From Ferrimonas lipolytica (GTDB lineage: Bacteria > Pseudomonadota > Gammaproteobacteria > Enterobacterales > Shewanellaceae): a DNA stretch of 64,000 bases. Positions 1-64,000 of the stretch are shown in pieces (positions within the stretch are counted from its first letter, which is position 1; each line of letters begins with the position of its first letter). The stretch covers positions 806,001-870,000 of the forward strand of contig NZ_CP051180.1 of assembly GCF_012295575.1 (NCBI RefSeq). Reading direction: 5' to 3'. The notes beneath the pieces were generated by a model, which was not told the DNA's origin, did not search any database, and saw nothing but the letters and a program-made list of their open reading frames with translations. The position numbers and the translations under genes were made by a program.

Positions 1-104
1 AACAGCAATATACGGCTGCCCATCGGTGTGCCGACCAGTAAGGCGATCACAATCAGCAAGGTCACCGGAATAAGGCTAAATCGAAACAACCAAGCGCGAA
101 TCAT
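1..104 (-). CDS. tamB: TamB N-terminus (partial, runs off the left edge)
   Basis: Only the first 34 or so codons are in the window. The translation starts MIRAWLFRFSLIPVTLLIVI, a basic N-terminus followed by one hydrophobic membrane anchor, as expected for TamB, the inner-membrane-anchored beta-helical partner of TamA. The start codon overlaps the tamA stop in an ATGA arrangement (101-104), so the two genes are translationally coupled. The call rests mainly on this coupling to tamA and on the anchor, because the diagnostic C-terminal DUF490 domain lies outside the window. Confidence 0.75.
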   Translation of the reverse strand, partial: MIRAWLFRFSLIPVTLLIVIALLVGTPMGSRILL

Positions 105-2089
105 AACTCCGCTCCAATGGTTATGTGCAATCGATATGGTGGATCGTCTTCAGTGAAGCCATAACCGAGATCTAAGCGCAGTGGACCGATAGGGGAGATC
201 CAGTGGATGCCGAGGCCAACAGAGCCAGCCCAATCGATATCTTTTTGATGACTTTCGTTAAAGGCGCTACCGCCATCAAGAAACGTCGCCGCTCGCCATT
301 TATCAGAAAGATAATATTGGTATTCAACACTCGCAGTGGCGAGGTAACGACCACCAACGACTTTTTTAGTGCCATCTTCGGTGGTTATCGTCGGCGCCAA
401 GCTTTGGTATGAATAGCCCCGCACTGTTTGGTCACCACCGGCGAAGAAGCGCAACGACGGGGCCAGCTGTTGCACCGACTCATCGCTGACGTTGTTGTAG
501 CCTAAGTCCAACCGGCTGGTAAAACGTTGTCGGTCGAATGGTGAAGCAACAAAACGCCATTGACCACGCAAGCGAGTGGTTGCTTCCGCATCGGAATCGA
601 TAGGGCTGCCGTGCTCGATGGTATAGAGCTGGCGGAAACCACTGCTTGGATCCAAGGTTGGGCCACGACGAGTGGTTTTATTGAAGCTGATCCCCGGCAA
701 GAGGTAATCCGATGTAGTGCTTATGCCGGCTTGGTCCCAGCTTTCGTTGAGGTAACGAATAAAATAGCGCCGCGTCCAGCCGCCACCTAATACGGTTTTG
801 CGAGAGATGCTGAGCTGGGTTTGTTGGCTTTCTAGATCACCAAACTCTTCTTTACCAAAGCTACTGCCTAACTGGAGGATGTCGTTGAGGGGGTGATCCA
901 GTGGGATTCGATACTCAAACGACAGCTCTGGGTTGACCTTAGATATCTCCAACCGAGTCTCTTGAGAGTGACCGTAGCGGTTGACCTGTGGCGTTCGCCA
1001 GGTAATTGAAACTCGGCCCTCGGTATCGGTTGAGTAGCCAGCACCAAGCTCAAATGAATGGCTCGGGCTAGGGGAGAGTTCAACGTCGATAGGGATCTGC
1101 CCGCCTTTGCTGCGTTGTGGCTGCGGGAATACCTTTACTTCTTTAAAGTAACCTGAGCTTAGCAATGTGCCGGTAAAGTCACTGACTTGGTCGTTGTGAT
1201 AGGGCTCATTGGGTTTAAATTGCACCATAGAGAACAGCAGATCATCCTCCAAATCGAACGGGGCAAAGTTAACCTCGCCAAAGGTGTAGCGCTGATTGCT
1301 GTCGTAGACCAGCACCAGTTCCGCTTGGTACTTGTCACGATCTATCGCAATCCGTTGCGTCACCATGCTGCCATCAAAATAGCCACGAATAAGACCAAGG
1401 CTAACCAGATCGCTCTTCAGCGTTTCATATTTGCCGTGATGAACTACGTCGCCCTTGGCAATCTTGGCGCGCTTGAGCCGGAGTTTAAAGGCAGGGTCAC
1501 TCTTGGCGGCGCCGCGAATTTGAATCGATACCTTGCGGTAACGCATCGGTTCACCAGGAGTTATTTGTAGTGATAGCTGCCATGGTGAGACATCGCGATT
1601 TAAACTGGCGTCTATCTGGCCACGGTAATACCCTAACGCCTGCATCGCTTGTTGGATATCTTCTTGGTAGGAGAATAGGAATGTGGCGCGTTCGGCACTG
1701 CTTTCGGGCAGGTTCTTCAGGTGAGCATCGATGTTTTCCGCTAAGGCGCCTTTGACGCCGTTAACCTCGATGACGAGAAATTCATTATCATCATTGATGG
1801 CGTTGGCTACTCGCTCGCCCAATTTACGGCCACCTTCGCCTGCGGTCTCAATTACCTTTTCGGTCTTTTCGACTACCGTTGTGGCTGGGTTGATGATTAC
1901 CCCTTCAATCACGGCTTTTGACGCGCTTTTGGTACCAGTACCGATGCTCTTCAATGTCTCTTTGGATGCATCAGCGGTTTTTTGGAGGATATTTCGTTCA
2001 TCTGCTATTTGCTGCGCCTCATCGGCACGGATATCTGCACTAAACAAGATCAAAAATATAAGGCCAAGAATGCCTCGGTAGTGCAGCAA
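101..2089 (-). CDS. tamA: TamA, outer-membrane translocation and assembly module subunit
   Basis: TamA is an Omp85-family outer-membrane beta-barrel that works with TamB in inserting autotransporters and other outer-membrane proteins and in lipid homeostasis. The sequence shows a signal peptide, about 75 residues of low-complexity linker, POTRA domains (one containing ALGYYRGQID), then a C-terminal barrel with the Omp85 motif VRGYSYQSLAP and the ending GPLRLDLGYG. The open frame reaches an ATG at 2161, but I prefer the TTG at 2089. It has AAGGAG seven bases upstream and puts the signal peptide (LLHYRGILGLIFLILFSADIRA) at the N-terminus. E. coli TamA is about 577 residues; this one is about 662 because of the linker before POTRA1. 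It is divergent from the peptidase gene at 2244. Confidence 0.9.
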   Translation of the reverse strand: MLHYRGILGLIFLILFSADIRADEAQQIADERNILQKTADASKETLKSIGTGTKSASKAVIEGVIINPATTVVEKTEKVIETAGEGGRKLGERVANAINDDNEFLVIEVNGVKGALAENIDAHLKNLPESSAERATFLFSYQEDIQQAMQALGYYRGQIDASLNRDVSPWQLSLQITPGEPMRYRKVSIQIRGAAKSDPAFKLRLKRAKIAKGDVVHHGKYETLKSDLVSLGLIRGYFDGSMVTQRIAIDRDKYQAELVLVYDSNQRYTFGEVNFAPFDLEDDLLFSMVQFKPNEPYHNDQVSDFTGTLLSSGYFKEVKVFPQPQRSKGGQIPIDVELSPSPSHSFELGAGYSTDTEGRVSITWRTPQVNRYGHSQETRLEISKVNPELSFEYRIPLDHPLNDILQLGSSFGKEEFGDLESQQTQLSISRKTVLGGGWTRRYFIRYLNESWDQAGISTTSDYLLPGISFNKTTRRGPTLDPSSGFRQLYTIEHGSPIDSDAEATTRLRGQWRFVASPFDRQRFTSRLDLGYNNVSDESVQQLAPSLRFFAGGDQTVRGYSYQSLAPTITTEDGTKKVVGGRYLATASVEYQYYLSDKWRAATFLDGGSAFNESHQKDIDWAGSVGLGIHWISPIGPLRLDLGYGFTEDDPPYRLHITIGAEL

Positions 2090-2243
2090 TGGATGACTCC
2101 TTGTCTGGTTGATCGTACGACAATCGAAACAACCGCAGGGGTTGGCAAATAGTTTGGCCATTTTAGGGTGTTATTGGTTGCGCGCAAACTGCTACAGCTG
2201 ATAAATGTAGATAAATTGCTGTTTAAACCAAATAAGAGAGCTT

Positions 2244-3287
2244 ATGAAGTCGTCAATTTCGGTATGCGTTATCGCAAGCTTGCTGTCGATCGCTCCGGTG
2301 TGGGCCGAACAACCTATTGCCTTAGCGCTTCATGGCGGTGCTGGCACTATATCACCAGAAAACTTAACCCCAGCAAAACAGCAGCAGATTGAGGCAGCAT
2401 TGGACGAGGCGCTCCAAGCGGGTTATCGCTTGCTTAACCATGGAGGCAGTGCTGTTGATGCGGTTGAGGCGACCATTCTCGTGTTAGAGGATTCACCATT
2501 GTTTAATGCTGGTAAAGGGGCGGTCTACAGCTGGGATGAATCCCATCAGCTAGATGCTTCATTAATGAGTGGTCAAGGCCGCCAGGCAGGGGCGGTAGCG
2601 GGCGTACAGCGGGTCAAAAATCCGATTAAGGCCGCGCGAGCGGTAATGGATGACTCCCCCCATGTGCTACTCAGCGGTAGTGGCGCCGATACCTTTGCCG
2701 AGCGGCAAGGACTGGAGTTAGTCAGCAACAGCTATTTTGATACCGAGCAGCGGCTACAGAGCTTGCAGCGAGCGAAGCAGAAGATTATCGAGCAAACTAA
2801 ATCGTTACATCAAGCCAATTGGGATAAGTTGCCACTGCAATATCGAAGCGGCACCGTTGGTGCGGTAGCGCTAGATCGCAATGGCAACCTAGCTGCTGGA
2901 ACCAGCACAGGCGGCATGACTGCGAAGCGTTTTGGCCGTATTGGTGATTCCCCCATTATTGGCGCAGGTACCTTTGCCGACAACCGCAGCTGTGCGGTTT
3001 CGGCTACAGGTCATGGCGAGTATTTCATTCGCTATAATGTCGCGGCTGATATCTGTGCTCGAGTTGAATACCAACAGGTAAGCGCTGCCGTGTCGGCCAA
3101 TCAGGTAATTAACAAGGTGCTGGTGGATGCCGGCGCCGATGGCGGCGTAGTGGTGGTGGACCCTCAAGGTAACGTAGCCTCACCATTTAATAGTAAAGGG
3201 ATGTATCGAGCCAGTATTGATGGCGCTGGCCGTAAGATTATCGCTATCTGGGAAGAACCGCTGGTGAATGAGGCTATTCGCCGGTAA
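2244..3287 (+). CDS. iaaA: Isoaspartyl peptidase / L-asparaginase, exported
   Basis: This is a plant-type asparaginase of the Ntn-hydrolase fold, which cleaves isoaspartyl dipeptides and L-asparagine after self-cleavage into alpha and beta subunits. The catalytic Thr is T204 in SGTVGAVALD, which becomes the N-terminus of the beta subunit; LALHGGAGT near residue 27 and GGSAVDAVEA near 67 are family landmarks. A signal peptide (residues 1-21, ending VWA) predicts a periplasmic enzyme, whereas E. coli IaaA is cytoplasmic. The start has AAGAGAG upstream. It stands alone, divergent from tamA. Confidence 0.9.
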   Translation: MKSSISVCVIASLLSIAPVWAEQPIALALHGGAGTISPENLTPAKQQQIEAALDEALQAGYRLLNHGGSAVDAVEATILVLEDSPLFNAGKGAVYSWDESHQLDASLMSGQGRQAGAVAGVQRVKNPIKAARAVMDDSPHVLLSGSGADTFAERQGLELVSNSYFDTEQRLQSLQRAKQKIIEQTKSLHQANWDKLPLQYRSGTVGAVALDRNGNLAAGTSTGGMTAKRFGRIGDSPIIGAGTFADNRSCAVSATGHGEYFIRYNVAADICARVEYQQVSAAVSANQVINKVLVDAGADGGVVVVDPQGNVASPFNSKGMYRASIDGAGRKIIAIWEEPLVNEAIRR

Positions 3288-3375
3288 ATCAGACTAAGAC
3301 AATCGACTTTTGTAGTAACGGGATCTAAACAATTCAAGACTATAGTTACTTAACAGTAACGATACGAGGTGGTGT

Positions 3376-3792
3376 ATGGAATCAGTAAAAGTGCGTGATT
3401 ATATGACGAAGCACCCAGTAGCCTTATCTAAGACCATGTCGATTGATAGTGCGGTTGAGACGTTGCTGCAAGCGGCTCAAAGTGGTGCGCCCGTTGTCGA
3501 CGCGGAGCAAAATTTACTTGGGTTTGTATCGGAACAAGAGCTGTTGTCGGTCATGCTTAAAAGCACCTATCACTGCGATCTTCACGCCACCGTTGCCGAC
3601 GTAATGCGTACCGATGTTGTTACCGCCAATGTTGATGATTCTGTGTTGACGTTGGCGGAGCAGATGCTTGATGCCAAGCCTAAGATCTATCCGGTGGTAG
3701 AGGGGACACGCTTAATCGGCATGATTAATCGTAGTCGGGTGTTGTTGGCACTAAATACGCATATGCAGCAATGTTATCGCAATAGTGCTTAA
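3376..3792 (+). CDS. Paired CBS-domain protein
   Basis: The 138-residue protein consists only of two CBS motifs: residues about 5-60 (VRDYMTKHPVALSK, PVVDAEQNLLGFVSEQELL) and about 70-128 (VADVMRTDVVTANVDDSV, YPVVEGTRLIGMINRSRVL). Such Bateman modules bind adenine nucleotides or related ligands and usually regulate a partner; no partner domain is fused here. The start at 3376 has GAGGTGG upstream. An intrinsic terminator at 3821-3860 separates it from cysE, so it is probably monocistronic. The ligand cannot be read from the sequence. Confidence 0.85.
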   Translation: MESVKVRDYMTKHPVALSKTMSIDSAVETLLQAAQSGAPVVDAEQNLLGFVSEQELLSVMLKSTYHCDLHATVADVMRTDVVTANVDDSVLTLAEQMLDAKPKIYPVVEGTRLIGMINRSRVLLALNTHMQQCYRNSA

Positions 3793-3820
3793 AACATATG
3801 CAACTCATTGGTAAAACAAG

Positions 3821-3860
3821 GCGCAACCTGATTTATCGCTGAATCTGGTTGCGCTTTTTA
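3821..3860 (+). terminator. Intrinsic terminator after the CBS gene
   Basis: The arms GCGCAACCTGAT and ATCTGGTTGCGC (one mismatch) enclose a short loop and are followed by TTTTTATT. It sits 28 bp after the CBS stop codon. Confidence 0.75.
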
Positions 3861-3899
3861 TTAGAATCAGAAAATACATTGATCGTTAGGACGCAAGGA

Positions 3900-4685
3900 A
3901 TGAAAGACCAAGTCTGGATGCAGCTCCGTGAAGAAGCGAAAGTCGTTACCCAAAACGAACCGCTGCTGACCAGTTACGTGCACACCTGTATTTTGAGCCA
4001 CAAGAGCTTAGGTGGTGCCTTGAGCTTTATCTTATCCAACAAAATTTCCGATGAAGTGATGTCGTCGGCGGTGGTAAGAGAGCTACTCGAAGAAGCGTAC
4101 GCTAACGATCCTTCCATTATTGCTAATGCCGCATTTGATATCGATGCGGTATTCCATCGTGATCCGGCCATCAAGAAGCAACTCACCATCTTGCTGCACC
4201 TTAAGGGCTTTCAGTCATTACAGGTACATCGTTTGGCACATTACCTATGGAATAACGGTCGTGAGTCGTTGGCGCTGTTTATCCAAAGCCGTAACTCTGA
4301 AGTATTTGGCTTGGATATCCACCCTGCGGCGACGATTGGCAAAGGTGTGATGTTTGACCACGCGACCGGTATTGTAGTTGGTGAGACAGCGGTCATTGAA
4401 GATAATGTCTCGATTCTGCAATCTGTGACCTTAGGCGGTACCGGTAATGAGTCTGGTGATCGCCATCCTAAGATCCGCAGTGGGGTTATGATTGGCGCTG
4501 GCGCCAAGGTGTTGGGTAACATCGAAGTAGGCGAGGGTGCTAAGATTGGTGCCGGCTCAGTGGTACTGGATGCGATCCCGCCGCACGTCACCGTTGTTGG
4601 CGTGCCTGCCCGGATTGTTGGCCGTCCGGCATGCTCACAACCATGTGAAACCATGGAGCAAAACTTTCTTTGTGACGGCATCTAG
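3900..4685 (+). CDS. cysE: Serine O-acetyltransferase
   Basis: CysE makes O-acetylserine from serine and acetyl-CoA, the committed step of cysteine synthesis. The 261-residue product has the helical N-terminal domain (PLLTSYVHTCILSHKSLG), then the left-handed beta-helix with DIHPAAXIGKG and the catalytic region FDHATGIVVGETAVI, ending with GVPARIVGRP. The open frame extends upstream to a TTG at 3849, but that lies inside the preceding terminator. The ATG at 3900, with TAGGA upstream, matches the known CysE N-terminus. A strong terminator follows at 4715-4743, so it is a single-gene unit. Confidence 0.95.
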   Translation: MKDQVWMQLREEAKVVTQNEPLLTSYVHTCILSHKSLGGALSFILSNKISDEVMSSAVVRELLEEAYANDPSIIANAAFDIDAVFHRDPAIKKQLTILLHLKGFQSLQVHRLAHYLWNNGRESLALFIQSRNSEVFGLDIHPAATIGKGVMFDHATGIVVGETAVIEDNVSILQSVTLGGTGNESGDRHPKIRSGVMIGAGAKVLGNIEVGEGAKIGAGSVVLDAIPPHVTVVGVPARIVGRPACSQPCETMEQNFLCDGI

Positions 4686-4714
4686 TAGAGTTAGTTGCTG
4701 TGATTTAAAGGATA

Positions 4715-4743
4715 AAAAGAGCGCAATATGCGCTCTTTTTTAA
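4715..4743 (+). terminator. Intrinsic terminator after cysE
   Basis: A perfect ten-base stem (AAAAGAGCGC / GCGCTCTTTT) with loop AATAT and a T-tract. The T-tract is also the insertion point of the repeat element that starts at 4745. Confidence 0.85.
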
Positions 4744-4744
4744 T

Positions 4745-4919
4745 GCTGTGTACCAATTAAGTGTTGTTCTTTCTAATACAGTTAAAGCACCGGCTAGGCG
4801 AGTCCCGATACAAAGGGTTAAGCAATGCCGTCGCTACCGCGACAGAGTCCCCTAAAAGCAACGAAAACGGTGAAGCTGAAGGCTTAAGATAAACTTCAAC
4901 AGCTAACTACGACCCAGAC
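4745..4919 (+). mobile_element. MITE-like element, copy A (internally deleted)
   Basis: This 175-bp copy starts GCTGTGTACCAATTAAGTG and ends CTAACTACGACCCAGAC. It belongs to the family described in the findings and lacks roughly 115 bp of the middle found in the full copies at 19979 and 62241. It is flanked by the direct repeat TTTTTAAT (4737-4744 and 4920-4927), taken as the target-site duplication. The target was the T-tract of the cysE terminator. No coding capacity. Confidence 0.8.
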
Positions 4920-4934
4920 TTTTTAATGCTGTGA

Positions 4935-6041
4935 TTATAGCGGGAAGGTATTGGTGAGCACCTTATATAATTCGGTACCTTGCTGGGCGTTGGCGCTGGC
5001 AAAGTGCAGGACTGGAATAGCGTCGCAGGGAAGGGTGACATCCTCATGAATTGGACCCGTTTGCCCCAGCTTATGGTAATGCCAGATCCGGGCAATGGGC
5101 TCTCCTTGAATCAGTGGTTGGCCCAGCTCACCTAAGTATTCCACCTGGCCACCGGATGGGCTGTAGAGCGAACGATAGTCTTTCAATAAGCAGGCGTGCT
5201 GGGTTACGACTTCCGGTTGGTGAGTACCGTCGTCCCAACAGCCGTGTTGCTCGAGGTAACTGGCGATCCCAAGGGCGTCTTGTTGTGCTTGGCTTGGGTT
5301 CAGTAGTTCTTGTGAGCCGAGCTCTAAGGTAAAGGCTTCAACCATTATTGGAAAATCACGGCCTAAGCGCTTAAAGGTTTGGCTTAGCTGCCACCACGGA
5401 CTGAATGCCGCTTCGTCTAACGCTCCACCAAAATCTGCCGGCATTATGATGTTTAACGGAATGTTAAAGCGCTTAGCTTGATGCCGAGCAAACTCTGGCA
5501 CATAAAGGTGCCGATCTGAGATTGGCCCAGTATGCAGATCTAAGACGATATCGGCTTCTGTAGCTAATCGTTGTAGGCTGGTCGCCATCTGCTGGCCGGT
5601 CTTTAATCCCCACGGGGACTGCAAGCGATGATTGAGTTGCTGTAATAGCAGCTGTTGAAAGGCCGCTTTAACACGGTTTTCTGGTGTATAGATATTCTGT
5701 TGAGCAAAGGCGCGAATAGCATCAGCATCAAAATGATACTGGCGGTTCCAGTTGTCACCACTGATCGGATCGAATCGCCCTAAAGTAAATTCACCACTCT
5801 TTTGATTGATCCCGATCGGATTTGCCATCGGTACGATAACAAAGTTGCCCTTGGGCGCGTTATCTCGGCACAGTTGCAGGAAGCGTTCGATCACGGCATT
5901 GCCTTGGATCTCAGCACCATGAATGTTTGCTTGAATATATACCCGCGGCCCATCACCGTTTTTAAATCGGATTAACGGGACTTTAGCTGGCTCCCCACTT
6001 GGCTGTTGTCCGACGATCAGTTCCGAAAGCACCATCTGCAT
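4935..6041 (-). CDS. Succinylglutamate desuccinylase/aspartoacylase-family deacylase
   Basis: This is an M14-like zinc amidohydrolase of the AstE/AspA family. Visible motifs are NIHGAEIQGN (zinc-binding His and Glu, about residues 39-48), VLDLHTG (third zinc ligand His) and MVEAFTLELGS (catalytic Glu region). The C-terminal part (SLYSPSGGQVEYLGELGQPLIQ) looks like the small beta-barrel domain common in this family, where the substrate is often an N-acyl amino acid. It is isolated: no arginine-succinyltransferase pathway gene is adjacent, so a true AstE is unlikely and the substrate is open. The upstream Shine-Dalgarno is weak (AGGG). Confidence 0.8.
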   Translation of the reverse strand: MQMVLSELIVGQQPSGEPAKVPLIRFKNGDGPRVYIQANIHGAEIQGNAVIERFLQLCRDNAPKGNFVIVPMANPIGINQKSGEFTLGRFDPISGDNWNRQYHFDADAIRAFAQQNIYTPENRVKAAFQQLLLQQLNHRLQSPWGLKTGQQMATSLQRLATEADIVLDLHTGPISDRHLYVPEFARHQAKRFNIPLNIIMPADFGGALDEAAFSPWWQLSQTFKRLGRDFPIMVEAFTLELGSQELLNPSQAQQDALGIASYLEQHGCWDDGTHQPEVVTQHACLLKDYRSLYSPSGGQVEYLGELGQPLIQGEPIARIWHYHKLGQTGPIHEDVTLPCDAIPVLHFASANAQQGTELYKVLTNTFPL

Positions 6042-6198
6042 CAGTTGTTTACCCTAATAATACGAAAATTGTGTTAACTGCTGTTAGCAATAGTGCTAAG
6101 GCTCTAGTTGTTGTTATAGTAACCGATAGTGAGCTGGGTCACCTTTTGCCTACTGGCCGGTGAACAATAATAACAACTCAGGGATGTAAGATAAGGGT

Positions 6199-6666
6199 AT
6201 GGAAAGCAACTACGTATTAAAACTGTGGAAAAAGCTCAAACATAAGCCGTTTGGTGGCAAGTTGATGGCGATGGCGATATCACGTACCGCGCCATACTTT
6301 AAAACGGTCAGCTCAACCATGATTGAGATAGTACCCAATCGGGTTCAGTTGGTGTTGAAGAAGAAGCGTAAGGTCGAAAATCACATTGGCACCATGCACG
6401 TTATCTCGATCTGTAACGGCCTTGAGCTTGCCATGGGCACAATGGCTGAAGCGTCGATCCCAAAACATTTGCGTTGGATCCCTAAGGGGATGAACCTCGA
6501 CTACACTGCTAAAGCGGGCAGTGATATTCGTTGTGTGGCAGAGGTTGCCGCCGAGGATTGGAAGCCCGGAGATCTATTCGTTAAGGTCACTGCTTTTGAT
6601 AACAACGATGTGGTAGTGGTCGAAGGCACCATCAAGTTATGGGTTAGTGAAAAACCGCAAAAATAA
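6199..6666 (+). CDS. DUF4442-type hotdog-fold protein
   Basis: A 155-residue cytoplasmic protein resembling DUF4442 putative thioesterases. The conserved stretch is NHIGTMHVISICNGLELAMG (about residues 66-85), followed by PKHLRWIPKGMNLDY. The fold suggests acyl-CoA or other thioester substrates, but no catalytic residue can be assigned with certainty. The start has AAGGG close upstream. It is monocistronic between a divergent deacylase and the next transporter; no terminator was identified. Confidence 0.75.
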   Translation: MESNYVLKLWKKLKHKPFGGKLMAMAISRTAPYFKTVSSTMIEIVPNRVQLVLKKKRKVENHIGTMHVISICNGLELAMGTMAEASIPKHLRWIPKGMNLDYTAKAGSDIRCVAEVAAEDWKPGDLFVKVTAFDNNDVVVVEGTIKLWVSEKPQK

Positions 6667-6843
6667 TCAATTAACAGAACCATACCCACTTGTAGATAGG
6701 TTGCAGCCATCACCCTAGCGCAATCACCTCTGTATGCAAGCGACAGGTGGGTTTGGTTGGTTTCTTTATTTATGAGCCCCGTTCAGTTTTGACAATTTCC
6801 TTTCTGCGCTCACCATTCGAGCACTAATTTCAAGCGCTTGGTC

Positions 6844-6860
6844 AATTGGTCTGACTAATT
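6844..6860. promoter_or_regulatory. Palindromic operator-like site upstream of the DUF3360 gene
   Basis: AATTGGTCTGACTAATT is a nearly perfect 17-bp palindrome (AATT-x-GTC-x-GAC-x-AATT). It has the TGGTnnnACCA-like layout of GntR/FadR-subfamily operators such as those of PdhR and LldR. It lies in the 379-bp gap between 6667 and 7045, about 185 bp before the transporter start. The rest of the gap shows no gene. No GntR gene is in the window, so the regulator is unknown. Confidence 0.4.
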
Positions 6861-7045
6861 TAGATCTCCTTCACATTTTGATTATAAGCCCCATTTATTA
6901 ATGCATTTACGAATGACCTTCGAACTAAAGTGCTTACAATGGCCACCGAAAGAGATTTGGGTCAAAATTATCGCAGCTTACTTTGCTAATCTTGATACCA
7001 CGCTTATGCGCCAATTTGTTTTTAACATACGGAGTAGTTGTTGCC

Positions 7046-8575
7046 ATGACTGAGCAAACAACCGAACAACAAGAAAAGTCGTACCGGGAATTACACCGCC
7101 CGGCGAGCGAGTTTGATACTCGTTCAGACTATCTTGACCACGAATTGCAGATCATGAAGCCACGTCGCTTCGGTTTGAACCTGCCAGGTCGTGACTTTAA
7201 CTTTGAGTGGGAAGATTTGGTTCCTGCTATCGCTGGTACCATCGGCATTATTGCCATGTACTCCGCCGTAATGATGTCTTGGGCCGAAGGCTTAACTCAA
7301 GCATGGGATCACATTCAATTAGGCAAAGAGTTTGCCATTGAAGTGTCTCGAGTTGAGATGTTGCTACCGGCACTGTTTTTCTGTGTTATCGCCTCTGGTT
7401 TTGTCAATCCCCGGGCCAACCTAGCTGGTAACCACGGACCAATGATCCCCCTCATTGGTGCTATTGCTTTAGCTGGCGCTCATCCTCTGGCGTTAGCCAT
7501 CTTGTTGGGTGTATTTGGCCTGTTGCTGTCCTACTTTAAGGGCGGTTCCCGTTTGGTCAACCTAACCGGTAATGGTGTTGCTGGTGGTCTGTTGGTGTTC
7601 CTTGGTTTCTCCGGTGCGATGAGCCAAATTGGTAACATTCAAAACTGGGCAACAGGTATCGTGCCTGATGGCGGCGCTGCTGGCGACATGGGTTACGTTG
7701 GCCTAGTGGTACTGGCTGCTGTCATTGTGTTGTATGCGCTATTGGCTCGATTGGGTAAGCGTTGGTTGGCTATTCCGGCCTGTGCCACTGCGGGCTTAGT
7801 GATTGCATTAGCATTAGGCGCTGGCTTTGATCTTAAATTCGAAACCGAAATGGGTCTGCCAAACCTTAACCCAGTCTATTGGTGGGGTTCGACTACTGAA
7901 GGTTGGATGCTAGGTCTGCCTAATCTGCAGCACTTCTTAGCGTCACTGCCGTTTGCAATCCTTGCGGTAGCGATGTGGTCGCCTGACTTCTTAGGTCACC
8001 GTATCTTCCAAGAGCTGAACTACCCGAAAGGTACCGAAAAGGTATTGATGGATGTTGATGACACCATGACCATGTGTTCTATTCGCCAAATGGTGGGTAC
8101 AGCACTGGGCGGCGGTAATATCACGTCCTCTTGGGGTACTTACATGATCCCTGCGGCAATTGCGAAACGTCCTATCCCTGGTGGTGCAATCCTGTTGGGT
8201 CTGTTGACCATGACCGTTGCAATCCTTGGTTCACCAATGGACGTAGCGGTTTGGCCACCGGTAATGCGCGTTGCCTTGTTAGTGGGGGTGTTCTTACCAC
8301 TGCTTGAAGCTGGTGTGCAGATGATCCAAGACGAGAAAGACGCTCAAGCCGCAGGTATCTGTGTCTTTGCTGCGGCGGTTACCAACCCCGTATTGGCTTG
8401 GGCATTGACCATGTTGTTGGATAACAACGGCTTAATTGGCGACAAGAATCGTCCAAGCAAGCTGTCAAAACTGGACCGGATCATCATCCCTGCGTCAGTG
8501 TTGATTATCTGTTTCGCGGCGATGCTCGCTGTTGGTATGTTAGAGTCTAAGTGGGGGATCCCTGCACTGCTGTAA
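7046..8575 (+). CDS. DUF3360-family polytopic membrane protein (putative permease)
   Basis: The 509-residue protein has an acidic cytoplasmic N-terminus of about 60 residues, then about 12 hydrophobic segments (for example DLVPAIAGTIGIIAMYSAVM, GVFGLLLSYF, ALTMLL). The sequence agrees with what I recall of DUF3360 proteins of Vibrio and Shewanella relatives, a family of unknown substrate. GNHGPMIPLIGAIALAGAHP and SWGTYMIPAAIAKRP look like re-entrant or pore motifs. The open frame begins at 6983, but the ATG at 7046, after ACGGAG, starts the conserved hydrophilic region. A strong terminator follows, and a palindromic operator candidate lies upstream. Confidence 0.75.
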   Translation: MTEQTTEQQEKSYRELHRPASEFDTRSDYLDHELQIMKPRRFGLNLPGRDFNFEWEDLVPAIAGTIGIIAMYSAVMMSWAEGLTQAWDHIQLGKEFAIEVSRVEMLLPALFFCVIASGFVNPRANLAGNHGPMIPLIGAIALAGAHPLALAILLGVFGLLLSYFKGGSRLVNLTGNGVAGGLLVFLGFSGAMSQIGNIQNWATGIVPDGGAAGDMGYVGLVVLAAVIVLYALLARLGKRWLAIPACATAGLVIALALGAGFDLKFETEMGLPNLNPVYWWGSTTEGWMLGLPNLQHFLASLPFAILAVAMWSPDFLGHRIFQELNYPKGTEKVLMDVDDTMTMCSIRQMVGTALGGGNITSSWGTYMIPAAIAKRPIPGGAILLGLLTMTVAILGSPMDVAVWPPVMRVALLVGVFLPLLEAGVQMIQDEKDAQAAGICVFAAAVTNPVLAWALTMLLDNNGLIGDKNRPSKLSKLDRIIIPASVLIICFAAMLAVGMLESKWGIPALL

Positions 8576-8602
8576 TACGGTGTAGACTTTAGCAACCAAA
8601 GA

Positions 8603-8632
8603 GAAGGGCGTGCCATTGGCACGCCCTTTTTG
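8603..8632 (+). terminator. Intrinsic terminator after the DUF3360 gene
   Basis: Stem AAGGGCGTGC / GCACGCCCTT with a short loop and a run of five T. Confidence 0.85.
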
Positions 8633-8678
8633 TTTGTCTTAGATCCTACTAACTCTCGGGTGTTTGTCGTTACGCTTA

Positions 8679-9176
8679 TCAGACAGCGCGGATAACTATC
8701 TGGCCGTGGATGTTTTCTAACTCTTGTTGAATTTGATGGCGGTCTAAACTGGCAGCGCCGCTAATCAGTAAATCACCGGTAAAAGCAGTTAGGCCGGAGT
8801 CGGGAATGGCGATGCGATGGTTGTTGAAGCTGTCGATATTAGCGCCATGGTTGGTAATGATAGTGGTGATATCTTGGATCAAACTTGGGTGATCATCGCT
8901 TTCAATATTCCAGTGGTAGCTATGGTCGCCCTGTTGGCCCAGCGGCGATTGGTGGATCTGCACATTGAGCTGATCCAAAGCTAGTAGTTGTTGTTGCAGT
9001 GGTTCAAATGCCGATTGCTCAACGCTGACGCGAATTAGCGCAAAGAAGTGACCATCAAGGTTGTTGGACTTGCTCGTAAGCCAATGGCCATTATGTTGAC
9101 TGATGGTACTCGATAGTTCGTTTAGTATTCCGGGTTTATCTGGGCCATCAATAGCGATTAAGAAGGTCGTGTCCAT
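8679..9176 (-). CDS. ACT-domain protein of the GcvR type
   Basis: A 165-residue protein made of two ACT domains. The first starts FLIAIDGPDKPGILNELSST (residues 5-24), and the second starts at about residue 88 (HWNIESDDHPSLIQDITTII). This is the architecture of GcvR, the glycine-cleavage repressor partner of GcvA. Neither gcvTHP nor gcvA is adjacent, and related stand-alone ACT pairs exist, so I do not assign the symbol. The Shine-Dalgarno AAGGA precedes the ATG. The 319 bp between 9177 and 9495 hold no credible gene. Confidence 0.75.
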   Translation of the reverse strand: MDTTFLIAIDGPDKPGILNELSSTISQHNGHWLTSKSNNLDGHFFALIRVSVEQSAFEPLQQQLLALDQLNVQIHQSPLGQQGDHSYHWNIESDDHPSLIQDITTIITNHGANIDSFNNHRIAIPDSGLTAFTGDLLISGAASLDRHQIQQELENIHGQIVIRAV

Positions 9177-9495
9177 GTTGCCGTCCTTAGTGGAGCTGAC
9201 TGCATTGGAATGAACAGAGCGCCGTAAGCAGTAACCGGCTGGAGTTACTCTGTTGATGTGTGTGCTACGCCATGTTGCGCACTGTGACTACGATTTGAAC
9301 GCTGAACCCATATCAAGGCAAGTAACAACCAGTAAAAATGAAGAGGGGATCACTGTTCATCTGTTTAAAAAATTAGCTTTTAAGCCATTTTTTGCAACGT
9401 TAATTGGTCAGATTGATAAGAACATAGTGGTACAGGGGGAAGGGTGCCATACGCTTGAGGCGCATGACACAATCAGCATAGGTTGCAACGGTGGC

Positions 9496-9975
9496 TTACT
9501 CTGTCGCTTTATTCTGGTAGTTCACACCAACCTTGTCGTAGACAAAGCTTAACAGCCAAATTGGGCCGATCAGTAAGAACTGCATATCTTCGAAAAAACT
9601 GGGTTTGGCCCCTTCGATGATATGACCAATAAACTGGCCTATCCATGCTAATACAAACAACGCTAAAGCGGTTTGCCATAACGGCCAGCTTAGTGATGTC
9701 AGGTGCAAATCGATCAACCACCAATTAAACGCCGCAACAAAGACCATGCCAATCGCCAGCTGTGGCGACAGCCGCCAGTAGAACACAAGGCTAATCGCCA
9801 TTAGCAAGGTAGCGCCGTTGAGGAGTGGCTGTGCTGGTATTTGCACTCCCCACAGCAGAGCGAGAACAGTCCAAAGAATGACCGGAACACAGAGCCAGTG
9901 AATGGCTTTATTAGTGGCATTTTGATGACTGACACCGTAAGCGTCGAGCCATTGTTGAATATTTTTATTTAGCAT
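9496..9975 (-). CDS. Mpo1-like (DUF962) membrane protein
   Basis: A 159-residue protein with about four membrane segments. The two conserved blocks of the DUF962/Mpo1 family are present: YGVSHQNATNKAIHWLCVP (residues 13-31, with the metal-binding-type histidines) and IGQFIGHIIEGAKPSFFED (about residues 112-130). Yeast Mpo1 is an Fe(II)-dependent dioxygenase acting on 2-hydroxy fatty acids; whether the bacterial protein does the same is inference. It is monocistronic. Confidence 0.8.
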   Translation of the reverse strand: MLNKNIQQWLDAYGVSHQNATNKAIHWLCVPVILWTVLALLWGVQIPAQPLLNGATLLMAISLVFYWRLSPQLAIGMVFVAAFNWWLIDLHLTSLSWPLWQTALALFVLAWIGQFIGHIIEGAKPSFFEDMQFLLIGPIWLLSFVYDKVGVNYQNKATE

Positions 9976-10057
9976 TGCTTAACTATTAAAGGTGACATTG
10001 GTCACACTTTATGCCAGCTTGATCTAATAATCCAATGGCGACAATTCAGCGAAATAG

Positions 10058-10996
10058 ATGACCAGTATTCATCAGTTGGCACGTGTGGACCACCGCATCG
10101 ACCTTAACTTATTCCGCGTCTTTCGAGCTGTAGCGGAGTTAGGCTCAACCTCAGCTGCAGCGCACCAGCTTCATCTAACTCAATCTGCGGTTTCGCATGC
10201 GCTCGGGCGTTTGCGCCAACAGGTGGGGGATCCCTTGCTGGTGAAACAGGGGCGAGGTTTGGTGCTAACCCCCCATGGACGCGACATCTTGCCAAAAGTG
10301 AGCCAAGCGCTAAATAGTTTGCAGCTGTGTCAGCGAAGTGGTGGCAGCTTTAACCCGGCGAGCTCAGACCTGGAGTTTCATCTAGGCTTTCGTGATCTGT
10401 TAGAGGCGATGGTGTTGCCGCAAATGTTGTCTCATCTTGAGCACCTTAACTCCAGCGTCAGTGTGGCCTCATTTCGAGTTACAGGCAGCGAATTGGAGTC
10501 GCGCTTGCTCGATGGCGAAGTTGATTTGGTAGTGGATATGGAGCAAAGCGTTTCTGAACAGATCGCCTCGCAGCTGTATCGAAATGAACCGTTGGCGGTC
10601 GTGGTTGGTGAACAGCATCCAAGTTACCTTGATAACACCATCTCGATGGATGACTACGTTAGTGCCAATCATGTCTTGGTAACCTTGGAACGTACCGAAC
10701 GCACCTTTGTGGAACAACGAATGCAAGGGATCGCTAGTAAACGCAATGTGCAGCTCTATTGTGAGAGCTATTTTGCTGCAGTTAAGGTGGTTGCTGCGAC
10801 GAGATTGCTGCTGACCATGCCGCAACGTTACGCGGAGCAATTGAGCGAACTGCTGCCGGTGAAGGTATTACCGCTGCCGTTTCCCTGCGATCCATTGCCG
10901 GTGCGGCTGTATTGGCGCCGAGCCAACTCAGAAGAGCCGGCGATCCACTGGTTGTTGAAAAGCATGATTGCGATGACTACCGCGAAACTGGAATAA
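10058..10996 (+). CDS. LysR-family transcriptional regulator
   Basis: The 312-residue protein has the N-terminal winged HTH (LNLFRVFRAVAELGSTSAAAH, about residues 17-37, then LTQSAVSHALGRLR) and a type-2 periplasmic-binding-like effector domain from about residue 95. It converges on the porin gene at 11095-12294 and shares a bidirectional terminator with it. It could control the porin, but the porin promoter is 1.3 kb away on the other side, so this is only a guess. Confidence 0.9.
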   Translation: MTSIHQLARVDHRIDLNLFRVFRAVAELGSTSAAAHQLHLTQSAVSHALGRLRQQVGDPLLVKQGRGLVLTPHGRDILPKVSQALNSLQLCQRSGGSFNPASSDLEFHLGFRDLLEAMVLPQMLSHLEHLNSSVSVASFRVTGSELESRLLDGEVDLVVDMEQSVSEQIASQLYRNEPLAVVVGEQHPSYLDNTISMDDYVSANHVLVTLERTERTFVEQRMQGIASKRNVQLYCESYFAAVKVVAATRLLLTMPQRYAEQLSELLPVKVLPLPFPCDPLPVRLYWRRANSEEPAIHWLLKSMIAMTTAKLE

Positions 10997-11025
10997 CCAT
11001 GCGAGCTAATAACAACACTCAAACA

Positions 11026-11053
11026 ATTAATGCGCCATTATTGGCGCATTAAT
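11026..11053. terminator. Bidirectional hairpin between LysR and porin genes
   Basis: Perfect inverted repeat ATTAATGCGCCA / TGGCGCATTAAT with a four-base loop, in the 98 bp between two convergent genes. Its A/T-rich base pairs give U-rich tails in both directions. Confidence 0.65.
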
Positions 11054-11094
11054 ATTACCTGCTTTGGATCATTATCTGGTTGTTTGCGCTGTGC

Positions 11095-12294
11095 TCAAAA
11101 GTTGGCGCTAAGCCAGATCCAAAACTTATCGGTATCAACCTTATTTGCTTCACTGTCACCTTCACTATACATCGCGTATTTAGCTCCTGCGGCGTAGTGC
11201 TGGTAGAATTTTATCGCGTAACTAAAGTCCCACTCGTCACCAAGGTCGTCAATGCGTCTAGTTGACTTATCGGCGTCAAAACGATGGTAAACCACATTCC
11301 ACGTCCCTTTAAGCACTTGGCCGGATGCACCAATGTAGTAATCCTCTATGCCTTGATCAGGGGTTGATAGAAATTGATCTGCCCAACCATTAAATTTATG
11401 CAACGTTGCCAATGGTGTAGAAAAACCGTAATCGCCACCGTCTGAGCCCAGCACCTCAAGCCCCCCAGTGATAGTGATGCCGCGCCAACCAACACCGCCC
11501 TCAAACAGGTAGTAATCGGTATCAAAACTGCCGTTGGCGTTGTCGGCATCCTGCATCGCGTATTCGATTGCATAGCGCAGGGTTAGCTTATCAGCTTCGG
11601 CATCGCCGGCGAGACGAATGCCATAGGTTTCACTTTCGTTGGGACTGTCATCCTCCTCAAGCAGGTAGACGTAGCCAGAGAGTTTGCCGACATCGGTACC
11701 GATGTCGGCGTTAAATAGATGGTCTTGGGCATCAACATCGCGGTCATCGGCGAAAATGCGGTTACGTTGATCGATGTAAGCGTAGGCAACATTGATGTTG
11801 TGGCTAGCTTGCCAATGCAGCTCAACAGCATCAAAGGTTTGCCTGTCCTGACGCCAACCAACGTGGCCTATAAAGCGTTGGTTATCGCGTACCAACACCT
11901 GTCGGCCGACGGTTGCTCGAAATTGCTCATATTTGTAACGCAGGTAGAGCTGGTCGAGTTCCGTTGTTTCCGGATCGGCAACGGTGGAGTAGCGGGGGTT
12001 AGAACCCAGCCCATCGTTGTAATCGTCAACAAATGCTTCCCGCGAGTCTTCAAATTCGAGCAAGCCGCTAAGACCCCGATACTCGCCAGTACTGAGGGTG
12101 AGTCGGGTTCTAATGGTAGAAGCATCGGCGTCTTTGAGGTCATTGTCTTGGTCGACATGTTCATAGCGCCAACGCATATCGAGATTCACCTCGCCAGCTG
12201 AAATTGCGTCGGCAAATGAGGTTACTTGCGCACTGACTGATAACGGAACGAGCATCAAAGCAGGTAACAGTTTGATTGCGGTGTTTTTGTTCAT
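11095..12294 (-). CDS. Outer-membrane porin, alginate-export/OprD-like barrel
   Basis: The 399-residue product has a signal peptide (MNKNTAIKLLPALMLVPLSVSA) and then alternating amphipathic strands throughout. Landmarks of the alginate_exp-type porins are RWRYEHVDQDN, RTRLTLSTGEYRGLSGLLEFED and the EQFRATVGRQ element, and it ends in Phe as outer-membrane barrels do. The substrate is unknown. The open frame starts at 12408, but the ATG at 12294, preceded by GGAGGAG, begins the signal peptide exactly. It is divergent from the PhnA-type gene at 12512. Confidence 0.85.
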   Translation of the reverse strand: MNKNTAIKLLPALMLVPLSVSAQVTSFADAISAGEVNLDMRWRYEHVDQDNDLKDADASTIRTRLTLSTGEYRGLSGLLEFEDSREAFVDDYNDGLGSNPRYSTVADPETTELDQLYLRYKYEQFRATVGRQVLVRDNQRFIGHVGWRQDRQTFDAVELHWQASHNINVAYAYIDQRNRIFADDRDVDAQDHLFNADIGTDVGKLSGYVYLLEEDDSPNESETYGIRLAGDAEADKLTLRYAIEYAMQDADNANGSFDTDYYLFEGGVGWRGITITGGLEVLGSDGGDYGFSTPLATLHKFNGWADQFLSTPDQGIEDYYIGASGQVLKGTWNVVYHRFDADKSTRRIDDLGDEWDFSYAIKFYQHYAAGAKYAMYSEGDSEANKVDTDKFWIWLSANF

Positions 12295-12511
12295 ATCTCC
12301 TCCAATGAACCTAGTGGTTCGGCAGAACAAAAAGGGTGATACGAGAGCGAGGAAGCGTACTTCTGTGGCCGCTATTCCTATCGTTGAGGATAGTTGCAGT
12401 TCAGGCAAAGCGCGATGTGGTCTGCAATTCGGCGTAATAGTAGAGAGTTACTATTCTTTTTAGTCATGCAGGCGGGCATAATACGTCGTCGAAAATTTAA
12501 GGATCTGTAAA

Positions 12512-13093
12512 ATGGCACTATTGAAAGCTTTGAACGAACGCGCAGGTAGCAAGTGTGAACTGTGTGCAGCCGAAAACGATTTGAGTGTGTACGACGTACC
12601 GCCATCAGATGGTGCAGATTCCGACAAAGCGGTTTTGGTATGTGCTACGTGTGCCAGCCAAATCGAAGACACCGATAACATGGACTCTAACCACTGGCGT
12701 TGCCTGAACGACAGCATGTGGAGCCAAGTACCAGCGGTGCAGGTGATGTCTTTCCGTCAGCTGAAGATGCTGGTTAAAAATGGTGAGTCTTGGGCACAAG
12801 ATCTGCTGGATATGATCTACCTAGAAGAGCAGACCCAAGCGTGGGCTGATCTGGTCGTTGCTACCGTCGAAGCACAGCAGGGTGAAGCTTGTTACGACGA
12901 GCTAGGCGTAAAGCTGAACGGTGGCGATAACGTTTACCTGATTAAGGATCTGGACGTGAAGGGTTCTAGTATGGTGGCGAAGCGCGGCACGACCGTCCGC
13001 AACATCTCGCTGACTAACAACCCAGAGCACATCGAAGGTCGCGTTAACGGCCAGCGCATTGTGATCATCTCAAAGTACGTACGTAAGTCGTAA
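12512..13093 (+). CDS. PhnA/YjdM-family protein
   Basis: A 193-residue protein with an N-terminal zinc ribbon (CELC at about 15-18 and CATC at about 44-47) and the C-terminal PhnA domain with VYLIKDLDVKGSS, TTVRNISL and a GRVNGQRIVI-type ending. PhnA/YjdM proteins carry a historical alkylphosphonate label, but the biochemical role of this family is not settled. Here there is no phn cluster nearby. A likely -10 (CATAAT, about 12475) precedes it. It is terminated at 13111-13138. Confidence 0.85.
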   Translation: MALLKALNERAGSKCELCAAENDLSVYDVPPSDGADSDKAVLVCATCASQIEDTDNMDSNHWRCLNDSMWSQVPAVQVMSFRQLKMLVKNGESWAQDLLDMIYLEEQTQAWADLVVATVEAQQGEACYDELGVKLNGGDNVYLIKDLDVKGSSMVAKRGTTVRNISLTNNPEHIEGRVNGQRIVIISKYVRKS

Positions 13094-13110
13094 TCGACTG
13101 CCGTTGTCAC

Positions 13111-13138
13111 AAAAAGGAGGCTTATGCCTCCTTTTTTG
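13111..13138 (+). terminator. Intrinsic terminator after the PhnA-type gene
   Basis: AAAAAGGAGGC / GCCTCCTTTTTT with loop TTAT, ending in a T-tract. Confidence 0.85.
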
Positions 13139-13177
13139 TGCCTGCTCGTTAGCATCAATGGCTTAGCGCCGATTTAA

Positions 13178-13282
13178 GGCTGTGTCGTAGTTAGCTGTTG
13201 AAGTTTATCTTAAGCCTTCGGCTTCACCGATTGCGGTGCTTTAACAGCATTGGAAACAACAACACTTAGCTGGTACCCAGCC
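13178..13282 (-). mobile_element. MITE-like element, copy B1 (short form, reverse orientation)
   Basis: A 105-bp deletion derivative keeping both ends (GGCTGTGTCGTAG at the left, TGGTACCCAGCC at the right) and the AAGCCTTCGGCTT hairpin. It lies in tandem with B2, eight bases (TTTTTGGG) apart. The direct repeat CGATTTAA is found at 13170-13177 (left of B1) and 13600-13607 (right of B2), so the pair behaves as one insertion. Confidence 0.75.
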
Positions 13283-13290
13283 TTTTTGGG

Positions 13291-13599
13291 GGCGGTATCA
13301 CAGTTAAGTGTTGAGGTTTATATCAAGCCTTTGGCTCTACCGATTGCGGTGCTTTTAGGGACGATGTCGCAGTGGCGACGGCACATTCTTGTATGCAATT
13401 CTTGTATGCATTAGTGGGGCGAGCTTCGCCCCCTTTGGAATCCCCTTTGCCTTAGGTCGCAGTCCAAAGCGCTTCGCTGGACTGCTCCAATGCGGCAGAA
13501 GATCAACGGCGGCAGTGCTTAACCCTTTGTATCGGTGCTCGCCTAGCCGGTGTTTTAACTGTATTAGAAAGAACAACAACACTTAATTGGTACACAGCC
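13291..13599 (-). mobile_element. MITE-like element, copy B2 (full length, reverse orientation)
   Basis: A 309-bp copy, the longest of the family. It reads from GGCGGTATCACAG to TTAATTGGTACACAGCC and contains a small internal tandem duplication of ATTCTTGTATGCA near 13385-13410. The right flank CGATTTAA (13600-13607) matches the left flank of B1. Open frames inside it are by-products of the repeat. Confidence 0.8.
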
Positions 13600-13798
13600 C
13601 GATTTAATGCAGCTATAAAAACTAATCTACAACTAATCAAAAGAAGCGGTAGGGAACCTATGATGGTTGCTGTATACTCCGCGCCTTTGCGCTAGCGCCG
13701 ACACAAAATTTAACCAATTTTGAGCGTCAATCACGGTGTTGTCGTGTGCCTGTTCCCCCACGCAGCTTGTTGTCTGTATGCCTTAGGAAATCCTTTTT

Positions 13799-15403
13799 TT
13801 GATCTCTACCTCTAATATCACCATGCAGTTCGGCCCTGAGCCATTGTTTGAAAATATCTCCGCCAAATTTGGTAACGGCAACCGTTATGGTTTGATCGGT
13901 GCTAACGGTTGTGGCAAATCCACCTTCATGAAGATCTTAAGTGGTGAATTGGCGCCGACCTCTGGCAATGTCTCTATTGCTGAAGGGTTTAAGGTTGGTA
14001 AATTGAACCAGGATCAATTTGGTTTTGAGCAGTACAGCGTGATTGATGCGGTGATCATGGGGGACGTGGCGTTATGGGAGATTAAGAAGGAGCGTGATGC
14101 GATTTATGCTAAGGCAGAGATGACCGAAGCTGATGGCATGCGCGTCGGCGATCTGGAAAGCCAGTTTGCCGAGATGGATGGCTACAGCGCCGAGAGCCGT
14201 GCCGGCGAGATTCTACTAGAAGCGGGTATCGAGGAGTCGTATCACTACGGCTTGATGTCGCAGGTTGCCCCAGGCTGGAAATTACGGGTGTTGTTGGCAC
14301 AAGCACTGTTTGCCAATCCTGACATTCTGTTGCTGGATGAACCAACCAACAACTTGGATATCCACTCCATCAGCTGGCTGGAAGATGAGCTCAACAAGCG
14401 TAAGTGCACCATGATCATCATCTCGCACGATCGCCATTTCCTTAACTCAGTGTGTACTCACATGGCTGACATCGATTACGGTGAATTGCGGATCTATCCA
14501 GGCAACTACGAATTCTTCTTGGCGCAGTCAGCTCTGATCCGTGAACAACTGCTAGCAGGTAACGCCAAGAAAGCAGCCGAAATTGACGAGTTGCAAGACT
14601 TCGTTAACCGTTTTGGTGCTAACGCTTCCAAAGCGAAGCAGGCTAGCTCCCGTGCCAAGAAGATGGATAAGATTAAACTGGATGAGGTTAAGTCTTCCAG
14701 CCGTATTATCCCTAACATCGCCTTTGCCCCAGGCAAGAAGATGCATCGCCAAGCGTTAACCATCGAAAACTTAGCTCATGGCTTTGACGGTGAAACCCTG
14801 TTTTCTCAAGGAGATATGATCCTTGAAGCTGGGGCTAAACTGGCCATTATTGGTGAGAACGGTGTTGGTAAAACCACCTTGTTACGTTGTTTAATGAGCG
14901 AGCTTGAGCACACCCAAGGGGTGATCAAATGGTCCGAGAACGCCTCAGTAGGTTACTGTCCACAGGACAGCAGTGCTGATTTCGACAACGATCTAACCTT
15001 GATGGAGTGGATGTCGCAGTGGCGGACACCGCGTCATAACGATCTGATGGTACGTGGTATGTTAGGGCGACTGCTGTTTGGTGAAGACGACATCAACAAA
15101 AAAGCGCGCAACTGCTCTGGTGGTGAGAAAAACCGCCTGTTGTTTGGCAAGTTAATGATGGACGATATCAACGTACTGATAATGGATGAGCCAACCAACC
15201 ACATGGATATGGAAGCGATTGAAGCGTTAAACAACGCCCTAAAAGCGTTTGAAGGCACCTTGATCTTCGTCAGCCATGATCGTGAATTTGTGTCGTCACT
15301 AGCAACACGAATTATCGATATCAAAAATAACAAGCTGGTGGACTTCCAAGGTAGCTTGGATGAGTACTTTGCTAAGCAAGTTGGTACTCAACAGGTCGCC
15401 TAA
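13799..15403 (+). CDS. ybiT: ABC-F family ATPase YbiT
   Basis: The 534-residue protein has two ABC cassettes and no membrane segments, as in ribosome-associated ABC-F translation factors. Cassette 1 has Walker [10 protein letters not shown] (34-42) and Walker [12 protein letters not shown]; its degenerate signature is the [13 protein letters not shown] form typical of YbiT. An Arg/Lys-rich linker follows ([20 protein letters not shown]). Cassette 2 has [20 protein letters not shown] and [12 protein letters not shown]. Agreement with E. coli YbiT is strong along the whole length. The start is TTG at 13799 with TAGGAAA upstream. A probable extended -10 (TGTATACT) lies near 13672-13679. Confidence 0.93.
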
Positions 15404-15418
15404 GTTGTTGCGGCAATG

Positions 15419-15449
15419 AAAAAGGCGAACCTTTGGTTCGCCTTTTTGC
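15419..15449 (+). terminator. Intrinsic terminator after ybiT
   Basis: AAAAAGGCGAACC / GGTTCGCCTTTTT, a 13-base stem with a short loop. It can also act on the convergent M20 peptidase gene. Confidence 0.85.
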
Positions 15450-15484
15450 ATCTAAGCCACCGGAGTTAATCCATTTAGGGCGGA

Positions 15485-16591
15485 TTAGCGGCTTAGGAAT
15501 GCCTTAACAAACTCGGTAATGGCAACCATATCGGCTACGGCGATGTACTCTTCGGTGGTGTGCACCTTAGCCATACCGGTCGATAGATTAACGGTCTTTA
15601 GGCCTTTCTCGTTAAAGATGTTGGCATCAGAGCCGCCGCCAGTGGACTGCAGCAGTGGGGTCACGCCACATTGACTAAAGGCCGCTTGGATATCACTAAC
15701 CAGCGGATCTTTATCGTCGATGTTGTAAGCATTGTAAGAGCGTTCGGTCTCGATGTTGATTTGGGCGCCGTGTTTTTCAGCGGCCGCTTCGAAGGTCGAT
15801 ACCATGTGCGCGACTTGGGCTGACAGCTTATCGTCGTTCAATGAGCGTGCTTCTGCTTCAATAAACAGCTCTGGCATGACGATGTTGGTAGCTTGGCCGC
15901 CGTTAACCACACCGATGTTAGCGGTGGTTTCAGCGTCGATGCGAGACAGCTTCATCTGGCTGATAGCATCGGCAGCAACAGTCAAGGCGTTAACCCCTTC
16001 TTCCGGCGCCAAACCAGCGTGGGCAGGCTTACCTTTGATGGTTACTTTCAGGTTCTGTTGCCCCGGTGCTACGGTGATGATGGTGCCGATAGGACCGCCT
16101 GAATCAAGCACAATGGCTTCGCTCGAGTTCACTACGCTCATATCGAAATTCTTGGAGCCGTGGAGACCACCCTCTTCAAATACGGTGAACGCCAGTTCTA
16201 AGGTTTTGTGGGCGTTGCCGCTCTCTTTAATAACCCGAACCGCTTCCATGATGGCTGCAATGCCTGATTTATCATCGCCACCTAAGATGGTGTCGCCAGC
16301 GCTGCGAATGATGCCATCTTCAATCACCGGTTCGATGCCGATGCCTGGCGCAACAGTGTCCATGTGGCAGCTCATCAGGACTGAGCCGTTCAGCTCGCCC
16401 GCTAACTTGGCATAGATATTAAAACCGTTCGACAGCTCCGCAGCGACTGGCAGACGAGTAACGGCAAAACCCAGTGCGCCCAATTGCTCGGTTAAGGTTT
16501 CGGCAATCTGCTTTTCGTTGCGAGATTCGCTGTCGATTTTAACCAGCTCGATAAAGTGATTGACCAAGCGGTCTTGATTAATAGCGGTCAT
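15485..16591 (-). CDS. M20-family metallopeptidase (peptidase T-like)
   Basis: The 368-residue enzyme has the M20 two-zinc site: SCHMDTV (first zinc His and catalytic Asp), GGDDKSG (bridging Asp), VFEEGGLHGS (catalytic Glu pair), VLDSGG and a C-terminal His (KVHTTEEY). A dimerisation domain lies in the middle (VTIKGKPAHAGLAPEEGVNAL). This is the PepT-like M20 subgroup that removes N-terminal residues from small peptides; the exact substrate is open. The frame starts at 16663, but MTAINQDRL at 16591 is the conserved start. It is monocistronic. Confidence 0.85.
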   Translation of the reverse strand: MTAINQDRLVNHFIELVKIDSESRNEKQIAETLTEQLGALGFAVTRLPVAAELSNGFNIYAKLAGELNGSVLMSCHMDTVAPGIGIEPVIEDGIIRSAGDTILGGDDKSGIAAIMEAVRVIKESGNAHKTLELAFTVFEEGGLHGSKNFDMSVVNSSEAIVLDSGGPIGTIITVAPGQQNLKVTIKGKPAHAGLAPEEGVNALTVAADAISQMKLSRIDAETTANIGVVNGGQATNIVMPELFIEAEARSLNDDKLSAQVAHMVSTFEAAAEKHGAQINIETERSYNAYNIDDKDPLVSDIQAAFSQCGVTPLLQSTGGGSDANIFNEKGLKTVNLSTGMAKVHTTEEYIAVADMVAITEFVKAFLSR

Positions 16592-16915
16592 GGCTTTTAG
16601 ATTCCCAAATAATTGAACCGGACAATTTAGCGAAAACCACCCGGTGACACGGTGACCTAGCACACAAATATGGCCGCATACGCGATATCAGTTAAAAGGC
16701 TGCTGCTTTAAGCAGCAATTAAAAAGTGGGCGAGTAAAAATCAACCGCTAATGACTCTATTTGGGCGGGCTGCGAGCCCGATTGCTTAATCCAGATCACA
16801 TAAGTGCTAATAGAGTGCGTTAGTCTGGTATCTGAAGAGGCGTATATTGCGTAGCTATAGAACCAACATTAAGATGCAATTAAAATGCAACTTTGTAGGT
16901 TTGAGAGGAAATCCC

Positions 16916-17080
16916 ATGGCGTTATCGTTTACTAAAATCTTTAAAAAGTCGCAAGATAAGGAAGCCGCTGCTCAGCGCGAATCAGTGCTAGTAGCTCCGG
17001 TCAAACAGCAATCGCCTGCCAAGGCTAACAATGAAGCTGAGCAAGAGAAGCCAGTATCTTGCTGCGGTCACTGCTCTTAA
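16916..17080 (+). CDS. Small protein with C-terminal CCGHC motif
   Basis: A 54-residue hydrophilic protein starting MALSFTKIFKKSQDK, with a basic N-terminus, a disordered Ala/Gln/Glu-rich middle and the ending SCCGHCS. The start at 16916 has GAGAGGAAAT upstream and is better than the ATG-containing extension from 16847. A terminator follows within 20 bp, which supports a real transcript. The cysteine cluster suggests metal binding, redox chemistry or covalent modification, but no function is assigned. Confidence 0.7.
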   Translation: MALSFTKIFKKSQDKEAAAQRESVLVAPVKQQSPAKANNEAEQEKPVSCCGHCS

Positions 17081-17100
17081 CCGACGTCGGTAAGACAACA

Positions 17101-17134
17101 ATCCCCACACAGCCTGCGCCGGTGGGGATTTTAG
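17101..17134 (+). terminator. Intrinsic terminator after the CCGHC small gene
   Basis: Arms ATCCCCAC / GTGGGGAT around a GC-containing loop, then TTTTAG. Confidence 0.7.
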
Positions 17135-17159
17135 TTGAGACTGCTGATTGTGGTTGCTG

Positions 17160-17480
17160 CTAACTGAGCAGTTGTTGCGGCAGCCCTGGCACCATCACTA
17201 CCGACCCTCCGTCGGATAACACCTGCTGACGTAGTTGCGCCAGTTGCCGATATTCCGGCGAGTTCCACCATTGCTTTGCAATTGTTTGGCTGGGAAGACG
17301 CCCAATCACGGTCCAGTTACCGAACCATTCGCCTTCTAATATCTCCGCTGCTGGGCTTGCCACCAAGATTTCACCACCGGCTGCAACAACCTGTTCTAGC
17401 ACCTTGTGGCCATAACGTTGATGGTAATCAGCATAATCTTTGACCTTTATTTGAGCGATAAAGAAGTAGGGCTTATCCAT
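17160..17480 (-). CDS. DUF1330 domain protein
   Basis: A 106-residue protein covering a single ferredoxin-like DUF1330 domain (FFIAQIKVKDYADYHQRYG, GGEILVASP, TVIGRLPSQ, WWNSPEYRQLAQLR). The family has no firm biochemical role. It starts ten bases after the stop codon of the dehydrogenase-like gene upstream, with AAGGAG before its ATG, so the two form an operon and probably act in one pathway. Confidence 0.85.
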   Translation of the reverse strand: MDKPYFFIAQIKVKDYADYHQRYGHKVLEQVVAAGGEILVASPAAEILEGEWFGNWTVIGRLPSQTIAKQWWNSPEYRQLAQLRQQVLSDGGSVVMVPGLPQQLLS

Positions 17481-17489
17481 TCGCGCTCC

Positions 17490-18662
17490 TTAACCTAGCT
17501 GCTGTTTAAACGTCAGCACTTTTTTCGCGCTTAAACGGTTGAGCAGTGCCGCACCCATCGCCGACGCTGGGGTGAAGAAACCGCCGCCAAGCTTGCCACC
17601 TTGCTCTAACAGGCATAATGCGGATTCGGCGATCATCATGCTGGTACAGCCATAGCCTGGATCCTTGTCACCAGAAACCCGAACTGTTGCTTGGCCACTG
17701 TCGCTGTTGCCGTGAAACGCCAAAGTAAAGAAACCGTCTTGTTGTTCCTGTTTTGATGGCCCTTCACCCGGTGCTGGCGGGGTACCTTTACCAACTAAGC
17801 CATCGCCTTTGCTTAGGGCGATGGCGACTTGTTCTCCTTTGTCGCCGGGGCCGGTGGCGATCATCTCATCGTACTGAAAGTCCGTACCATAAGGGTGGCC
17901 CATCATTGCATTGCTTCGGTGAACGTTTTTGGTGTTGATCACCGCCATCACAAACGAGCTTGCCCAACTATTTAGCTCTTCATCAAATACCGGTTTCATG
18001 CCTGATGGTTGTTTTGGCCCTTCGAAGCCCGGCGTTAGTGCAAATGGATTTACCATTAAGGCACCAATGGCGGGATCTTTTTTCGCGGCGCCAGCGGAAA
18101 CCATAAAGCTGGCAACAGTGCCGCCAGATGGCCCACCTTGCATCGCTTCAACGCGGCCTTTAACTCGAGTAAAGGGTTTGCCAAATTCGTTTTTGGCTAG
18201 TTGCTGTAGCTGGAATACGCCAAGATCGGAAGGAACCGAATCAAAACCGCAGGAGTGAACAATACGGGCGCCACTTTCTTGAGCATGGCTGCGGTATGTA
18301 TCTATCATCTGTCGCATCCAGCTGGGTTCGCCACATAGGTCGACATAATCGGTACCAGCGGCAACACAGGCTGCCACTAGGGGTTCGCCATACAGTTGAT
18401 AAGGGCCTGCCGCAGCGATCACGACCTTGGCTTGTGCCACCATTGCAGCCAATGAGTCGGTATCGGTAGAATCGGCGACAATTAGCGGTACGGCATCGTC
18501 GATCGCCAGTTCACGTTTTACTGAGGTGAGCTTGTCTAAGTTGCGACCCGCCATCGCCCAGCGCAGCTCACTGCCATGATAGGCTCGCTGTAGGTACTCT
18601 GCGACCAACTGGCCGGTAAAACCGGTGGCACCGTAAATCACCACATCAATCTGCTTATCCAT
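17490..18662 (-). CDS. Saccharopine dehydrogenase-like / trans-acting enoyl reductase family protein
   Basis: The 390-residue protein begins DVVIYGATGFTGQLVAEYL, an N-terminal Rossmann NADP-binding motif (residues 5-23). It continues with VVIAAAGPYQLYGEPLVAAC and YVDLCGEPSWMRQM, typical of the family that includes mycobacterial trans-acting enoyl reductases and many uncharacterised dehydrogenases. True saccharopine dehydrogenase activity is unlikely. The open frame reaches 18761, but the ATG at 18662, after TAGGAAATAAG, starts right before the nucleotide-binding motif. It is first in an operon with the DUF1330 gene. Confidence 0.8.
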   Translation of the reverse strand: MDKQIDVVIYGATGFTGQLVAEYLQRAYHGSELRWAMAGRNLDKLTSVKRELAIDDAVPLIVADSTDTDSLAAMVAQAKVVIAAAGPYQLYGEPLVAACVAAGTDYVDLCGEPSWMRQMIDTYRSHAQESGARIVHSCGFDSVPSDLGVFQLQQLAKNEFGKPFTRVKGRVEAMQGGPSGGTVASFMVSAGAAKKDPAIGALMVNPFALTPGFEGPKQPSGMKPVFDEELNSWASSFVMAVINTKNVHRSNAMMGHPYGTDFQYDEMIATGPGDKGEQVAIALSKGDGLVGKGTPPAPGEGPSKQEQQDGFFTLAFHGNSDSGQATVRVSGDKDPGYGCTSMMIAESALCLLEQGGKLGGGFFTPASAMGAALLNRLSAKKVLTFKQQLG

Positions 18663-18825
18663 CTTATTTCCTAATGCATCCGTTTCAATAGCCCCAACAT
18701 AGCAAGGCATCAACGGCACCATAGGGGTGAAAAGTGACAAAAAATAGGGGAGATAAGCCACACTGATGATCGATATTCACAACCACCAGCAGGTGGCTGC
18801 GTTAGCGATTAACAATGTTAGTGAT

Positions 18826-19881
18826 TTAGAGCTTGAGCAGACGCCTTAACGAATCGGCGCCGATCATTGGGGAACCTTGACGCTGTCGCTCAGCGTCTTT
18901 AATTAGCGTGACGATGGTGCTATTGATTGGTGCCGCTAACTGGTGTTGTTTGGCCAAGCGAACGATTTCGCCATTGAGGAAGTCGACCTCGGTGGTACGT
19001 TGCAGCTGTAGATCTTCGTACATCGACGAGCGAGCGTCGGCATCAATCTTAAGCATAGCGCTGGCTACTTTGGCAAACAGCGGTGTCGGCAATGCTAAGA
19101 CATAGGGCAGTAAGGCTGGAATTACTTTGCCACTGCGAGCCGGGCGGATCCCAGCTTTGGTGAGTATCACCAGTGCTTCTTTAATGGTACGAGCCATAAT
19201 GCGCCGATAGACCGGGTGGTAAAGTTGATCGCGCAGTGGCATTCCCGCTAAGGCGTTAACCGCATTGTTAAGATTTACAACCAATTTGCCCCATTGCACA
19301 GTGGCCATATCATCGTATTGCATTATCGGCAGAGCGGCACTGGCGAAGCGTTTTAATAGAGCGCCTATTTCAACAGTGGTTGCCTGCAATGCTAAGTTAC
19401 CTTCAGTACCACAATGAAATACTCCTTGCCCTTGGCTAAATACGTTAAACGGCACCATGCCGCGCAGTACCGTATGGCGTGGCAATAACTGTTGCAACTT
19501 GTCACCATTGCTAACGCCATTTTGGAAGCTGATTACCACCGCATCTGTGTGACCGTGCCGGGAGATAAGTTGGCCTGCTGCTCTAGTGTCACCACTTTTT
19601 ACTGTGACCAAAATATAATCGGCGTGAGCGAGTGCTTCACAGGTGGTATGGAATTGGAGTAACGCTGCGTGGCGGGCATTGGTAGCGATGTGGCTATGGC
19701 GGCCTTGCCAGTCGGTCACTGTGAGGCCATGGCTTTGGAGTTGCTGTTGCAAGCGAGGGCGGCCAATCAAGCTGATAGCTGTGGTGGTTGCATCGCTATT
19801 GGCTGCGAGACAGCCGCCGAGGTAGCAACCAATGCTCCCTGCACCAAGTATGGCGATATTGACGGGTTTGCTGCTGACCAT
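18826..19881 (-). CDS. 2-dehydropantoate 2-reductase (ketopantoate reductase) family
   Basis: The 351-residue protein starts with the Rossmann motif NIAILGAGSIGCYLGGCLA (residues 8-26). It has the ketopantoate reductase landmarks VTVKSGDT, QNGV and the C-terminal helical domain with KLVVNLNNAVNALAG, which contains the usual catalytic Lys and binding Asn. PanE makes pantoate for coenzyme A synthesis, but genomes often carry several paralogues with other ketoacid substrates. I therefore give the family and not the symbol. A repeat element lies upstream of it. Confidence 0.8.
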   Translation of the reverse strand: MVSSKPVNIAILGAGSIGCYLGGCLAANSDATTTAISLIGRPRLQQQLQSHGLTVTDWQGRHSHIATNARHAALLQFHTTCEALAHADYILVTVKSGDTRAAGQLISRHGHTDAVVISFQNGVSNGDKLQQLLPRHTVLRGMVPFNVFSQGQGVFHCGTEGNLALQATTVEIGALLKRFASAALPIMQYDDMATVQWGKLVVNLNNAVNALAGMPLRDQLYHPVYRRIMARTIKEALVILTKAGIRPARSGKVIPALLPYVLALPTPLFAKVASAMLKIDADARSSMYEDLQLQRTTEVDFLNGEIVRLAKQHQLAAPINSTIVTLIKDAERQRQGSPMIGADSLRRLLKL

Positions 19882-19978
19882 GTTTTAAGCCATCCATGGT
19901 TGATAATTAGGGCGTGTGCATGAGTATGCGTTAAATGTTCTTTGATGCAAATTTAGCCAGCAAGATAGCTTTTAACTA

Positions 19979-20269
19979 GGCAGTGTCGTAGTTAGCTGTT
20001 TAAGTTTACCCCAAGCCTTCGGCTTCACTGATGTCGGTGCTTTTAGGGGGGATGTCGCGGTGGTGACGGCACATTCTTGTATGCATTAGCGGGGGAGCTT
20101 CGCCCTCTTTGGAATCCCCTTTGCCTTAGGTCACAGTCCAAAACGCTTCGCTGGACTGCTCCAATGCGGCAGAAGATCAATAGCGGTAGTGCTTTCCCCT
20201 TGTATCAGAACTCGCCTAGCCGGTGCTTTAACTGTATTCGAAAGAACAACACTTAATTGAGACACAGCC
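19979..20269 (-). mobile_element. MITE-like element, copy C (full length, reverse orientation)
   Basis: A 291-bp copy from GGCAGTGTCGTAGTTAG to TTAATTGAGACACAGCC. It is flanked by the perfect direct repeat TTTAACTA at 19971-19978 and 20270-20277. The match continues for three more bases (GGC) because the element also starts GGC. It contains the family's AAGCCTTCGGCTT hairpin. The 212 bp between the element and 20482 contain only a weak GC hairpin (about 20438-20457), downstream of the minus-strand gene. Confidence 0.85.
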
Positions 20270-20481
20270 TTTAACTAGGCCCCCCATTTTGTTGTGTTTC
20301 GGTTTCATGGAGGCCGTTATCTTGGTTGGGAACTCCGCCTTTAAGGAGATCTGTTACCGAGCCTAGTATGGATGTAAGCGCCATGTTGCTGGTAGAGCAG
20401 CTAAACATCTACCTGAACATTAACATCCAATATCAATGGCCTGCCTTGGCGGGCCTTGATAGATACGTTAGGACGAGGTAA

Positions 20482-20964
20482 TTACTTCTCTAGCCCTTGC
20501 AAAACCTGACGAACCCGCTCTGCATCGGGCTTATCTAAACAACCAATTGAGGCAGGGGTCTGGCCACGAGTCTCAATGGAGATGGTATCCCACAGTAGGC
20601 CACGGCGGTGGGAAAATCCCGCCACCTTCTCCCAGAGGATCTCCTCATCGTTGGAGGTAAACCCTAACAAGCCATAGGAGCGGATAATCAATTTCTCGGG
20701 GGTAAAGAATGCCTGCTGAGGGTGAAGCCGCAGCTGGGTCAGCACAGTGGCGACGACGTTGGCCTGCACCTCAAATGTGTCAATGTTAGTGGCCGAAACC
20801 GTGCTGATACGAGTGCCACACCAGCGGCATTTCGTTGCACCTTCAGGGTTTAGCGCCAAGCACTCCTGACAACAGACGCCGACAATGCGCTCTGTACAAT
20901 AACGGCAGATGTTGGCCGCGACGGGGATATCGCTAAGACACTCAGGGCAGGATTTGGTTTCCAT
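20482..20964 (-). CDS. Double zinc-ribbon protein with PH-like C-terminal domain
   Basis: A 160-residue cytoplasmic protein. Residues 1-52 carry eight cysteines in CxxC pairs (CPEC, CRYC, CQEC, CRWC), forming two zinc ribbons. Residues about 68-158 (AFFTPEKLIIRSYGLLGFTSNDEEILWEKVAGFSHRRG) look like a small bacterial PH-type beta domain. There is no membrane segment. The family name is not certain and no function is proposed. The Shine-Dalgarno AGGAAG lies a little far from the ATG. Confidence 0.7.
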   Translation of the reverse strand: METKSCPECLSDIPVAANICRYCTERIVGVCCQECLALNPEGATKCRWCGTRISTVSATNIDTFEVQANVVATVLTQLRLHPQQAFFTPEKLIIRSYGLLGFTSNDEEILWEKVAGFSHRRGLLWDTISIETRGQTPASIGCLDKPDAERVRQVLQGLEK

Positions 20965-21101
20965 AATCGGTATTCACTTCCTTGTACGTATTTAACGTAG
21001 CTGCTGGTTCAGACAGCTCTCCTAAAAGCATTGTGGCATAGGCGGTTAGGTCAAACTTTGAACTGCACCCATAAGAGCGTATTTGTTTTTGTTGAAAATA
21101 G

Positions 21102-21127
21102 AAAAGCGCCGCAGGTGCGGCGCTTTA
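21102..21127 (-). terminator. Intrinsic terminator after the tetraheme gene
   Basis: AAAGCGCCGC / GCGGCGCTTT with a four-base loop. On the minus strand it is followed by a T-rich stretch (TTTTCTATTTT). Confidence 0.8.
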
Positions 21128-21219
21128 GATGTTCGACTAGGTGGATTACTCCTTTATGCGGGCATCGACGTTGTCGAGGTACCTATCCATGTCGCTTTTC
21201 AACAGCCTTGCTGTAACTA

Positions 21220-23241
21220 TTATTGTTCACTCATTTCGTGTTCAAAGCCGTGGCAGGTGCCACAGGCGAACGGATCTGGGAAGGTCTTACTTAGGGAGTA
21301 ATCACTGTTATGGCTTGGATCAATCAAGTCTCCGTATGCCTCATAGTTGCCGCTCGGCTTGCCTACAGGGGTTGTGCTACGGAAACGTTTGTTCGACACG
21401 TTGTCTTCAACAGGAATAGCCTTGGCTATGCTGGCGTTACCATGATTGTTAGGCAACAGGCCGGAACCGTTATTGCTGTTATGACACCAAAAACAACGAG
21501 CACTGCGATTGTGACCCTCTTGGGCGCCGTTATTGCCATGACAGGTTGCACAGTAGTACGGCTGAATATCGTCAAAGCCGTCGGCGGAGTTGGTTGGCCA
21601 GCTTGCGCCACCATGGCCTAAAGGTTGCTTCTCTGAATTGTGACATTGTGTACAGTCGGCGATCTTCCAACCAAAGTGAGTCTCGTCAAGGATAACTGAG
21701 TTACCCTGAGGTGCGGTTGCCGCAGCCAATAAGCGCAAATCGGCGACTTCTGAGGCATCCTTAGTTGGGTACAGGTCAAAGTCGCCGCGGCTATTCAACG
21801 TGGTGTGCTCCAACTTATCGTCTGCAACGTACACGCTGACGATGCCATCTTCGCGCAGGTCGATTTCTGGCACATTGTATAGATCTCTGGTATCGACGTC
21901 GGCCAACATCATCACTTCGGGAGCGAAAGGTAAAACCACCGACCCGGAAACATCGTTCAAGGTGGCACCACCAATGGCTCTATAGGATAGCCACTCTTTG
22001 GTGCAGGTCTCAGGGTCAACCTGACCTTCTCCTGGTGCAGACGATGTGCCATCAAGGTTGATGTTACACATTGGAGCAAGGCCGTCGAAATCGCCAAGAG
22101 CTTCTAGCTCTCCCTGAATAGGTGCTGAGGCAACCCAGCCGCCATAGGCACCTTTCCAAGGGTTATGCATCATGGCAAAGCTGTTGACGATTGCTCCGGT
22201 GTTCATCACCGGCCACCAACTAAAGCGAATATCCATCTCTTGTTGTTCCGCCAGTGACATCCACACATCCATGGCGGTAATCACGCCAGGTTGAAATACA
22301 TCAGAGCGGACGTTGTAGGCGGTTACCTCGATGTTATTGGCAACAACCTCAACGCCATTTTCTGGGTTAAGGTCGATATGCATGAACAGCGGTACGATAA
22401 ACTTGCCATTGTTTGCCGCGGTACGGTCTTGTTCTCGTTGCCAAATCCAGTGACGCCGATTGGTCATCACTTCATCGTGGACCAAGAACCGCATCTCGGT
22501 GGCTTCGCGTACCCAGAAAGTGTCCATTCTTTGGTAGTTGTAATCGTGGCGCATGCCGCCATACTGAGTGGTCTGGCCGCGATCGGTGATGGAGGCAAAG
22601 TGCCAGTCGTCAGAGTTGTAGTACTCACCGTCGTTACTATTAAATTCGCCGTCGCCGTTGCTATCCCAAGACAAACGGAACTCGAAGGTGTTGTACTTGG
22701 AGTCTTTATAGCTGATGACATCGCCTTCAAAACGCATGTCATCGCGAGTTGCCACGGTATAGCGCAATACGTCAAAGGCGTTGTAATGGCCCTCAACAAA
22801 GATATCTGGTCGCGAGGTTCCGGCGCCGAAGCCGTCTGGGTTGGTTGCCAAATAGTCAATCATCTTCTGAGTATCTAGCGTATAGGTTGGCCCCACCTCT
22901 TCGTTGGAGATTCCAGCTAATCCGGGATCGCGGTGGTTGATCAAGCCATCGCCATTTTGATCGTAGGATGCGTCACCGTTTGCCATTGCGATGTAGGCAG
23001 TCGATAACCAAGGTTGAACGTTGTCAATCAGGGTTCCGATGGTCATGTATAGGTTGCCCTTTAACCCCGTATCCTTTAACTCGAAGTAGGGGGTTTCAAT
23101 ATAATCCCAACCTTTACTTTTTTCGGTAGGCTCAGGGTCGGCAGGGGATGGGTTTACGGCGGCGTTGTCATTATCGCTGCCACAAGCGGCCAAAGCCAAT
23201 GTGCATATAGTTAAAACGGCTAGTCTTTTTTTTATTAACAT
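21220..23241 (-). CDS. Tetraheme c-type cytochrome lipoprotein
   Basis: A 673-residue lipoprotein with lipobox LAAC (ALAACGS). It has a large heme-free N-terminal region of about 500 residues and four CxxCH motifs packed at the C-terminus (CTQCH about 530, CATCH about 564, CFWCH about 583, CGTCH about 660). Two EF-hand-like acidic loops, DQNGDGLINHRD and DSNGDGEFNSND, suggest calcium binding. The layout hints at a periplasmic or outer-membrane electron-transfer protein with a substrate-binding domain, as in ethylbenzene-dehydrogenase-related or reductase modules, but I do not recognise the N-terminal family. No partner redox gene is adjacent. Confidence 0.8.
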   Translation of the reverse strand: MLIKKRLAVLTICTLALAACGSDNDNAAVNPSPADPEPTEKSKGWDYIETPYFELKDTGLKGNLYMTIGTLIDNVQPWLSTAYIAMANGDASYDQNGDGLINHRDPGLAGISNEEVGPTYTLDTQKMIDYLATNPDGFGAGTSRPDIFVEGHYNAFDVLRYTVATRDDMRFEGDVISYKDSKYNTFEFRLSWDSNGDGEFNSNDGEYYNSDDWHFASITDRGQTTQYGGMRHDYNYQRMDTFWVREATEMRFLVHDEVMTNRRHWIWQREQDRTAANNGKFIVPLFMHIDLNPENGVEVVANNIEVTAYNVRSDVFQPGVITAMDVWMSLAEQQEMDIRFSWWPVMNTGAIVNSFAMMHNPWKGAYGGWVASAPIQGELEALGDFDGLAPMCNINLDGTSSAPGEGQVDPETCTKEWLSYRAIGGATLNDVSGSVVLPFAPEVMMLADVDTRDLYNVPEIDLREDGIVSVYVADDKLEHTTLNSRGDFDLYPTKDASEVADLRLLAAATAPQGNSVILDETHFGWKIADCTQCHNSEKQPLGHGGASWPTNSADGFDDIQPYYCATCHGNNGAQEGHNRSARCFWCHNSNNGSGLLPNNHGNASIAKAIPVEDNVSNKRFRSTTPVGKPSGNYEAYGDLIDPSHNSDYSLSKTFPDPFACGTCHGFEHEMSEQ

Positions 23242-23244
23242 CAC

Positions 23245-23852
23245 TTATCCATGCTTTTTGTTTAATCAAGACTGCATGGTAGGAAGAGGATTAGAGTTGG
23301 TAACCGTCAAAAATAACACCAATGCTCAAGTTTTAAATTGAATTGTTAACTCGAGCTTGTAAAGGATACTATCCTTGTTGGTCATAGTTATCTTTTATTC
23401 AACTTCAGTGGTGAATTTATTTCCAACTAGGAAAAGAGTGAGATGCCCTGAGTCAGCTAATTGATCCTAGCAAACCTCAACACCATGTCCGCATTAATCG
23501 GAGACCACTACTTATAAGCGCTGAACCATTACTGTTCATAGCGGTTAATAACTAGGGGAGTAGCGAGAAATTGTTCTATTTTTATGGCCAGCTCGAAGAT
23601 AACATCGACCTGCACATTTAGTTGTACAATCGCATTATGAACACTCTGGAAGAACTATAATAACAAGCCTTATTTATACTAATAACAGGTTTGCCACTAT
23701 CCTAACTATGCCTCCAAAAAACTTTTTAGCCATCTTAGTCTTGAGCCTGATCCGTTGAGATTACTTGCTGGATATTGGTTTTTAGTTCCAGCTCAGCTAT
23801 AAATTATCTGTTTTATAGTCTTAAATGTGGCATCTGCTAGTTGTCATAGCCT
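23245..23852. other. AT-rich 608-bp gap, no gene seen
   Basis: This stretch upstream of the tetraheme gene and downstream of the LuxR gene has many stops in all frames and is more AT-rich than its surroundings. It contains one copy of an imperfect 24-bp repeat (23303-23325), whose other copy is at 24641-24664 on the far side of the LuxR gene. The promoter of the tetraheme gene must lie at its left end. Confidence 0.5.
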
Positions 23853-24581
23853 CTATATTAAGCAGTTATTTTTAGCTAACCTTACCATGTCAGTTTTATT
23901 ACTTGCACCAAGAATATTTTTGGCTCGGTCGAGGTGATAGTTTACACCACGCTCTGTAAGGCAAAGCTTATGACCAATATCTTTACAACTGTTTCCTTCA
24001 GCTGCTAATTGTATAACGGCTCGAGTTTTTTCATTAATTACACCATTGAAATTATTTGGGTTCACTAGGCTAGGATAACTTCTGGTCAAATAAAAATGGG
24101 TCAAATCAAGTGTTGTTGTGATCAAAGGTTTATTAACGTATTCGATTAACTCTTGTTGGCTTCCGCTTGATGTGATGCAAAAATAGCCAACAAAGTTGTC
24201 GTTTTCGCAAAAGCTATAGAATTCAACTGCTGAGTTTATATTTAGCTCGCTGCACAGCTCAATTGTTCTCGCTAAACTTTTACCTTCGCATTTGTTGAAA
24301 GGACCGAAATATAACCCTTTGGGCCAATCTCCGTTCAATTGGAACTTCATTACATTATTATAGTCCTGAAGTACGATTCTTTGCAGACGGTCAAAAAGCA
24401 CTCTGAACTCATCATCAGTAGATAATACAGGATAGTTTAATATCGTACTGCTAATTTTTCTTTCTGCTAGTGGCCCATTGGAGTTGGACTTTAGTCCACT
24501 AACAGGAAAATTTAGGTAGGCGATTCTACAACCTTCTACTAAGGAGGTCAGTTTTCTAAAGTCGGCTAGTATTCTTCTCAT
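23853..24581 (-). CDS. LuxR-family transcriptional regulator (solo)
   Basis: The 242-residue protein has a C-terminal LuxR/GerE HTH (about residues 180-240: INEKTRAVIQLAAEGNSCKD, then LCLTERGVNYHLDRAKNILG). The N-terminal domain of about 165 residues has the size and place of an autoinducer-binding domain, but it is too divergent for me to say that it binds acyl-homoserine lactones. No luxI homologue is in the window. Codon use is more AT-rich than the neighbours, consistent with acquisition. Confidence 0.75.
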   Translation of the reverse strand: MRRILADFRKLTSLVEGCRIAYLNFPVSGLKSNSNGPLAERKISSTILNYPVLSTDDEFRVLFDRLQRIVLQDYNNVMKFQLNGDWPKGLYFGPFNKCEGKSLARTIELCSELNINSAVEFYSFCENDNFVGYFCITSSGSQQELIEYVNKPLITTTLDLTHFYLTRSYPSLVNPNNFNGVINEKTRAVIQLAAEGNSCKDIGHKLCLTERGVNYHLDRAKNILGASNKTDMVRLAKNNCLI

Positions 24582-24607
24582 TAGCTGTCTATATCAATAG
24601 GTATTAA

Positions 24608-24829
24608 TCACAAGGCTACGGTGGTGGATCTTATCTGACTACCGTCAAAATTGACACCGAATGCGGGCTGGATATTATTTTTGTGATCTTCATCTTTTTT
24701 ACTGAAACAAGGCGCCCACATGAGTATACGTTGGCCAGAGTGGGAAATATCTGCCAATGCGTAGCGCCGTTGGGTGTGGGCACTGTGACGGTGTGTTTGA
24801 ATGATGCTGAAGCGTTGTTCGATATTCAT
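24608..24829 (-). CDS. Hypothetical small ORF between sixA and the LuxR gene
   Basis: A 73-residue frame, MNIEQRFSIIQTHRHSAHTQ onward, starting 45 bp after the sixA stop, with a weak purine-rich stretch upstream. The middle is basic and the C-terminal part (FGVNFDGSQ) overlaps the imperfect direct repeat noted in the findings. There is no recognisable domain. It could be a real small gene co-transcribed with sixA or a chance frame. Confidence 0.3.
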   Translation of the reverse strand: MNIEQRFSIIQTHRHSAHTQRRYALADISHSGQRILMWAPCFSKKDEDHKNNIQPAFGVNFDGSQIRSTTVAL

Positions 24830-24873
24830 GTTGTTGCTCTGTCGAGTAGAAGGTTAAATAGCTACCACGCGAT

Positions 24874-25329
24874 TTAGGCCGTTGTAGTGCGAAACAAGCG
24901 CACACCGTCAGCGCTTAACCAGGCCATCGCCGCGGTACGAAATTTGATTATATGGATGCCACTAAGCTGCTCAACCAACTGTTGCATTGCCGGATTATGG
25001 CCAACCCACAATTGGCATTGGTCAGATTGGTTAGCTTCAGTTTTGTAGTCATATAGCAGGTTGTTCCAGTCGTGCAGCTTGGCCATGTAGAGCTCGGGCA
25101 ACTGCAGGTAGGTCGCGTTGGGGTAGGACGCCGCGACCACTTTGGCAGTAGCAACGGCACGGACGGCATCGCTGCAGATGATCTGAGTTGGTGTTAAGTG
25201 CCATTGTTGTAGCTGTGTCAACACCTTAGGGAGAGTGTTAATCCCGCGGGTTGCCAGCGGCCGCTGCCAATCTTCAAGCGTTGGCTGATCCCAACAGGAT
25301 TTAGCATGGCGCAGCAACACTAATGACAT
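24874..25329 (-). CDS. sixA: SixA-type phosphohistidine phosphatase
   Basis: A 151-residue single-domain histidine phosphatase. The catalytic RHG-type motif is LVLLRHAKSCW (residues 3-13, with His8), and the second histidine is in WVGHNPAM (about 108-115). SixA dephosphorylates phosphohistidine in HPt or PTS proteins (NPr in E. coli). It is last in a minus-strand series after the DUF533 gene, 69 bp away. Confidence 0.85.
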   Translation of the reverse strand: MSLVLLRHAKSCWDQPTLEDWQRPLATRGINTLPKVLTQLQQWHLTPTQIICSDAVRAVATAKVVAASYPNATYLQLPELYMAKLHDWNNLLYDYKTEANQSDQCQLWVGHNPAMQQLVEQLSGIHIIKFRTAAMAWLSADGVRLFRTTTA

Positions 25330-25398
25330 AACTAAGTTGTTCCAGTGGTGGGCAGCAGCGTCAAGCCGCTGCCCATGGCACCGTATGCGGCAATAAAC

Positions 25399-26121
25399 TC
25401 AAGCGTTGGCCGCTTGCAGCTCTAACTGTTGCGCGAGCTCTGGGGCGATATTGAGCTGCCTTGCTAACTCCTGCAGATAGGACTTTTCCATAAAGCTCTG
25501 GTCATCCACCATCAGCGTCGAGACCAAATAGAGTTCTGCTGCAAGCTCTGGGCTGTTGACCCCAGCGGCAACGTCGGCGGGATCCAACGGTTTGGCAAGT
25601 TCAGCATCAACAAATTGGGCAACGCTAGCACTGGCACCGGCTTGTTGCACCGCCGCTTGGAGCTTTTGTCGTTCCTGTTCATCGACATGGCCATCCGCTT
25701 TGGCTGCGCCAATCATCGCCTTTAAAATCTGTTTGGATGCAATTTCATCCGGCGCTTGCAGCTGAGCGACTGTAGCCGAGGTAGGTGTCGTTGCTGCAGG
25801 TTGAGTTTGCGCTGCTGTAGGCTGAGACGATTGGCTCTGTTGGTAGCTTTGAAACGCTTTGAGCGCTAAGGCACCAAGCGCAGCAGCTCCACCGACCTTG
25901 GCAACACCTTTGCCCATCTTTCTGCCTTTTTTACTGCCCATCAACATCCCCATTAGGGTGCCACCAATGGCACCGGAAGCTAGGCCGGTTAAACCGGAGC
26001 TAAGGTTACTGCCTAAGCCAGCTGTGGTTGTTGAAGGTTGTTGGGCTGGTGAGCTGTTGCTGTTTGGTGTTGTTGATTGTTGCGCCCCAAGCACTTGATT
26101 CAATAATCCCTGAAAATCCAT
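25399..26121 (-). CDS. YebE-like DUF533 protein, tellurite-resistance TerB fold
   Basis: The 240-residue protein has a Gln/Ser/Thr-rich N-terminus, a glycine-rich hydrophobic stretch (TGLASGAIGGTLMGMLMGSKKG, split around the lysines) and a C-terminal TerB-like helical domain (ILKAMIGAAKADGHVDEQER, then ELYLVSTLMVDDQSFMEKSY). This matches DUF533 inner-membrane proteins such as YebE, which are often envelope-stress responsive; function is unknown. The start has AGGAG upstream. Confidence 0.85.
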   Translation of the reverse strand: MDFQGLLNQVLGAQQSTTPNSNSSPAQQPSTTTAGLGSNLSSGLTGLASGAIGGTLMGMLMGSKKGRKMGKGVAKVGGAAALGALALKAFQSYQQSQSSQPTAAQTQPAATTPTSATVAQLQAPDEIASKQILKAMIGAAKADGHVDEQERQKLQAAVQQAGASASVAQFVDAELAKPLDPADVAAGVNSPELAAELYLVSTLMVDDQSFMEKSYLQELARQLNIAPELAQQLELQAANA

Positions 26122-26180
26122 GGTGTATCTCCTATTCGCTGCGTTCTTTTTTAGACGGCAGAATTAGTATAGGAGTTTCA

Positions 26181-26795
26181 TCAAGTGGTTGATTTTTTAT
26201 ACGGGCTGCCGTTGAGGTAAGGGAAATCGGCCAGTGCCAGTAACGGCAGATCCTCATCGCTATCGCCATAGGCATAAATCCGCTCATATTGGCTCAGATC
26301 GAACCGAGCTAAAACCCGTTGCGCTTTAATCTGATTGGCGCAATCACCTTGCTGATAACCACCGGAGGCGCAGTTGCCAATGTAGCTAAGTTCAGAACAC
26401 AGTAGGGTAATGCCGTTTTGTCTGCACCAAGGTTGTAGGTACAGATTGAGGGAGGCGGAGACCAGCACTACCGTATCGCCTTGCTGCTGGTGTTGGTGGA
26501 GTTTGGCCAGCATATCTGGTCGAAAAATATGCTGCTGGCGACCGGCAATATAACGTTGACCTAGTTGCTCAAGCCGTTCTCGTCGTCGGCCAGTGTAGGC
26601 TAAACGAGTGACACTACGACGAGTAATAGCGCTCGATAGCCAACCTTGTTGCCACGCCCATTTGAGTGGGACCAAAAGTGGGCAGGCAAGCGCCATCCGC
26701 CATACTGGTGTCGCGAACCATAAAAACGCGCTGAAGTTATCGTTGTGGGTTAAGGTTCCATCGAAATCAAACAGCGCGAGATTAGGTTTAGTCAT
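26181..26795 (-). CDS. HAD-IB family phosphatase
   Basis: A 204-residue HAD hydrolase. Motif I is LALFDFDGTLTHND (nucleophile Asp and acid/base Asp, residues 10-12), motif II is VVLVSASLN, and motif IV is YAYGDSDEDLPLL. The cap is the small helical one of the SerB-like IB subfamily, with a hydrophobic insert (WRMALACPLLVPLKWAW) that may bring it to the membrane. Neighbouring clsA and EEP genes suggest a phospholipid or lysophosphatidate-type substrate, which is inference. It starts ten bases after the upstream gene's stop. Confidence 0.85.
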   Translation of the reverse strand: MTKPNLALFDFDGTLTHNDNFSAFLWFATPVWRMALACPLLVPLKWAWQQGWLSSAITRRSVTRLAYTGRRRERLEQLGQRYIAGRQQHIFRPDMLAKLHQHQQQGDTVVLVSASLNLYLQPWCRQNGITLLCSELSYIGNCASGGYQQGDCANQIKAQRVLARFDLSQYERIYAYGDSDEDLPLLALADFPYLNGSPYKKSTT

Positions 26796-26805
26796 TGGTA
26801 GTTAC

Positions 26806-27261
26806 TTAGCTAGCAAAAATAATGGATTCAGCCTCTTGTGCCATCATCTCTGCAAATTGTACCTTGCCATCAACGATGGTGTACGGCACAAACACAACCA
26901 TGGCGAAACCAGACTTATGGTCGAGGTTTACCGCCACTGCGTCTTGTGGTTCTTGAGCATCTTCACCGAGCAAAATTCCGGTGTCGTAAACTACTGCAGT
27001 AGCGATGTACTCACCTTCGCCAGCAGCTTGGCGCAAAACCAGCTGTAGATCGGCAACCATCGCTTCGCTTGGGTTTTCCTCTTCTTGATCCTCAGGCACA
27101 TCAACGCTAACAAAGTCGCCCGCTGGAGTCATCGCAGCAGCAAACGGCATAAACTCACCGGTTTCGGTCAATAATTTGTGCGCCAATGGCATGGCTGCGT
27201 TCAGTAGCTCTTGTGCTTGGGCTTGGCCGTTGTCTTGAATATTAGTGGTGGTAGGTTCCAT
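26806..27261 (-). CDS. Conserved-looking hypothetical protein
   Basis: A 151-residue acidic soluble protein. It is codon-like in composition, has a good Shine-Dalgarno (CCGGAG), and sits ten bases before the HAD gene and 69 bp after clsA. The pattern (PLAHKLLTETGEFMPFAAAM, then YIATAVVYDTGILL, then GFAMVVFVPYTIVDGKV) suggests an alpha/beta fold with a central sheet, but I do not recognise the family. Its place in the operon suggests a link to envelope lipid metabolism. Confidence 0.7.
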   Translation of the reverse strand: MEPTTTNIQDNGQAQAQELLNAAMPLAHKLLTETGEFMPFAAAMTPAGDFVSVDVPEDQEEENPSEAMVADLQLVLRQAAGEGEYIATAVVYDTGILLGEDAQEPQDAVAVNLDHKSGFAMVVFVPYTIVDGKVQFAEMMAQEAESIIFAS

Positions 27262-27330
27262 TGAACGCTCCGGTAAATCGAGAGTAGGGCGGGTATTTTA
27301 GGAGCTTTGACGGCAGTTACAATATGGCAG

Positions 27331-28785
27331 CTACAATAATGGCGCGAACATATAGAAAAACTGCTCCACCAACTTACTGACCAATGGCCGTTGTTGCCAA
27401 ATGGAGTAGTCGTGGGCATAGCTGTGGTTTCGATATTGGTCAAACAGTAGCCGTATGTCATTGCACAGCTTAGGGTCATCGAAGGCGAGGGTAACCTCGC
27501 TGTTGAGCTGCAAACTGCGCATATCTAGATTTACCGTCCCGACCAAGCAATGCTCGTTATCGAACATCACCGCTTTGGTGTGCAGCAGCCCACCTTGGAA
27601 TCGATAGATGGTTACCCCGGCGGCGAGCAGCTCGCCAAAGAAGGAACGACTGGCCCAGCTCACCATCATCGAATCATTTTTGTCCGGTAGGATCAATTCA
27701 ACATTAACGCCACGGGCGGCAGCGGTGATTAGCGCTTCAAGCAGGTGCTCGCTTGGAACAAAGTAGGGGGCACAGAGGGTGATGTTTGCTCGGGCGTGAT
27801 AGATCCCAAGCAATAATACCTTTTGAATCACATTGCTTGGCAGCGCTGTGCCAGATGGGATCACCTGAACCGCATAACGGTTGTCGTTGGGCTGGAAGCT
27901 ATTCTCTGGCAACCGCTTGATAATTGAGTCACCGCCTTCAACTTGCCAGTCCCAAGCGTGGATCGCTGCGAGGGTAGTTGCCGCGGCACCATTGATACGG
28001 ATCATCACATCAATCCACTGCCCAACCCCTTCGTTTTGTTTAAAGTGAGCGGGATCGATCATGTTCATTGAACCGGTGTAACCGATTTGATTATCGATCA
28101 CCAATATCTTGCGATGTTGGCGCAGATCAAGGCGTCGCAGGAACATCTTGAACGGATTGACGCTGAGAGCATCAACAACATGAATCCCGGCGTAGCGCAT
28201 CCGTATTGGCCAGCGGCCATTGAGAAAGTCACGACTGCCTGCGGCATCTAAGATCAAATGTACTTCGACCCCACGCTTGGCTGCAGCGATAAGCAGGTTA
28301 GCGACATGGTCAGCCTTGCCGCCCTCGTACCAGATATAAAACTCGAGCTGAATAGTGGATTGCGCGTGTTCAATGTCCTGACACATTCGGGTAAAGATGT
28401 CAGTTGGAGTAGACAATAGCTCCAGTTGGTTGCCTAAGGTTGATGGGATCCCAAGCTGCTTGAAACATAAGGTATGAATTGGGTGCGCATAAGCACCTAA
28501 ATTATCTTGGTATTGGGGATCGAGGCGGGTAGTTTCCGCCAGCGACTCTCGCAATGTCTGGTACAAGACTTGAGCGCGTCGCTTACGTCGACGGCCGAGA
28601 TAACGCTCACCAAAAAGCAGATAAAAAAGCACCCCGCCAATAGGAACAATAAAGATAACTAGCAGCCAGGCTAACGATACACCGACAACTCGGCGCTTGA
28701 GTGCAACTCGCAAAGACACTGCTGCCACTAACAGGTAGTAGGCAGAGAGTCCGAACCATAAGGCGAGTTGGTAGAGTTTATCCAT
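27331..28785 (-). CDS. clsA: Cardiolipin synthase
   Basis: The 484-residue protein has two N-terminal membrane helices (LYQLALWFGLSAYYLLVAAV and LAWLLVIFIVPIGGVLFYLL) followed by two phospholipase D HKD motifs, HRKILVIDNQIGYTGSMN and HTKAVMFDNEHCLVGTVNLD. This is the ClsA architecture, which condenses two phosphatidylglycerol molecules to cardiolipin at the inner membrane. It follows the EEP-family gene by 12 bp and precedes the unknown gene and the HAD gene. Confidence 0.92.
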   Translation of the reverse strand: MDKLYQLALWFGLSAYYLLVAAVSLRVALKRRVVGVSLAWLLVIFIVPIGGVLFYLLFGERYLGRRRKRRAQVLYQTLRESLAETTRLDPQYQDNLGAYAHPIHTLCFKQLGIPSTLGNQLELLSTPTDIFTRMCQDIEHAQSTIQLEFYIWYEGGKADHVANLLIAAAKRGVEVHLILDAAGSRDFLNGRWPIRMRYAGIHVVDALSVNPFKMFLRRLDLRQHRKILVIDNQIGYTGSMNMIDPAHFKQNEGVGQWIDVMIRINGAAATTLAAIHAWDWQVEGGDSIIKRLPENSFQPNDNRYAVQVIPSGTALPSNVIQKVLLLGIYHARANITLCAPYFVPSEHLLEALITAAARGVNVELILPDKNDSMMVSWASRSFFGELLAAGVTIYRFQGGLLHTKAVMFDNEHCLVGTVNLDMRSLQLNSEVTLAFDDPKLCNDIRLLFDQYRNHSYAHDYSIWQQRPLVSKLVEQFFYMFAPLL

Positions 28786-28797
28786 AGCTGTTGCTGT

Positions 28798-29628
28798 TTA
28801 CTCCGCTGTTGCCAGTGAAAACGAAACGATCATAGGAGCATGATCGCTGGCATCAAATTGGTCTAATACCATAGCGCTGCCTGTAACTGTACTTAAGTGC
28901 TGGCTGAAATAGATATGATCTAAGCGGTGGCCAAAAAATGACTTTATCTCTCCCGAGTCAGCAAAATACACCTCAGATAGACCAAGCGATGCCACCACGT
29001 TATCGAGGCGCCGCTGGCGGCTATCGCTCCAGCTGTTAAAGTCACCACTGAGTACTACTGGCCCATTGTGACTGGTTATTTGCTTATGTAAATCATTAAG
29101 TTGATTCTGGTATTGGGCATCAGTAACAAAGTTGATCGCATGAATGTTGATCAGCAATAGCTGTTGCCTGTGTGGCAACAGATGTTGGCTATAGAGCGCG
29201 ATTTTAGGGGTGTCACTTACAGGCTCGGCAGCGGTTGTTAGCCGGACGAAATGGTCGACAGCCGGGGTGGGTGTCGCGGTTAATAATCCCGAATAACCGC
29301 TGTGGGTAATGAGATTGGGGGCATACACCGCATTGCTATTACTGGGATTTTGCTTACTGGCGGTTAATGACACCTCCTGCAGGGTGATTAACTCAGGTTG
29401 GTATTGTTGTTCAATGGCTGCGAACTGCTGCTGCCATTTGGGTTCGTAACTGCGTTTTTGGATATTCCAATTGAGCAGAGTGAATGAGTGAGATAACGAG
29501 GGTTGTGGGGAGGCGGGCAGAACCCAGCTTTGAGGTGCAGCCGCCTGTGGCAACTGCAGGTAAGCGTAGCTGCCGATGCCCAGCAATAAGGCAACAACGG
29601 CGAGAGTCCGTAAGCGCATAATTTTCAC
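28798..29628 (-). CDS. Endonuclease/exonuclease/phosphatase-family hydrolase, membrane-anchored
   Basis: A 276-residue protein with one N-terminal anchor (LAVVALLLGIGSYAYLQL) and an EEP fold: LLNWNIQK, LITLQEV (metal Glu), VVLSGDFNSWS (Asp/Asn pair), HRLDHIYFS and SDHAPMIVSF (catalytic Asp-His). EEP enzymes act on DNA, inositol phosphates or sphingomyelin. The operon with clsA suggests an envelope lipid role, not nuclease. I prefer the GTG at 29628, four bases after GGGGGAG, over the TTG at 29643 that overlaps the ribosome-binding site. Confidence 0.8.
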   Translation of the reverse strand: MKIMRLRTLAVVALLLGIGSYAYLQLPQAAAPQSWVLPASPQPSLSHSFTLLNWNIQKRSYEPKWQQQFAAIEQQYQPELITLQEVSLTASKQNPSNSNAVYAPNLITHSGYSGLLTATPTPAVDHFVRLTTAAEPVSDTPKIALYSQHLLPHRQQLLLINIHAINFVTDAQYQNQLNDLHKQITSHNGPVVLSGDFNSWSDSRQRRLDNVVASLGLSEVYFADSGEIKSFFGHRLDHIYFSQHLSTVTGSAMVLDQFDASDHAPMIVSFSLATAE

Positions 29629-29646
29629 GATGCTCCCCCTCAAATG

Positions 29647-29674
29647 AAAAACCCCTACACAGTGGCAGGGGTTT
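29647..29674 (-). terminator. Intrinsic terminator after pepO
   Basis: AAACCCCTGCC / GGGGTTT-type hairpin read on the minus strand, followed by TTTTTCATTT, 19 bases after the pepO stop and directly before the EEP gene. Confidence 0.8.
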
Positions 29675-29692
29675 GATTATAAATGTTTTGTC

Positions 29693-31762
29693 TTACCAGA
29701 TCTTCACGCGTTCAGCTGGCTCGATGTACATCTTGTCGCCTTTGCTAACGTCAAAGGCTTGGTAAAACTCATCGACGTTAGCCAAAGGACCGTTGGCACG
29801 GAAATGAGCAGGTGAATGCGGGTCAGTGGCGACACGGTTACGGAGAGATTCCTCTTTGTACTTTGCACGCCAGATTTGAGTGAAGCCAATGAAGAAGCGT
29901 TGATCGCCAGTCATGCCATCAATAACCGGAGCTGGCTTGTCTTCTAGCGAATAGTGGTAGGCCTTGTAGCCGATGGTAACACCAGAAAGATCACCGATAT
30001 TCTCGCCTAAGGTAAGCTTGCCATTAACGTTAAGATCGTCAAACACTTCAAAGGCGTCGTATTGGGCAATAAGCGCATTACCTAAGCCTTTGAAAGCCGC
30101 TAAATCTTCGTCGGTCCACCAGTTATTGAGGTTGCCATCGCCATCGTAACGGGAGCCTTGGTCATCAAAGCCGTGGCCCATTTCGTGGCCGATTACTGCA
30201 CCGATACCGCCATAGTTAACTGCGTCATCAGCATCCATATTGAAGAATGGAGGCTGTAGAATCGCGGCTGGGAATACAATCTCATTTGACGGTGGGTTGT
30301 AATAAGCGTTAACCGTTTGTGGGGTCATGTGCCATTCCCACGTATGGATTGGGCCACCGATCTTAGCGACTTCACGCTCGTGCACCAGTATGCCGGAGCG
30401 CATACGGTTACCAACCAAATCGTCGGCTTTAACCTCGAGTTTACTGTAGTCTTCCCACTTGTCTGGATAACCAATTTTAGGGGTAAAGGCTGCCAATTTT
30501 GCTTTGGCTTTCTGCTTGGTTTCGTCACCCATCCAGGTCAATTCATCAATTGACTGGCCGTAGGCGGTACGAAGGTTTTCAACCAGCACGGTCATACGAG
30601 CCTTGGCTTCAGGGGTAAAGTGACGCTTAACGTAAACCTTACCAACCACCTCACCCAGATCACTGTTGACGATATCAACAGCGGTCTTCCAACGGGGCTT
30701 CATCTCTTGCTGACCTTGCAGTTTGCGCGAGAAGAAATCGAAGTGCTCCGCTTCAATGTCACTGCTCAGTAGCGGCGAATAGGCGTTCAACGCATGCCAA
30801 GTTTGGTAGGTCTTCCACTCTTCAACGCTAAAGCTTTCCATCACAGCGGCTAGCGCTTTGATGTAGTTAGGTTGGTTAATGATGACGTAATCAACATCCG
30901 CTACACCTACTGCAGCCATGTATGCAGTCCAATCAAACTTGCCATTCAGTTCCGATAACTCAGCGGTAGCAAATTTGTTGTAACGCTTTTCGCTGTCGCG
31001 GTTTTCAACATTGGTATTGTGGTGTTCCGCTAAGGCAGTTTCGATTGCCAAAATTTGTACTGCGGCTTCACTAGGATTAGGCAGATTGGCTAACGCAAAC
31101 ATGTTTTCGATATGGGCTTGGTAGTCCGCACGCAACTTGCTTGAGCGCTCATCGTCCTTGAAGTAGTAATCACGATCTGGCAATGACAAACCGGATTGCC
31201 AGATGTGCGCCGCGTAGGTGGTGGAATTCTTGGCGTCGATAGAGACGTAAGGCACAAACGGACTGTTGATGCCGATTTTGGCTGCGTGGCCAAAGTAGGC
31301 TGCTAACTCGCTGAAGTCATTGATGCCAGCAATGTTATCTAGCTCAGCCTGAATAGGCTTGAGGCCCAAGGCATTAATGGTGTCGGTGTCCATCACCGAG
31401 TTGTACAGTGCGGCAACCTTTTGTTCATCACTGCCTTCGACTAGGTCTGTTTTCCCGGCCAGTTCATTAATGATGTTCTTAACGTCTTTATCGGCTTTAT
31501 CGCGTAGATCGTAGAACACACCTGTGCTAGTGCGATCCGCCGGTACTTCGTTGTTTTTCAACCAAGTGCCGTTGACGTAATTATAGAAATCATCCTGAGG
31601 ACGGACGGCGTAATCGAAGGTGCTTTGATCGATACCAGAGCTGAGTGCCTGTTGCACCGCTTGCGCCGTCGCGCTGGTTTCCGCTGTTGAAGCGGTCATT
31701 TGGCTGCAACCCGCCAATGCAATGGCGGAGGCACACAGGCCGGTTAATACGATTTTTTTCAT
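29693..31762 (-). CDS. pepO: M13-family metalloendopeptidase, lipoprotein
   Basis: A 689-residue neprilysin-like enzyme. It has a lipobox (ALAGCS), an N-terminal M13 domain (DDFYNYVNGTWLKNNEVPAD), the zinc site GHEMGHGFDDQG (HEMGH at 526-530) and ENIGDLSG with the third ligand Glu about residue 587; NAYYNPPSNEIVFPAAIL is a further family block. It cleaves small to medium peptides, probably in the periplasm. It is monocistronic, with its own terminator. Confidence 0.92.
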   Translation of the reverse strand: MKKIVLTGLCASAIALAGCSQMTASTAETSATAQAVQQALSSGIDQSTFDYAVRPQDDFYNYVNGTWLKNNEVPADRTSTGVFYDLRDKADKDVKNIINELAGKTDLVEGSDEQKVAALYNSVMDTDTINALGLKPIQAELDNIAGINDFSELAAYFGHAAKIGINSPFVPYVSIDAKNSTTYAAHIWQSGLSLPDRDYYFKDDERSSKLRADYQAHIENMFALANLPNPSEAAVQILAIETALAEHHNTNVENRDSEKRYNKFATAELSELNGKFDWTAYMAAVGVADVDYVIINQPNYIKALAAVMESFSVEEWKTYQTWHALNAYSPLLSSDIEAEHFDFFSRKLQGQQEMKPRWKTAVDIVNSDLGEVVGKVYVKRHFTPEAKARMTVLVENLRTAYGQSIDELTWMGDETKQKAKAKLAAFTPKIGYPDKWEDYSKLEVKADDLVGNRMRSGILVHEREVAKIGGPIHTWEWHMTPQTVNAYYNPPSNEIVFPAAILQPPFFNMDADDAVNYGGIGAVIGHEMGHGFDDQGSRYDGDGNLNNWWTDEDLAAFKGLGNALIAQYDAFEVFDDLNVNGKLTLGENIGDLSGVTIGYKAYHYSLEDKPAPVIDGMTGDQRFFIGFTQIWRAKYKEESLRNRVATDPHSPAHFRANGPLANVDEFYQAFDVSKGDKMYIEPAERVKIW

Positions 31763-31948
31763 CCACTTGTCCCTATGGCTTGACGTTATTTTGACACGAT
31801 AGTACCGATGGGAGTATCAACGGTCAAAAGGATAGGTAACGATTGTGTTATGCATTTTGTAACCATGTGTTGTTCAACCACATAACTGAGTGAATGAGTA
31901 AATTATTTGTTCTCATCGAGAGTGTTAATTGACCATGAGGAATTGGGA

Positions 31949-32320
31949 ATGACCAAAGCGAAGGTAGGTGAGTTTCTGTGGCAAGATCTCACAGTGGCTA
32001 ATGCCGATGGGGTTGCTGATTTTTATGCCCAAGTTGTAGGTTGGGAAAAGAAAGCGGTACCAATGGGTGACTATAGCGACCACGGCATGATGGTTGCTGA
32101 CGAGATGAAGGCGGGGATCTGTCATAACCAAGGAGAGAATGCGGCAATACCGCCGCAGTGGTTGCTGTACGTAGCGGTGGCTGATTTGGCTACAAGCGTA
32201 GCGACCGTGTCTGCTCTTGGTGGAAAGATCTTAGTGGCGCCGAAGGCGATGGGGGAAGACCAGTTTGCGGTGATTGAAGATCCTGCTGGTGCGGTGTTAG
32301 CACTGTACCAGCAGGCTTAA
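31949..32320 (+). CDS. VOC (glyoxalase/bleomycin-resistance fold) protein
   Basis: The 123-residue protein has the paired beta-alpha-beta-beta units of the VOC family: EFLWQDLTVANADGVADFYA, then GWEKKAVPMGDYSDHGMM and FAVIEDPAGAVLALYQ. The metal ligands cannot be assigned with certainty. The open frame begins at 31907; the ATG at 31949, behind GAGGAATTGGGA, fits the domain start. The gene converges with the EamA gene, with five bases between the stops. Confidence 0.8.
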   Translation: MTKAKVGEFLWQDLTVANADGVADFYAQVVGWEKKAVPMGDYSDHGMMVADEMKAGICHNQGENAAIPPQWLLYVAVADLATSVATVSALGGKILVAPKAMGEDQFAVIEDPAGAVLALYQQA

Positions 32321-32325
32321 ACAAT

Positions 32326-33222
32326 CTAAGCAGGACGAGGGGTGAGGTGAAACAGCGGCTTGGTCAAGCGCTGTGATAACACCACCCCCATTAGGATCAA
32401 TCCACCGCCAACGATTTGCGCATTGTGGAGCTGCTCACCCAACCAAAAGGCTGCTAACACGCAGGTGATTAGCGGGACTAGATTCATGAACATGGTAGTG
32501 CGGCTTGCACCTAAATGAGTAATACCGACCAACCAGCTGTAGGTGGCACACAGTGAACCTGCAATGCCAGCGTAGATGATAAGTGGGATCGCTTCAGCGC
32601 TGATCTCTTGGCTTGGGCCGAAAAGATAGAGCGGCAGCTGCCATATCACGCCCAACATAATCTGCATGTACAGTGACTGCCATAGTGTCAGTGGGATCGT
32701 CCAGCGCTTGAGCATCACCCCATAGAGCGCATAGGCACTGGCGCCGATAAGCAGCAGTCCATCGCCGTGGTTAATTCCTTGGTCGATAATCGATAGCGGA
32801 TGGCCATTGGTTAACAGCAGCACCAGCCCAAGGATTGAAACCACCGCACCGATAGCTGTACCAACGGTTGGGGTTTCCCGCATCAGTGGCACACTCAGTA
32901 GCAAGGTTAGCAGCGGCACTAGTGCGCCAATTAGCCCCATGTTGGTGGCGCTGGTTGTTTGTGCTGCCATATAGGCTAAGGTTTGGAAAACTACGATGCC
33001 TAACAGGGCAAGTACGGCGAGCTTCGGCAGTAATGATCGGATCAATTGACGTTGCTTCCACACACCGGGAGCAACGAATGGGGTCAATATCAGCCCGGCT
33101 AATAGCCAACGGGCGAATGAGATAGCGGTTGGTTCGATAACGCCGACCGACATTTTGCCAATAATGTTATTTCCACCCCAGAGACAAACAGCAAGCAGAG
33201 GGTAGAGAAAATAGGAGTTCAT
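32326..33222 (-). CDS. EamA/DMT-family transporter
   Basis: A 298-residue protein with ten membrane segments in two EamA repeats. The first starts PLLAVCLWGGNNIIGKMSVG, the second about residue 150 (GDGLLLIGASAYALYGVMLKRW). The family includes exporters of amino acids and metabolites; the substrate is not predictable. It is divergent from the AraC gene, with 82 bp between starts, the usual layout of a transporter and its regulator. Confidence 0.88.
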   Translation of the reverse strand: MNSYFLYPLLAVCLWGGNNIIGKMSVGVIEPTAISFARWLLAGLILTPFVAPGVWKQRQLIRSLLPKLAVLALLGIVVFQTLAYMAAQTTSATNMGLIGALVPLLTLLLSVPLMRETPTVGTAIGAVVSILGLVLLLTNGHPLSIIDQGINHGDGLLLIGASAYALYGVMLKRWTIPLTLWQSLYMQIMLGVIWQLPLYLFGPSQEISAEAIPLIIYAGIAGSLCATYSWLVGITHLGASRTTMFMNLVPLITCVLAAFWLGEQLHNAQIVGGGLILMGVVLSQRLTKPLFHLTPRPA

Positions 33223-33304
33223 TTGGAGCTGATACCACTAGCTACGAATTAAGTCATCATTATACTAGTGTCCCGTATGGCTAAGATAACGCAAAACGGA
33301 CATT

Positions 33305-34123
33305 ATGCAATTGAGTCAAGACACCGCCGCTGAACAGTATCGATACCCACTGCCGTTTGACACTCAATCGGAAGGGATCTATCTGCTCCGTGAAAATTAC
33401 GCCCCAGAGACTCAGTTCTCAGCTCATCAGCATCCGTGGGGGCAGCTCAACGTTGTTGAAAGTGGAGTGTTGGAGTTCACTATCAACGACAGTTTGATGC
33501 TGTCGCCACCACAATACGCCATTTGGATTCCACCAAACACCACCCATTCCAGTTACAGCCGTCGTCACGTAGCCTATCGTGCGGTGTTTATCTCAGTCGC
33601 TTGGTCGAAGCTAATGCCCTCCAAACCGTGCATGATTAAGATGACCCCGTTATTGCGAGCTGTATTGGCGGATTTAGGTGAGCGTGGTGTTGCAGCGCCG
33701 CAAACCGATGCGGACCTTCGCCTGGGGCAAGTACTGTTGGATCAGTTGTTGCAATCGGAGGCCGAACCGGTCTATTTGCCGTGGTCGAAGGATGCCATGC
33801 TCGAACCTATCCTCAGCACCTTAGAGCGCGAGCCTGATAACAATAGAACCTTGTCGGCATGGGCGGCATACCGTCACACCACCGAACGTACTTTAGCCCG
33901 TCGATTTCAAAAGCAGCTGCAGATGAGCTTTGTTGAATGGCGTTCTAGACTGCGATTCTTAACTGCCATAGGCATGCTCCGTCAGGGGCTCCCGATTAAA
34001 GAGGTTGCACTCAATTTGGGCTTTAGTACCTCGTCTGCGTTTATTGCTCAATTCCGTCGTCATGGTGGCATGTCGCCGGAACAATATCGGCGCGAGCGGA
34101 ATTTGCTACCCAATCGACTTTGA
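33305..34123 (+). CDS. AraC-family regulator with cupin domain
   Basis: The 272-residue protein has an N-terminal cupin (FSAHQHPWGQLNVVESGVLEF, IPPNTTHSSY) and a C-terminal double HTH (TERTLARRFQKQLQMSFVEW, then IKEVALNLGFSTSSAFIAQF and GMSPEQYRR). It is divergent from the EamA gene and is the natural candidate for its control, inducing or repressing it when a small ligand binds the cupin. Confidence 0.88.
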   Translation: MQLSQDTAAEQYRYPLPFDTQSEGIYLLRENYAPETQFSAHQHPWGQLNVVESGVLEFTINDSLMLSPPQYAIWIPPNTTHSSYSRRHVAYRAVFISVAWSKLMPSKPCMIKMTPLLRAVLADLGERGVAAPQTDADLRLGQVLLDQLLQSEAEPVYLPWSKDAMLEPILSTLEREPDNNRTLSAWAAYRHTTERTLARRFQKQLQMSFVEWRSRLRFLTAIGMLRQGLPIKEVALNLGFSTSSAFIAQFRRHGGMSPEQYRRERNLLPNRL

Positions 34124-34175
34124 CCGAGGTTGGTTTGCGGTACACTGAGATTGCAGTTAGATAAAGGAGTACAAG

Positions 34176-34814
34176 GTGAGAGATTTAACCGACATTCGCC
34201 GCGAGTATTTGCAAGGCGGATTGCGCAGTAGTGAGCTACCTCAACAACCGCTGGCGCTGTTTGAGCGTTGGATGGATCAAGCCTATAAGGCCGAGTTGAT
34301 GGATCCGACCTCGATGGTATTGGCCACAGTGGATCAAAACGGCCAACCGTTTCAACGGATTGTACTGCTGAAACAGTTCGATGAAGACGGCTTTGTGTTC
34401 TACACCAACTTAGGTAGTCGCAAGTCGCAGCACATTGCTGAAAATAACCAAGTCGGCATGTTGTTTCCGTGGCACGATCTCGAGCGCCAAGTGCACATCA
34501 CTGGTCGGGCAGAACGTCTCTCCAATATGGAGGCGCTGAAGTATTTCGCGTCCCGACCACGAGACAGCCAATTGGGCGCGTGGGCTTCTAACCAAAGCAG
34601 CAAGCTGTCGGCACGGTCAGTGTTAGAGGGTAGTTTCATGAAGATGAAGGATAAATTCGCCAAAGGCGAGATCCCTCTGCCAGATTTTTGGGGCGGTTAT
34701 CGGGTCAAACCCGACAGCTTTGAGTTCTGGCAAGGGGGCGCTAAGCGCTTACACGATCGCTTTCTGTATCAAAAAACAGGCGCCGCTTGGCAAGTGGATC
34801 GCCTAGCGCCGTAG
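34176..34814 (+). CDS. pdxH: Pyridoxamine 5'-phosphate oxidase
   Basis: The 212-residue protein matches PdxH along its length: [50 protein letters not shown] and the C-terminal [13 protein letters not shown]. It is an FMN enzyme making pyridoxal phosphate from PNP or PMP. The start is GTG at 34176, six bases after AAGGAG. Terminated at 34840-34866. Confidence 0.95.
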
Positions 34815-34839
34815 TCTACTGTCGATAGTGCTTCTACCT

Positions 34840-34866
34840 AAACGCAGCTGTGGCTGCGTTTTTGCT
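34840..34866 (+). terminator. Intrinsic terminator after pdxH
   Basis: AACGCAGC / GCTGCGTT with loop TGTG, followed by TTTTT. Confidence 0.8.
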
Positions 34867-35014
34867 ATTTAACCAGCAGTTACGCTGAAATTAAATTCAC
34901 TAATGGAGTAAAAGTCGTTATCTTTCACAAAGTTGGCTCGTGACTAAATAGAGTGACGTAAAAATTGTTAAAATCATAAGATCAAATAAATAAGCACGGA
35001 GCGCTTAGATAACA

Positions 35015-37225
35015 GTGTTTGCATCCCAGCGACAAGACAGAACAGCAAGTAAGCAACGGTTGTACTGTTATTTAGCAGCAACACTACTGGGCTGTATTGG
35101 GTTGCTGGTTAACCTGTTTCCTATTCCGCTGTTTGCCAACGTTCATCTTATTCTCGGTAATGCTGCGATATTGATCGCCTCGGCCCGGTTAGGGCGAGGA
35201 CCGCTGTTGTGGTGTATGTTACTGACCGTTTCTGGGCTCTACTTTAGCTTCGGCCAGCCGATTAGCTACTTCTTGTTTGGTTTAGAAGCGCTGTTTGTTA
35301 ATGAGCTTCGTCGCCGTGGCCAATTTCTTCTTTATGCCGATCTAATCTACTGGACGTTGCTAGGCATGCCACTGGCCTACTTGCTGTTCAGCCTCAGCCC
35401 TTATCCAAACCAGTATATGCTGTTTAGCGTAGTTAAACAGGGATTCAACGGTGTACTTTATACCGCCATAGCGAGCGTTATTTTAATGTTGATGCCTAAA
35501 TGGTGGTTGCAGGGGGTAAGCGATCAGGAGGTGGTGAATCGAGATTTTCGTGACAAGCTGAGTTATGGCGTAGTTATCTTAATTAGCTTGTCGTTAATGG
35601 TGTCACTCTTGCTCTCGAGTTGCTATCTGATCCGTACTCAACAAGAACTGCTATTTCAACAAATGGATAGCGCTAGTGTTCGAGTGAGTGACGATCTTGA
35701 GCAAATCATCAACCGCTACGTTGATGCGATTGAGATTGCGGGCAAATGGATGCCAACCGAAACCGCGGTTCGCCAAGATGCCGTTGCGGAGCTGCATCAA
35801 CAATACCAAGGGTTTTCAAGCATTTTAGTCGCAAAAAATGATGGATCTGTTGTCGCAGCAACTCCCCGCAGTTACCTTGACCATTCGCCGCAATTTGCGG
35901 TGCGCCAATACAGCTATTTAGCCAACAACTTTGCTATTCATAAAACCCAACTCACTGGTGCGCAGTATAGCGGTGAAGATAACGGCGGTTACGTGGTTGT
36001 TGCTACTGCGCCGTGGTTCGATCCATTAGGGAATGCCGATGGGGTTATTGAAGCCACTATTAACGTGCAATATCTGCGCTCGCAATTGGATCTCGATGGT
36101 CACTTGCGCTTGGTCATAACCGATAGTGATGACCAAGTTGTTATTGCTTCGAAGGGGTTGAACATTGAGCCGCTTAGCCCATTAAAAATCAGCGCCCAGC
36201 AGCCAACGGATTCAGCCGCCGTTAATTTGGTCAAACTCAATCAGCATGACGATTTCTTTGAGCAAACTACGTCGTTGACGCAGGGGTGGACCTTACACGT
36301 ATTAACCGCTTATAAGCCGGTAATTGAACGAGCAGAACAACAGTTCCTCATTGGCCTGTTGATCCTCATTGTCGGTTCGGTTGTGTCGACTATGCTAACC
36401 CGCAAGCTCAGCCGCCATTTGACTAAACCATTAGAGATGCTTACCAAGCAGTTGGCATTGCCATACCAAGCGGCGGACTCGATGCGTCGTTTGCCTTTGG
36501 GGTCAGCGAGAGAGATTTTGCTGTTGCATCGGGAGTTAAAATATCAACGCCAGTCGATTGCTCAATACCAAGAACAATTAGAAGATAAGGTGGCTAAGCG
36601 TACTGCTGAACTAGCGGCAGCGAACACCAAATTAGCCAGACTAGCGCTGCGCGATGGCTTGACTGGTGTCTACAATCGCCGTCACTTTAACGATCGTTTT
36701 GAATCATACCGTCAGTACAGTTTGCGCTCTGACCAGCCATTGCTATTAGCGATGATCGACGTAGATCACTTCAAGCGGGTTAATGATAATCATGGCCACC
36801 TTGTCGGAGACGATTGTCTTAAAGCGTTGGCTGCGGTTATCCAAACGCACTTTAGTCGAGAGAACGATTTGGTGGTGCGATATGGAGGCGAAGAGTTTTT
36901 GTTGTTGCTGCCGCACATGACGATTGAGACGGCGCAGCTTCAGCTTGAACAGTTGCGACTTGCTGTGCAGCACCGTAGCTTGGTAACGCTAGCGGATGGA
37001 ATGCAGTTAACAGTATCCGTTAGTATCGGTGCGATTATTGCTGATGCTGGCTTGTCCAATAGTTACGATGATTGGGTATTTATTGCCGATCAAGCGCTGT
37101 ATCGAGCCAAAAATAGTGGCCGTAATCGATTGGAATTAGAAGCTCATGTCGATTCTGCTGTTAAAAACAGCGCTAAACAGGCCCAGACAAGTGCACTTAC
37201 CACTTCGCTTAATGAACTGGGGTAA
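35015..37225 (+). CDS. Membrane-bound diguanylate cyclase
   Basis: A 736-residue GGDEF protein. Residues about 15-165 are a multi-helix membrane sensor of the MASE type, followed by a helix (about 185-205), a periplasmic dCache-like sensing region (about 215-430), another membrane helix (about 445-465), a coiled linker and the GGDEF domain. The active motif GGEEF is at 624-628. The I-site RxxD (REND) lies five residues before it, so product inhibition is expected. The start is GTG at 35015 with ACGGAG thirteen bases upstream. The carbonic anhydrase gene follows after 33 bp on the same strand. Confidence 0.88.
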   Translation: MFASQRQDRTASKQRLYCYLAATLLGCIGLLVNLFPIPLFANVHLILGNAAILIASARLGRGPLLWCMLLTVSGLYFSFGQPISYFLFGLEALFVNELRRRGQFLLYADLIYWTLLGMPLAYLLFSLSPYPNQYMLFSVVKQGFNGVLYTAIASVILMLMPKWWLQGVSDQEVVNRDFRDKLSYGVVILISLSLMVSLLLSSCYLIRTQQELLFQQMDSASVRVSDDLEQIINRYVDAIEIAGKWMPTETAVRQDAVAELHQQYQGFSSILVAKNDGSVVAATPRSYLDHSPQFAVRQYSYLANNFAIHKTQLTGAQYSGEDNGGYVVVATAPWFDPLGNADGVIEATINVQYLRSQLDLDGHLRLVITDSDDQVVIASKGLNIEPLSPLKISAQQPTDSAAVNLVKLNQHDDFFEQTTSLTQGWTLHVLTAYKPVIERAEQQFLIGLLILIVGSVVSTMLTRKLSRHLTKPLEMLTKQLALPYQAADSMRRLPLGSAREILLLHRELKYQRQSIAQYQEQLEDKVAKRTAELAAANTKLARLALRDGLTGVYNRRHFNDRFESYRQYSLRSDQPLLLAMIDVDHFKRVNDNHGHLVGDDCLKALAAVIQTHFSRENDLVVRYGGEEFLLLLPHMTIETAQLQLEQLRLAVQHRSLVTLADGMQLTVSVSIGAIIADAGLSNSYDDWVFIADQALYRAKNSGRNRLELEAHVDSAVKNSAKQAQTSALTTSLNELG

Positions 37226-37258
37226 ACTAGTAGAATTAGTGGGATAGTTGAAAGAGTT

Positions 37259-37903
37259 ATGGCTGAATTACAACATTTGATGGACCGCAACCGTGATTGG
37301 GCAAAGCGTGTCACCACCGAAAAACCTGAATTTTTCACCAATTTGGCGCAACAACAATCGCCAGAGTATCTTTGGATTGGTTGCTCAGACAGTCGCGTAC
37401 CTGCAAATCAGATCATCGATCTGGAGCCAGGTGAGGTGTTTGTTCACCGCAACATAGCCAATGTGGTTAATCACCATGACTTGAACGTCCTCTCAGTACT
37501 GCAATACGCTGTTGAAGTGCTTAAAGTTAAGCATATCCTGATCGTCGGTCATTACGGCTGCGGTGGCGTCAAAGCTACACTGGATGGGCAACGTCTTGGG
37601 CTTGCAGACAACTGGCTCCGCTCGGTTAAAGAAGTTTATGAAAGCCACAGCGGCGCACTTGACCTGTTACCAGAGGAACAACGCTTTCGTCGTCTGTGTG
37701 AATTGAATGTGATTGCGCAGGTGATGAATACCTGTCAAACCACAGTGATCGAATCAGCTTGGGCCCGAGGTCAGGAAGTAAAGATCCACGGTTTAGTCTA
37801 CGACCTAGCAGATGGTTTACTACGGGATCTGTCGGTTAAGATTGACGGGATGGAACGAGCAGCCATCAGCTGTAACCAAGCGATTCGCGCTCTTATTGAG
37901 TAG
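37259..37903 (+). CDS. can: Beta-class carbonic anhydrase
   Basis: The 214-residue enzyme has the zinc ligands and catalytic dyad in the E. coli Can positions: C42, D44 and R46 in CSDSR, and H98 and C101 in GHYGC. It interconverts CO2 and bicarbonate in the cytoplasm. GAAAGAG precedes the ATG. The 33-bp spacing after the diguanylate cyclase and the single terminator at 37933 suggest co-transcription. Confidence 0.95.
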   Translation: MAELQHLMDRNRDWAKRVTTEKPEFFTNLAQQQSPEYLWIGCSDSRVPANQIIDLEPGEVFVHRNIANVVNHHDLNVLSVLQYAVEVLKVKHILIVGHYGCGGVKATLDGQRLGLADNWLRSVKEVYESHSGALDLLPEEQRFRRLCELNVIAQVMNTCQTTVIESAWARGQEVKIHGLVYDLADGLLRDLSVKIDGMERAAISCNQAIRALIE

Positions 37904-37932
37904 CGTTAAGCGCACACCCAATAGCGCAGGAA

Positions 37933-37966
37933 AAAGGGCGAGAGGGAATACCTCTCGCCCTTTTAA
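37933..37966 (+). terminator. Intrinsic terminator after can
   Basis: AAAGGGCGAGAGG / CCTCTCGCCCTTTT, a 13-base stem with loop GAATA. Confidence 0.85.
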
Positions 37967-38026
37967 AATTTTGGTTGGCGGGATTCTCAGCGCTCTACCT
38001 ATCTAAGTTCAGTGGTAGAACTGAAC

Positions 38027-38209
38027 TCAGTAGGTGTGGTGATCCTGTTCGCTTTTTTCCTTGTCAGCAAAAATGGAGAGCTGTTCAGCAAACACCAAAT
38101 GGATCTCTTCTTCGATATCTCGAAGACGTTCACGCAACTCAGCGATTGACTTAGCGTCTTCAAAGCGAGTCTTTAATAATGATTCAAGAGTCTGGTCAGT
38201 GTTTAACAT
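38027..38209 (-). CDS. Small coiled-coil protein downstream of the M61 gene
   Basis: A 60-residue, highly charged protein (MLNTDQTLESLLKTRFEDAK, then ELRERLRDIEEEIHLVFAEQ), almost entirely one predicted helix with heptad character. The ATG at 38209 has GGAG six bases upstream and is preferred over the longer frame from 38239. It lies 45 bp behind the M61 stop. A regulator or adaptor is possible, but no family was recognised. Confidence 0.6.
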   Translation of the reverse strand: MLNTDQTLESLLKTRFEDAKSIAELRERLRDIEEEIHLVFAEQLSIFADKEKSEQDHHTY

Positions 38210-38254
38210 CTGTTTCTCCATTACCCGCAACGGGAGCAAATCGAAATGGTCGTC

Positions 38255-40012
38255 CTAGAGCCAATTTTTGACCAAGGTGCTGTCAGTTTCAACAATAACC
38301 ACAGTATCTGGCGAGGCCGCCTTTAGCGCAAGCTCTCCTTGCATCAATTCGTCACGACGGAACCAGTGCAGTTGAACCGTTTGCTCGATGCCATATTTCT
38401 CGAGCTGCTTTTCAATATTGGTGTTGGCTTGCAGATTGTTGATGGCAATCAGTTTATCGCCTGCGGCTAAGCCGGCTTGTTGAGCACTGCTACCGTTGCG
38501 GACGTTGATAATCGAGACGCCCCCGCTGACCGACTTATAGCGCGCACCAAAGTCGATATCGCAGGTTGTTTTACTGCGGCCGCCTTTATCGGTATTGCTG
38601 GCGCTGTTACGCAACGTCATGTCGCAACCGAACGTTGCTAACATCTCAGCCAGTGGCAGGTCGTCGGTGCGGTCGAGCCAAGCGAACAGATCGCTGACGT
38701 CGCGGCCAAGTAACTCTGCCACAATGTGCTGATGGCTGTCGTTGTTGGTACCAATGCCTTTGGCGCCAAAATCTTGCCATAGACGTTTCATGACGCAATC
38801 GAGACTGTGCTTGCCTTCGGTTTCGTGGCGTAGTGTCAAATCTAGCAACAGTGCGAACATGGCGCCCTTAGTGTAGTAGCTGACAATCGCGTTTTGGGCG
38901 TTTTCATCTTGCTTATAGAACTTCGTCCAAGCGTTGAAGCTCGACTCACGTAAGGTCTGCTTAAAACGACCAGCGGCGCGGGTTACTCGAGTCATGCCAT
39001 GGGCCAGCTGATCCAAATAGGTAGCGGTGTCGATGCAGCCAGCACGATACACAATTAGGTCGTCGTAGTAAGAGGTGATCCCTTCATAAGCCCACAGCTG
39101 CGTGGTGTAGGTCTCTTCGCTTAGGTTATATGGGGTAAACTCAGCAGGCTTAATTCGTTTGACGTTCCAGTTGTGGAAATACTCGTGGCTGCATAGCGAC
39201 AAAAAGGTGCGGTAGCCGTCGCTTTGTTCTGTTTCGTGGACACTCGGTAGATCATTACGGCCACATACTAGGGCGGTCGAAGCACGATGTTCGAGGCCAC
39301 CAAAGCCATCACCGACCACCTGCGTCATAAACAGGTAACGCTCGTAAGGTGCGCCCCCAAACATCTCGATTTGAACTTCACAAATTTTCTTCAGATCGGC
39401 GCAGATGCGATCGGTATCGGCCCAATGCTGCCCAGTTAACACCAAATCATGGGGCACACCGCCGGCTTCAAATGTCGCCAGAGTAAACTCACCCATCTCT
39501 ACTGGATGATCAATAAGTTCAGCGTAGTCGTTAGCACGGTACTGGCCATATTGGTATGTTTGCGCGCCATCAAGTGTCATCGCCGTAGCAACGCGCCATG
39601 CTTGATATTGCTCGCCTGCCGGAGCAAGCAACTGCACTGATACAGGCTTGTCTTCTTGGCCAACTAATGCGAGGAAGGTAGCTGAGCCATTAAAGAAGCC
39701 GTGAGTTTGATCCAAATGGGCGCCGCGAACGGATAGATCCCAAGCGTACACCTGATATCGAACAGTGAGCTGTTGAGTCTGATTCTGTGCTTGCCAGCTT
39801 TGTTTATCGGTTTGCACTAATTCAACCGCATTGCCGGCTTCGTCTTCGGCATTGATATCGATGATATGACGGGCAAAATCACGCACCATGTAGCTGCCTG
39901 GTAACCAAGCTGGTAGGTTAAATTGTTGCAGTGGTAATGCTTGGTCAGTGGTAATTTCGACAGCAAATAGGTGGGCGAGGGGATCAATCGGTTGGATCTG
40001 ATATTGAATCAT
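38255..40012 (-). CDS. M61-family aminopeptidase with PDZ domain
   Basis: The 585-residue enzyme has an N-terminal beta domain (YQIQPIDPLAHLFAVEI), a gluzincin site HEYFH at 276-280 followed by NWNVKRIKP, the downstream Glu in LWAYEGITSYYDD, and a C-terminal PDZ domain (SGGVSIINVRNGSSAQQAGL). These are the features of glycyl aminopeptidases of family M61. No signal peptide is visible, so it is cytoplasmic. It forms an operon with the small coiled-coil gene. Confidence 0.92.
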   Translation of the reverse strand: MIQYQIQPIDPLAHLFAVEITTDQALPLQQFNLPAWLPGSYMVRDFARHIIDINAEDEAGNAVELVQTDKQSWQAQNQTQQLTVRYQVYAWDLSVRGAHLDQTHGFFNGSATFLALVGQEDKPVSVQLLAPAGEQYQAWRVATAMTLDGAQTYQYGQYRANDYAELIDHPVEMGEFTLATFEAGGVPHDLVLTGQHWADTDRICADLKKICEVQIEMFGGAPYERYLFMTQVVGDGFGGLEHRASTALVCGRNDLPSVHETEQSDGYRTFLSLCSHEYFHNWNVKRIKPAEFTPYNLSEETYTTQLWAYEGITSYYDDLIVYRAGCIDTATYLDQLAHGMTRVTRAAGRFKQTLRESSFNAWTKFYKQDENAQNAIVSYYTKGAMFALLLDLTLRHETEGKHSLDCVMKRLWQDFGAKGIGTNNDSHQHIVAELLGRDVSDLFAWLDRTDDLPLAEMLATFGCDMTLRNSASNTDKGGRSKTTCDIDFGARYKSVSGGVSIINVRNGSSAQQAGLAAGDKLIAINNLQANTNIEKQLEKYGIEQTVQLHWFRRDELMQGELALKAASPDTVVIVETDSTLVKNWL

Positions 40013-40187
40013 TCGTTAGAACTTCTTAGTGTTGTTTGTGGCTCGATTGTAGGCTTATCTTTACGGTTTTGTCAGTAATTCAACCACCTGTGGTTCTATT
40101 TTGGCAGCAATTATCGACAGCGATTTCTCCTATGGCGCTAGGATTCGTATACTTGCAGCAATTCTCTCCCTTACTAAGGAATAGCAC

Positions 40188-40538
40188 GTGGCTGAAGAGA
40201 CCATTTTTTCAAAGATTATCCGTGGCGAAATCCCAGCAGACATCGTTTACCAAGACGAACTAGTTACCGCATTTACCGATATTAGCCCCCGCACACCAAC
40301 GCATGTGCTGATTATCCCAAACATTGTTATCCCTACGTGTAACGACATCACCGCAGAGCATGAGCCAACACTTGGGCGTATGTTTACCGCTGCGGCGAAG
40401 ATCGCTAAAGCCAAAGGGATTGATGAAGACGGCTATCGCCTTATCGTTAACTGTAATAAACATGGCGGCCAAGAGGTTTACCATATCCATATGCATTTGG
40501 TCGGTGGTCAGCCACTAGGCCCAATGCTGGCGGTGTAA
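40188..40538 (+). CDS. hinT: HinT purine nucleoside phosphoramidase
   Basis: A 116-residue HIT protein with the triad HIHMH (H99, H101, H103), preceded by GGQEVY. It hydrolyses adenosine phosphoramidates. The start is GTG at 40188 with AAGGAAT upstream. It heads a cluster continuing with two hotdog thioesterases and ycfL; in E. coli hinT is directly followed by ycfL, lpoB and thiK. Confidence 0.95.
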
Positions 40539-40546
40539 CTGCAGCT

Positions 40547-41041
40547 ATGGCATTACCCAATCGCGGTGAGATACCGCTAACAGGCTATGCGCAACGATTT
40601 GTTGATCAATTAGCGCAGTGTCGAACCTTAGGGATCCGCACCGTTGAAGCCAGTGAACGCCACATCATTTTGGAACTGCCGTATCAAACCCGGATTATTG
40701 GCTATCCCGATACTGGCGTAATTCATGGTGGCGTGATTACCACTTTAGCGGACACCGCCTGTGGTGCGGTGGTGGTCTGTGCTCTGCGCCATGCGACCGG
40801 TAATGTCGAACTCAGTCCAACCTTGGATCTTCGTGTCGATTACATGATGGCGGCCAAACCAGAGCAACCGGTGTTTTGTTACGCTGAGTGCCACAAGCTC
40901 ACCAGTGCCATCGCCTTCGTTCGCGCCATTGTGTATCAGGACGATATTAACAATCCGGTGGCTCAAGCGGTGGGCTCATTTATGCGTATTGGCCCTGAGC
41001 TGGTGACGGAGCAGTTTCGCAAAGATATGGAAGGCGGCTAG
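40547..41041 (+). CDS. Hotdog-fold thioesterase (PaaI-type), first of a pair
   Basis: The 164-residue protein carries the PaaI/YbgC signature IHGGVITTLADTACGAVV (about residues 61-78) and the second block VELSPTLDLRVDYM. It is predicted to cleave an acyl-CoA. It starts eight bases after hinT and ends directly at the ATG of the second thioesterase. Confidence 0.88.
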   Translation: MALPNRGEIPLTGYAQRFVDQLAQCRTLGIRTVEASERHIILELPYQTRIIGYPDTGVIHGGVITTLADTACGAVVVCALRHATGNVELSPTLDLRVDYMMAAKPEQPVFCYAECHKLTSAIAFVRAIVYQDDINNPVAQAVGSFMRIGPELVTEQFRKDMEGG

Positions 41042-41473
41042 ATGGACTTTAAACAGAAGTTACAGCAGGCGGCGACCAGCAAAGATTTTGACGCATTGTT
41101 GCAATTGGTTCCCTATGCTCAGTTTATTGGCATGGAGTGTGAGCGCTATGGTGACGAAATGGTATTTCGTCTGCCGGCAAAGGAGGAGAACATCGGTAAT
41201 CCGATGTTACCGGCATTGCATGGCGGCGTAATGGCAGGGTTTATGGAAATGTCGGCCATTATTCAATTGATGGTAATGATGCAAACCCCAAGGGTACCGA
41301 AGATTGTTGATTTTTCGATAGATTACCTTCGGGCTGGGTTACTGAGAGATACCTTTTGTGAGTGCATTATTACTCGACAAGGCCGGCGGGTAGCTAACGT
41401 TAATATCAGTATTTGGCAAAGTAGCCGTAAGCAACCGATAGCAACAGCACGGGCTCATTTTTTATTGGAATAG
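41042..41473 (+). CDS. Hotdog-fold thioesterase (PaaI-type), second of a pair
   Basis: A 143-residue paralogue-like protein with LHGGVMAGFMEMSAIIQLM (about 61-79) and VDFSIDYLRAGL. Its ATG abuts the stop of the first thioesterase (TAGATG), so the two are coupled and may form a hetero-oligomer. The Asp of the first protein's HGGVITTLAD is replaced by Glu (HGGVMAGFME), which may change specificity. AAGG precedes the start. Confidence 0.88.
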   Translation: MDFKQKLQQAATSKDFDALLQLVPYAQFIGMECERYGDEMVFRLPAKEENIGNPMLPALHGGVMAGFMEMSAIIQLMVMMQTPRVPKIVDFSIDYLRAGLLRDTFCECIITRQGRRVANVNISIWQSSRKQPIATARAHFLLE

Positions 41474-41502
41474 CGAGGCAACTACATCATGAGGAGCGAC
41501 AG

Positions 41503-41889
41503 ATGAGAGCACTAATTTTAGGGTTATTGTTGGTCATTGGCGGCTGCAGTTCGCAAACCGCTGGGATCGCAGTTCGCTCCGACACTACAGAGGTGCGAGT
41601 CGACTCCTACGCGGTTGCCGATGACATTACCTTGGCAGAGGTAAAGCAACGTAATGTCGGCGGTATGCTGCAGGGCAGCGCGTTGATTATCTCGACCACC
41701 AGCACCGATCGCTACTGGCAGTACAAGTTTACCTTTTTCGATGTTGAGGGCTTTCCAATCGAAGTTGACAGCAGCAATTGGGTGCCACTAAACCTTCACG
41801 GTGGTGAACAACGAGCGCTACAGGCAACGGCGAATAATGCTGGGGCTATCAGTTTTGAGCTGGTTGTTCGTCCAGCAACAGATGAGTAA
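41503..41889 (+). CDS. ycfL: YcfL-family lipoprotein
   Basis: The 128-residue protein has a lipobox (VIGGCSS) and a DUF1425 domain (LQGSALIISTTSTDRYWQYK, FDVEGFPIEVDSSNW). It matches YcfL, an unassigned lipoprotein next to lpoB in E. coli. An excellent Shine-Dalgarno (GAGGAG) precedes it. LpoB does not follow here; the next operon starts with a TPP riboswitch. Confidence 0.85.
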   Translation: MRALILGLLLVIGGCSSQTAGIAVRSDTTEVRVDSYAVADDITLAEVKQRNVGGMLQGSALIISTTSTDRYWQYKFTFFDVEGFPIEVDSSNWVPLNLHGGEQRALQATANNAGAISFELVVRPATDE

Positions 41890-42061
41890 TCACAATAGCT
41901 AAAGAGAGTTAGGTTAGGATCACAGCTTAAGTCGATAGTTGCCGAAGTATTGACCATATTCAGGTTTGGTTCAGGTCAGACCATTAAAATATGAACAATG
42001 TTTTCGGCCTCATGGAAGATAGTTAGGTGCGGGCCGCCACCTAGTTAATCGGAGCAAAACC

Positions 42062-42220
42062 ATGATCGAACAAGTTATTGAATTCTCGCCAATGTTGCTA
42101 GATACCCCAAATATGGCAGTGGTTATTTCCGTTATGACTGTCGGAGCATTCGCCTTGTGGGCGATGGTGGCACACGATATCTACCTTGGTGAAACCATGC
42201 CAAAACTGTGGGAAAAGTAA
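42062..42220 (+). CDS. Small single-pass membrane protein (52 residues)
   Basis: The frame starts MIEQVIEFSPMLLDTPNMAV and ends EKLWEK-like (PKLWEK). A hydrophobic stretch (about residues 18-37) is followed by AHDIYLGETM. CGGAG lies seven bases before the ATG, a hairpin (42024-42043) sits in the leader and a clean terminator follows at 42258. These flanking signals make it likely to be a real gene. No family could be assigned. Confidence 0.65.
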   Translation: MIEQVIEFSPMLLDTPNMAVVISVMTVGAFALWAMVAHDIYLGETMPKLWEK

Positions 42221-42257
42221 GCGCCATTCGCTTAGCTTAACCATCACGGTCAAGACC

Positions 42258-42284
42258 AACCCCGCTGATATGCGGGGTTTGTTG
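42258..42284 (+). terminator. Intrinsic terminator after the small membrane protein
   Basis: AACCCCGC / GCGGGGTT with loop TGATA or similar, followed by TGTTGT. It isolates the riboswitch operon from upstream transcription. Confidence 0.75.
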
Positions 42285-42315
42285 TATCTAAAGCTTGATA
42301 ATAGCCAAACAAATA

Positions 42316-42345
42316 TTGCTCCAGATCACATCTTATCTATATACT
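42316..42345 (+). promoter_or_regulatory. Sigma70-type promoter of the thiamine operon
   Basis: TTGCTC (-35) and TATACT (-10, 42340-42345) are 18 bp apart. The predicted start about 42351 coincides with the 5' edge of the TPP riboswitch. Confidence 0.5.
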
Positions 42346-42350
42346 TGCCG

Positions 42351-42455
42351 CTGCCACGGGGTGTGCACAGCAGATTAACTGATTGCTGACTGAGATCCGC
42401 ATTAGCGGGAACCCGTAGAACCTGATCCGGATAGTACCGGCGTAGGAATGGCTGC
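42351..42455 (+). ncRNA. TPP riboswitch (THI element)
   Basis: The conserved THI-box blocks occur in order: GGGGTG-type start (GGGGTGTGC), CTGAGA (42390-42395), ACCC, GAACCTGATCCGG, AGTACCGGCGTAGGAA. The closing P1 stem GCCA / TGGC is at 42353-42356 and 42449-42452. The aptamer binds thiamine pyrophosphate and turns off the following genes. No clear intrinsic terminator lies between it and the receptor gene, so control may be at translation or by Rho. An ATG at 42448 lies inside the aptamer and is not the gene start. Confidence 0.93.
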
Positions 42456-42564
42456 TGATTTTAGTTGCATTACGGTTGCCGCAAATGCAGCACAGATCCG
42501 CTCAATTCTTTACCCTCACTGCTCTGTCCGATCGCACGTTTTGTTAACAAGTGGATGTTATAAC

Positions 42565-44676
42565 ATGCGACGCTCTATTATTGCTTTGGCTGTAGTTTCT
42601 TCATTGGCCATCGCCCAAGAACAACCGATTGAAACCATTACTGTTACCGCAGATCTGCGTAACATCGAACTAAACCAGCTGCCTGGTTCTGCCACTGTTA
42701 TCGACGAAGTTCAGCTTCAAGATGAAGGCGGTGAGCACTTTGAACAGATCCTCGATAATATCCCCAACCTTAACTGGTCTGGCGCTACCTCGCGTCCGCG
42801 TTACTTCCAGATCCGCGGTGTTGGTGAGCAAGAGGAATATCAAGGGGCACCGAATAGCTCCGTTGGCTTTATTGTTGATGATATCGACTTATCCGGGTTG
42901 GGCATGGCGGCGAGCCTGTACGATCTCGAGCAGGTTGAAGTGTTGCGCGGCCCGCAAGGCACTCAATATGGTGCCAACGCACTGGCTGGTCTTATCTATG
43001 TGAAAAGCCAAGACCCAACCGAAGCGGTAGAGTCGGGTATCAGCGTCACCTTGGCAGAAGACAGTCAGCAAACCTACGGTGGTTACGTTTCTGGTGCCTT
43101 GACCGATAGCCTTAGCGCTCGGACCGTGTTTCACCTCAACCAGCAAGATGGCTTTCGCGATAACCAATACCTAGGCAAAGACGACACCAACAAGCGCGAT
43201 GAATTGACCTTCCGTACCAAGTTGTTATGGCAGCCGACAGACAGTTTTGATGCCAAGCTGACCTTCCTTCATGCCAATCTCGACAATGGCTACGATACTT
43301 GGACCTTGGACAACAATGGTTACAATAGTTCGAGCGACGAGCCTGGTGAAGACTCGCAGCGCACGAACGGTGCCTCGCTCAATATGCGCTTTGGTGTTAA
43401 TGACAAGATGTCGCTGCGTACCATTACCAGTTGGACTAATACCCACGCAACTAACTCATTTGATGGTGACTGGTCTAACCCAGACTATTGGAGCGGCAAA
43501 GAGTGTGATGATTATGCTGGCGGCACTGAAGCGTGCCAATATGATTACACTTGGGCGAAAGATCAGCAGCGTGACACCTTAAGCCAAGAGATCCGTTTGA
43601 GTTCGGAAGAAGCAGGGCGGATCTTTGCCGGCAGCACCGACTGGTTAGTTGGCATCTACGGCAGTCGCCTGCGCGAGACTAACGATCTTGAAAGCTTCTA
43701 CAATGGCTTTACTGATGAGATGTTAAAGTCCGATTTTGAATCGGAAAGCGTTGCAATATTTGGTCAGTTAGATAGTGAACTGGGCAAATGGTTACTCTCT
43801 TTTGGGTTGCGTTTCGAACATCGAGACGTTGAATATAAAGATGATTCCGGTGAAGACTTTGCGCCAGATGAAGACATGTGGGGTGGTCATATCTCGGCGA
43901 CTTATCGCTGGAACGATCAACACAACAGCTACGTTCGAGTGGCTCGTGGCTATAAAGCCGGTGGCTTTAATATGGGCCTACCGGACTATTTGACCACCAA
44001 TACCGAGTACGACTCTGAAACTCTCTATAACTACGAAATTGGCCTAAAGAGCACTTGGCTCGATGGCGATCTACGTAGCAATGTTTCACTGTTCTATATG
44101 GACCGGAAAGACCAACAGGTTGAAGCATCAATTCAAGACCCAGAGGATCCGCAGCGCTTCATTCTTTATACCAATAACGCCACCGATTCGAGTAACTACG
44201 GTGCTGAGATTGAGCTGAGCTATCAACTGCATCGTAACTTGGAACTGCATGGCAGCGCGGGGTGGCTAGAGACCGAATACGATGATTACGTGGTTCAGCT
44301 GAGTGAAACTGAATCTCGTGACCTATCTGGTCGTGACTTGGCTCATGCGCCGAATTACCAGTTTGCTATTGGCGCGACCTACCGTAACGATCAAGGTTGG
44401 TTTGCCAATGTAAACCTGAGTGGTAAAGATGAGTTTTATTACTCAGACACCAATGACTCCACTTCTGACTCCTACCAAGTACTTGATGCTAAAGTAGGCT
44501 ACGAAGCAAGCGACTGGTCGGTGTACGTCTGGGGACGTAACCTTACCGATGAAGAGTATGGCGTCCGCGGCTTCTACTTCGGCAATGAACCGGATCTCGG
44601 TTGGGCCGACAAACAGTACATTCGCTACGGTGATCCGCAGCAACTTGGCGTAACCTTTAACTACCACTTCATGTAA
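42565..44676 (+). CDS. TonB-dependent receptor, probable thiamine uptake
   Basis: A 703-residue outer-membrane receptor. It has a signal peptide (MRRSIIALAVVSSLAIA), a TonB box-like ETITVTA (23-29), a plug (residues about 40-150: SATVIDEVQ, VEVLRGPQGTQYGANAL) and a 22-strand barrel ending in VTFNYHFM. The plug and barrel alone do not reveal a substrate. Control by a TPP riboswitch and the downstream thiamine genes make thiamine or a phosphorylated or precursor form likely. The ATG at 42565 is chosen because it starts the signal peptide. Confidence 0.9.
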   Translation: MRRSIIALAVVSSLAIAQEQPIETITVTADLRNIELNQLPGSATVIDEVQLQDEGGEHFEQILDNIPNLNWSGATSRPRYFQIRGVGEQEEYQGAPNSSVGFIVDDIDLSGLGMAASLYDLEQVEVLRGPQGTQYGANALAGLIYVKSQDPTEAVESGISVTLAEDSQQTYGGYVSGALTDSLSARTVFHLNQQDGFRDNQYLGKDDTNKRDELTFRTKLLWQPTDSFDAKLTFLHANLDNGYDTWTLDNNGYNSSSDEPGEDSQRTNGASLNMRFGVNDKMSLRTITSWTNTHATNSFDGDWSNPDYWSGKECDDYAGGTEACQYDYTWAKDQQRDTLSQEIRLSSEEAGRIFAGSTDWLVGIYGSRLRETNDLESFYNGFTDEMLKSDFESESVAIFGQLDSELGKWLLSFGLRFEHRDVEYKDDSGEDFAPDEDMWGGHISATYRWNDQHNSYVRVARGYKAGGFNMGLPDYLTTNTEYDSETLYNYEIGLKSTWLDGDLRSNVSLFYMDRKDQQVEASIQDPEDPQRFILYTNNATDSSNYGAEIELSYQLHRNLELHGSAGWLETEYDDYVVQLSETESRDLSGRDLAHAPNYQFAIGATYRNDQGWFANVNLSGKDEFYYSDTNDSTSDSYQVLDAKVGYEASDWSVYVWGRNLTDEEYGVRGFYFGNEPDLGWADKQYIRYGDPQQLGVTFNYHFM

Positions 44677-44687
44677 GGAAAGCGACT

Positions 44688-44948
44688 ATGCAGTTAAGTG
44701 TCGAAATTAGCCTTTACCCATTGCAGGATAACTACTTAGAGATCATTAAGTGGTTTATCGATCGTGTTGACGCCTACCCAGACGTACAACGACTTACCAA
44801 CGGCATGAGCACCCAGCTTGGCGGCGATTACGACGTGGTGATGGCGTTGTTGGCAACCGAGATGAAAGCGGCTCATCAGCAGTGGGGCCGTGGTGTGTTT
44901 GTCTGCAAGTTTATTCCTGGCGGGGTTAATCTTGACCACAGTGAGTGA
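44688..44948 (+). CDS. Small Thiamine_BP/YkoF-like protein
   Basis: An 86-residue ferredoxin-like protein resembling the MTH1187/YkoF (PF01910-type) family, in which B. subtilis YkoF binds thiamine or its pyrimidine part. Visible are the first strand VEISLYPL, then RLTNGMSTQLGGDYD and the C-terminal FVCKFIPGG. There is no signal peptide, so it is cytoplasmic. It lies between the receptor and the PnuT-like permease and overlaps the latter, which supports a thiamine-handling role. Confidence 0.8.
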   Translation: MQLSVEISLYPLQDNYLEIIKWFIDRVDAYPDVQRLTNGMSTQLGGDYDVVMALLATEMKAAHQQWGRGVFVCKFIPGGVNLDHSE

Positions 44949-45579
44949 TTGGTTAAGCGGCATCTTGGCAGATGCCGCTATCATGACCGGTTGGGAAGCG
45001 GTAGCGGTGGTGCTAGCAATTGCTTATCTCTTGTTAGCCATGAAACAAAGTCTGTGGTGTTGGGCTGCTGCGGCCATAAGTACCACGATATACATTGTCC
45101 TGTTTTGGCATGTAAGCCTGTTGATGGAGTCTGCACTGAGCATTTTCTATCTAGTGATGGCCGCTGTTGGTTTTTATCAATGGCGTTTTGGTGGTAATCG
45201 GGGCGAAGGTACCCCATTGATCCGCTGGAGTGTTAACAAACACCTTAGTGTTATTGGTACCACCGCACTGCTAGGCATTGGCTTGGGTTACGTTATGGCG
45301 ACTCAAACCTCCGCTGATTTTGCCTATCTTGATGCGCAAACCACCTGTTTTGCCGTGGTTGGCACCTGGATGTTGGCGAAGAAAGTGGTTGAGAATTGGT
45401 TGTATTGGGTGGTGATCGACTTAGTCTCTATCTACCTCTATTTCAACAAAGGATTAATGCTTACTTCTGCCTTGTTTGTCGCCTATGTGGTGCTGGCATA
45501 CATCGCTTATCGCCAGTGGCAGCAACAGTTAGAACAACAGCAAAACCAGCCGAATGACGGTCAACTTAACCCAGCCTAA
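44932..45579 (+). CDS. pnuT: PnuC-family permease, PnuT-like thiamine transporter
   Basis: The product has about seven membrane segments in the PnuC arrangement (for example SLWCWAAAAISTTIYIVLF, AAVGFYQWRFGG, NWLYWVVIDLVSIYLYFNKG). PnuT members move thiamine by facilitated diffusion coupled to phosphorylation. The frame is open from 44890, but I take the TTG at 44932, six bases after GGGG, which overlaps the previous gene by 17 bp; GTG at 44941 is the alternative. The TPP riboswitch and kinase neighbours select PnuT over the nicotinamide riboside form PnuC. Confidence 0.85.
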   Translation: MTTVSDWLSGILADAAIMTGWEAVAVVLAIAYLLLAMKQSLWCWAAAAISTTIYIVLFWHVSLLMESALSIFYLVMAAVGFYQWRFGGNRGEGTPLIRWSVNKHLSVIGTTALLGIGLGYVMATQTSADFAYLDAQTTCFAVVGTWMLAKKVVENWLYWVVIDLVSIYLYFNKGLMLTSALFVAYVVLAYIAYRQWQQQLEQQQNQPNDGQLNPA

Positions 45580-46393
45580 AATGATGTGGCATCAAGCGAT
45601 GCCACATATCCCGTTGCAACATATCGAACCGCTTAACGGTGCCACCGTAAACCAATTGTTTTTGGTTACCGCCGATGGCCGTCAATGGGTGCTGCGGTTG
45701 CATGCCGCTGCTGCTGTGGTTGATAGAATTCAAGAGCGAGAACAATGGTACTTGGCTGCTGCCGCTGGCCTTGCACCAGAGTTACATTATTGGTCAGCTG
45801 ATAACGGCTTTTGCATCAGCGAACTTGGCGGTTCTAACCCTAACAAACTAGAGTCAGCCCCGTTGCTGCGGTTACTTAATAGGTTGCACCAATTAGCCCC
45901 GATAACGCCACCAATAAGCTATTGCGATCAGATAGAGCGCTACCTTAGCGGCGTGAGTAGTGCCCCTTTAGCTCAGTGGCTGGCGCTACAGCAACAGTGG
46001 CAACAACAACTATACCGCAGTGAGCTAGCCCCCTGTTTTTGTCATCATGATCTTCACGCAGGCAATATCCTTGAGCGGCAACAACATTATCTCGCCATCG
46101 ATTTCGAGTATGCCTCATTTGGCCATCCACTGTTTGATGTCGCGGTGGCACGTGCACAGTTACCAATTGAGCAGCAACAGCAATTCGTTGTTGAGTACTA
46201 TGCTCTGCGTCAATTGCCATACACAGCTAACGAACAGCGAGCTTTGCGAGCGGCGACCGCGCTGTGGCACCTGACTAACTGCGCTTGGTCATTGGCGCAA
46301 CTCCATCAAGTCGGGACACATTCAGATACAGTCGCGATAAATAAATGGTGTAAAAACAGCAAGGATTGGCTTAGCTTGAATATGGTTAGCTGA
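45554..46393 (+). CDS. Phosphotransferase of the thiamine/choline kinase family
   Basis: The 279-residue protein has the aminoglycoside-phosphotransferase fold: GATVNQLFLVTADGRQWVLR (nucleotide loop and Lys/Arg region), the Brenner motif CHHDLHAGNIL with catalytic Asp and Asn, and AIDFEYAS for the metal Asp. It is most simply a thiamine kinase (ThiK-like), since the gene overlaps pnuT by 26 bp and lies in the TPP-controlled unit; in E. coli thiK lies in the hinT-ycfL cluster found just upstream here. Substrate identity is inference. The start is uncertain, as no good Shine-Dalgarno is visible. Confidence 0.8.
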   Translation: MTVNLTQPKMMWHQAMPHIPLQHIEPLNGATVNQLFLVTADGRQWVLRLHAAAAVVDRIQEREQWYLAAAAGLAPELHYWSADNGFCISELGGSNPNKLESAPLLRLLNRLHQLAPITPPISYCDQIERYLSGVSSAPLAQWLALQQQWQQQLYRSELAPCFCHHDLHAGNILERQQHYLAIDFEYASFGHPLFDVAVARAQLPIEQQQQFVVEYYALRQLPYTANEQRALRAATALWHLTNCAWSLAQLHQVGTHSDTVAINKWCKNSKDWLSLNMVS

Positions 46394-46425
46394 TATTGGC
46401 CTTGGGCTGATACTAAGGAGATTAT

Positions 46426-47265
46426 GTGCAGCGCGGACTAATAGTAGCCATTTTGTTGATTTTCCTTGCCGGATGCTCGGCTCGATTTGTCTATAACTGG
46501 ATGGATTGGATTGTGCCTTGGGAAGTTGATGATTATGTCGATTTAAGCCGTGATCAAACTAAGGCGCTGGATCAACTGATTGAGTCAACCTTAGCATGGC
46601 ACCGAGTTAATGAGCTGCCCCAATACGTACAACACATTGATGATCTTGAAGCGGCGTTAGAGCAACCGATGACGCCTGAACGAGTACAGAGCCAACTCGA
46701 CCGATTCGAAGAGCACTGGAATCGCCTATACCAACACCTCGTTCCTGATGTTATCCCTGCGCTACAAGATCTGACCGATGAACAGGTGCAGCAGATCATC
46801 GACACTGCCCAAGATGAAGAGGATGAGTTGCGGCAGGAGTATCAAGATCTCACCATCGACGAGCGGATCGAAAAATCCAATAAATCGATGAAGAAGGGGA
46901 TGAAGAAACGCATCGGCCGTTTGAGCGAGCAACAACAGCAACTGATTGAACAGTTCAACGACAGTCGCCATCGTTCACTCAAAGAGTGGTTTAGCTATCG
47001 CGACCGTTACATGCAACTGTTGATTTTGGGCTTAACAGAGCGGGCTGATAGTGAAAAGTTAGCGCAACGCTTGCGGTTATTATTGATTGATTACGATGAG
47101 CTTAAGTCGCTAGAACATAAAAAGATTCTCGACTTTAATCGACAATTGTTGGTGGTTTATCTAGCGGATATGCACAGTTCGCTCAGCAATAAACAACTAA
47201 AGCGGTTAGTAGAGGACCTCGATTCACTACGAGAGGACTTTATATATCTGCAACGGGCGCAATAA
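46426..47265 (+). CDS. DUF6279 lipoprotein
   Basis: The 279-residue protein has a lipobox (FLAGCSARF) and a long helical body, rich in Gln, Glu and Leu, with RFVYNWMDWIVPWEVDDYVDL near the N-terminus. This is the DUF6279 pattern. The start is GTG at 46426 after AAGGAG. It lies 32 bp after the kinase and may be co-transcribed with the thiamine operon, without obvious functional relation. Confidence 0.75.
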   Translation: MQRGLIVAILLIFLAGCSARFVYNWMDWIVPWEVDDYVDLSRDQTKALDQLIESTLAWHRVNELPQYVQHIDDLEAALEQPMTPERVQSQLDRFEEHWNRLYQHLVPDVIPALQDLTDEQVQQIIDTAQDEEDELRQEYQDLTIDERIEKSNKSMKKGMKKRIGRLSEQQQQLIEQFNDSRHRSLKEWFSYRDRYMQLLILGLTERADSEKLAQRLRLLLIDYDELKSLEHKKILDFNRQLLVVYLADMHSSLSNKQLKRLVEDLDSLREDFIYLQRAQ

Positions 47266-47319
47266 AACCGACAGCGGCTCGGTCTATTGCTTTAAGTTGA
47301 GTACAAAGGATTTCTCGAA

Positions 47320-47907
47320 ATGACAGCAATTACCCAATTGTGGCACCGTTTTTTTTCTCAAACCCAAGTGGCTGAAGGCTTAGCACCGTTGGCACTACGG
47401 TTATACCTCGCGCCGGTGTTAATGCAGGCCGGCTACAACAAACTCAGTGCCTTTGAAGACACCGCGGCGTGGTTTGGTAACCCAGATTGGGGCTTAGGTT
47501 TGCCCTTTCCTGAGTTGATGACGGCATTGGCTGCCGGTACTGAATTGTTTGGCGGAGCGCTGCTCGTGATTGGCCTATTTACTCGACTGGTGGCGATCCC
47601 AATGATGGTTACCATGTTGGTGGCTGCGTTTGCGGTGCATTGGCAAAATGGCTGGTTAGCGATTGCCGATGCTAGCTCGTGGTTGGCGAATGAGCGCGTA
47701 CTCGACTCGGTTGAAAAGCTAGATCGCGCTAAAGTCATTTTGCAAGAGAACGGCAACTACGATTGGCTAACTAGCTCCGGCAGTGTAGTGGTGTTGAACA
47801 ATGGTATCGAATTCGCCATTACCTATTTTGTTATGCTACTTGCGCTGTACTTTATGGGCGGTGGCAAGTACACCAGTGTGGATTATTACTTAACTCGAAA
47901 GCAGTAA
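47320..47907 (+). CDS. DoxX-family membrane protein
   Basis: The 195-residue protein has four membrane helices with the DoxX signatures LALRLYLAPVLMQAGYNKL and LPFPELMTALAAGTELFGGALLVIGLFTRL (split here), then MVTMLVAAFAVHW. The insert of about 40 residues between helices 3 and 4 carries charged residues. DoxX proteins form redox-linked membrane complexes in some species; the role here is unknown. AAAGGAT precedes the ATG. Confidence 0.85.
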   Translation: MTAITQLWHRFFSQTQVAEGLAPLALRLYLAPVLMQAGYNKLSAFEDTAAWFGNPDWGLGLPFPELMTALAAGTELFGGALLVIGLFTRLVAIPMMVTMLVAAFAVHWQNGWLAIADASSWLANERVLDSVEKLDRAKVILQENGNYDWLTSSGSVVVLNNGIEFAITYFVMLLALYFMGGGKYTSVDYYLTRKQ

Positions 47908-47976
47908 TAACAAGCTCAGATTAGTCATGGCCGAAATTGGCTAGTTGATTTGAATTAGTGTGGTTATGCTTAAGCC

Positions 47977-49395
47977 ATGACCACGTTAACGCTCTCCTCC
48001 CAACAGTGTCGGCAGGCACGACTCGCCAAAGATCCCCGTTTCGACGGGCGCTTTTTTACCGGTGTTCACAGCACCAAAATCTATTGCCGCAGTGTTTGCC
48101 CTGTGCACCCACCGCTTGAGAAGAATGTCAGTTATTTTGCTACCCCAGCAGAAGCAGAGCAGGCTGGCTTGCGCCCATGCTTACGCTGCCGCCCTGAGTT
48201 GGCACCGCCAGGGGCAGATTGGCGCAAGCATCAACCTCGACTTAGCCGCGCGGTGACGTTATTGCACAGCCATGACGTTACCAGCGTAAGGGAGCTAGCC
48301 CAAGCCTGCTATTTGAGCGAGCGGCAACTGCGGCGGTTGTTTCAGCAACATCTTGGTGTATCGCCTTTGCAGGCACTGCAAACCCATAGATTATTGCAAG
48401 CTAAGCAGCTATTGACCGACTCAAGTTTAACTATTACTGAAGTGGCGTACGCCAGTGGCTACCAGAGTGTGCGTCGGTTTAATGATGCTTTTGTGCAACA
48501 CTATCGCTTGGCACCAAGCCGTTTTCGTCAGCAGACTGATGTCAGTGAGAGCAGTGCGCTGGTATTGCGACTGCCGTTTCGCCGGCCCTTTGATTATCAG
48601 AACCTGCTTGGTTTTTTCGAAGCTCGAGCGATTGATGGGGTTGAGTGGGTTGAGGATGGCCGATTTCATAAACGCCTTAGCCCGTCACAAAACATGATGG
48701 TTGAGATGGGGGAACAGCAGTTGCTGGTCACCCTGACTGGAGTCGCTCCCCAGCATTTACCAGATTATCGGCTCCGTCTCCGGCGGATGTGGGATCTGGA
48801 TGCTGACCCGCTGATTATTGCAACTGATTTGAATAAGCAGCCGTCAATGGCGGCGTTGGTCGAGGCCTACCCAGGCTTGCGTTTAGCGGCATACTGGGAT
48901 GGTTGGGAAGCGCTACTGCGAGCGATTCTTGGGCAGCAAGTCACTATCGAAGCAGGGCGTAAGTTGTTATCGAAACTGGTTGCTATCCACACTGATGCAG
49001 GCGGTTTTGGCTTACCGTCGCCGCAACAATTACTGAGTTTGGATATCGCTCCATTGGGAATACCCGGTAGCCGCAAGCAAACCCTTTATCGAGTTGCTGC
49101 CGCGGCAGTCGATTGGGATCTCCATCGCTGGCCAGATGTTGAACGGCTGAGCGAACCATTATTAGCGGTTAAGGGAGTAGGGCCGTGGACAGTAGCTTAT
49201 TGGCGTTTACGTAGTGGGATGGACTCGGATAGTTTACCCAGCGGTGATGTGGTGCTGCGTAAAGCAGCGGCACAGCAGGGATTGGCTAACGATGCAGCTG
49301 AGTTAGAAGTCGTGGCTCAGTTATGGCGCCCTTGGCGAAGTTATGCCACTAATTTATTGTGGCGCAGTACAGTAGAAGGTAATGATGTTTTATAG
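47977..49395 (+). CDS. alkA: Ada-type/AraC/AlkA fusion, DNA-3-methyladenine glycosylase II
   Basis: The 472-residue protein has four parts: a methyl-accepting zinc domain like the Ada N-terminus (C37, C41, C68, C71), an AraC HTH (about residues 90-185: SVRELAQACYLSERQLRRLF), an AlkA N-terminal domain (about 195-305), and an HhH-GPD glycosylase domain with the catalytic Asp in LPSGDVVLRK. So it senses methyl-phosphotriesters, probably regulates transcription and excises alkylated bases. It lacks the second, O6-methylguanine methyltransferase domain of Ada; that activity is supplied by ogt, which overlaps by 14 bp. Confidence 0.9.
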   Translation: MTTLTLSSQQCRQARLAKDPRFDGRFFTGVHSTKIYCRSVCPVHPPLEKNVSYFATPAEAEQAGLRPCLRCRPELAPPGADWRKHQPRLSRAVTLLHSHDVTSVRELAQACYLSERQLRRLFQQHLGVSPLQALQTHRLLQAKQLLTDSSLTITEVAYASGYQSVRRFNDAFVQHYRLAPSRFRQQTDVSESSALVLRLPFRRPFDYQNLLGFFEARAIDGVEWVEDGRFHKRLSPSQNMMVEMGEQQLLVTLTGVAPQHLPDYRLRLRRMWDLDADPLIIATDLNKQPSMAALVEAYPGLRLAAYWDGWEALLRAILGQQVTIEAGRKLLSKLVAIHTDAGGFGLPSPQQLLSLDIAPLGIPGSRKQTLYRVAAAAVDWDLHRWPDVERLSEPLLAVKGVGPWTVAYWRLRSGMDSDSLPSGDVVLRKAAAQQGLANDAAELEVVAQLWRPWRSYATNLLWRSTVEGNDVL

Positions 49396-49864
49396 TGAAT
49401 TAGTAACCCCATTGGGAAAGGTTCTAATTGTTGGTGATGAACAAGGGCTGCGACAGGTTGCCTTTCAGCACGGGGCACAACCGCAGCGTATCGAAGCGGA
49501 TTGGCAGCGCAACGACCAGGCACTGGCCCAAGCACGACAGCAGTTATGCCAATACTTTGCCGGTGAGCGACAGCAGTTCGAGCTAACGCTCGCGCCTAAA
49601 GGGACTGAATTTCAACAGCAAGTATGGCGCGCCTTGGTGGAGATCCCTTATGGGCAGACTGCCAGTTATGGCGAGGTTGCCAACCAGATTGGCAAACCTA
49701 AAGCGGTGCGGGCACTCGGTGCGGCTAACGGTAAAAACCCACTGGCGGTGGTGGTGCCGTGTCACCGAGTAATTGGTGCCAACGGTACCTTGACTGGCTA
49801 TGCCGGTGGGCTCGCTTTAAAAGCGCAGTTGTTGCAGTTGGAACAACCTGATCTACTGCGTTAA
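49382..49864 (+). CDS. ogt: Methylated-DNA--protein-cysteine S-methyltransferase
   Basis: The 160-residue protein has the methyl-acceptor motif PCHRV with nucleophile C127 and the helix-turn-helix region GTEFQQQVWRALVEIPYGQT. It repairs O6-methylguanine in a suicide reaction. The start ATG at 49382 lies inside the end of the glycosylase gene (14-bp overlap), so the two are coupled. No independent promoter was seen. Confidence 0.93.
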   Translation: MMFYSELVTPLGKVLIVGDEQGLRQVAFQHGAQPQRIEADWQRNDQALAQARQQLCQYFAGERQQFELTLAPKGTEFQQQVWRALVEIPYGQTASYGEVANQIGKPKAVRALGAANGKNPLAVVVPCHRVIGANGTLTGYAGGLALKAQLLQLEQPDLLR

Positions 49865-49915
49865 AGTCAGGTAAGATGGCAAATGAGAATCAACTCGATC
49901 TAAACCGGAGCTGCC

Positions 49916-50464
49916 ATGGATGCGCAACAACTTCTTCTTAATCGTCACTCTCAGCCTCGATTAACTGAGCCGGGCCCTAATCCTGACCAACTACAACTGA
50001 TTCTGCAGGCGGCGTTGCGGGCGCCAGATCACGCCATGCTTAAACCGTACGAATTTGTGGTCGCGCAGGAAGAAGGGTTGAACCGCTTAGGTGAGATCTT
50101 TTTCGAGTCAGCCCAAGCCAGCGGAGACAGTGGTGAGAGTTTGGCTCGAGCTCGATTGTTACCGACTCGAGCACCAATGGTGATTACGGTAATCGCTAAG
50201 GTGACCGAGCACCCGAAGGTCCCACCGATAGAACAGCACCTTACGGCTGGTTGCGCATTGTTGCAGATGCAGCAGATGGCGTTAGCACTTGGCTTGGGTG
50301 GCGTTTGGCGTAGCGGAAATTTTGCCCGGGATAATGTGGTCCGCGACGCGTTCGGGCTGCAACAACAGGATGAGATTGTTGGCTTTCTTTATCTTGGTAC
50401 TCCAGTTAAAGCCACTCAGCCAACCACAGCCAAAGCAATCACTCCCTACTGGCGCCTGTTGTAG
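49916..50464 (+). CDS. ydjA: Nitroreductase-family protein YdjA
   Basis: The 182-residue FMN protein begins LLNRHSQPRLTEPGPNPDQL and has the YdjA-type blocks APDHAMLKPYEFV, LQMQQMALALGLGGVWRSG and EIVGFLYLGTP. This subgroup has a short flavin pocket and low nitroreductase activity. CCGGAG precedes the ATG at a good distance. It may be read together with the repair genes, 51 bp downstream of ogt. Confidence 0.88.
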   Translation: MDAQQLLLNRHSQPRLTEPGPNPDQLQLILQAALRAPDHAMLKPYEFVVAQEEGLNRLGEIFFESAQASGDSGESLARARLLPTRAPMVITVIAKVTEHPKVPPIEQHLTAGCALLQMQQMALALGLGGVWRSGNFARDNVVRDAFGLQQQDEIVGFLYLGTPVKATQPTTAKAITPYWRLL

Positions 50465-50488
50465 TGGTGTCGTTTCATTTCATTCGCC

Positions 50489-51574
50489 TTAGTCATTAGC
50501 AATTAGCGGCCAAGGGAGTAGGGCGATGGCAGGTTGATGCAAGCTTGATAAATAAAGGGTATCCCCCTGCAACAGGGCCCCGGTGACATGGGCATACCCA
50601 CCTTGAGGATCTTGTAAGTTAAAACGGATTTGACCTCGCTGATCAAAACCAACCACATGGCCATAACGAGTCGCTTGCGGCCGAATTGTGGCAGGCAGTC
50701 GTTGAATCATTTTTCGGAGCTGTGGCTTGTTAGCCAACCAATCCAATAGGGCATTACGAGGTGAGACCAGCCCGAGCCAATAGGTGCCATCATCGGCGCG
50801 GCTTAGGTTATCGGGAAAGCCCGGTAAGTTGTCGAGTAGTACTTCCGCTTGGCCTTGGTTATCGCCCTTTAGGTGCAGCTTTAATACTCGATAATGTCCA
50901 GTCTCCGCGACTAATAGGCTGCGGTCGTTATCCGCTAATGCTACGCCGTTGGCAAAGTTAAGCCCGGTTAAGATGACCGTGGCCGTCCCTGTCACGGGAT
51001 CAAACTGAATGACTCGACCGCTGCCCGCATGTTCGTTAACGTCGATCATGCTGGCTTGATAGGTGCCATATTGCTGCGCCGCGTGTCGGGTCGTGGATTC
51101 ACTAAGATATAGGGTGCCATCGGCGGCAATCGCCACTGAGTTGGCGTAGATAAGCGCTTGGCCACCAACCTCGGTCAGTACCTTCGTCAAGGTGCCATTG
51201 GGTTCTAACCGCAATAGACCTTGGTGAGCATCGGCAATGTAGAGATTGTTATGTCGGTCGAATTGCAATCCCAGTGGCCGACCTCCGGTGTTGCTAACAA
51301 TCTTCAGCTCGCCATTAATGATGCAACCAATGTCGCCGTTGCTTAAGCCGAAGTAAACCTTACCCCGGTTATCTGCAGCTAAGGTCTCTGGCCCTGGGAA
51401 TGGTGTTGCTATCGTTGTTAGTGCAGCGAGCTGTTGGTTGGAGCTAAATGGCGCCTGATAGCCCCGATCGCTCGGTGGCTGCCATGACATGGGGTTAATT
51501 GGCACTGGCCATGAACTGAGATAGACCAGAGTTGCAACCAGCAGCGATGCAATGCTTAGCTTCCATGCAGACAT
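50489..51574 (-). CDS. SMP-30/gluconolactonase or strictosidine-synthase-like protein, exported
   Basis: The 361-residue protein has an N-terminal hydrophobic anchor or signal (LSIASLLVATLVYLSSW) and a six-bladed propeller. Blades show repeated NLYIADAHQGLLRLEPNGT, YLSESTTRHAAQQYGTYQ and LLVAETGHYRVLKL; DNLSRADDGTYWLGL is the characteristic strictosidine-synthase-type blade. The metal-dependent hydrolase activity is inferred only. The open frame starts at 51670, but the ATG at 51574 after AAAGGA begins the anchor. Confidence 0.8.
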   Translation of the reverse strand: MSAWKLSIASLLVATLVYLSSWPVPINPMSWQPPSDRGYQAPFSSNQQLAALTTIATPFPGPETLAADNRGKVYFGLSNGDIGCIINGELKIVSNTGGRPLGLQFDRHNNLYIADAHQGLLRLEPNGTLTKVLTEVGGQALIYANSVAIAADGTLYLSESTTRHAAQQYGTYQASMIDVNEHAGSGRVIQFDPVTGTATVILTGLNFANGVALADNDRSLLVAETGHYRVLKLHLKGDNQGQAEVLLDNLPGFPDNLSRADDGTYWLGLVSPRNALLDWLANKPQLRKMIQRLPATIRPQATRYGHVVGFDQRGQIRFNLQDPQGGYAHVTGALLQGDTLYLSSLHQPAIALLPWPLIAND

Positions 51575-51728
51575 TGAGGTTTCCTTTGTATTTTTAACCT
51601 TGTAACTTGGTCCTATTCTAAGGTTTAGTAAATAGCTAGATGATGTTTGAGTAACAATAGCTGCAATCACATTGGGTTAAGTTGATCCTGTTGTGAGCAT
51701 CGATTGGCAACCAAAGTGGTGGTGACGA

Positions 51729-52973
51729 GTGTTAAAAGCGATGTTGAGAGTGTTCCAAGCTATTCTGCTGGTAGCAGTATTGACCCCAGTAACAGCTACG
51801 GCACAAGATTTGAAACCTTATCTACTGGTGATATCAATCGACGGTATGCGTTGGGATTACCTCGATGTTCATCAACCCACTAACCTGCTGGCGTTTGCAC
51901 AACATAGCGCACAGGTGAAGCACCTCATTCCTGCGTATCCTAGTAAAACCTTTCCAAATCACTATAGCTTGGTGACCGGTTTATATCCGCAGCATCACGG
52001 CATTGTTGGTAACCGTTTTTATAGCCCAGAGCTGGGGCGAGAATACAACATGCGTGACGCTAGAACGGTGACTGACGGAAAATTCTATGGCGGCGTACCA
52101 ATTTGGTCGTTGGCGGAACAACAGGGGCTAAAATCAGCGGTGTACTTTTGGCCGGGCTCAGAAGCTGAAATCGCTGGCGAACGCCCGAGTTACTATAAGA
52201 AATATTCCAGCAAGGTAAGCAGTAGTAAACGGATTAAGCAGGTGATTGATTGGTTTGAGTTGCCTGAGAACGAGCGACCGCAATATGTCTCCGTTTATTT
52301 TTCTTCGGTCGACTCGGTTGGCCACAGCAATGGACCGTTCCACCCGCGTACTGGCAAAACCCTGCGCAAACTGGACGTGCGTATCGGTCAACTATTGGCT
52401 GAGATAGAAACATTACCGATGGCGGTTAATGTCATCATCACTTCAGATCATGGTATGCGCTCGTTGGTTGATATGCCCAAGGTGTTGATTGATAGACGGC
52501 TGGGAGCATGGCGTAAGGCTCGCGCCTCGTTTCGAGTGATTGGCAATGGTTCATTGATTCAGTTTTATCATCAAGGTGGCGGCGATAAAACCGCAGAGTT
52601 AGCGAAATTGCGCTCTGTGCTGGATGGCTTTGATGATAGCCAGTTCTATACCCGCGAGGAGATCCCTGCTGAGCTTAACTTTTCTGAACACAGTGCGATT
52701 GGCGATGCGGTGCTGATGAGTAATAGCCACTATTTAACCTATCGTGATGCCAAACCGGCTCCGGCAGGCGGCCACGGCTTTGATCCGAACATAGACCCTG
52801 ATATGCATACCCTGTTGCTGGCTTCTGGGCCTGCATTTCAACCGCAGGTGGTTGTCGATAGTGCTGACAATGTTGATCTATACCCATTAATGGCGCAGAT
52901 ATTAGGTTTGACCATTGAGCAACCAATCGATGGTGAATTGAAAATTTTGCGGCCATTACTTAAGCCTGATTGA
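51729..52973 (+). CDS. NPP-type alkaline phosphatase-family phosphodiesterase, exported
   Basis: The 414-residue protein has a signal peptide (ending TATAQ) and the ectonucleotide pyrophosphatase/phosphodiesterase core: LVISIDGMRWDYLD (metal Asp), YPSKTFPNHYSLVTGLYPQHHGIVGN with nucleophile Thr in SKTFPNH, ITSDHGM (metal Asp-His) and GGHGFDPN. The likely substrates are nucleotide or lysophospholipid diesters in the periplasm. The start GTG at 51729 or the ATG at 51741 are both possible. Confidence 0.88.
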   Translation: MLKAMLRVFQAILLVAVLTPVTATAQDLKPYLLVISIDGMRWDYLDVHQPTNLLAFAQHSAQVKHLIPAYPSKTFPNHYSLVTGLYPQHHGIVGNRFYSPELGREYNMRDARTVTDGKFYGGVPIWSLAEQQGLKSAVYFWPGSEAEIAGERPSYYKKYSSKVSSSKRIKQVIDWFELPENERPQYVSVYFSSVDSVGHSNGPFHPRTGKTLRKLDVRIGQLLAEIETLPMAVNVIITSDHGMRSLVDMPKVLIDRRLGAWRKARASFRVIGNGSLIQFYHQGGGDKTAELAKLRSVLDGFDDSQFYTREEIPAELNFSEHSAIGDAVLMSNSHYLTYRDAKPAPAGGHGFDPNIDPDMHTLLLASGPAFQPQVVVDSADNVDLYPLMAQILGLTIEQPIDGELKILRPLLKPD

Positions 52974-53073
52974 TGTTTGCGCAGGCGGCTTGCTCAACGG
53001 AACTTACGGTGCATGTTAATTCAACGAGTTGGCGATAGTGTAGGCGTTCGGTCATATTCTTCTATATCTGCCC

Positions 53074-53102
53074 TTGACCCATTACCGTTCCGACAGTAAA
53101 GT
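53074..53102 (+). promoter_or_regulatory. Promoter of tRNA-Ser
   Basis: TTGACC and TAAAGT with a 17-bp spacer, followed by a GC-rich discriminator (TACGCCCCG) typical of stable RNA genes. The start point is about 65 bp upstream of the tRNA. Confidence 0.5.
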
Positions 53103-53174
53103 TACGCCCCGTTGCTGAGGCGCAAGCCCAACAGCAGTTCGAGTGAGAACTCGATAAACATCGAACAATTTAAA

Positions 53175-53262
53175 GGTCAGGTGTCCGAGTGGCTGAAGGA
53201 GCACGCCTGGAAAGTGTGTATACGGCAACGTATCGAGAGTTCGAATCTCTCCCTGACCGCCA
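53175..53262 (+). tRNA. serX: tRNA-Ser (anticodon GGA)
   Basis: An 88-nt cloverleaf with a long variable arm. The acceptor stem is GGTCAGG / CCTGACC, the anticodon GGA is at 53209-53211 and CCA is encoded (53260-53262). It is nearly the same as E. coli tRNA-Ser(GGA), with substitutions that keep pairing. It reads UCC/UCU codons. A strong terminator follows at once. Confidence 0.95.
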
Positions 53263-53272
53263 TATAAACAAC

Positions 53273-53307
53273 AACGCCCCGCACGAAAGTGCGGGGCGTT
53301 TTTGTTT
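53273..53307 (+). terminator. Intrinsic terminator after tRNA-Ser
   Basis: AACGCCCCGCAC / GTGCGGGGCGTT, loop GAAA, then TTTTGTTT. Its T-tract is the left target-site duplicate of the next element. Confidence 0.88.
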
Positions 53308-53456
53308 GGTTGTGTACCAATTTAGTGTTGTTCTTGCTAATGCTGTTAAAGCTCCCCCCTAATGCATACAAGAATGTGCCGTCGCCACCGCGACATCCTC
53401 CCCTAAAGCACCAAAATCGCTTGATATAAACCTCAGCAGCTAACTACGACACAGCC
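53308..53456 (+). mobile_element. MITE-like element, copy D (internally deleted)
   Basis: A 149-bp copy from GGTTGTGTACCAATTTAG to CTAACTACGACACAGCC, missing the centre between the AAAGCT and AATGCATACAAG blocks of the family. It is flanked by the direct repeat TTTTTGTTT at 53299-53307 and 53457-53465, inside the T-tract of the tRNA terminator. Confidence 0.82.
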
Positions 53457-53465
53457 TTTTTGTTT

Positions 53466-53862
53466 ATGTGGTCAGTGGATGTTTTGGTTAGAACTCTGAG
53501 TTCGGCATCGCCGCAGGCGCTCATCTATTCCAAGCGCTTTTGGTGCAACTCTGAGCAACAGGTTAAGCCCAACATGGGGGACGTTGCGCTCGATGACTAA
53601 CTCACCTACCAGCTACACCGCCTGACTGTAGCTAATGTGGTAATCGCTTACTTTTTGTTTCTTCTGGGCTATGCTAGCAGCCAGGGTGCAGTTAAACCTT
53701 GTGCAAAAGGGTTTATAACAAGAGTTACCATTATGTCGAGTGTTGGCAGTGAAGTGTTGTGGCAGGCTGGTATGAATTAAAGTCATTTGAGACGTTTTTT
53801 GCTAGCTGGTCGGCGTTTTTGAAGGCGTGGTGGCGATATAATTTCGCTATTGTCATTTCATA
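53466..53862. other. 397-bp gap, no recognised gene
   Basis: One plus-strand frame stays open from about 53599 to 53780 (…NVVIAYFLFLLGYASSQ, continuing to GSEVLWQAGMN), with a hydrophobic run, but it has no ATG near its start and no Shine-Dalgarno. It may be a decayed gene end or chance. The promoter of the following transporter must lie in this gap. Confidence 0.4.
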
Positions 53863-54807
53863 TTGGTACCTGCCGTGTTTGCTAAAGTGATTCAGCGTCC
53901 AACCGATTGGGCTTTTTGGTTGATTGCAGTCATCTGTCTATTGCCAATGATCAATTCGCCAATGGCATTGATGTTTGGTTTAGTACTGGCTACGGCAGGT
54001 TGGGTGCCACATGGGGTTTCGATTAGTGCTTTGGCTAAAAAACTGTTGGGCTGGTCGATCATCGGTCTGGGTTTCGGTATTCACTTAGAACAAGCGATTC
54101 AAGTCAGTGCCGCCAGTATCGGCTTGGTATTAACTACCATCTTCGGCACATTGTTTATCGGCACTATGATCGGGCGCTGGTTAAAGGTAGAGAAGAAGAC
54201 CGGTCACTTGATTGCTGCCGGTACCGCAATCTGTGGTGGTAGTGCTATTGCAGCGGTTGCCCCAGCGATTAATGCCAAAGACAATCAAACTTCTGTGGCG
54301 TTAGCCACCATCTTCGTCCTTAACTCCATTGCGCTGTTTATCTTCCCCGTGATCGGCCATTGGTTCGAACTGTCGCAAACTCAGTTTGGGTTATGGGCTG
54401 CTATTGCCATTCACGATACCTCGTCAGTTGTTGGTGCTGCCGGTGCCTATGGCGACGAAGCGTTAATGACGGCAACAACGGTGAAGTTGGCGCGAGCGTT
54501 GTGGATTATTCCGGTGGCAATGATCAGCTCGATGATGTTTAAAGCGAAGGGCGCAGGGATGAAGATCCCAACATTTATCCTGTTCTACGTAGCTGCAATG
54601 CTATTTGCTTGGGCAGTACCTGCGGGCGAAGTGATTTACCAAGCCATTTTCCAAGTGAGTAAGCAGGTAATGGTACTGTGTTTATTCTTGATTGGAGCAG
54701 GCATTACGCTGAAAAAATTGAAAGAAGCAGGCAAGCAACCGTTGATTCAGGGGGTAATGCTGTGGGTTATAATCAGCTCAACCTCGCTCGCTTACATTCT
54801 TTCTTGA
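53863..54807 (+). CDS. YeiH-family putative sulfate exporter
   Basis: The 314-residue protein has about ten membrane segments and the UPF0324/YeiH motifs LLGWSIIGLGFGIHLEQ, GTAICGGSAIAAVAPAI, HDTSSVVGAAGAYG and TVKLARALWIIPVAM. The family is predicted to export sulfate or sulfonates; substrate evidence is limited. The start is uncertain: TTG at 53863, or GTG at 53875; neither has a good Shine-Dalgarno. Confidence 0.85.
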   Translation: MVPAVFAKVIQRPTDWAFWLIAVICLLPMINSPMALMFGLVLATAGWVPHGVSISALAKKLLGWSIIGLGFGIHLEQAIQVSAASIGLVLTTIFGTLFIGTMIGRWLKVEKKTGHLIAAGTAICGGSAIAAVAPAINAKDNQTSVALATIFVLNSIALFIFPVIGHWFELSQTQFGLWAAIAIHDTSSVVGAAGAYGDEALMTATTVKLARALWIIPVAMISSMMFKAKGAGMKIPTFILFYVAAMLFAWAVPAGEVIYQAIFQVSKQVMVLCLFLIGAGITLKKLKEAGKQPLIQGVMLWVIISSTSLAYILS

Positions 54808-54932
54808 TTACGACGTAGCAAATAGCCGAGCACAAAACTGAACAACAGCAGTTCTATTAATGCCAAGGTTAATCCACTGGTAAGAAGGGCTGCTGTTACA
54901 CCTATTGGTAGTGCTAGAAGTAGTGGGTGCAT
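54792..54932 (-). CDS. Putative 46-residue membrane small protein, convergent with the YeiH gene
   Basis: A minus-strand frame starting MHPLLLALPIGVTAALLTSG, followed by TLALIELLLFSFVLGYLLRR and ending in basic residues. It has two hydrophobic stretches and is amphipathic in charge: positive at the C-terminus. AAGGA lies nine bases before the ATG. Its end overlaps the 3' end of the transporter gene by 16 bp. This is a plausible small membrane protein below usual length cut-offs; no homologue can be named. Confidence 0.45.
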   Translation of the reverse strand: MHPLLLALPIGVTAALLTSGLTLALIELLLFSFVLGYLLRRNQERM

Positions 54933-55120
54933 TTGGGGTCAGTCCTTGTGGTTATCTGCCCCTATATGGTGGCGTTGCATCGACGCGCTCTCAACATCAG
55001 TTGGCTATAAGGCATCACTGTTTGTGCTAAGCCGTGCAGTGAGCAAAGTTGAGTTAAGGCTCGCAACTTCCGTACACAAGTTCGTTATAATGACGGTTCG
55101 TTTACCCTGAAGAATTGTTC

Positions 55121-55483
55121 ATGTTTACCAAACTGTTAATCACCATTGCCGTTATTGCCGCTATGTTCTGGCTGGGCAAACGTAAAGCTAAGCCTGTAAA
55201 AGAAGCCGATCCGTTGCCGGCGTCTCCAGCCAGTGTCGTGCTGCAGAAGCTGGCACCTGTTTTCGCTATTGTTGCATTAATGTTGGCCACTACATGGTTT
55301 GGCTATAACTGGTGGCATAACCAACAGGTAATGGAAGTTACAGTGACCTCCTCATTGGGTGAGATTTCGATTTATCATGTCAAAAGAGCCGATGTTAACG
55401 GCCGAAGATTAGTTACGGTTGATGGATTTCAAATAGAATTGAGTCAGTTAGACCGAGTTGAGGTTGTCTCTCTATCAAATTGA
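55121..55483 (+). CDS. Hypothetical membrane protein
   Basis: A 120-residue protein with two membrane segments (LLITIAVIAAMFWLG near the N-terminus and LAPVFAIVALMLATTWFGYN about residues 47-66) and a C-terminal beta-rich tail of about 50 residues (VTVTSSLGEISIYHVKR, VTVDGFQIELSQLDRVEVV). The ATG at 55121 is preferred over the longer frame at 55115. It precedes the pst operon by 156 bp and is not clearly part of it. No family recognised. Confidence 0.65.
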   Translation: MFTKLLITIAVIAAMFWLGKRKAKPVKEADPLPASPASVVLQKLAPVFAIVALMLATTWFGYNWWHNQQVMEVTVTSSLGEISIYHVKRADVNGRRLVTVDGFQIELSQLDRVEVVSLSN

Positions 55484-55639
55484 AAACATTTAAATTGCTG
55501 TTTTTAATCGATTTTATTTTCAATGGTTGCAACTGAAACATAACCGGCACACTACTGAAATGTTTTTGTAATATTGGTTTGGCTTAATGCCGTTGCGCCT
55601 CCCAAAGAGGAGGTAAAACAAAGACATTAAGGTAATCCC

Positions 55640-56455
55640 ATGAAAAAGTTTGCTGCTTGCGCATTGGCGCTCGCTTCTGTTTTTACTGTTAACACCGCAA
55701 TTGCTAAAGAAACTATTACCGTTTCTGGTTCAACCTCTGTTACTGGTGTAATGGAAGTGTTAGCTGAGACTTACAGCAACAAAACTGGCATCAGTGTTGA
55801 AGTTCAAGGTACTGGCTCCTCTGCTGGTATTAAGGCTGCTAATGAAGGCACCTCAATGTTGGGGATGTCGTCGCGTAACGTTAAAGACACCGAAAAACGT
55901 GACGGTTTGACTGAAACGGTCATTGCTCGTGACGGTATCGCTATTGCAGTTAATAATAAAAACTCTCTTAAGAAACTAACCACCGAACAGATCGCTGCTA
56001 TCTACAAAGGCGAAGTCACCAACTGGAAAGAGGTTGGCGGTGAGCCGGGCCCTATCGTTGTTGTTACTCGCGATACCGCTTCAGGTACCCGTGGTGCATT
56101 CGAATCTATTTTGAAACTTAAGCGCAAAGTTAACGGCATGAAAGTAAGTGCTATTACTCCTCGTGCCCAAGTTGGTAATGGTAATGGCATGGTGAAAACC
56201 ATGGTTGCTAACAACCCATATGCCATTGGTTATATCTCGCTGGGGTCTGTTGATAGCTCTTTGCGTGCACTGAACGTGAATGGTTCAGAGGCCACGGTTG
56301 CCGCTATCCAAGCCGGTGAGTACCCAATCGCTCGTCCATTCATACTGCTAGCAGATCAAAACGCGCCCAAGAACGCGAAAGATTTCACCTCATGGATTCT
56401 GTCTTCAGAAGGGCAGCAGATTGTAGCTAAGAAAGGCTACGTCGCTCTTAAATAA
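55640..56455 (+). CDS. pstS: Phosphate ABC transporter, substrate-binding protein
   Basis: The 271-residue protein has a signal peptide (ending NTAIA), then ETITVSGSTSVTGVMEVLAE and the phosphate-binding motifs GTGSSAGIKAANEGT, MLGMSSRNV and RDTASGTRGAFESI. It is the periplasmic receptor of the Pst system. TAAGG precedes the ATG. I found no convincing Pho box in the 156-bp upstream gap. It heads pstSCAB. Confidence 0.92.
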   Translation: MKKFAACALALASVFTVNTAIAKETITVSGSTSVTGVMEVLAETYSNKTGISVEVQGTGSSAGIKAANEGTSMLGMSSRNVKDTEKRDGLTETVIARDGIAIAVNNKNSLKKLTTEQIAAIYKGEVTNWKEVGGEPGPIVVVTRDTASGTRGAFESILKLKRKVNGMKVSAITPRAQVGNGNGMVKTMVANNPYAIGYISLGSVDSSLRALNVNGSEATVAAIQAGEYPIARPFILLADQNAPKNAKDFTSWILSSEGQQIVAKKGYVALK

Positions 56456-56520
56456 TAAGTTTTCGGGTAGAACTGGCTCCTGCGGGAGCCAGTTTTTGCT
56501 GTTAGATAGGATGTTTGATT

Positions 56521-57435
56521 ATGTCGATTGCCCAACATAGCGCTGAATCAGTTGTGATGAGAGACGCTTTAGCTAGCTCTAAGAAAAATGAATATATTGA
56601 GCAGCTTTTTCATGGCCTGTTTCTGCTAAGTGCTTTTATTGGTGTGGCGTCGGTTACTGTTATCGGTTTTTTCCTAATTAAAGAGAGTATTCCAGTGCTT
56701 GGTTTTACCAGCATTGACGAAATCTTGTTTGGAACCGAATGGTTACCACCTGCGTTGTATGGCATTGCGCCGATGATCGTCGGTACTTTGATGTCGACCG
56801 CAGTAGCAATTGCTATTGGTGTTCCAATTGGTTTGTTGACCGCGGTATTCCTAGCGGAGATCGCACCTGACGCTCTGGCTAAGTTGATGCGCCCAGCGGT
56901 TGAGTTGCTGGCGGGGATCCCTTCAGTGGTGTACGGCTTCTTTGGATTGGTGGTTATCGTACCGTTGATTGAACAAGTCTTTGAGGTACCTTCTGGTGCA
57001 ACGGTTCTAGCGGGATCTGTGGTGTTGGCAGTGATGATTCTACCAACGGTTATTGCAGTGTCTGAAACGTCGATTCGTGCCTTACCAAGTCAGTACAAAG
57101 AGGGATCGTTGGCCCTTGGCGCATCCAAGATTTACACCATCTTTAATGTGCTTATCCCCGCCGCTCGCTCAGGCATTCTTACCGGTATTATCTTAGGTAT
57201 CGCCCGCGCTATTGGCGAAACGATGGCGATCATTATGGTGATGGGTAATGCCCCTGCAATGCCAGAAGGTATCTTAGAATCGGCTCGGTCGCTGACCGCT
57301 AACATCGCGTTGGAGATGTCATACGCTACCGGTGTTCACGCCAGTGCGTTATACGCCACCGGTGTAGTGCTGTTGATATTTGTAATGATGCTTAATGGCA
57401 GCTTGATGTTCCTTAACCGTAAGAGAATCAAATAA
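56521..57435 (+). CDS. pstC: Phosphate ABC transporter permease PstC
   Basis: The 304-residue protein has about six membrane segments and the permease loop EGSLALGASKIYTIFNVLIP for contact with PstB. The first ATG in frame with a Shine-Dalgarno (TAGGATG) is 56521, preferred over a TTG at 56515. A small hairpin-containing spacer of 65 bp separates it from pstS. Its stop overlaps the pstA start by one base (TAATG). Confidence 0.93.
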   Translation: MSIAQHSAESVVMRDALASSKKNEYIEQLFHGLFLLSAFIGVASVTVIGFFLIKESIPVLGFTSIDEILFGTEWLPPALYGIAPMIVGTLMSTAVAIAIGVPIGLLTAVFLAEIAPDALAKLMRPAVELLAGIPSVVYGFFGLVVIVPLIEQVFEVPSGATVLAGSVVLAVMILPTVIAVSETSIRALPSQYKEGSLALGASKIYTIFNVLIPAARSGILTGIILGIARAIGETMAIIMVMGNAPAMPEGILESARSLTANIALEMSYATGVHASALYATGVVLLIFVMMLNGSLMFLNRKRIK

Positions 57436-58280
57436 TGTTAAGTCGAGATAACAGCGATCGGGTGATGACCGGCCTTATTTGGGGCTCTGCGCTATTTACT
57501 ATCTGTTTCCTAGCGTGGATCTTGTTTTATATCGTCAGTAATGGTCTGGCGTTTGTAGATTGGAACTTTATCACTGATATCTACACCAGAACCGGCACTG
57601 AAGAGGGGATCTGGCCGATGATCGTAGCAACCGTTTATATGGTGCTACTGTCGATTTTGATTGCTGCGCCTATCGGCATCATGACCGCAATTTACTTAAC
57701 CGAATACGCTAAGCCGGGAAGTAAGCTGGTGGCATTGATCCGCTTCTGTACCGAGTCGTTAGCGGGGATCCCATCGATCATCTATGGCCTGTTTGGATTG
57801 ACCTTCTTCGTTGGGGTACTTGGATTGGGGTTCTCTATCCTCGCGGGTGCACTGACTCTGGCAATCCTTATTTTACCGGTGATCATCCGCACCACTGAAG
57901 AAGCGATCATCGCAGTACCGCTCTCGTATCGCGAAGGCTCTTATGGTCTTGGTGCTTCACGTCTTTATACCGTGGTTCGAATTATCTTACCGGCAGCAAT
58001 GCCAGGGATAGTGACCTCACTGATATTGTCGATTGGCCGAATTATTGGCGAATCCGCCCCGGTTTATCTGACCGCGGGTATGGTTGCTGCGATTCCTGGG
58101 TCTGTTTTTGACTCCGGCCGTACCTTGACCGTGCACCTTTACATGCTTACCACCGAGCTTTACACCCAGCACGACTGGGACATGGCATTTGCAACGGCAA
58201 CTGTACTGATTGTGCTGGTGTTGATGATCAACATCGTAACCAAATTAATATCGAGCCGCTTTAGCAAGGCTTCCCACTGA
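57435..58280 (+). CDS. pstA: Phosphate ABC transporter permease PstA
   Basis: The 281-residue protein has the PstA pattern: TESLAGIPSIIYGLFGLTFF, and the EAA-type loop YREGSYGLGASRLYTVVRI for ATPase contact. It is translationally coupled to pstC by TAATG. It forms the translocation pore with PstC. Confidence 0.93.
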   Translation: MLSRDNSDRVMTGLIWGSALFTICFLAWILFYIVSNGLAFVDWNFITDIYTRTGTEEGIWPMIVATVYMVLLSILIAAPIGIMTAIYLTEYAKPGSKLVALIRFCTESLAGIPSIIYGLFGLTFFVGVLGLGFSILAGALTLAILILPVIIRTTEEAIIAVPLSYREGSYGLGASRLYTVVRIILPAAMPGIVTSLILSIGRIIGESAPVYLTAGMVAAIPGSVFDSGRTLTVHLYMLTTELYTQHDWDMAFATATVLIVLVLMINIVTKLISSRFSKASH

Positions 58281-58304
58281 TTCGAGCGGTAACGGACGAA
58301 TAAT

Positions 58305-59054
58305 ATGAACACTTTTGAAATTGAAAACCTTAACCTGTATTACGGCGAAAACCATGCATTGAAAAATATCAATGTCGCTATCCCGCACAAGCAGGTAACC
58401 GCATTTATTGGCCCGTCAGGTTGCGGTAAGTCCACGCTGTTGCGTACTTTCAATCGGATGAATGATTTGATTGCTGGTGTAAAAATCAATGGCAGCGTTA
58501 AGCTAGATGGTGTTGATATCTACGGTGACATTGACGCACGTAAACTGCGTATGCGTTGCGGTATGGTGTTTCAGAAAGCGAACCCGTTCCCGATGAGCAT
58601 CTACGAGAACGTTGCCTATGGGCAAAAGGCTCAGGGGGTTAAAGATAAAAAGGTACTGGATAACGTTGTTGAGGAAGCTTTGCGTAGCGCGGCATTATGG
58701 GACGAGGTAAAAGACCGTTTACATACCCCGGCATTTGGTCTGTCTGGCGGCCAGCAACAACGTCTTTGTATCGCCCGTACCGTCGCAATGAAGCCAGACG
58801 TTATTTTGATGGATGAACCGACGTCGGCACTGGATCCTATCGCTACCAAGAAGATTGAAGATTTAATGGATGATCTTCGTAAAGACTTTACTGTGGTTAT
58901 CGTTACTCACTCGATGGCACAGGCGCGCCGAATTGCAGACAAAACGGCGTTCTTCTTGATGGGTGAGTTGGTAGAGCATGGCGATACCAAGCAGATCTTT
59001 AACCAGCCGGCGGATAGCCGCACTCACGGCTACATAACTGGTGACTTTGGTTAA
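58305..59054 (+). CDS. pstB: Phosphate ABC transporter ATPase PstB
   Basis: The 249-residue ATPase has Walker [10 protein letters not shown] (about 33-41), Q-loop in [20 protein letters not shown], signature [13 protein letters not shown], Walker [13 protein letters not shown] and the H-loop VTHSM. It is the last gene of pstSCAB. A terminator at 59069 follows directly and no phoU is present. Confidence 0.95.
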
Positions 59055-59068
59055 CCTTGAGTTAACGT

Positions 59069-59095
59069 AAAAACGGCGCTGCGGCGCCGTTTTTT
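59069..59095 (+). terminator. Intrinsic terminator of the pst operon
   Basis: AAAACGGCGC / GCGCCGTTTT (interrupted by a short TGCG loop), followed by T-tract. Confidence 0.82.
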
Positions 59096-59185
59096 GATCG
59101 TTAAATAAAGTTGTGACGTTGATCCGCGATTTCAGCGTACAGCTGTACCTATAATGCGATTACTACCTAATTTGATGAAAAGAAA

Positions 59186-59515
59186 ATGTCTCGCCTAACT
59201 TGCCCTCATTGTAATCACTCAACCCTCGATCACTTGGCGCTATGCCAACATTGTAAAACGGCGTTGCACTTAGAGGCACTGGCTGGCGTTGATCCCCATG
59301 TAAGGGTTCGTAGCCAGTACCTTGCACAGCGTTACAGTATGATTTTAGGTACCTTTGGGGTGCATAAGTTTTACCTCGGTGAACCGCTACGCGGCAGCTT
59401 ATATCTAGCGTTCAGCTGGACCTTGGTGCCAACGGTATTAGGCATTATTGACAGCATTAAGATGGCAAAAATGGACTCAGAGCAGTTTGAGCAACGATGG
59501 TGTGCTCACTCGTAG
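59186..59515 (+). CDS. Zinc-ribbon TM2-domain protein
   Basis: The 109-residue protein has an N-terminal zinc ribbon (CPHC at 6-9, CQHC at 20-23) and a C-terminal TM2 domain with two membrane helices separated by GTFGVHKFYLGEPLRGSLYL. TM2 proteins are of unknown role, often linked to membrane stress or phagocytosis-like recognition in other phyla. A purine-rich AAAAGAAA leads into the ATG. Confidence 0.8.
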   Translation: MSRLTCPHCNHSTLDHLALCQHCKTALHLEALAGVDPHVRVRSQYLAQRYSMILGTFGVHKFYLGEPLRGSLYLAFSWTLVPTVLGIIDSIKMAKMDSEQFEQRWCAHS

Positions 59516-59698
59516 GATGTTTAGCTACATTTAGCGTCGAGCTAGCGGCAGCAAAGCGAGTGATGGGGCGGTTGATAACCAAATTAGCTTTGCTAATGTA
59601 AATTGCGATATGGAACCAAATTTTTCATTGGTTTCGAACTATCTTTTCCCCTACAGTATGCGCGATTTTAACCACTCCCTATTTCGAGACGCTGCCTT

Positions 59699-60331
59699 GT
59701 GGATCTGACACTCTATTTACAGTTTTTTTTGGGGTTGATTGCGATTATCAACCCCATCGGTCTTCTACCGGTTTTTGTGACCTTAACCAGTCACCAAAGT
59801 GAAGAAGAACGCCGTCGTACTGGTACCATCGCCAACTTCGCTGTGGTGGTGATCCTAATCGTCACGCTGCTTATTGGGCAGCATATCTTAGATATGTTCA
59901 GCATCTCTATCCCCGCATTCCGTATTGCTGGTGGTACGCTGATTATGTTTATCGCGATGTCGATGCTGCAGGGTAAGCTGGGTGAGGTAAAACACAACAA
60001 GGCGGAAGACCGAGAATCGGCCACCAAAGATTCGGTGGCGGTGGTGCCGCTAGCCTTACCATTGATGGCTGGCCCAGGTGCGATCAGTTCGGTGTTGGTA
60101 TTCTCAGCCCAATACAGCGAGCCGGTTGAAACCGTCGGTATGACCATTTGTTTGGTGATCTTTGGTTTATTGAGTGGCGCGATTTTCCGCTTAGCGCCAG
60201 TGATTTTTAAGGTGTTGGGGCATACCGGAATTAACGTAATCACCCGTATTATGGGGTTGCTGATGTTGTCTATCGGTATTGAAGTGATTGCCGCAGGCTT
60301 GAAGGGTTTGTTCCCTATCCTGACCCATTAA
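59699..60331 (+). CDS. ychE: MarC-family membrane protein YchE
   Basis: The 210-residue protein has six membrane segments and closely follows E. coli YchE: IAIINPIGLLPVFVTLTSHQ, FRIAGGTLIMFIAMSMLQGK, VPLALPLMAGPGAISS, TGINVITRIMGLLM. The MarC family was once tied to antibiotic resistance; the actual role is unknown. The start is GTG at 59699 without a clear Shine-Dalgarno. Terminated at 60346-60379. Confidence 0.85.
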   Translation: MDLTLYLQFFLGLIAIINPIGLLPVFVTLTSHQSEEERRRTGTIANFAVVVILIVTLLIGQHILDMFSISIPAFRIAGGTLIMFIAMSMLQGKLGEVKHNKAEDRESATKDSVAVVPLALPLMAGPGAISSVLVFSAQYSEPVETVGMTICLVIFGLLSGAIFRLAPVIFKVLGHTGINVITRIMGLLMLSIGIEVIAAGLKGLFPILTH

Positions 60332-60345
60332 TCGGTTCCGATGGT

Positions 60346-60379
60346 TAAAAAAACCGGCGCTATTGGCGCCGGTTTTTTA
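60346..60379. terminator. Bidirectional terminator between ychE and the small membrane gene
   Basis: AAAAAACCGGCGCC / GGCGCCGGTTTTTT with loop AATA or TATT, symmetrical so that it gives a U-tail in both directions. It ends the convergent genes at 60331 and 60377. Confidence 0.85.
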
Positions 60380-60601
60380 TTGCGTAGTCATCAATATGTT
60401 GTGAGCTACTGGCGCCATCAGCATAGTGATAATAATGGCGATACAGGCAAACTGAACCCAGTTGTCTTGAATCGACTCCTTCATATCTTCACGCTGCTGT
60501 GTCGATATATCAGTGTTTTTAGCTACCTCTAGATAGCGGTAACACCAATATAGGTTGCCAGATAAAAAGATGGCAAAGACAATCAATAAACGCGTTTCCA
60601 T
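60377..60601 (-). CDS. Small two-helix membrane protein
   Basis: A 74-residue protein starting METRLLIVFAIFLSGNLYWC, with a charged middle (KNTDISTQQREDMKES) and a second helix near the C-terminus (FACIAIIITMLMAPVAH). The ATG at 60601 has GGAG five bases upstream and is preferred over the frame start at 60616. It is convergent with ychE and shares its terminator. No family was recognised. Confidence 0.7.
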   Translation of the reverse strand: METRLLIVFAIFLSGNLYWCYRYLEVAKNTDISTQQREDMKESIQDNWVQFACIAIIITMLMAPVAHNILMTTQ

Positions 60602-60734
60602 ACTCGCTCCATTCATAGCCTTGTTATAGCGAGTCTATATCATTGTAAAATCATTGTGGTGATACCTCCGCCAGTGGAAACAAAAACCTCATATCGGCTA
60701 ACGGAGGTGAGTGGTGTTATCAGCACTCCTTGCC

Positions 60735-62084
60735 TCAATTTCGTGGTAATACGATTACGCCCAATGGCAAGCCACCACCGATTTCATCTCGCGCTACCGC
60801 CGTTACCACATCACCAGCGGCTAACGAAAGCAGCAGTGGACCAATAGCGGCGCTTTGGGTGCCAGTAGGAGTAACGGTGACGTAGTAATCACCTGGATTT
60901 AAGGCGACGCGCCCAGTTTCTTGGCCAATAGCAACATCGGTGAACGCTGGACTTTCATCGCTGATGTCAGCGTCTACCCCTACGTAGATATCGACATTGC
61001 CGGCACTTGGGGAGGCGTGCAGTAATCTCAGTCCCGCTTCGGTAGCTATCGAACGACGCATATCAGTAACAACCAAAGGGGCGATATCAGCAACGTTATT
61101 GATTGCCAACACTGTATACGCAACATCTTTAGTAAGGGTTACATCGGCATCGATAACATAGGTGCCGACCGCGGCTGTTGGCTCAACTTGAACGGTGTAA
61201 TCTCCTTGTGGCACATTCAAGTAGTCGCTAAAAGCAGTGTAGGGAACATCGGTTAACACGGTGGCGCCATTGGCCAGAACGTTAACTGCTGGGGCATCAG
61301 GTGATGCGTGCACGACCCGCAGTTCCGACCCAGCATTGGTGTCGCTAATAACCGTTGTGCCGTCATTGCTCCAGGCGATGAGAGCAACAGGAGAAATACC
61401 AGTGAGGGTGTTATTAACGGCGGCAAGCAGCAGATCGGTTCCAGTCTCCAGCGGTAGGGTTCCGCTGTCGTACACCACATCTTTAGTGCTCGCGAGAGTG
61501 ATTCGTACTTGATAATCGCCTGCCGCTACTTCGATTAAGCCGCTGTAGTCCCCAAAGGCGACATTACTGAGGGTGGCATCGACTGCCGTGATGTCGGCAT
61601 TGGGCTGGGTAACATAGATATCGACCGCAGGTGCGGCGGAACTGGCGTGCAATACCTGCAAGCGAATGTTACCAGCACCAAATTCACTCTTGCTGCGCTC
61701 TAAAATGAGCGGTGCCAAACTGCCATCTGCGACGTTACCCAGTGCCACCACCGAGTATTCGCTGTCGGCGCTAAAATCCAGTTGTGCAGGGCCGATAACC
61801 GTAGTGGTGGTGCTATCGGCAAGTATCGCGTCAACGCTGATGGAATGGGTGCCAGCAGGCAGCATCAAGAAGCCTGAACCAGCAAGGTAATCGACATCAG
61901 CTAATGCTTCTGCTCCATCAACGGCAACGTTGACCTTAGGAGCATCCGATGACGCATGCAATACACGAATATAGCTGTTTTCGGCTGCCGATATGGCACT
62001 GTCGTTGTCGTCATCACTGTCGCTGCATGCTACTAACGCGACGCTGGCCAATATGAGCAGCAGATATTGCTTGAGCTGGATCAT
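60735..62084 (-). CDS. DUF4397 tandem-repeat lipoprotein
   Basis: The 449-residue lipoprotein has a lipobox (VALVACSDS), an Asp-rich spacer and four repeats of the DUF4397 beta module, each starting with a RVLHASSDAPKVNV-type motif (about residues 37, 142, 253, 347). The domain is seen in bacterial surface proteins and may act in adhesion or sensing; the exact function is unknown. GGAGAG precedes the ATG. Nothing in the neighbourhood identifies a partner. Confidence 0.82.
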   Translation of the reverse strand: MIQLKQYLLLILASVALVACSDSDDDNDSAISAAENSYIRVLHASSDAPKVNVAVDGAEALADVDYLAGSGFLMLPAGTHSISVDAILADSTTTTVIGPAQLDFSADSEYSVVALGNVADGSLAPLILERSKSEFGAGNIRLQVLHASSAAPAVDIYVTQPNADITAVDATLSNVAFGDYSGLIEVAAGDYQVRITLASTKDVVYDSGTLPLETGTDLLLAAVNNTLTGISPVALIAWSNDGTTVISDTNAGSELRVVHASPDAPAVNVLANGATVLTDVPYTAFSDYLNVPQGDYTVQVEPTAAVGTYVIDADVTLTKDVAYTVLAINNVADIAPLVVTDMRRSIATEAGLRLLHASPSAGNVDIYVGVDADISDESPAFTDVAIGQETGRVALNPGDYYVTVTPTGTQSAAIGPLLLSLAAGDVVTAVARDEIGGGLPLGVIVLPRN

Positions 62085-62240
62085 TGTTTCTCTCCGTAGA
62101 CTGGTAATAGAGCCATCAAACGGAGACTAAATCGGTTTAGATCACTGCCACGGGTGATTTTATCCGAGCCAACAATCGCCAACTGATTATCGAGCAATCG
62201 AAACAACTATTAGTTAATGTCGCAGTAGGTCATTTAATTA

Positions 62241-62531
62241 GGCTGTGTACCAACTCAGTGTTGTTGTTCCAATACTGTTAAAGCTCAGGCTAGGCGAGTT
62301 TTGATACAAGCGGAAAGCACTACCGCCGTTGATCTTCTGCCGCACTGTAGCAGTTCAGCGAAGCGTTTTGGACTGCCACCTAAGCAGAGGGTATTGCATA
62401 AGGGGGCGGAGCTCCCCCTCAAATGCATACAAGAATGTGTCGTCGCTACCGCGACATAACTCCTTAAGAGTACTGCAATCGGTAGAGCCGAAGGCTTGAT
62501 ATAAACCTCAACAGTTAACAGTGACACAGCC
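62241..62531 (+). mobile_element. MITE-like element, copy E (full length)
   Basis: A 291-bp copy from GGCTGTGTACCAACTCAG to TAACAGTGACACAGCC. It is flanked by the direct repeat TTAATTA at 62234-62240 and 62532-62538, and carries the internal AAGCCTTCGGCTC-type and GTCGC/GCGAC hairpins. The region before it (62085-62240) holds the promoter of the DUF4397 gene. Confidence 0.83.
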
Positions 62532-62614
62532 TTAATTAACGGCGTTATATAGGCTAAGTTTAGTATCAGATATTCTATAATATAAAGCGGTAACAATATA
62601 ATACTGTTTACTTG

Positions 62615-62992
62615 TTATTTATTGATAAGTTTCCCTTTATGAAAGAACGTATGTTCGCCTCCAAATAACGCACTGCCGTGAATTATGTTTTTAGTTGGAT
62701 CAATTAGTACGGTGACAAAGTCGTTGTTATCTTGCTCATACCAGGCAATTAGATACTGTCCATAGTCGGTCCTTGTCGCTTGGTATGGGTAGCTTCCTTG
62801 CCACTCTATATGTTTATCATGATTACGGTAGCTGAGCTTTTCAGCTGTAAACTTGAGTGAATAAGTGTGTCCTTCAGAGTATTCATAGGTTATCACTTCA
62901 CCGGCTAGCTCAGCGGTTAGAAAGTTTGAATTATCAGCTTGCGCTAAAGTACTTAAAGACAGCAGCAAAGAGTATGCAAATATATTTTTCAT
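62615..62992 (-). CDS. Secreted MoaF/phenolic-acid-decarboxylase-like calycin protein
   Basis: The 125-residue protein has a signal peptide (ending AQA) and a single small beta-barrel pattern: ELAGEVITYEYSEGHTYSLKF, then YLIAWYEQDNNDFVTVLID and IHGSALFGGEHTFFHKG. This resembles the calycin fold of MoaF-like and phenolic acid decarboxylase proteins, but the catalytic residues of PadC are not clearly kept. A lipocalin-like binding protein is as likely as an enzyme. Confidence 0.55.
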   Translation of the reverse strand: MKNIFAYSLLLSLSTLAQADNSNFLTAELAGEVITYEYSEGHTYSLKFTAEKLSYRNHDKHIEWQGSYPYQATRTDYGQYLIAWYEQDNNDFVTVLIDPTKNIIHGSALFGGEHTFFHKGKLINK

Positions 62993-63431
62993 TAGGATTT
63001 TTCAAGTTTAGGGTTAATTATCAATGAAATTAATATTATTGATATTGATTTTTTTATAAGTGATTAATATCACATTCATTAATTTTTTAGTTTAGAGATA
63101 TTATATTTGCAAGCGATATTTAATTTCCTAAATATGTAGGTTGATTTTAAAACAAAGGTGCTGTTACCCTTAGATACGCTGAAACTCACGCCGTTAAAAA
63201 ACCTCACGCCAGTTAACTTTTTAGGTTTTATTTTATCAATGTAGCAACATTAAAGTGGGGGCGATTGCAGTCGATTGCTGAGCTAGCTGCAAGTCGGTAA
63301 AGCATTGCTAGAGTGCAAATTTGGGCTGCAAGGCGTCGCCCCATGCAACACAAAAATCCAATCAATCTTTAATCAAATTGTCTTTTTTGTTCCATAACCT
63401 GCCTGCGTAAACTTACTTTAAGGAATAAAAA
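62993..63431. other. 439-bp AT-rich gap upstream of the nucleotidase gene
   Basis: No gene is visible. The left half is very AT-rich (ATTAATATCACATTCATTAA and similar) and may carry promoters for both divergent genes. Confidence 0.4.
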
Positions 63432-64000
63432 GTGAAACGTAGTCTTGTTACTTTAGGTGTTATTGTTGCACTAGCTGGTTGTGATTCAGATAACCACAAT
63501 GTAGTTACTTCTGATTTTACCTTACAGCTCCTTCATGTTGCAGATATGGATGGCTCCAATGCAACGGTTCTCGAAAACGCCAGTAATATGTCGGCACTGG
63601 TTGAAGGTTTCACTTCTCAACATGCTAACAACACGTTATTCCTAAGCTCGGGTGATAACTATATCCCAGGCTCGCGTTATGATGCTGCGGCGGATGAGTC
63701 AATGGTAAATGTCGATACCATTGGTGTTCCAGGTGTTGCTCGCGCAGATATCGCCATGCTTAACGCCATGGGCTTACAAGCATCAGCGGTAGGCAATCAT
63801 GATCTCGATGGTGGTTCAGCTGAGTTTGCCAGCATTATTAACACACAATCTGCTAGCAGCTGTGACGCTAACATAAGCTGCAGCGCTGACTATATCGGTG
63901 CGCAGTTCCCTTATTTGAGTGCCAACATGGACTTTGCAACCGATGAGAATACGATTGCTCTGGTTGCTACTGCTGGACAAAGTGCGGCTAACTTAGCCAA
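63432..64000 (+). CDS. 5'-nucleotidase/2',3'-cyclic phosphodiesterase-type lipoprotein (partial, right edge)
   Basis: The reading frame starts GTG at 63432 behind AAGGAAT and stays open to the window end (189 codons). It has a lipobox (ALAGCDSD) and the calcineurin-like phosphoesterase motifs LLHVADMDG (metal ligands), SSGDNYIPGS and VGNHDLDGG. These are the first three blocks of the UshA/CpdB type. The usual DxH block reads DMDG here, with His missing at that place; this should be checked. The C-terminal half is outside the window. Confidence 0.85.
   Translation, partial: MKRSLVTLGVIVALAGCDSDNHNVVTSDFTLQLLHVADMDGSNATVLENASNMSALVEGFTSQHANNTLFLSSGDNYIPGSRYDAAADESMVNVDTIGVPGVARADIAMLNAMGLQASAVGNHDLDGGSAEFASIINTQSASSCDANISCSADYIGAQFPYLSANMDFATDENTIALVATAGQSAANLA

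Follow-up and report, generated by a model that had tools for sequence, protein, structure and literature searches.

The window analysed here is a stretch of 64,000 nucleotides (positions 806,001-870,000) of the Ferrimonas lipolytica genome, a single contig of 4.13 Mb, and holds five copies of one repeat, referred to as copies A to E. Copies A and D sit at intrinsic terminators. Behind cysE, the terminator hairpin AAAGAGCGCAATATGCGCTCTTT (4716..4738, + strand; predicted fold −13.3 kcal/mol; T-tract on to 4741) runs straight into the left target duplication of copy A, which reads TTTTTAAT (4737..4744, + strand) and recurs to the right of the element (4920..4927, + strand). Copy A itself (4745..4919, − strand) is an internally deleted MITE whose R-type end adjoins the hairpin; the first G of the end seems to have been lost. 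The second terminator follows the tRNA-Ser(GGA) gene (53175-53262), where a hairpin folding at −25.1 kcal/mol (53273..53300, + strand) leads into a T-tract that extends to 53307. Copy D, also an internally deleted MITE (53308..53456, − strand), starts 45 bp past the end of this gene and is bounded by the left target duplication TTTTGTTT (53300..53307, + strand) and the right target repeat TTTTTGTTT (53457..53465, + strand). The copy D duplication thus reads 9 bp against the 8 bp typical of the family, consistent with one extra T. The first-pass annotation had proposed that copies A and D use the T-run of a terminator hairpin as their target, and the coordinates, folds and duplications confirm this at both sites.

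The three other copies in the window are not at terminators. Copy B consists of two elements in tandem (13178..13599, + strand; target CGATTTAA) and is not at a terminator T-tract, while copies C (291 bp; 19979..20269, + strand; target TTTAACTA) and E (62241..62531, − strand; target TTTAATTA) are full-length MITEs. No hairpin of −8 kcal/mol was present at the target of B, C or E. The tRNA-Ser gene is duplicated, and another copy (L061:9295) sits in the same terminator behind the second gene, so the independence of copy D as an insertion is in doubt. Since no other pair of copies in our genome sample shares its flanks, double counting affects no more than one of the 75 hairpin sites described below.

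The MITE has a consensus of ~291 bp with the ends GGCTGTGT...ACACAGCC. A genome-wide search for these ends allowing up to 3 mismatches returned 273 forward and 280 reverse ends, compared to 2 and 1 for a reversed-pattern control, which corresponds to roughly 275 element copies in the F. lipolytica genome. Median identity to the 291-bp consensus was 91% among the 69 full-length copies. To characterize insertion sites, paired elements were collected from the window and from a systematic 48% sample of the genome, made up of alternate 20-kb blocks (100 blocks, 2.0 Mb), excluding elements cut at block edges; 130 of 133 paired elements were kept and three longer than 450 bp were dropped. The target duplication is 8 bp: at sampled sites free of A/T-runs, 31/43 matched at 7 or more of 8 positions, compared to 3/43 for a 7-bp and 2/42 for a 9-bp duplication with one mismatch allowed, and these two lengths were rejected. 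The 8-bp duplication also sets the element apart from class C group II introns. A structured RNA was considered and rejected, since the fold of full-length copy C is barely more stable than those of shuffled sequences (z −0.66) and the other low fold z is explained by a stretch that takes in the host terminator. A scan of the window against Rfam at gathering scores found a TPP riboswitch alone.

These elements are short, lack a transposase and share their ends and duplication length with an insertion sequence (IS), as expected of MITEs. The F. lipolytica genome contains a single Pfam IS1595 transposase match, which belongs to a relic of 1,029 bp (L040:2058-3086) that shares the ends of the MITE and has the duplication TATTAAAA/TATTAAAG; a protein search added a second, internally deleted transposase fragment (L225). 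Neither is intact, as one carries 9 stops and the other is split into two fragments, so that no active autonomous partner was found within the same genome, and neither relic lies in a recognisable terminator. ISs of ~1,023 bp with the same ends occur in Ferrimonas G011 and F. futtsuensis, where the transposase frame is open in 3/5 copies and 4/4 matches, respectively. The F. futtsuensis and G011 transposases scored 185.4 and 174.2 bits against the NCBIfam IS1595 model (NF033547; cut-off 75), 45.5 and 37.4 against IS1_IS1595_Zn (cut-off 28) and 42.9 and 35.2 against PF12762 (cut-off 27). All five G011 copies are flanked by a duplication matching at 8/8 bp; the F. futtsuensis copies also read 8/8, with one side there being a contig end. 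The MITEs are likely driven by an IS of the IS1595 family that shares their ends, has decayed here and is intact in two other Ferrimonas.

The preference for terminators extends well beyond the window. For each of the 130 copies, we folded the best hairpin that ends where the duplication begins, on the T-rich strand of the duplication; hairpins, which are RNA-energy predictions, were called at −8 kcal/mol or below and compared with 3,039 intergenic control sites carrying the identical 8-mer (up to 30 per copy). Such a hairpin abuts the duplication in 75/130 copies, compared to 38.8 expected from the controls, and none of 5000 simulations was as high. The excess was maintained at stricter thresholds (60/130 vs 28.5 expected at −12 or below; 41/130 vs 17.3 at −15 or below). 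On the opposite strand, a hairpin of −8 or below was present at 16/130 copies, and 12% of random intergenic strand-sites reach this value. When controls were matched for both the 8-mer and the G+C content of the 5 nt upstream, 75/128 copies had a hairpin vs 54.7 expected (0/10,000 simulations as high). The check proposed in the first-pass annotation, whether copies cluster at terminators across the genome beyond a preference for A/T runs, thus has a positive outcome in the 48% sample and window.

The hairpin sites have a characteristic layout. A T-run of at least 4 lies within the duplication at 65 of the 75 (14 with runs of 4, 12 with runs of 5 and 39 with runs of 6-8). Among duplications with a T-run of 6 or more, 39/42 copies have a hairpin, compared to 609/1,255 control sites; where the longest T-run is 3 or less, there is little excess (10/47 vs 116/806 controls). 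The duplication starts exactly at the G/C-closed end of the stem in 35/75 hairpin sites and within 1 nt of it in 63/75. Because a preference for T-runs would by itself lead to much the same register, the alignment is to be taken as a description of the site more than as proof that the stem is recognised. Either end of the element can face the hairpin (43 vs 32 sites). The remaining 55/130 sampled copies have no hairpin of −8 or below at the duplication, and the terminator preference is strong, not absolute.

We also took the converse view and asked which of the available T-runs are occupied. Elements were removed from the blocks, unpaired ends were masked, and every run of at least 5 T was classified by hairpin and context. 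Intergenic runs behind a hairpin were occupied in 45/470 cases, compared to 12/895 for the others (odds ratio 7.8, P=2.6e-12), again an enrichment beyond A/T preference. It was observed both for runs within 200 nt behind a same-strand gene (35/283 with a hairpin vs 6/183 without; P 3.5e-4) and for intergenic runs elsewhere (10/187 vs 6/712; P 3.0e-4), and occupancy climbs from about 1% with no hairpin to 12% with a strong hairpin. In a logistic fit to the 1,365 intergenic runs (57 occupied), the strength of an upstream hairpin, the length of the T-run and a 3' position each contribute; the interval for downstream hairpin strength includes zero. Runs with only a downstream hairpin were occupied in 2/63 cases, too few to separate them from terminators (P=0.14) or from runs with no hairpin (P=0.20). 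T-runs in coding sequence were occupied at 5/428 with a hairpin and 1/2,589 without, six in total under a looser T-run count in which coding calls are simple ORFs of at least 100 codons, some of which may be false. Of the 130 sampled copies, one falls within an ORF, and relatively few copy sites are between divergent gene pairs, which are under-represented (16/127).

Orthologous regions in relatives bear on the state of the cysE site before insertion. Within 150 nt after cysE, a hairpin of −8 or below with a T-run of at least 4 was found in 6/7 relatives, and the element end pattern was found within 400 nt after cysE in 0/7. By the same rule, no T-run terminator follows cysE in G010, the closest relative. 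With hairpin and T-run present and the element absent in 6/7 relatives, the simplest reading is that the cysE terminator predates the insertion of copy A.

Autonomous ISs with these ends share the target. Terminator T-tracts hold 5/5 IS copies in Ferrimonas G011 and 2/2 scorable copies in F. futtsuensis, and CTTTTTTG is found behind a G/C stem in 5/7 of the scored copies from these two genomes. ISs of Telluria antibiotica (47-49% identity) are at terminator T-tracts in 6/6 scored copies, and the one scored Massilia copy (1/1) has a hairpin of −14.2 kcal/mol with a weak T-tract. In total, 14/15 scorable GGCTGTGT-ended IS copies from Ferrimonas, Telluria and Massilia abut a hairpin, the exception being the relic in F. 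lipolytica itself. MITEs of G010 show the same pattern, with 19/22 two-sided copies among the loci fetched at such hairpins and 6/22 on the other strand.

Among wider IS1595 relatives, 5/19 scorable IS copies have a hairpin. Three of these combine it with a T-tract (G264, G391 and an A. salmonicida plasmid) and two have no clear T-tract (G368, −10.0; Acidovorax, −9.4). No hairpin was found at the other 14/19 (L186, L187, L198, L202, L204, L233, L234, L232, L283, L286, L288, L289, L290 and L292), of which L186, L202 and L204 have the least certain ends, with 5 or 6 of 8 duplication bases matching. IS loci for which both ends and the duplication were not found, or for which a needed flank was missing, were left out of these counts (L177-L179, L182, L184, L185, L188, L192, L197, L199-L201, L203, L205-L208, L210, L225, L235, L284 and L291; L192 and L284 have weak end matches only). 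On the visible left side of some of these, inspection by eye showed a hairpin and T-tract at L178 and L179 and none at L177 and L225. The plasmid set consisted of 10 records hand-picked from the 34 that had a match, and some matches in the plasmid scan were annotated as ISAchd1, ISOar1, ISAma5 or ISMsa1 type. With 14/19 wider relatives lacking a hairpin, the terminator habit is lineage-bound or patchy and not general in IS1595. The idea that it marks one transposase clade is not supported, as it requires 3 changes on a 16-row tree whose labels predate the scoring of the last copies, including those of the A. salmonicida plasmid and Acidovorax.

Taken together, we consider it probable, with good confidence, that a DDE transposase of the IS1595 family (ISXO2-like), which has since decayed in this genome, moved these MITEs in trans. 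Such an enzyme would prefer A/T-rich 8-bp targets and specifically favour T-tracts that come directly after the G/C stem of intrinsic terminators. Its two points of strand transfer would bracket the U-tract, one at the junction of stem and T-tract and the other 8 nt downstream, and the junction itself may be recognised as a feature of the DNA. The first-pass annotation had also held that the terminators stay intact through duplication of the run. At copies A and D the hairpin does retain a T-tract in the sequence, and because 8 bp are duplicated the tract that it keeps would be complete; termination in vivo should then survive, a prediction made from sequence.

The same distribution could arise from a plain preference for A/T runs followed by purifying selection, the survivors outside genes and promoters being mostly terminators. 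T-run length and 3' context do have effects of their own in the logistic fit, and selection contributes, as copies avoid ORFs (1/130) and divergent pairs. Nevertheless, selection predicts no hairpin effect among identical 8-mers or within a gene-context class, whereas intergenic controls with the same 8-mer yield about half the observed hairpin rate, and the effect holds inside and outside the 3' context and with upstream G+C matched. IS copies at hairpins in 5/5 cases in G011 and 6/6 in Telluria also argue against it. Furthermore, 16/35 listed insertions of ISApl4, another IS1595-family element, are within genes in the portion of that report available to us (PMC12561309), indicating that elements of this kind are not necessarily restricted to terminators by selection on its own. 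We therefore regard this account as unlikely, and a real target preference with selection trimming the rest as most likely. The first-pass annotation had described such targeting as a safe-haven strategy; the terminator preference and the near-absence from coding sequence agree with a haven, while an evolved strategy is an interpretation, and part of the pattern must be due to selection.

A variant of our preferred reading, with which its odds overlap, is that targeting is coupled to transcription, the transposase responding to RNA polymerase in the act of termination, to the hairpin in the nascent RNA or to the open bubble, and not to the sequence or shape of the DNA. Hairpin T-runs are occupied more often behind a same-strand gene than elsewhere (35/283 vs 10/187, P=0.011), and an effect is seen for hairpins upstream and not for those downstream, which is the polarity expected of a terminator. 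For hairpins of −12 or below, however, the difference between contexts is not significant (32/248 vs 9/117, P=0.16), and context is confounded with selection, so we hold this variant as a tentative possibility. It is highly improbable that the elements carry their own terminators in the manner of SPRITEs, the T-tract being a part of the element and not its target. In favour of this, the element ends form inverted repeats and, once inserted, the right end is followed by a T-tract, but the hairpins vary between sites and lie outside the ends, so that the element was also rejected as their source, the duplication is present on both sides, and the empty sites contradict it, with the cysE terminator present without the element in 6/7 relatives.

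Some other IS families target stem-loops. The driver ISs described here resemble IS1595 ISs (ISXO2-like; e.g. ISApl4 of the IS1016 group), as far as the sources available in part describe them: they have transposase and zinc-binding domains, measure ~1 kb, end in inverted repeats of the GG type and duplicate 8 bp of A/T-rich target. They differ from ISApl4 (712 bp), for which A/T-rich targets are reported, in their terminator preference; the word "terminator" is absent from the main text of that paper as available to us (PMC12561309). Like ISs that target REP palindromes (e.g. ISPpu9), as described in the accessible parts of PMC8450116 and PMC1525189, they are DNA elements whose target is a structured palindrome outside genes, although REP families share sequence whereas the terminators here share architecture, not sequence. 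BrickBuilt of Porphyromonas gingivalis is likewise an intergenic MITE, with flanking terminators and/or polyadenylation sites predicted in 10/19 copies according to the part of the report consulted (PMC4596501); in the copy described there the terminator ends ~34 nt before the element, unlike the duplicated T-tract target observed here. The insertion-preference section of a MITE review (PMC10969869, section 3.3) does not mention terminator T-tracts as targets. A literature search over titles and the start of abstracts, with most subscription journals outside its scope, gave no report of IS1595-type insertion into terminators among the matches listed.

Host-sparing insertion behind terminators is already documented for bacterial class C (group IIC) introns, for which the site immediately after a Rho-independent terminator is a niche where insertion does little harm (PMC3522654, in the part seen, citing Robart et al. 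2007). The Ferrimonas elements share this niche, and insertion into a terminator T-run should do little damage to the host. Unlike class C introns, which are RNA retroelements that use base pairing, they are DNA elements of the DDE type, have inverted ends and duplicate 8 bp of their target. The case is evenly balanced that one lineage of DDE transposases within IS1595 recognises intrinsic terminators as targets by their architecture, a G/C stem and T-tract with strand transfer at the junction, which would provide a DNA-only route to the class C intron niche and by which MITEs would have come to fill about a tenth (45/470 sampled) of the intergenic T-tract terminators of one genome. If targeting is direct, how the terminator is recognised could be tested with the intact Ferrimonas or Telluria transposases, the positions of the elements would constitute a partial catalogue of terminators, and the transposase would be a candidate tool for gene-sparing insertions.

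Behind two tRNA-Ser(GGA) genes, one in the window (53175-53262) and the other in a sampled block of the same genome (L061:9163-9250), the MITE was present in the same T-tract, with a length of 149 bp in the window and 299 bp in L061. The flank and terminator of the two genes are identical, and the pair with its MITE copies probably arose by segmental duplication and then internal deletion. Directly 3' of the right duplication of copy A, the host sequence GCTGTG (window 4928-4933) resembles the element end and is perhaps the remnant of an earlier MITE copy in the same T-tract. Copy B (window 13178-13599) was composed of two MITEs arranged head to tail with the junction CAGCCTTTTTGGGGGC, the tandem being enclosed by a single perfect duplication, CGATTTAA. 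The window also contains a TPP riboswitch on the plus strand (42347-42465; Rfam RF00059, 66.6 bits).

In the closest relative, G010, we observed a longer, different version of the MITE, 602 bp in length and located at terminators (loci L237, L241, L264 and L271). Its ends are nearly invariant, and this version may represent a more recent burst. The F. lipolytica genome itself carries ~275 MITE copies, and the transposase genes found there were all broken, so the driver of the MITE, probably an IS1595-family IS, seems to be extinct in this genome.

Follow-up and report, generated by a model that had tools for sequence, protein, structure and literature searches.

Known thiamine acquisition systems

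In Bacteroides, a TPP riboswitch, the OMthi receptor, PnuT and tnr3 occur together, in one operon in most genomes, and the available part of the source (PMC5613172) further reports that OMthi and PnuT mutants without thiamine biosynthesis need about 10-fold more thiamine, that the PnuT and OMthi transcripts are unresponsive to thiamine and that tnr3 is a 'thiamine pyrophosphorylase'. In Shewanella oneidensis, according to the available portions of three papers, a TPP riboswitch precedes the receptor gene SO2715 (PMC2659441), SO_2715 belongs to a cluster of receptors with thiamin among its substrates (PMC3400609) and SO2713 is named pnuT (PMC5955497); we found no discussion of the small gene and of the kinase gene of this locus in these same portions. 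The ykoFEDC operon of Bacillus subtilis is under THI-box control and encodes a soluble YkoF-type thiamine-binding protein together with a thiamine transporter, a group I ECF/ABC complex, and the part of the source at hand stated in 2016 that the function of YkoF was currently unclear (PMC5037267). The TPP-controlled thiamine operon of Variovorax adjoins biosynthesis genes, and no ykoFEDC genes are identified there in the available text of PMC10409787. Our search of the open-licence PMC literature returned no paper in which a YkoF-type gene is discussed together with PnuT.

A riboswitch-headed operon in Ferrimonas lipolytica

The window, a stretch of 64,000 nucleotides from Ferrimonas lipolytica (NZ_CP051180.1), carries on its forward strand a confirmed operon comprising a TPP riboswitch followed by the genes of a TonB-dependent outer membrane receptor (OMR), an 86-aa single-domain YkoF/UPF0045-like protein (YKF), a PnuC-family permease (PNU) and an APH-fold kinase (KIN). 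In its TPP riboswitch, TonB-dependent receptor, PnuT-like permease and last gene for phosphorylated thiamine, it resembles the OMthi-pnuT-tnr3 operon of Bacteroides, as far as the partial source describes it. Unlike tnr3, whose product we take to be a pyrophosphokinase, the last gene here specifies a ThiK-like kinase of the APH fold, which would depend on ThiL, and a YkoF-like gene is present in addition. The TPP-OMR-YKF-PNU-KIN order is found in genomes of the window's family, presumably for the most part Shewanella, and is like the SO2715/SO2713 locus as partly described; going by gene numbering, SO2714 would be YKF and SO2712 the kinase. Like ykoFEDC, the operon combines THI-box control with a YkoF-type gene, whereas its transporter is not of the ECF/ABC type. 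The earlier note had regarded the four-gene set as no textbook arrangement. This holds for YKF, with its conservation and lone survival (see below), and for the ThiK-like kinase, which are less ordinary, but the receptor, the permease and the riboswitch are of known kinds, and the system is largely explained.

The aptamer (42347-42465) matched RF00059 over model positions 1-105 of 105, with a score of 66.6 bits (gathering score 54.3; E 7.1e-11), which bears out the complete THI-box aptamer reported earlier, and it is the single TPP riboswitch found by the Rfam search of the genome. Riboswitch counts rest on Rfam searches throughout, because a THI-box regular-expression scan missed real riboswitches (for example in locus L058). 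Upstream, a terminator-like hairpin (42258-42279, forward strand; 8 pairs and a T-rich tail, a consensus match only) lies between the preceding gene and the operon, and is probably the operon boundary. The promoter proposed earlier is weak: TTGCTC at 42316 and the candidate -10 box TATACT (42340-42345), directly 5' of the aptamer, can be read in the sequence, and 7 of the 8 Ferrimonas leaders that were aligned share TATACT, but the consensus scan reported no full sigma-70 promoter before the aptamer. The leader scan found no terminator after it. Folded alone, the leader had a z-score of 0.08 relative to shuffles and a minimum-energy fold that, as read, did not contain the aptamer; as leader folding gave nothing informative, we only infer the mode of control.

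The receptor gene (42565-44676, start ATG 42565) is separated from the YKF gene (44688-44948) by 11 bp (44677-44687), and not by the 12 bp first counted. The 17-bp overlap attributed to YKF and the permease gene (44932-45579) applies to a TTG start at 44932 but shrinks to 8 bp with the GTG at 44941. Likewise, the 26-bp overlap between the permease and kinase genes (the latter at 45554-46393) stands if the kinase starts at the ATG at 45554, but there is no overlap if it starts at the ATG at 45581; in a near relative (locus L009) an in-frame start of the kinase also lies inside the permease gene.

Receptor and permease

OMR contains both the plug (PF07715, 59.2 bits) and the barrel (PF00593, 136.7 bits) domains, each above its Pfam cut-off, and a homologue of it precedes YKF in 79 of 96 loci. 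The permease, which is the sole PnuC-family member detected in the genome, matched PF04973 (NMN_transporter) with 158.6 bits against a gathering score of 27.3. That it might be a PnuC for nicotinamide riboside, placed by chance in a thiamine operon, is suggested by its passing the NCBIfam PnuC equivalog cut-off (57.7 vs 42.45 bits) and by the match of its profile to the PnuC structure 4qtn (E 2.9e-19; phmmer with the single sequence matched no solved structure at E 0.01). We nevertheless hold this to be very improbable: no PnuT model figures among its NCBIfam matches, so that the PnuC name may be given by default, and the permease stands with a TPP riboswitch in cis and is steadily linked to YKF and to a thiK-like kinase. 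The riboswitch in cis, the kinase and the gaps in the thiamine pathway point to the thiamine branch (PnuT). The permeases compared yielded no clean rule for residues telling thiamine from nicotinamide riboside; an Asp after WxxW was considered as such a mark and rejected, the position being Asn in the PnuC 4qtn but also in a permease of the family (L101).

Kinase and thiamine pathway

The kinase matched the APH family (PF01636) with 63 bits against a gathering score of 23.2, and it carries the motifs HHDLHAGN, which fits the HxDx4N pattern present in 93 of 94 kinase frames, and IDFEYA. On the thiK model TIGR02721 it scored 78.3 bits, far below the equivalog cut-off of 299.45, and membership of the ThiK family is therefore not claimed; we infer a ThiK-like action from the context. 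Among the six APH proteins of the genome that were scanned (two weak partial APH matches were left out), it was the best on thiK, the other five scoring at most 34 bits, which makes several equally good ThiK candidates unlikely.

The genome gave no match to ThiC, ThiE or TPK, whereas ThiL is present (353 bits), and Ferrimonas lipolytica alone, among 14 genomes of the genus, is devoid of ThiC. This marine organism thus appears unable to make vitamin B1 itself, and two consequences follow. First, as neither ThiC nor ThiE was found, the cell should profit from thiamine only in intact form or as its phosphates, and precursors should be useless. Second, as TPK was not found and ThiL was, free thiamine must be converted into TMP before ThiL can act, and a thiamine kinase is needed, with the operon kinase as the best candidate. 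These gaps say more about the likely substrate than the riboswitch does by itself, and for an APH-fold kinase left unnamed by curated models they suggest a function that can be tested. Thiamine salvage under TPP control, as put forward in the earlier note, is well supported and gains strength from them, and the operon is probably the main B1 route of this strain, which gave no match to either ThiC or ThiE.

The same pathway genes bear on the substrate in relatives. YkoF-type proteins recognise the HMP moiety. As ThiC and ThiE are present in most relatives, precursors could be used there, and the operon might import, in place of thiamine, a pyrimidine such as HMP that is a precursor or a breakdown product of the vitamin. 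YkoF, which YKF resembles, is given as B1/HMP-binding in the available part of PMC10881298. Yet 10 near-complete genomes of the family, that of Ferrimonas lipolytica among them, have neither ThiC nor ThiE; all of them keep the TPP riboswitch and YKF in cis in spite of having no route from the pyrimidine to thiamine, and their fetched loci all read OMR-YKF-PNU-KIN. Since the operon kinase also resembles a thiamine kinase, the import of HMP is improbable.

We favour, with a probability of roughly 85%, a TPP-repressed operon for B1 acquisition, in which uptake is coupled to trapping by the kinase and YKF holds or carries thiamine. Computation establishes the riboswitch, the gene families and their order, the co-occurrence and the pathway genes present and missing, and the substrate of each protein, the ligand and oligomer of YKF and the direction and level of control are proposals. 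At low cellular TPP the leader would permit expression, with control presumably exerted on translation. Powered by TonB, the receptor would then bring thiamine, or one of its compounds, through the outer membrane. Thiamine would pass the inner membrane by facilitated diffusion through the PnuT-like permease, the ThiK-like kinase would trap it as TMP, and the chromosomal ThiL would convert TMP into TPP, thereby closing the loop at the riboswitch. YKF, predicted to be cytoplasmic and probably oligomeric, would bind thiamine and hold it for the kinase, or hand it over, so that little would leak back through the permease when supply is scarce.

The small YkoF-like protein

YKF matched the Pfam family Ykof (PF07615) with 24.5 bits against a cut-off of 21, and Thiamine_BP/UPF0045 (PF01910) with 16.4 bits, below the cut-off of 24.9. 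Its profile matched the YkoF structures 1s7h (E 8.3e-8) and 1s99/1sbr (E 4.5e-7). The 200-aa B. subtilis YkoF (1s7h) is hit twice, and its two ferredoxin-like repeats in a chain of about 200 aa are not seen in YKF, which is a single 86-aa domain. The AlphaFold2 model (pLDDT 83) consists of one beta-alpha-beta-beta-alpha-beta unit, whose first strand starts at residue 2 and therefore leaves no room for a signal peptide. The solved folds nearest to the model are of the UPF0045/TM0486 type (top matches 2ibo, 1yqh, 1lxj, 1vk8 and 2eky), YkoF being absent from the best 50 matches, and UPF0045, TM0486 and MTH1187 proteins appear to share this predicted fold. YKF and YkoF can be aligned around Tyr10-Pro11 and around Thr37...Ser41-Thr42, and the YP common to both is missing from MJ1052 in the alignment. 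Judging from family and modelled fold, YKF is probably a thiamine-binding protein; that it buffers or delivers the vitamin is a guess which both fit.

Of the four operon proteins, YKF shows the highest conservation within the genus (mean pairwise identity of 83.9% vs 68.8, 67.0 and 36.4%), and the kinase the lowest. Fourteen residues are invariant in an alignment of 45 YKF sequences, and 8 of these 14 vary somewhere over 102 rows, some of which are duplicates. In one genome (G035), which has ThiC and ThiE, the conserved place has lost the other parts of the operon but keeps the YKF reading frame and the AAGGAG before its start; this YKF retains 11 of the 14 residues, and 2 of the 3 changed sites also vary in some operon-borne YKFs. 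Such a survival, the high conservation and the resemblance of YKF-like folds to ACT-type regulatory domains would suit a sensor or regulator: on binding thiamine, or the pyrimidine part of it, YKF would control permease, kinase or some other enzyme, in a role independent of uptake. We regard this as possible but doubtful, as the lone YKF occurs in one genome and could be a slowly decaying remnant, and of the 96 loci 95 have YKF immediately next to the permease.

Beyond the preferred role of YKF as a thiamine holder or carrier, these operons provide a second, independent setting for a YkoF-type protein, made of a single domain, one permease gene and one kinase. We tentatively suggest, as a speculation rather than a likelihood, that YkoF-type proteins are dedicated intracellular thiamine handlers, which joined two unrelated importers independently, the ECF-type YkoEDC in Bacillus and PnuT in marine Gammaproteobacteria. 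In the latter, the single-domain YKF would capture thiamine behind a passive permease and pass it to the kinase, or gate the kinase or the permease, and its persistence on its own in G035 suggests that it may be of use where there is no uptake. If true, this would settle what YkoF is for.

Conservation and natural variants

A search for the same gene order in other genomes, with riboswitch annotation, found OMR-YKF-PNU-KIN in 78 of 96 loci, and 56 of the 57 YKF-bearing genomes of the family have the TPP riboswitch and YKF in cis. In a sample of 143 Gammaproteobacteria, YKF occurred in 4, always adjoining a permease, with the kinase next in line in 2 of them. The earlier note had named as a refutation the finding of homologues under the regulators of other vitamins. 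An all-Rfam scan of nine YKF loci (that of the window, 5, and 3 others) gave none under riboswitches for other vitamins, but among 42 loci from other groups a TPP riboswitch in cis is missing in 15, and 5 of these 15, rescanned with permissive settings, still showed none. Twelve of the 15 are from Pseudoalteromonas, where the receptor beside YKF is also missing, and three have the full gene order.

YKF does not occur in every operon of this kind: locus L141 reads TPP-OMR-PNU-KIN, and L135 and L147 are PNU-KIN pairs devoid of YKF, OMR and TPP riboswitch. YKF is therefore not indispensable to such systems, and nature offers variants with and without it, as well as relatives in the genetically tractable Shewanella.

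Layout of the operon

The complete TPP riboswitch aptamer (42347-42465, + strand; 66.6 bits, gathering score 54.3, E 7.1e-11) is followed on the same strand by four genes, which encode a TonB-dependent receptor (42565-44676, from ATG), the 86-residue YkoF-like protein YKF (44688-44948), a PnuC-family permease (ending at 45579) and an APH-fold kinase (ending at 46393). The receptor-YKF gap, given as 12 bp in the earlier note, measures 11 bp, and the size of the two gene overlaps described there hinges on the choice of start codon; in a close relative (locus L009) the kinase likewise has an in-frame start within the permease gene. A terminator-like hairpin (42258-42279) lies between the upstream gene and the operon. 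The claimed promoter is weak: a consensus scan returned no sigma-70 promoter, but a TATACT precedes the aptamer and is conserved in 7 of 8 Ferrimonas leaders.

Directly 3' of the operon we noticed a DUF6279 lipoprotein-like gene (46426-47265), which occupies the same place in 4 of the 6 loci compared, including that of the Ferrimonas genome G035. It is followed by an HvfX-family DoxX protein of copper-binding RiPP maturation (47320-47907; 238.9 bits, cut-off 80), a homologue of which stands 3' of the operon in 5 of the 6 loci, about 4 kb off in one.

Thiamine pathway in the host

In a genome-wide search of the host genome (4.13 Mb, single contig), the only TPP riboswitch is the operon's own. 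A survey of 58 Shewanellaceae genomes, those outside Ferrimonas being presumably Shewanella for the most part, found ThiC in 46 and ThiE in 47 with an E-value of at most 0.001, 30 of these above the curated cut-off. Neither protein has a match in this host, the only one of 14 Ferrimonas genomes devoid of ThiC. Both proteins are absent from 11 family genomes, 10 of them near-complete, and all of these 10 carry the riboswitch and YKF in cis. ThiL occurs in all 58 genomes. None of them gave a match to the TPK catalytic domain, for which the same search was positive in 7 of 14 control genomes. Presuming that the gaps are not filled by unrecognised enzymes, two points follow. First, as the pyrimidine and thiazole precursors cannot be joined into thiamine phosphate without ThiE, the TPP-controlled operon should be useful to the host for intact thiamine or thiamine phosphates only. 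Second, with ThiL present and TPK absent, free thiamine has to be converted to TMP before ThiL can act, the step that a thiamine kinase catalyses.

On the thiK model the operon kinase scores 78 bits, far under the cut-off of 299, which is the best score among the six APH proteins scanned in the host (runner-up, 34 bits; two more weak, partial APH matches were left out). By this score and the pathway context, it is probably a ThiK-like enzyme. The permease is the sole PnuC-family gene found in the host. Systems of this kind import by facilitated diffusion and then trap the substrate by phosphorylation, a logic that the receptor, the permease and the kinase fit.

In Bacteroides, the loss of OMthi or PnuT is reported to raise the thiamine need about tenfold in a mutant lacking biosynthesis, and the transcripts of both genes are described as unresponsive to thiamine in the pertinent passages of PMC5613172. 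Parts of the Shewanella literature state that riboswitches, those for thiamine among them, govern genes of biosynthesis and/or uptake (PMC3223726), that a TPP riboswitch precedes SO2715 of S. oneidensis (PMC2659441, table), that SO_2715 belongs to a receptor cluster with thiamin among its substrates (PMC3400609) and that SO2713 is named pnuT, a predicted thiamin transporter (PMC5955497). The omr1 product is taken as a putative B1 receptor (PMC10881298, PMC12442306), with a specificity called unclear in a passage of PMC12442306. The operon is real and its earlier reading was mostly right, but it is a known kind of system, conserved across the family and already annotated in part. Of lasting interest are the consistent association of YKF with the permease, the ThiK-like kinase, and an auxotrophic background in which the functions of these proteins can be tested. 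Among open-licence papers, we found none joining YkoF-type genes with PnuT.

Gene order and riboswitch across YKF loci

YKF occurs in 57 of the 58 genomes of the family, the one without it being 62% complete; 56 of these 57 have a TPP riboswitch no more than 4 kb upstream of YKF and in the same orientation. A one-genome-per-species collection yielded 76 YKF loci, 10 from Ferrimonas and 66 from Microbulbifer, Pseudoalteromonas, Rheinheimera, Alishewanella, Catenovulum, Psychrosphaera and others. One of the 10 Ferrimonas records (L004), titled Marinobacter nauticus, groups within the genus at the same position as genome G018 and is probably a misnamed Ferrimonas.

With the addition of 20 fetched loci, one of them the window's (20 short loci, L078-L097, were left out), we searched 96 loci with profiles built from the same loci and seeded with the window's proteins. 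The receptor-YKF-permease-kinase order, which the earlier note proposed to look for elsewhere, was found in 78 of them. Another 16, of which 15 are from Pseudoalteromonas and one is from the small genome G003, have YKF-permease-kinase without the receptor; one more is interrupted by a contig end and one has YKF alone. In G003 (2.3 Mb; ThiE present, ThiC absent), the riboswitch (L098, 7439-7537) lies 63 bp before YKF (7600-7860) and the receptor is gone.

As all 96 loci were located via YKF, they indicate that YKF implies the permease and not the converse, which was checked on 143 genomes drawn from the Gammaproteobacteria (18 loci fetched, all but L150 taken into the Rfam scan). PnuC-family genes above cut-off occur in 16 of these genomes and YKF in 4, each time with the permease directly downstream, the receptor upstream and a TPP riboswitch. 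The kinase comes next in two of the four (the window and G238); in G152 the gene in its place has no Pfam match. In G101, a weakly APH-like gene (L137, 2695-3579; 22.3 bits against a Pfam cut-off of 23.2) is convergent to the permease, outside the operon. Operons and pairs devoid of YKF also exist: riboswitch-receptor-permease-kinase (L141), a permease directly after the riboswitch with receptor and kinase absent (L143), permease and kinase with neither receptor nor riboswitch (L135 and L147), and receptor plus permease alone (L134). YKF is thus a feature of some of these operons, not of all.

Outside Ferrimonas, the genomes of 42 of the 66 loci were searched and riboswitches assigned by coordinates: 27 loci have one in cis and 15, of which 12 are from Pseudoalteromonas, do not, which counts against strict TPP control. 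The other three (L036, L060 and L063) have the full gene order, and a permissive Rfam search of these and two Pseudoalteromonas loci returned no TPP riboswitch. Three Pseudoalteromonas genomes (L127, L128 and L129) have a single TPP riboswitch, with a receptor homologue (778 to 793 bits) nearby on the opposite strand. The YKF-permease-kinase set stands apart with no riboswitch, and in the two genomes that are annotated the riboswitch near the receptor precedes thiC. Separately, G016, which lacks ThiC, has a second, weak TPP match (54.4 bits; L100, about 2663-2769). It is placed some 2 kb before the operon's riboswitch, and no gene of at least 80 aa is listed on the + strand directly below it.

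The YKF protein

With 24.5 bits, YKF scores above the Pfam Ykof cut-off of 21 and below that of Thiamine_BP. A profile of 45 homologues matches B. subtilis YkoF (1s7h, E 8.3e-8; 1s99/1sbr, E 4.5e-7), with SLYP and T-(D/N)-x-x-S-T common to both proteins in the aligned stretch, and also UPF0045 proteins (2eky, E 1.6e-4). The AlphaFold2 model predicts a beta-alpha-beta-beta-alpha-beta unit (pLDDT 83, pTM 0.74), the closest solved folds being UPF0045/TM0486 proteins (TM-scores about 0.5-0.7; one below E 0.001, at 8.4e-4); YkoF is not in the best 50 fold matches. The fold family is thus fairly supported. Ser8, Tyr10, Pro11, Gly46, Gly67 and Lys74 are identical in all 102 YKF rows compared, duplicates among them. 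YKF is also the best conserved of the four operon proteins in Ferrimonas, with a mean pairwise identity of 83.9%, against 68.8% for the receptor, 67.0% for the permease and 36.4% for the kinase (45 pairs per protein, covering the window and the nine Ferrimonas loci of the collection other than L004).

We propose that YKF may bind thiamine, its putative ligand, in the cytoplasm and keep it for the kinase; the function of YkoF itself is stated to be currently unclear in a figure legend of PMC5037267. The main alternative is that YKF would act as a sensor or regulator. In G035, which has ThiC and ThiE, the locus has lost its riboswitch, receptor, permease and kinase; the genes of both flanks are in place, and YKF remains (L099, 7249-7509) with AAGGAG ahead of its start. 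Loss on both sides that spares one 260-bp gene suggests, from this locus, that YKF has a use independent of the importer. Against this, it is a single genome, and its YKF differs at 3 of the 14 positions that are invariant among the 45 aligned sequences; two of these three positions vary in some operon-borne YKFs too.
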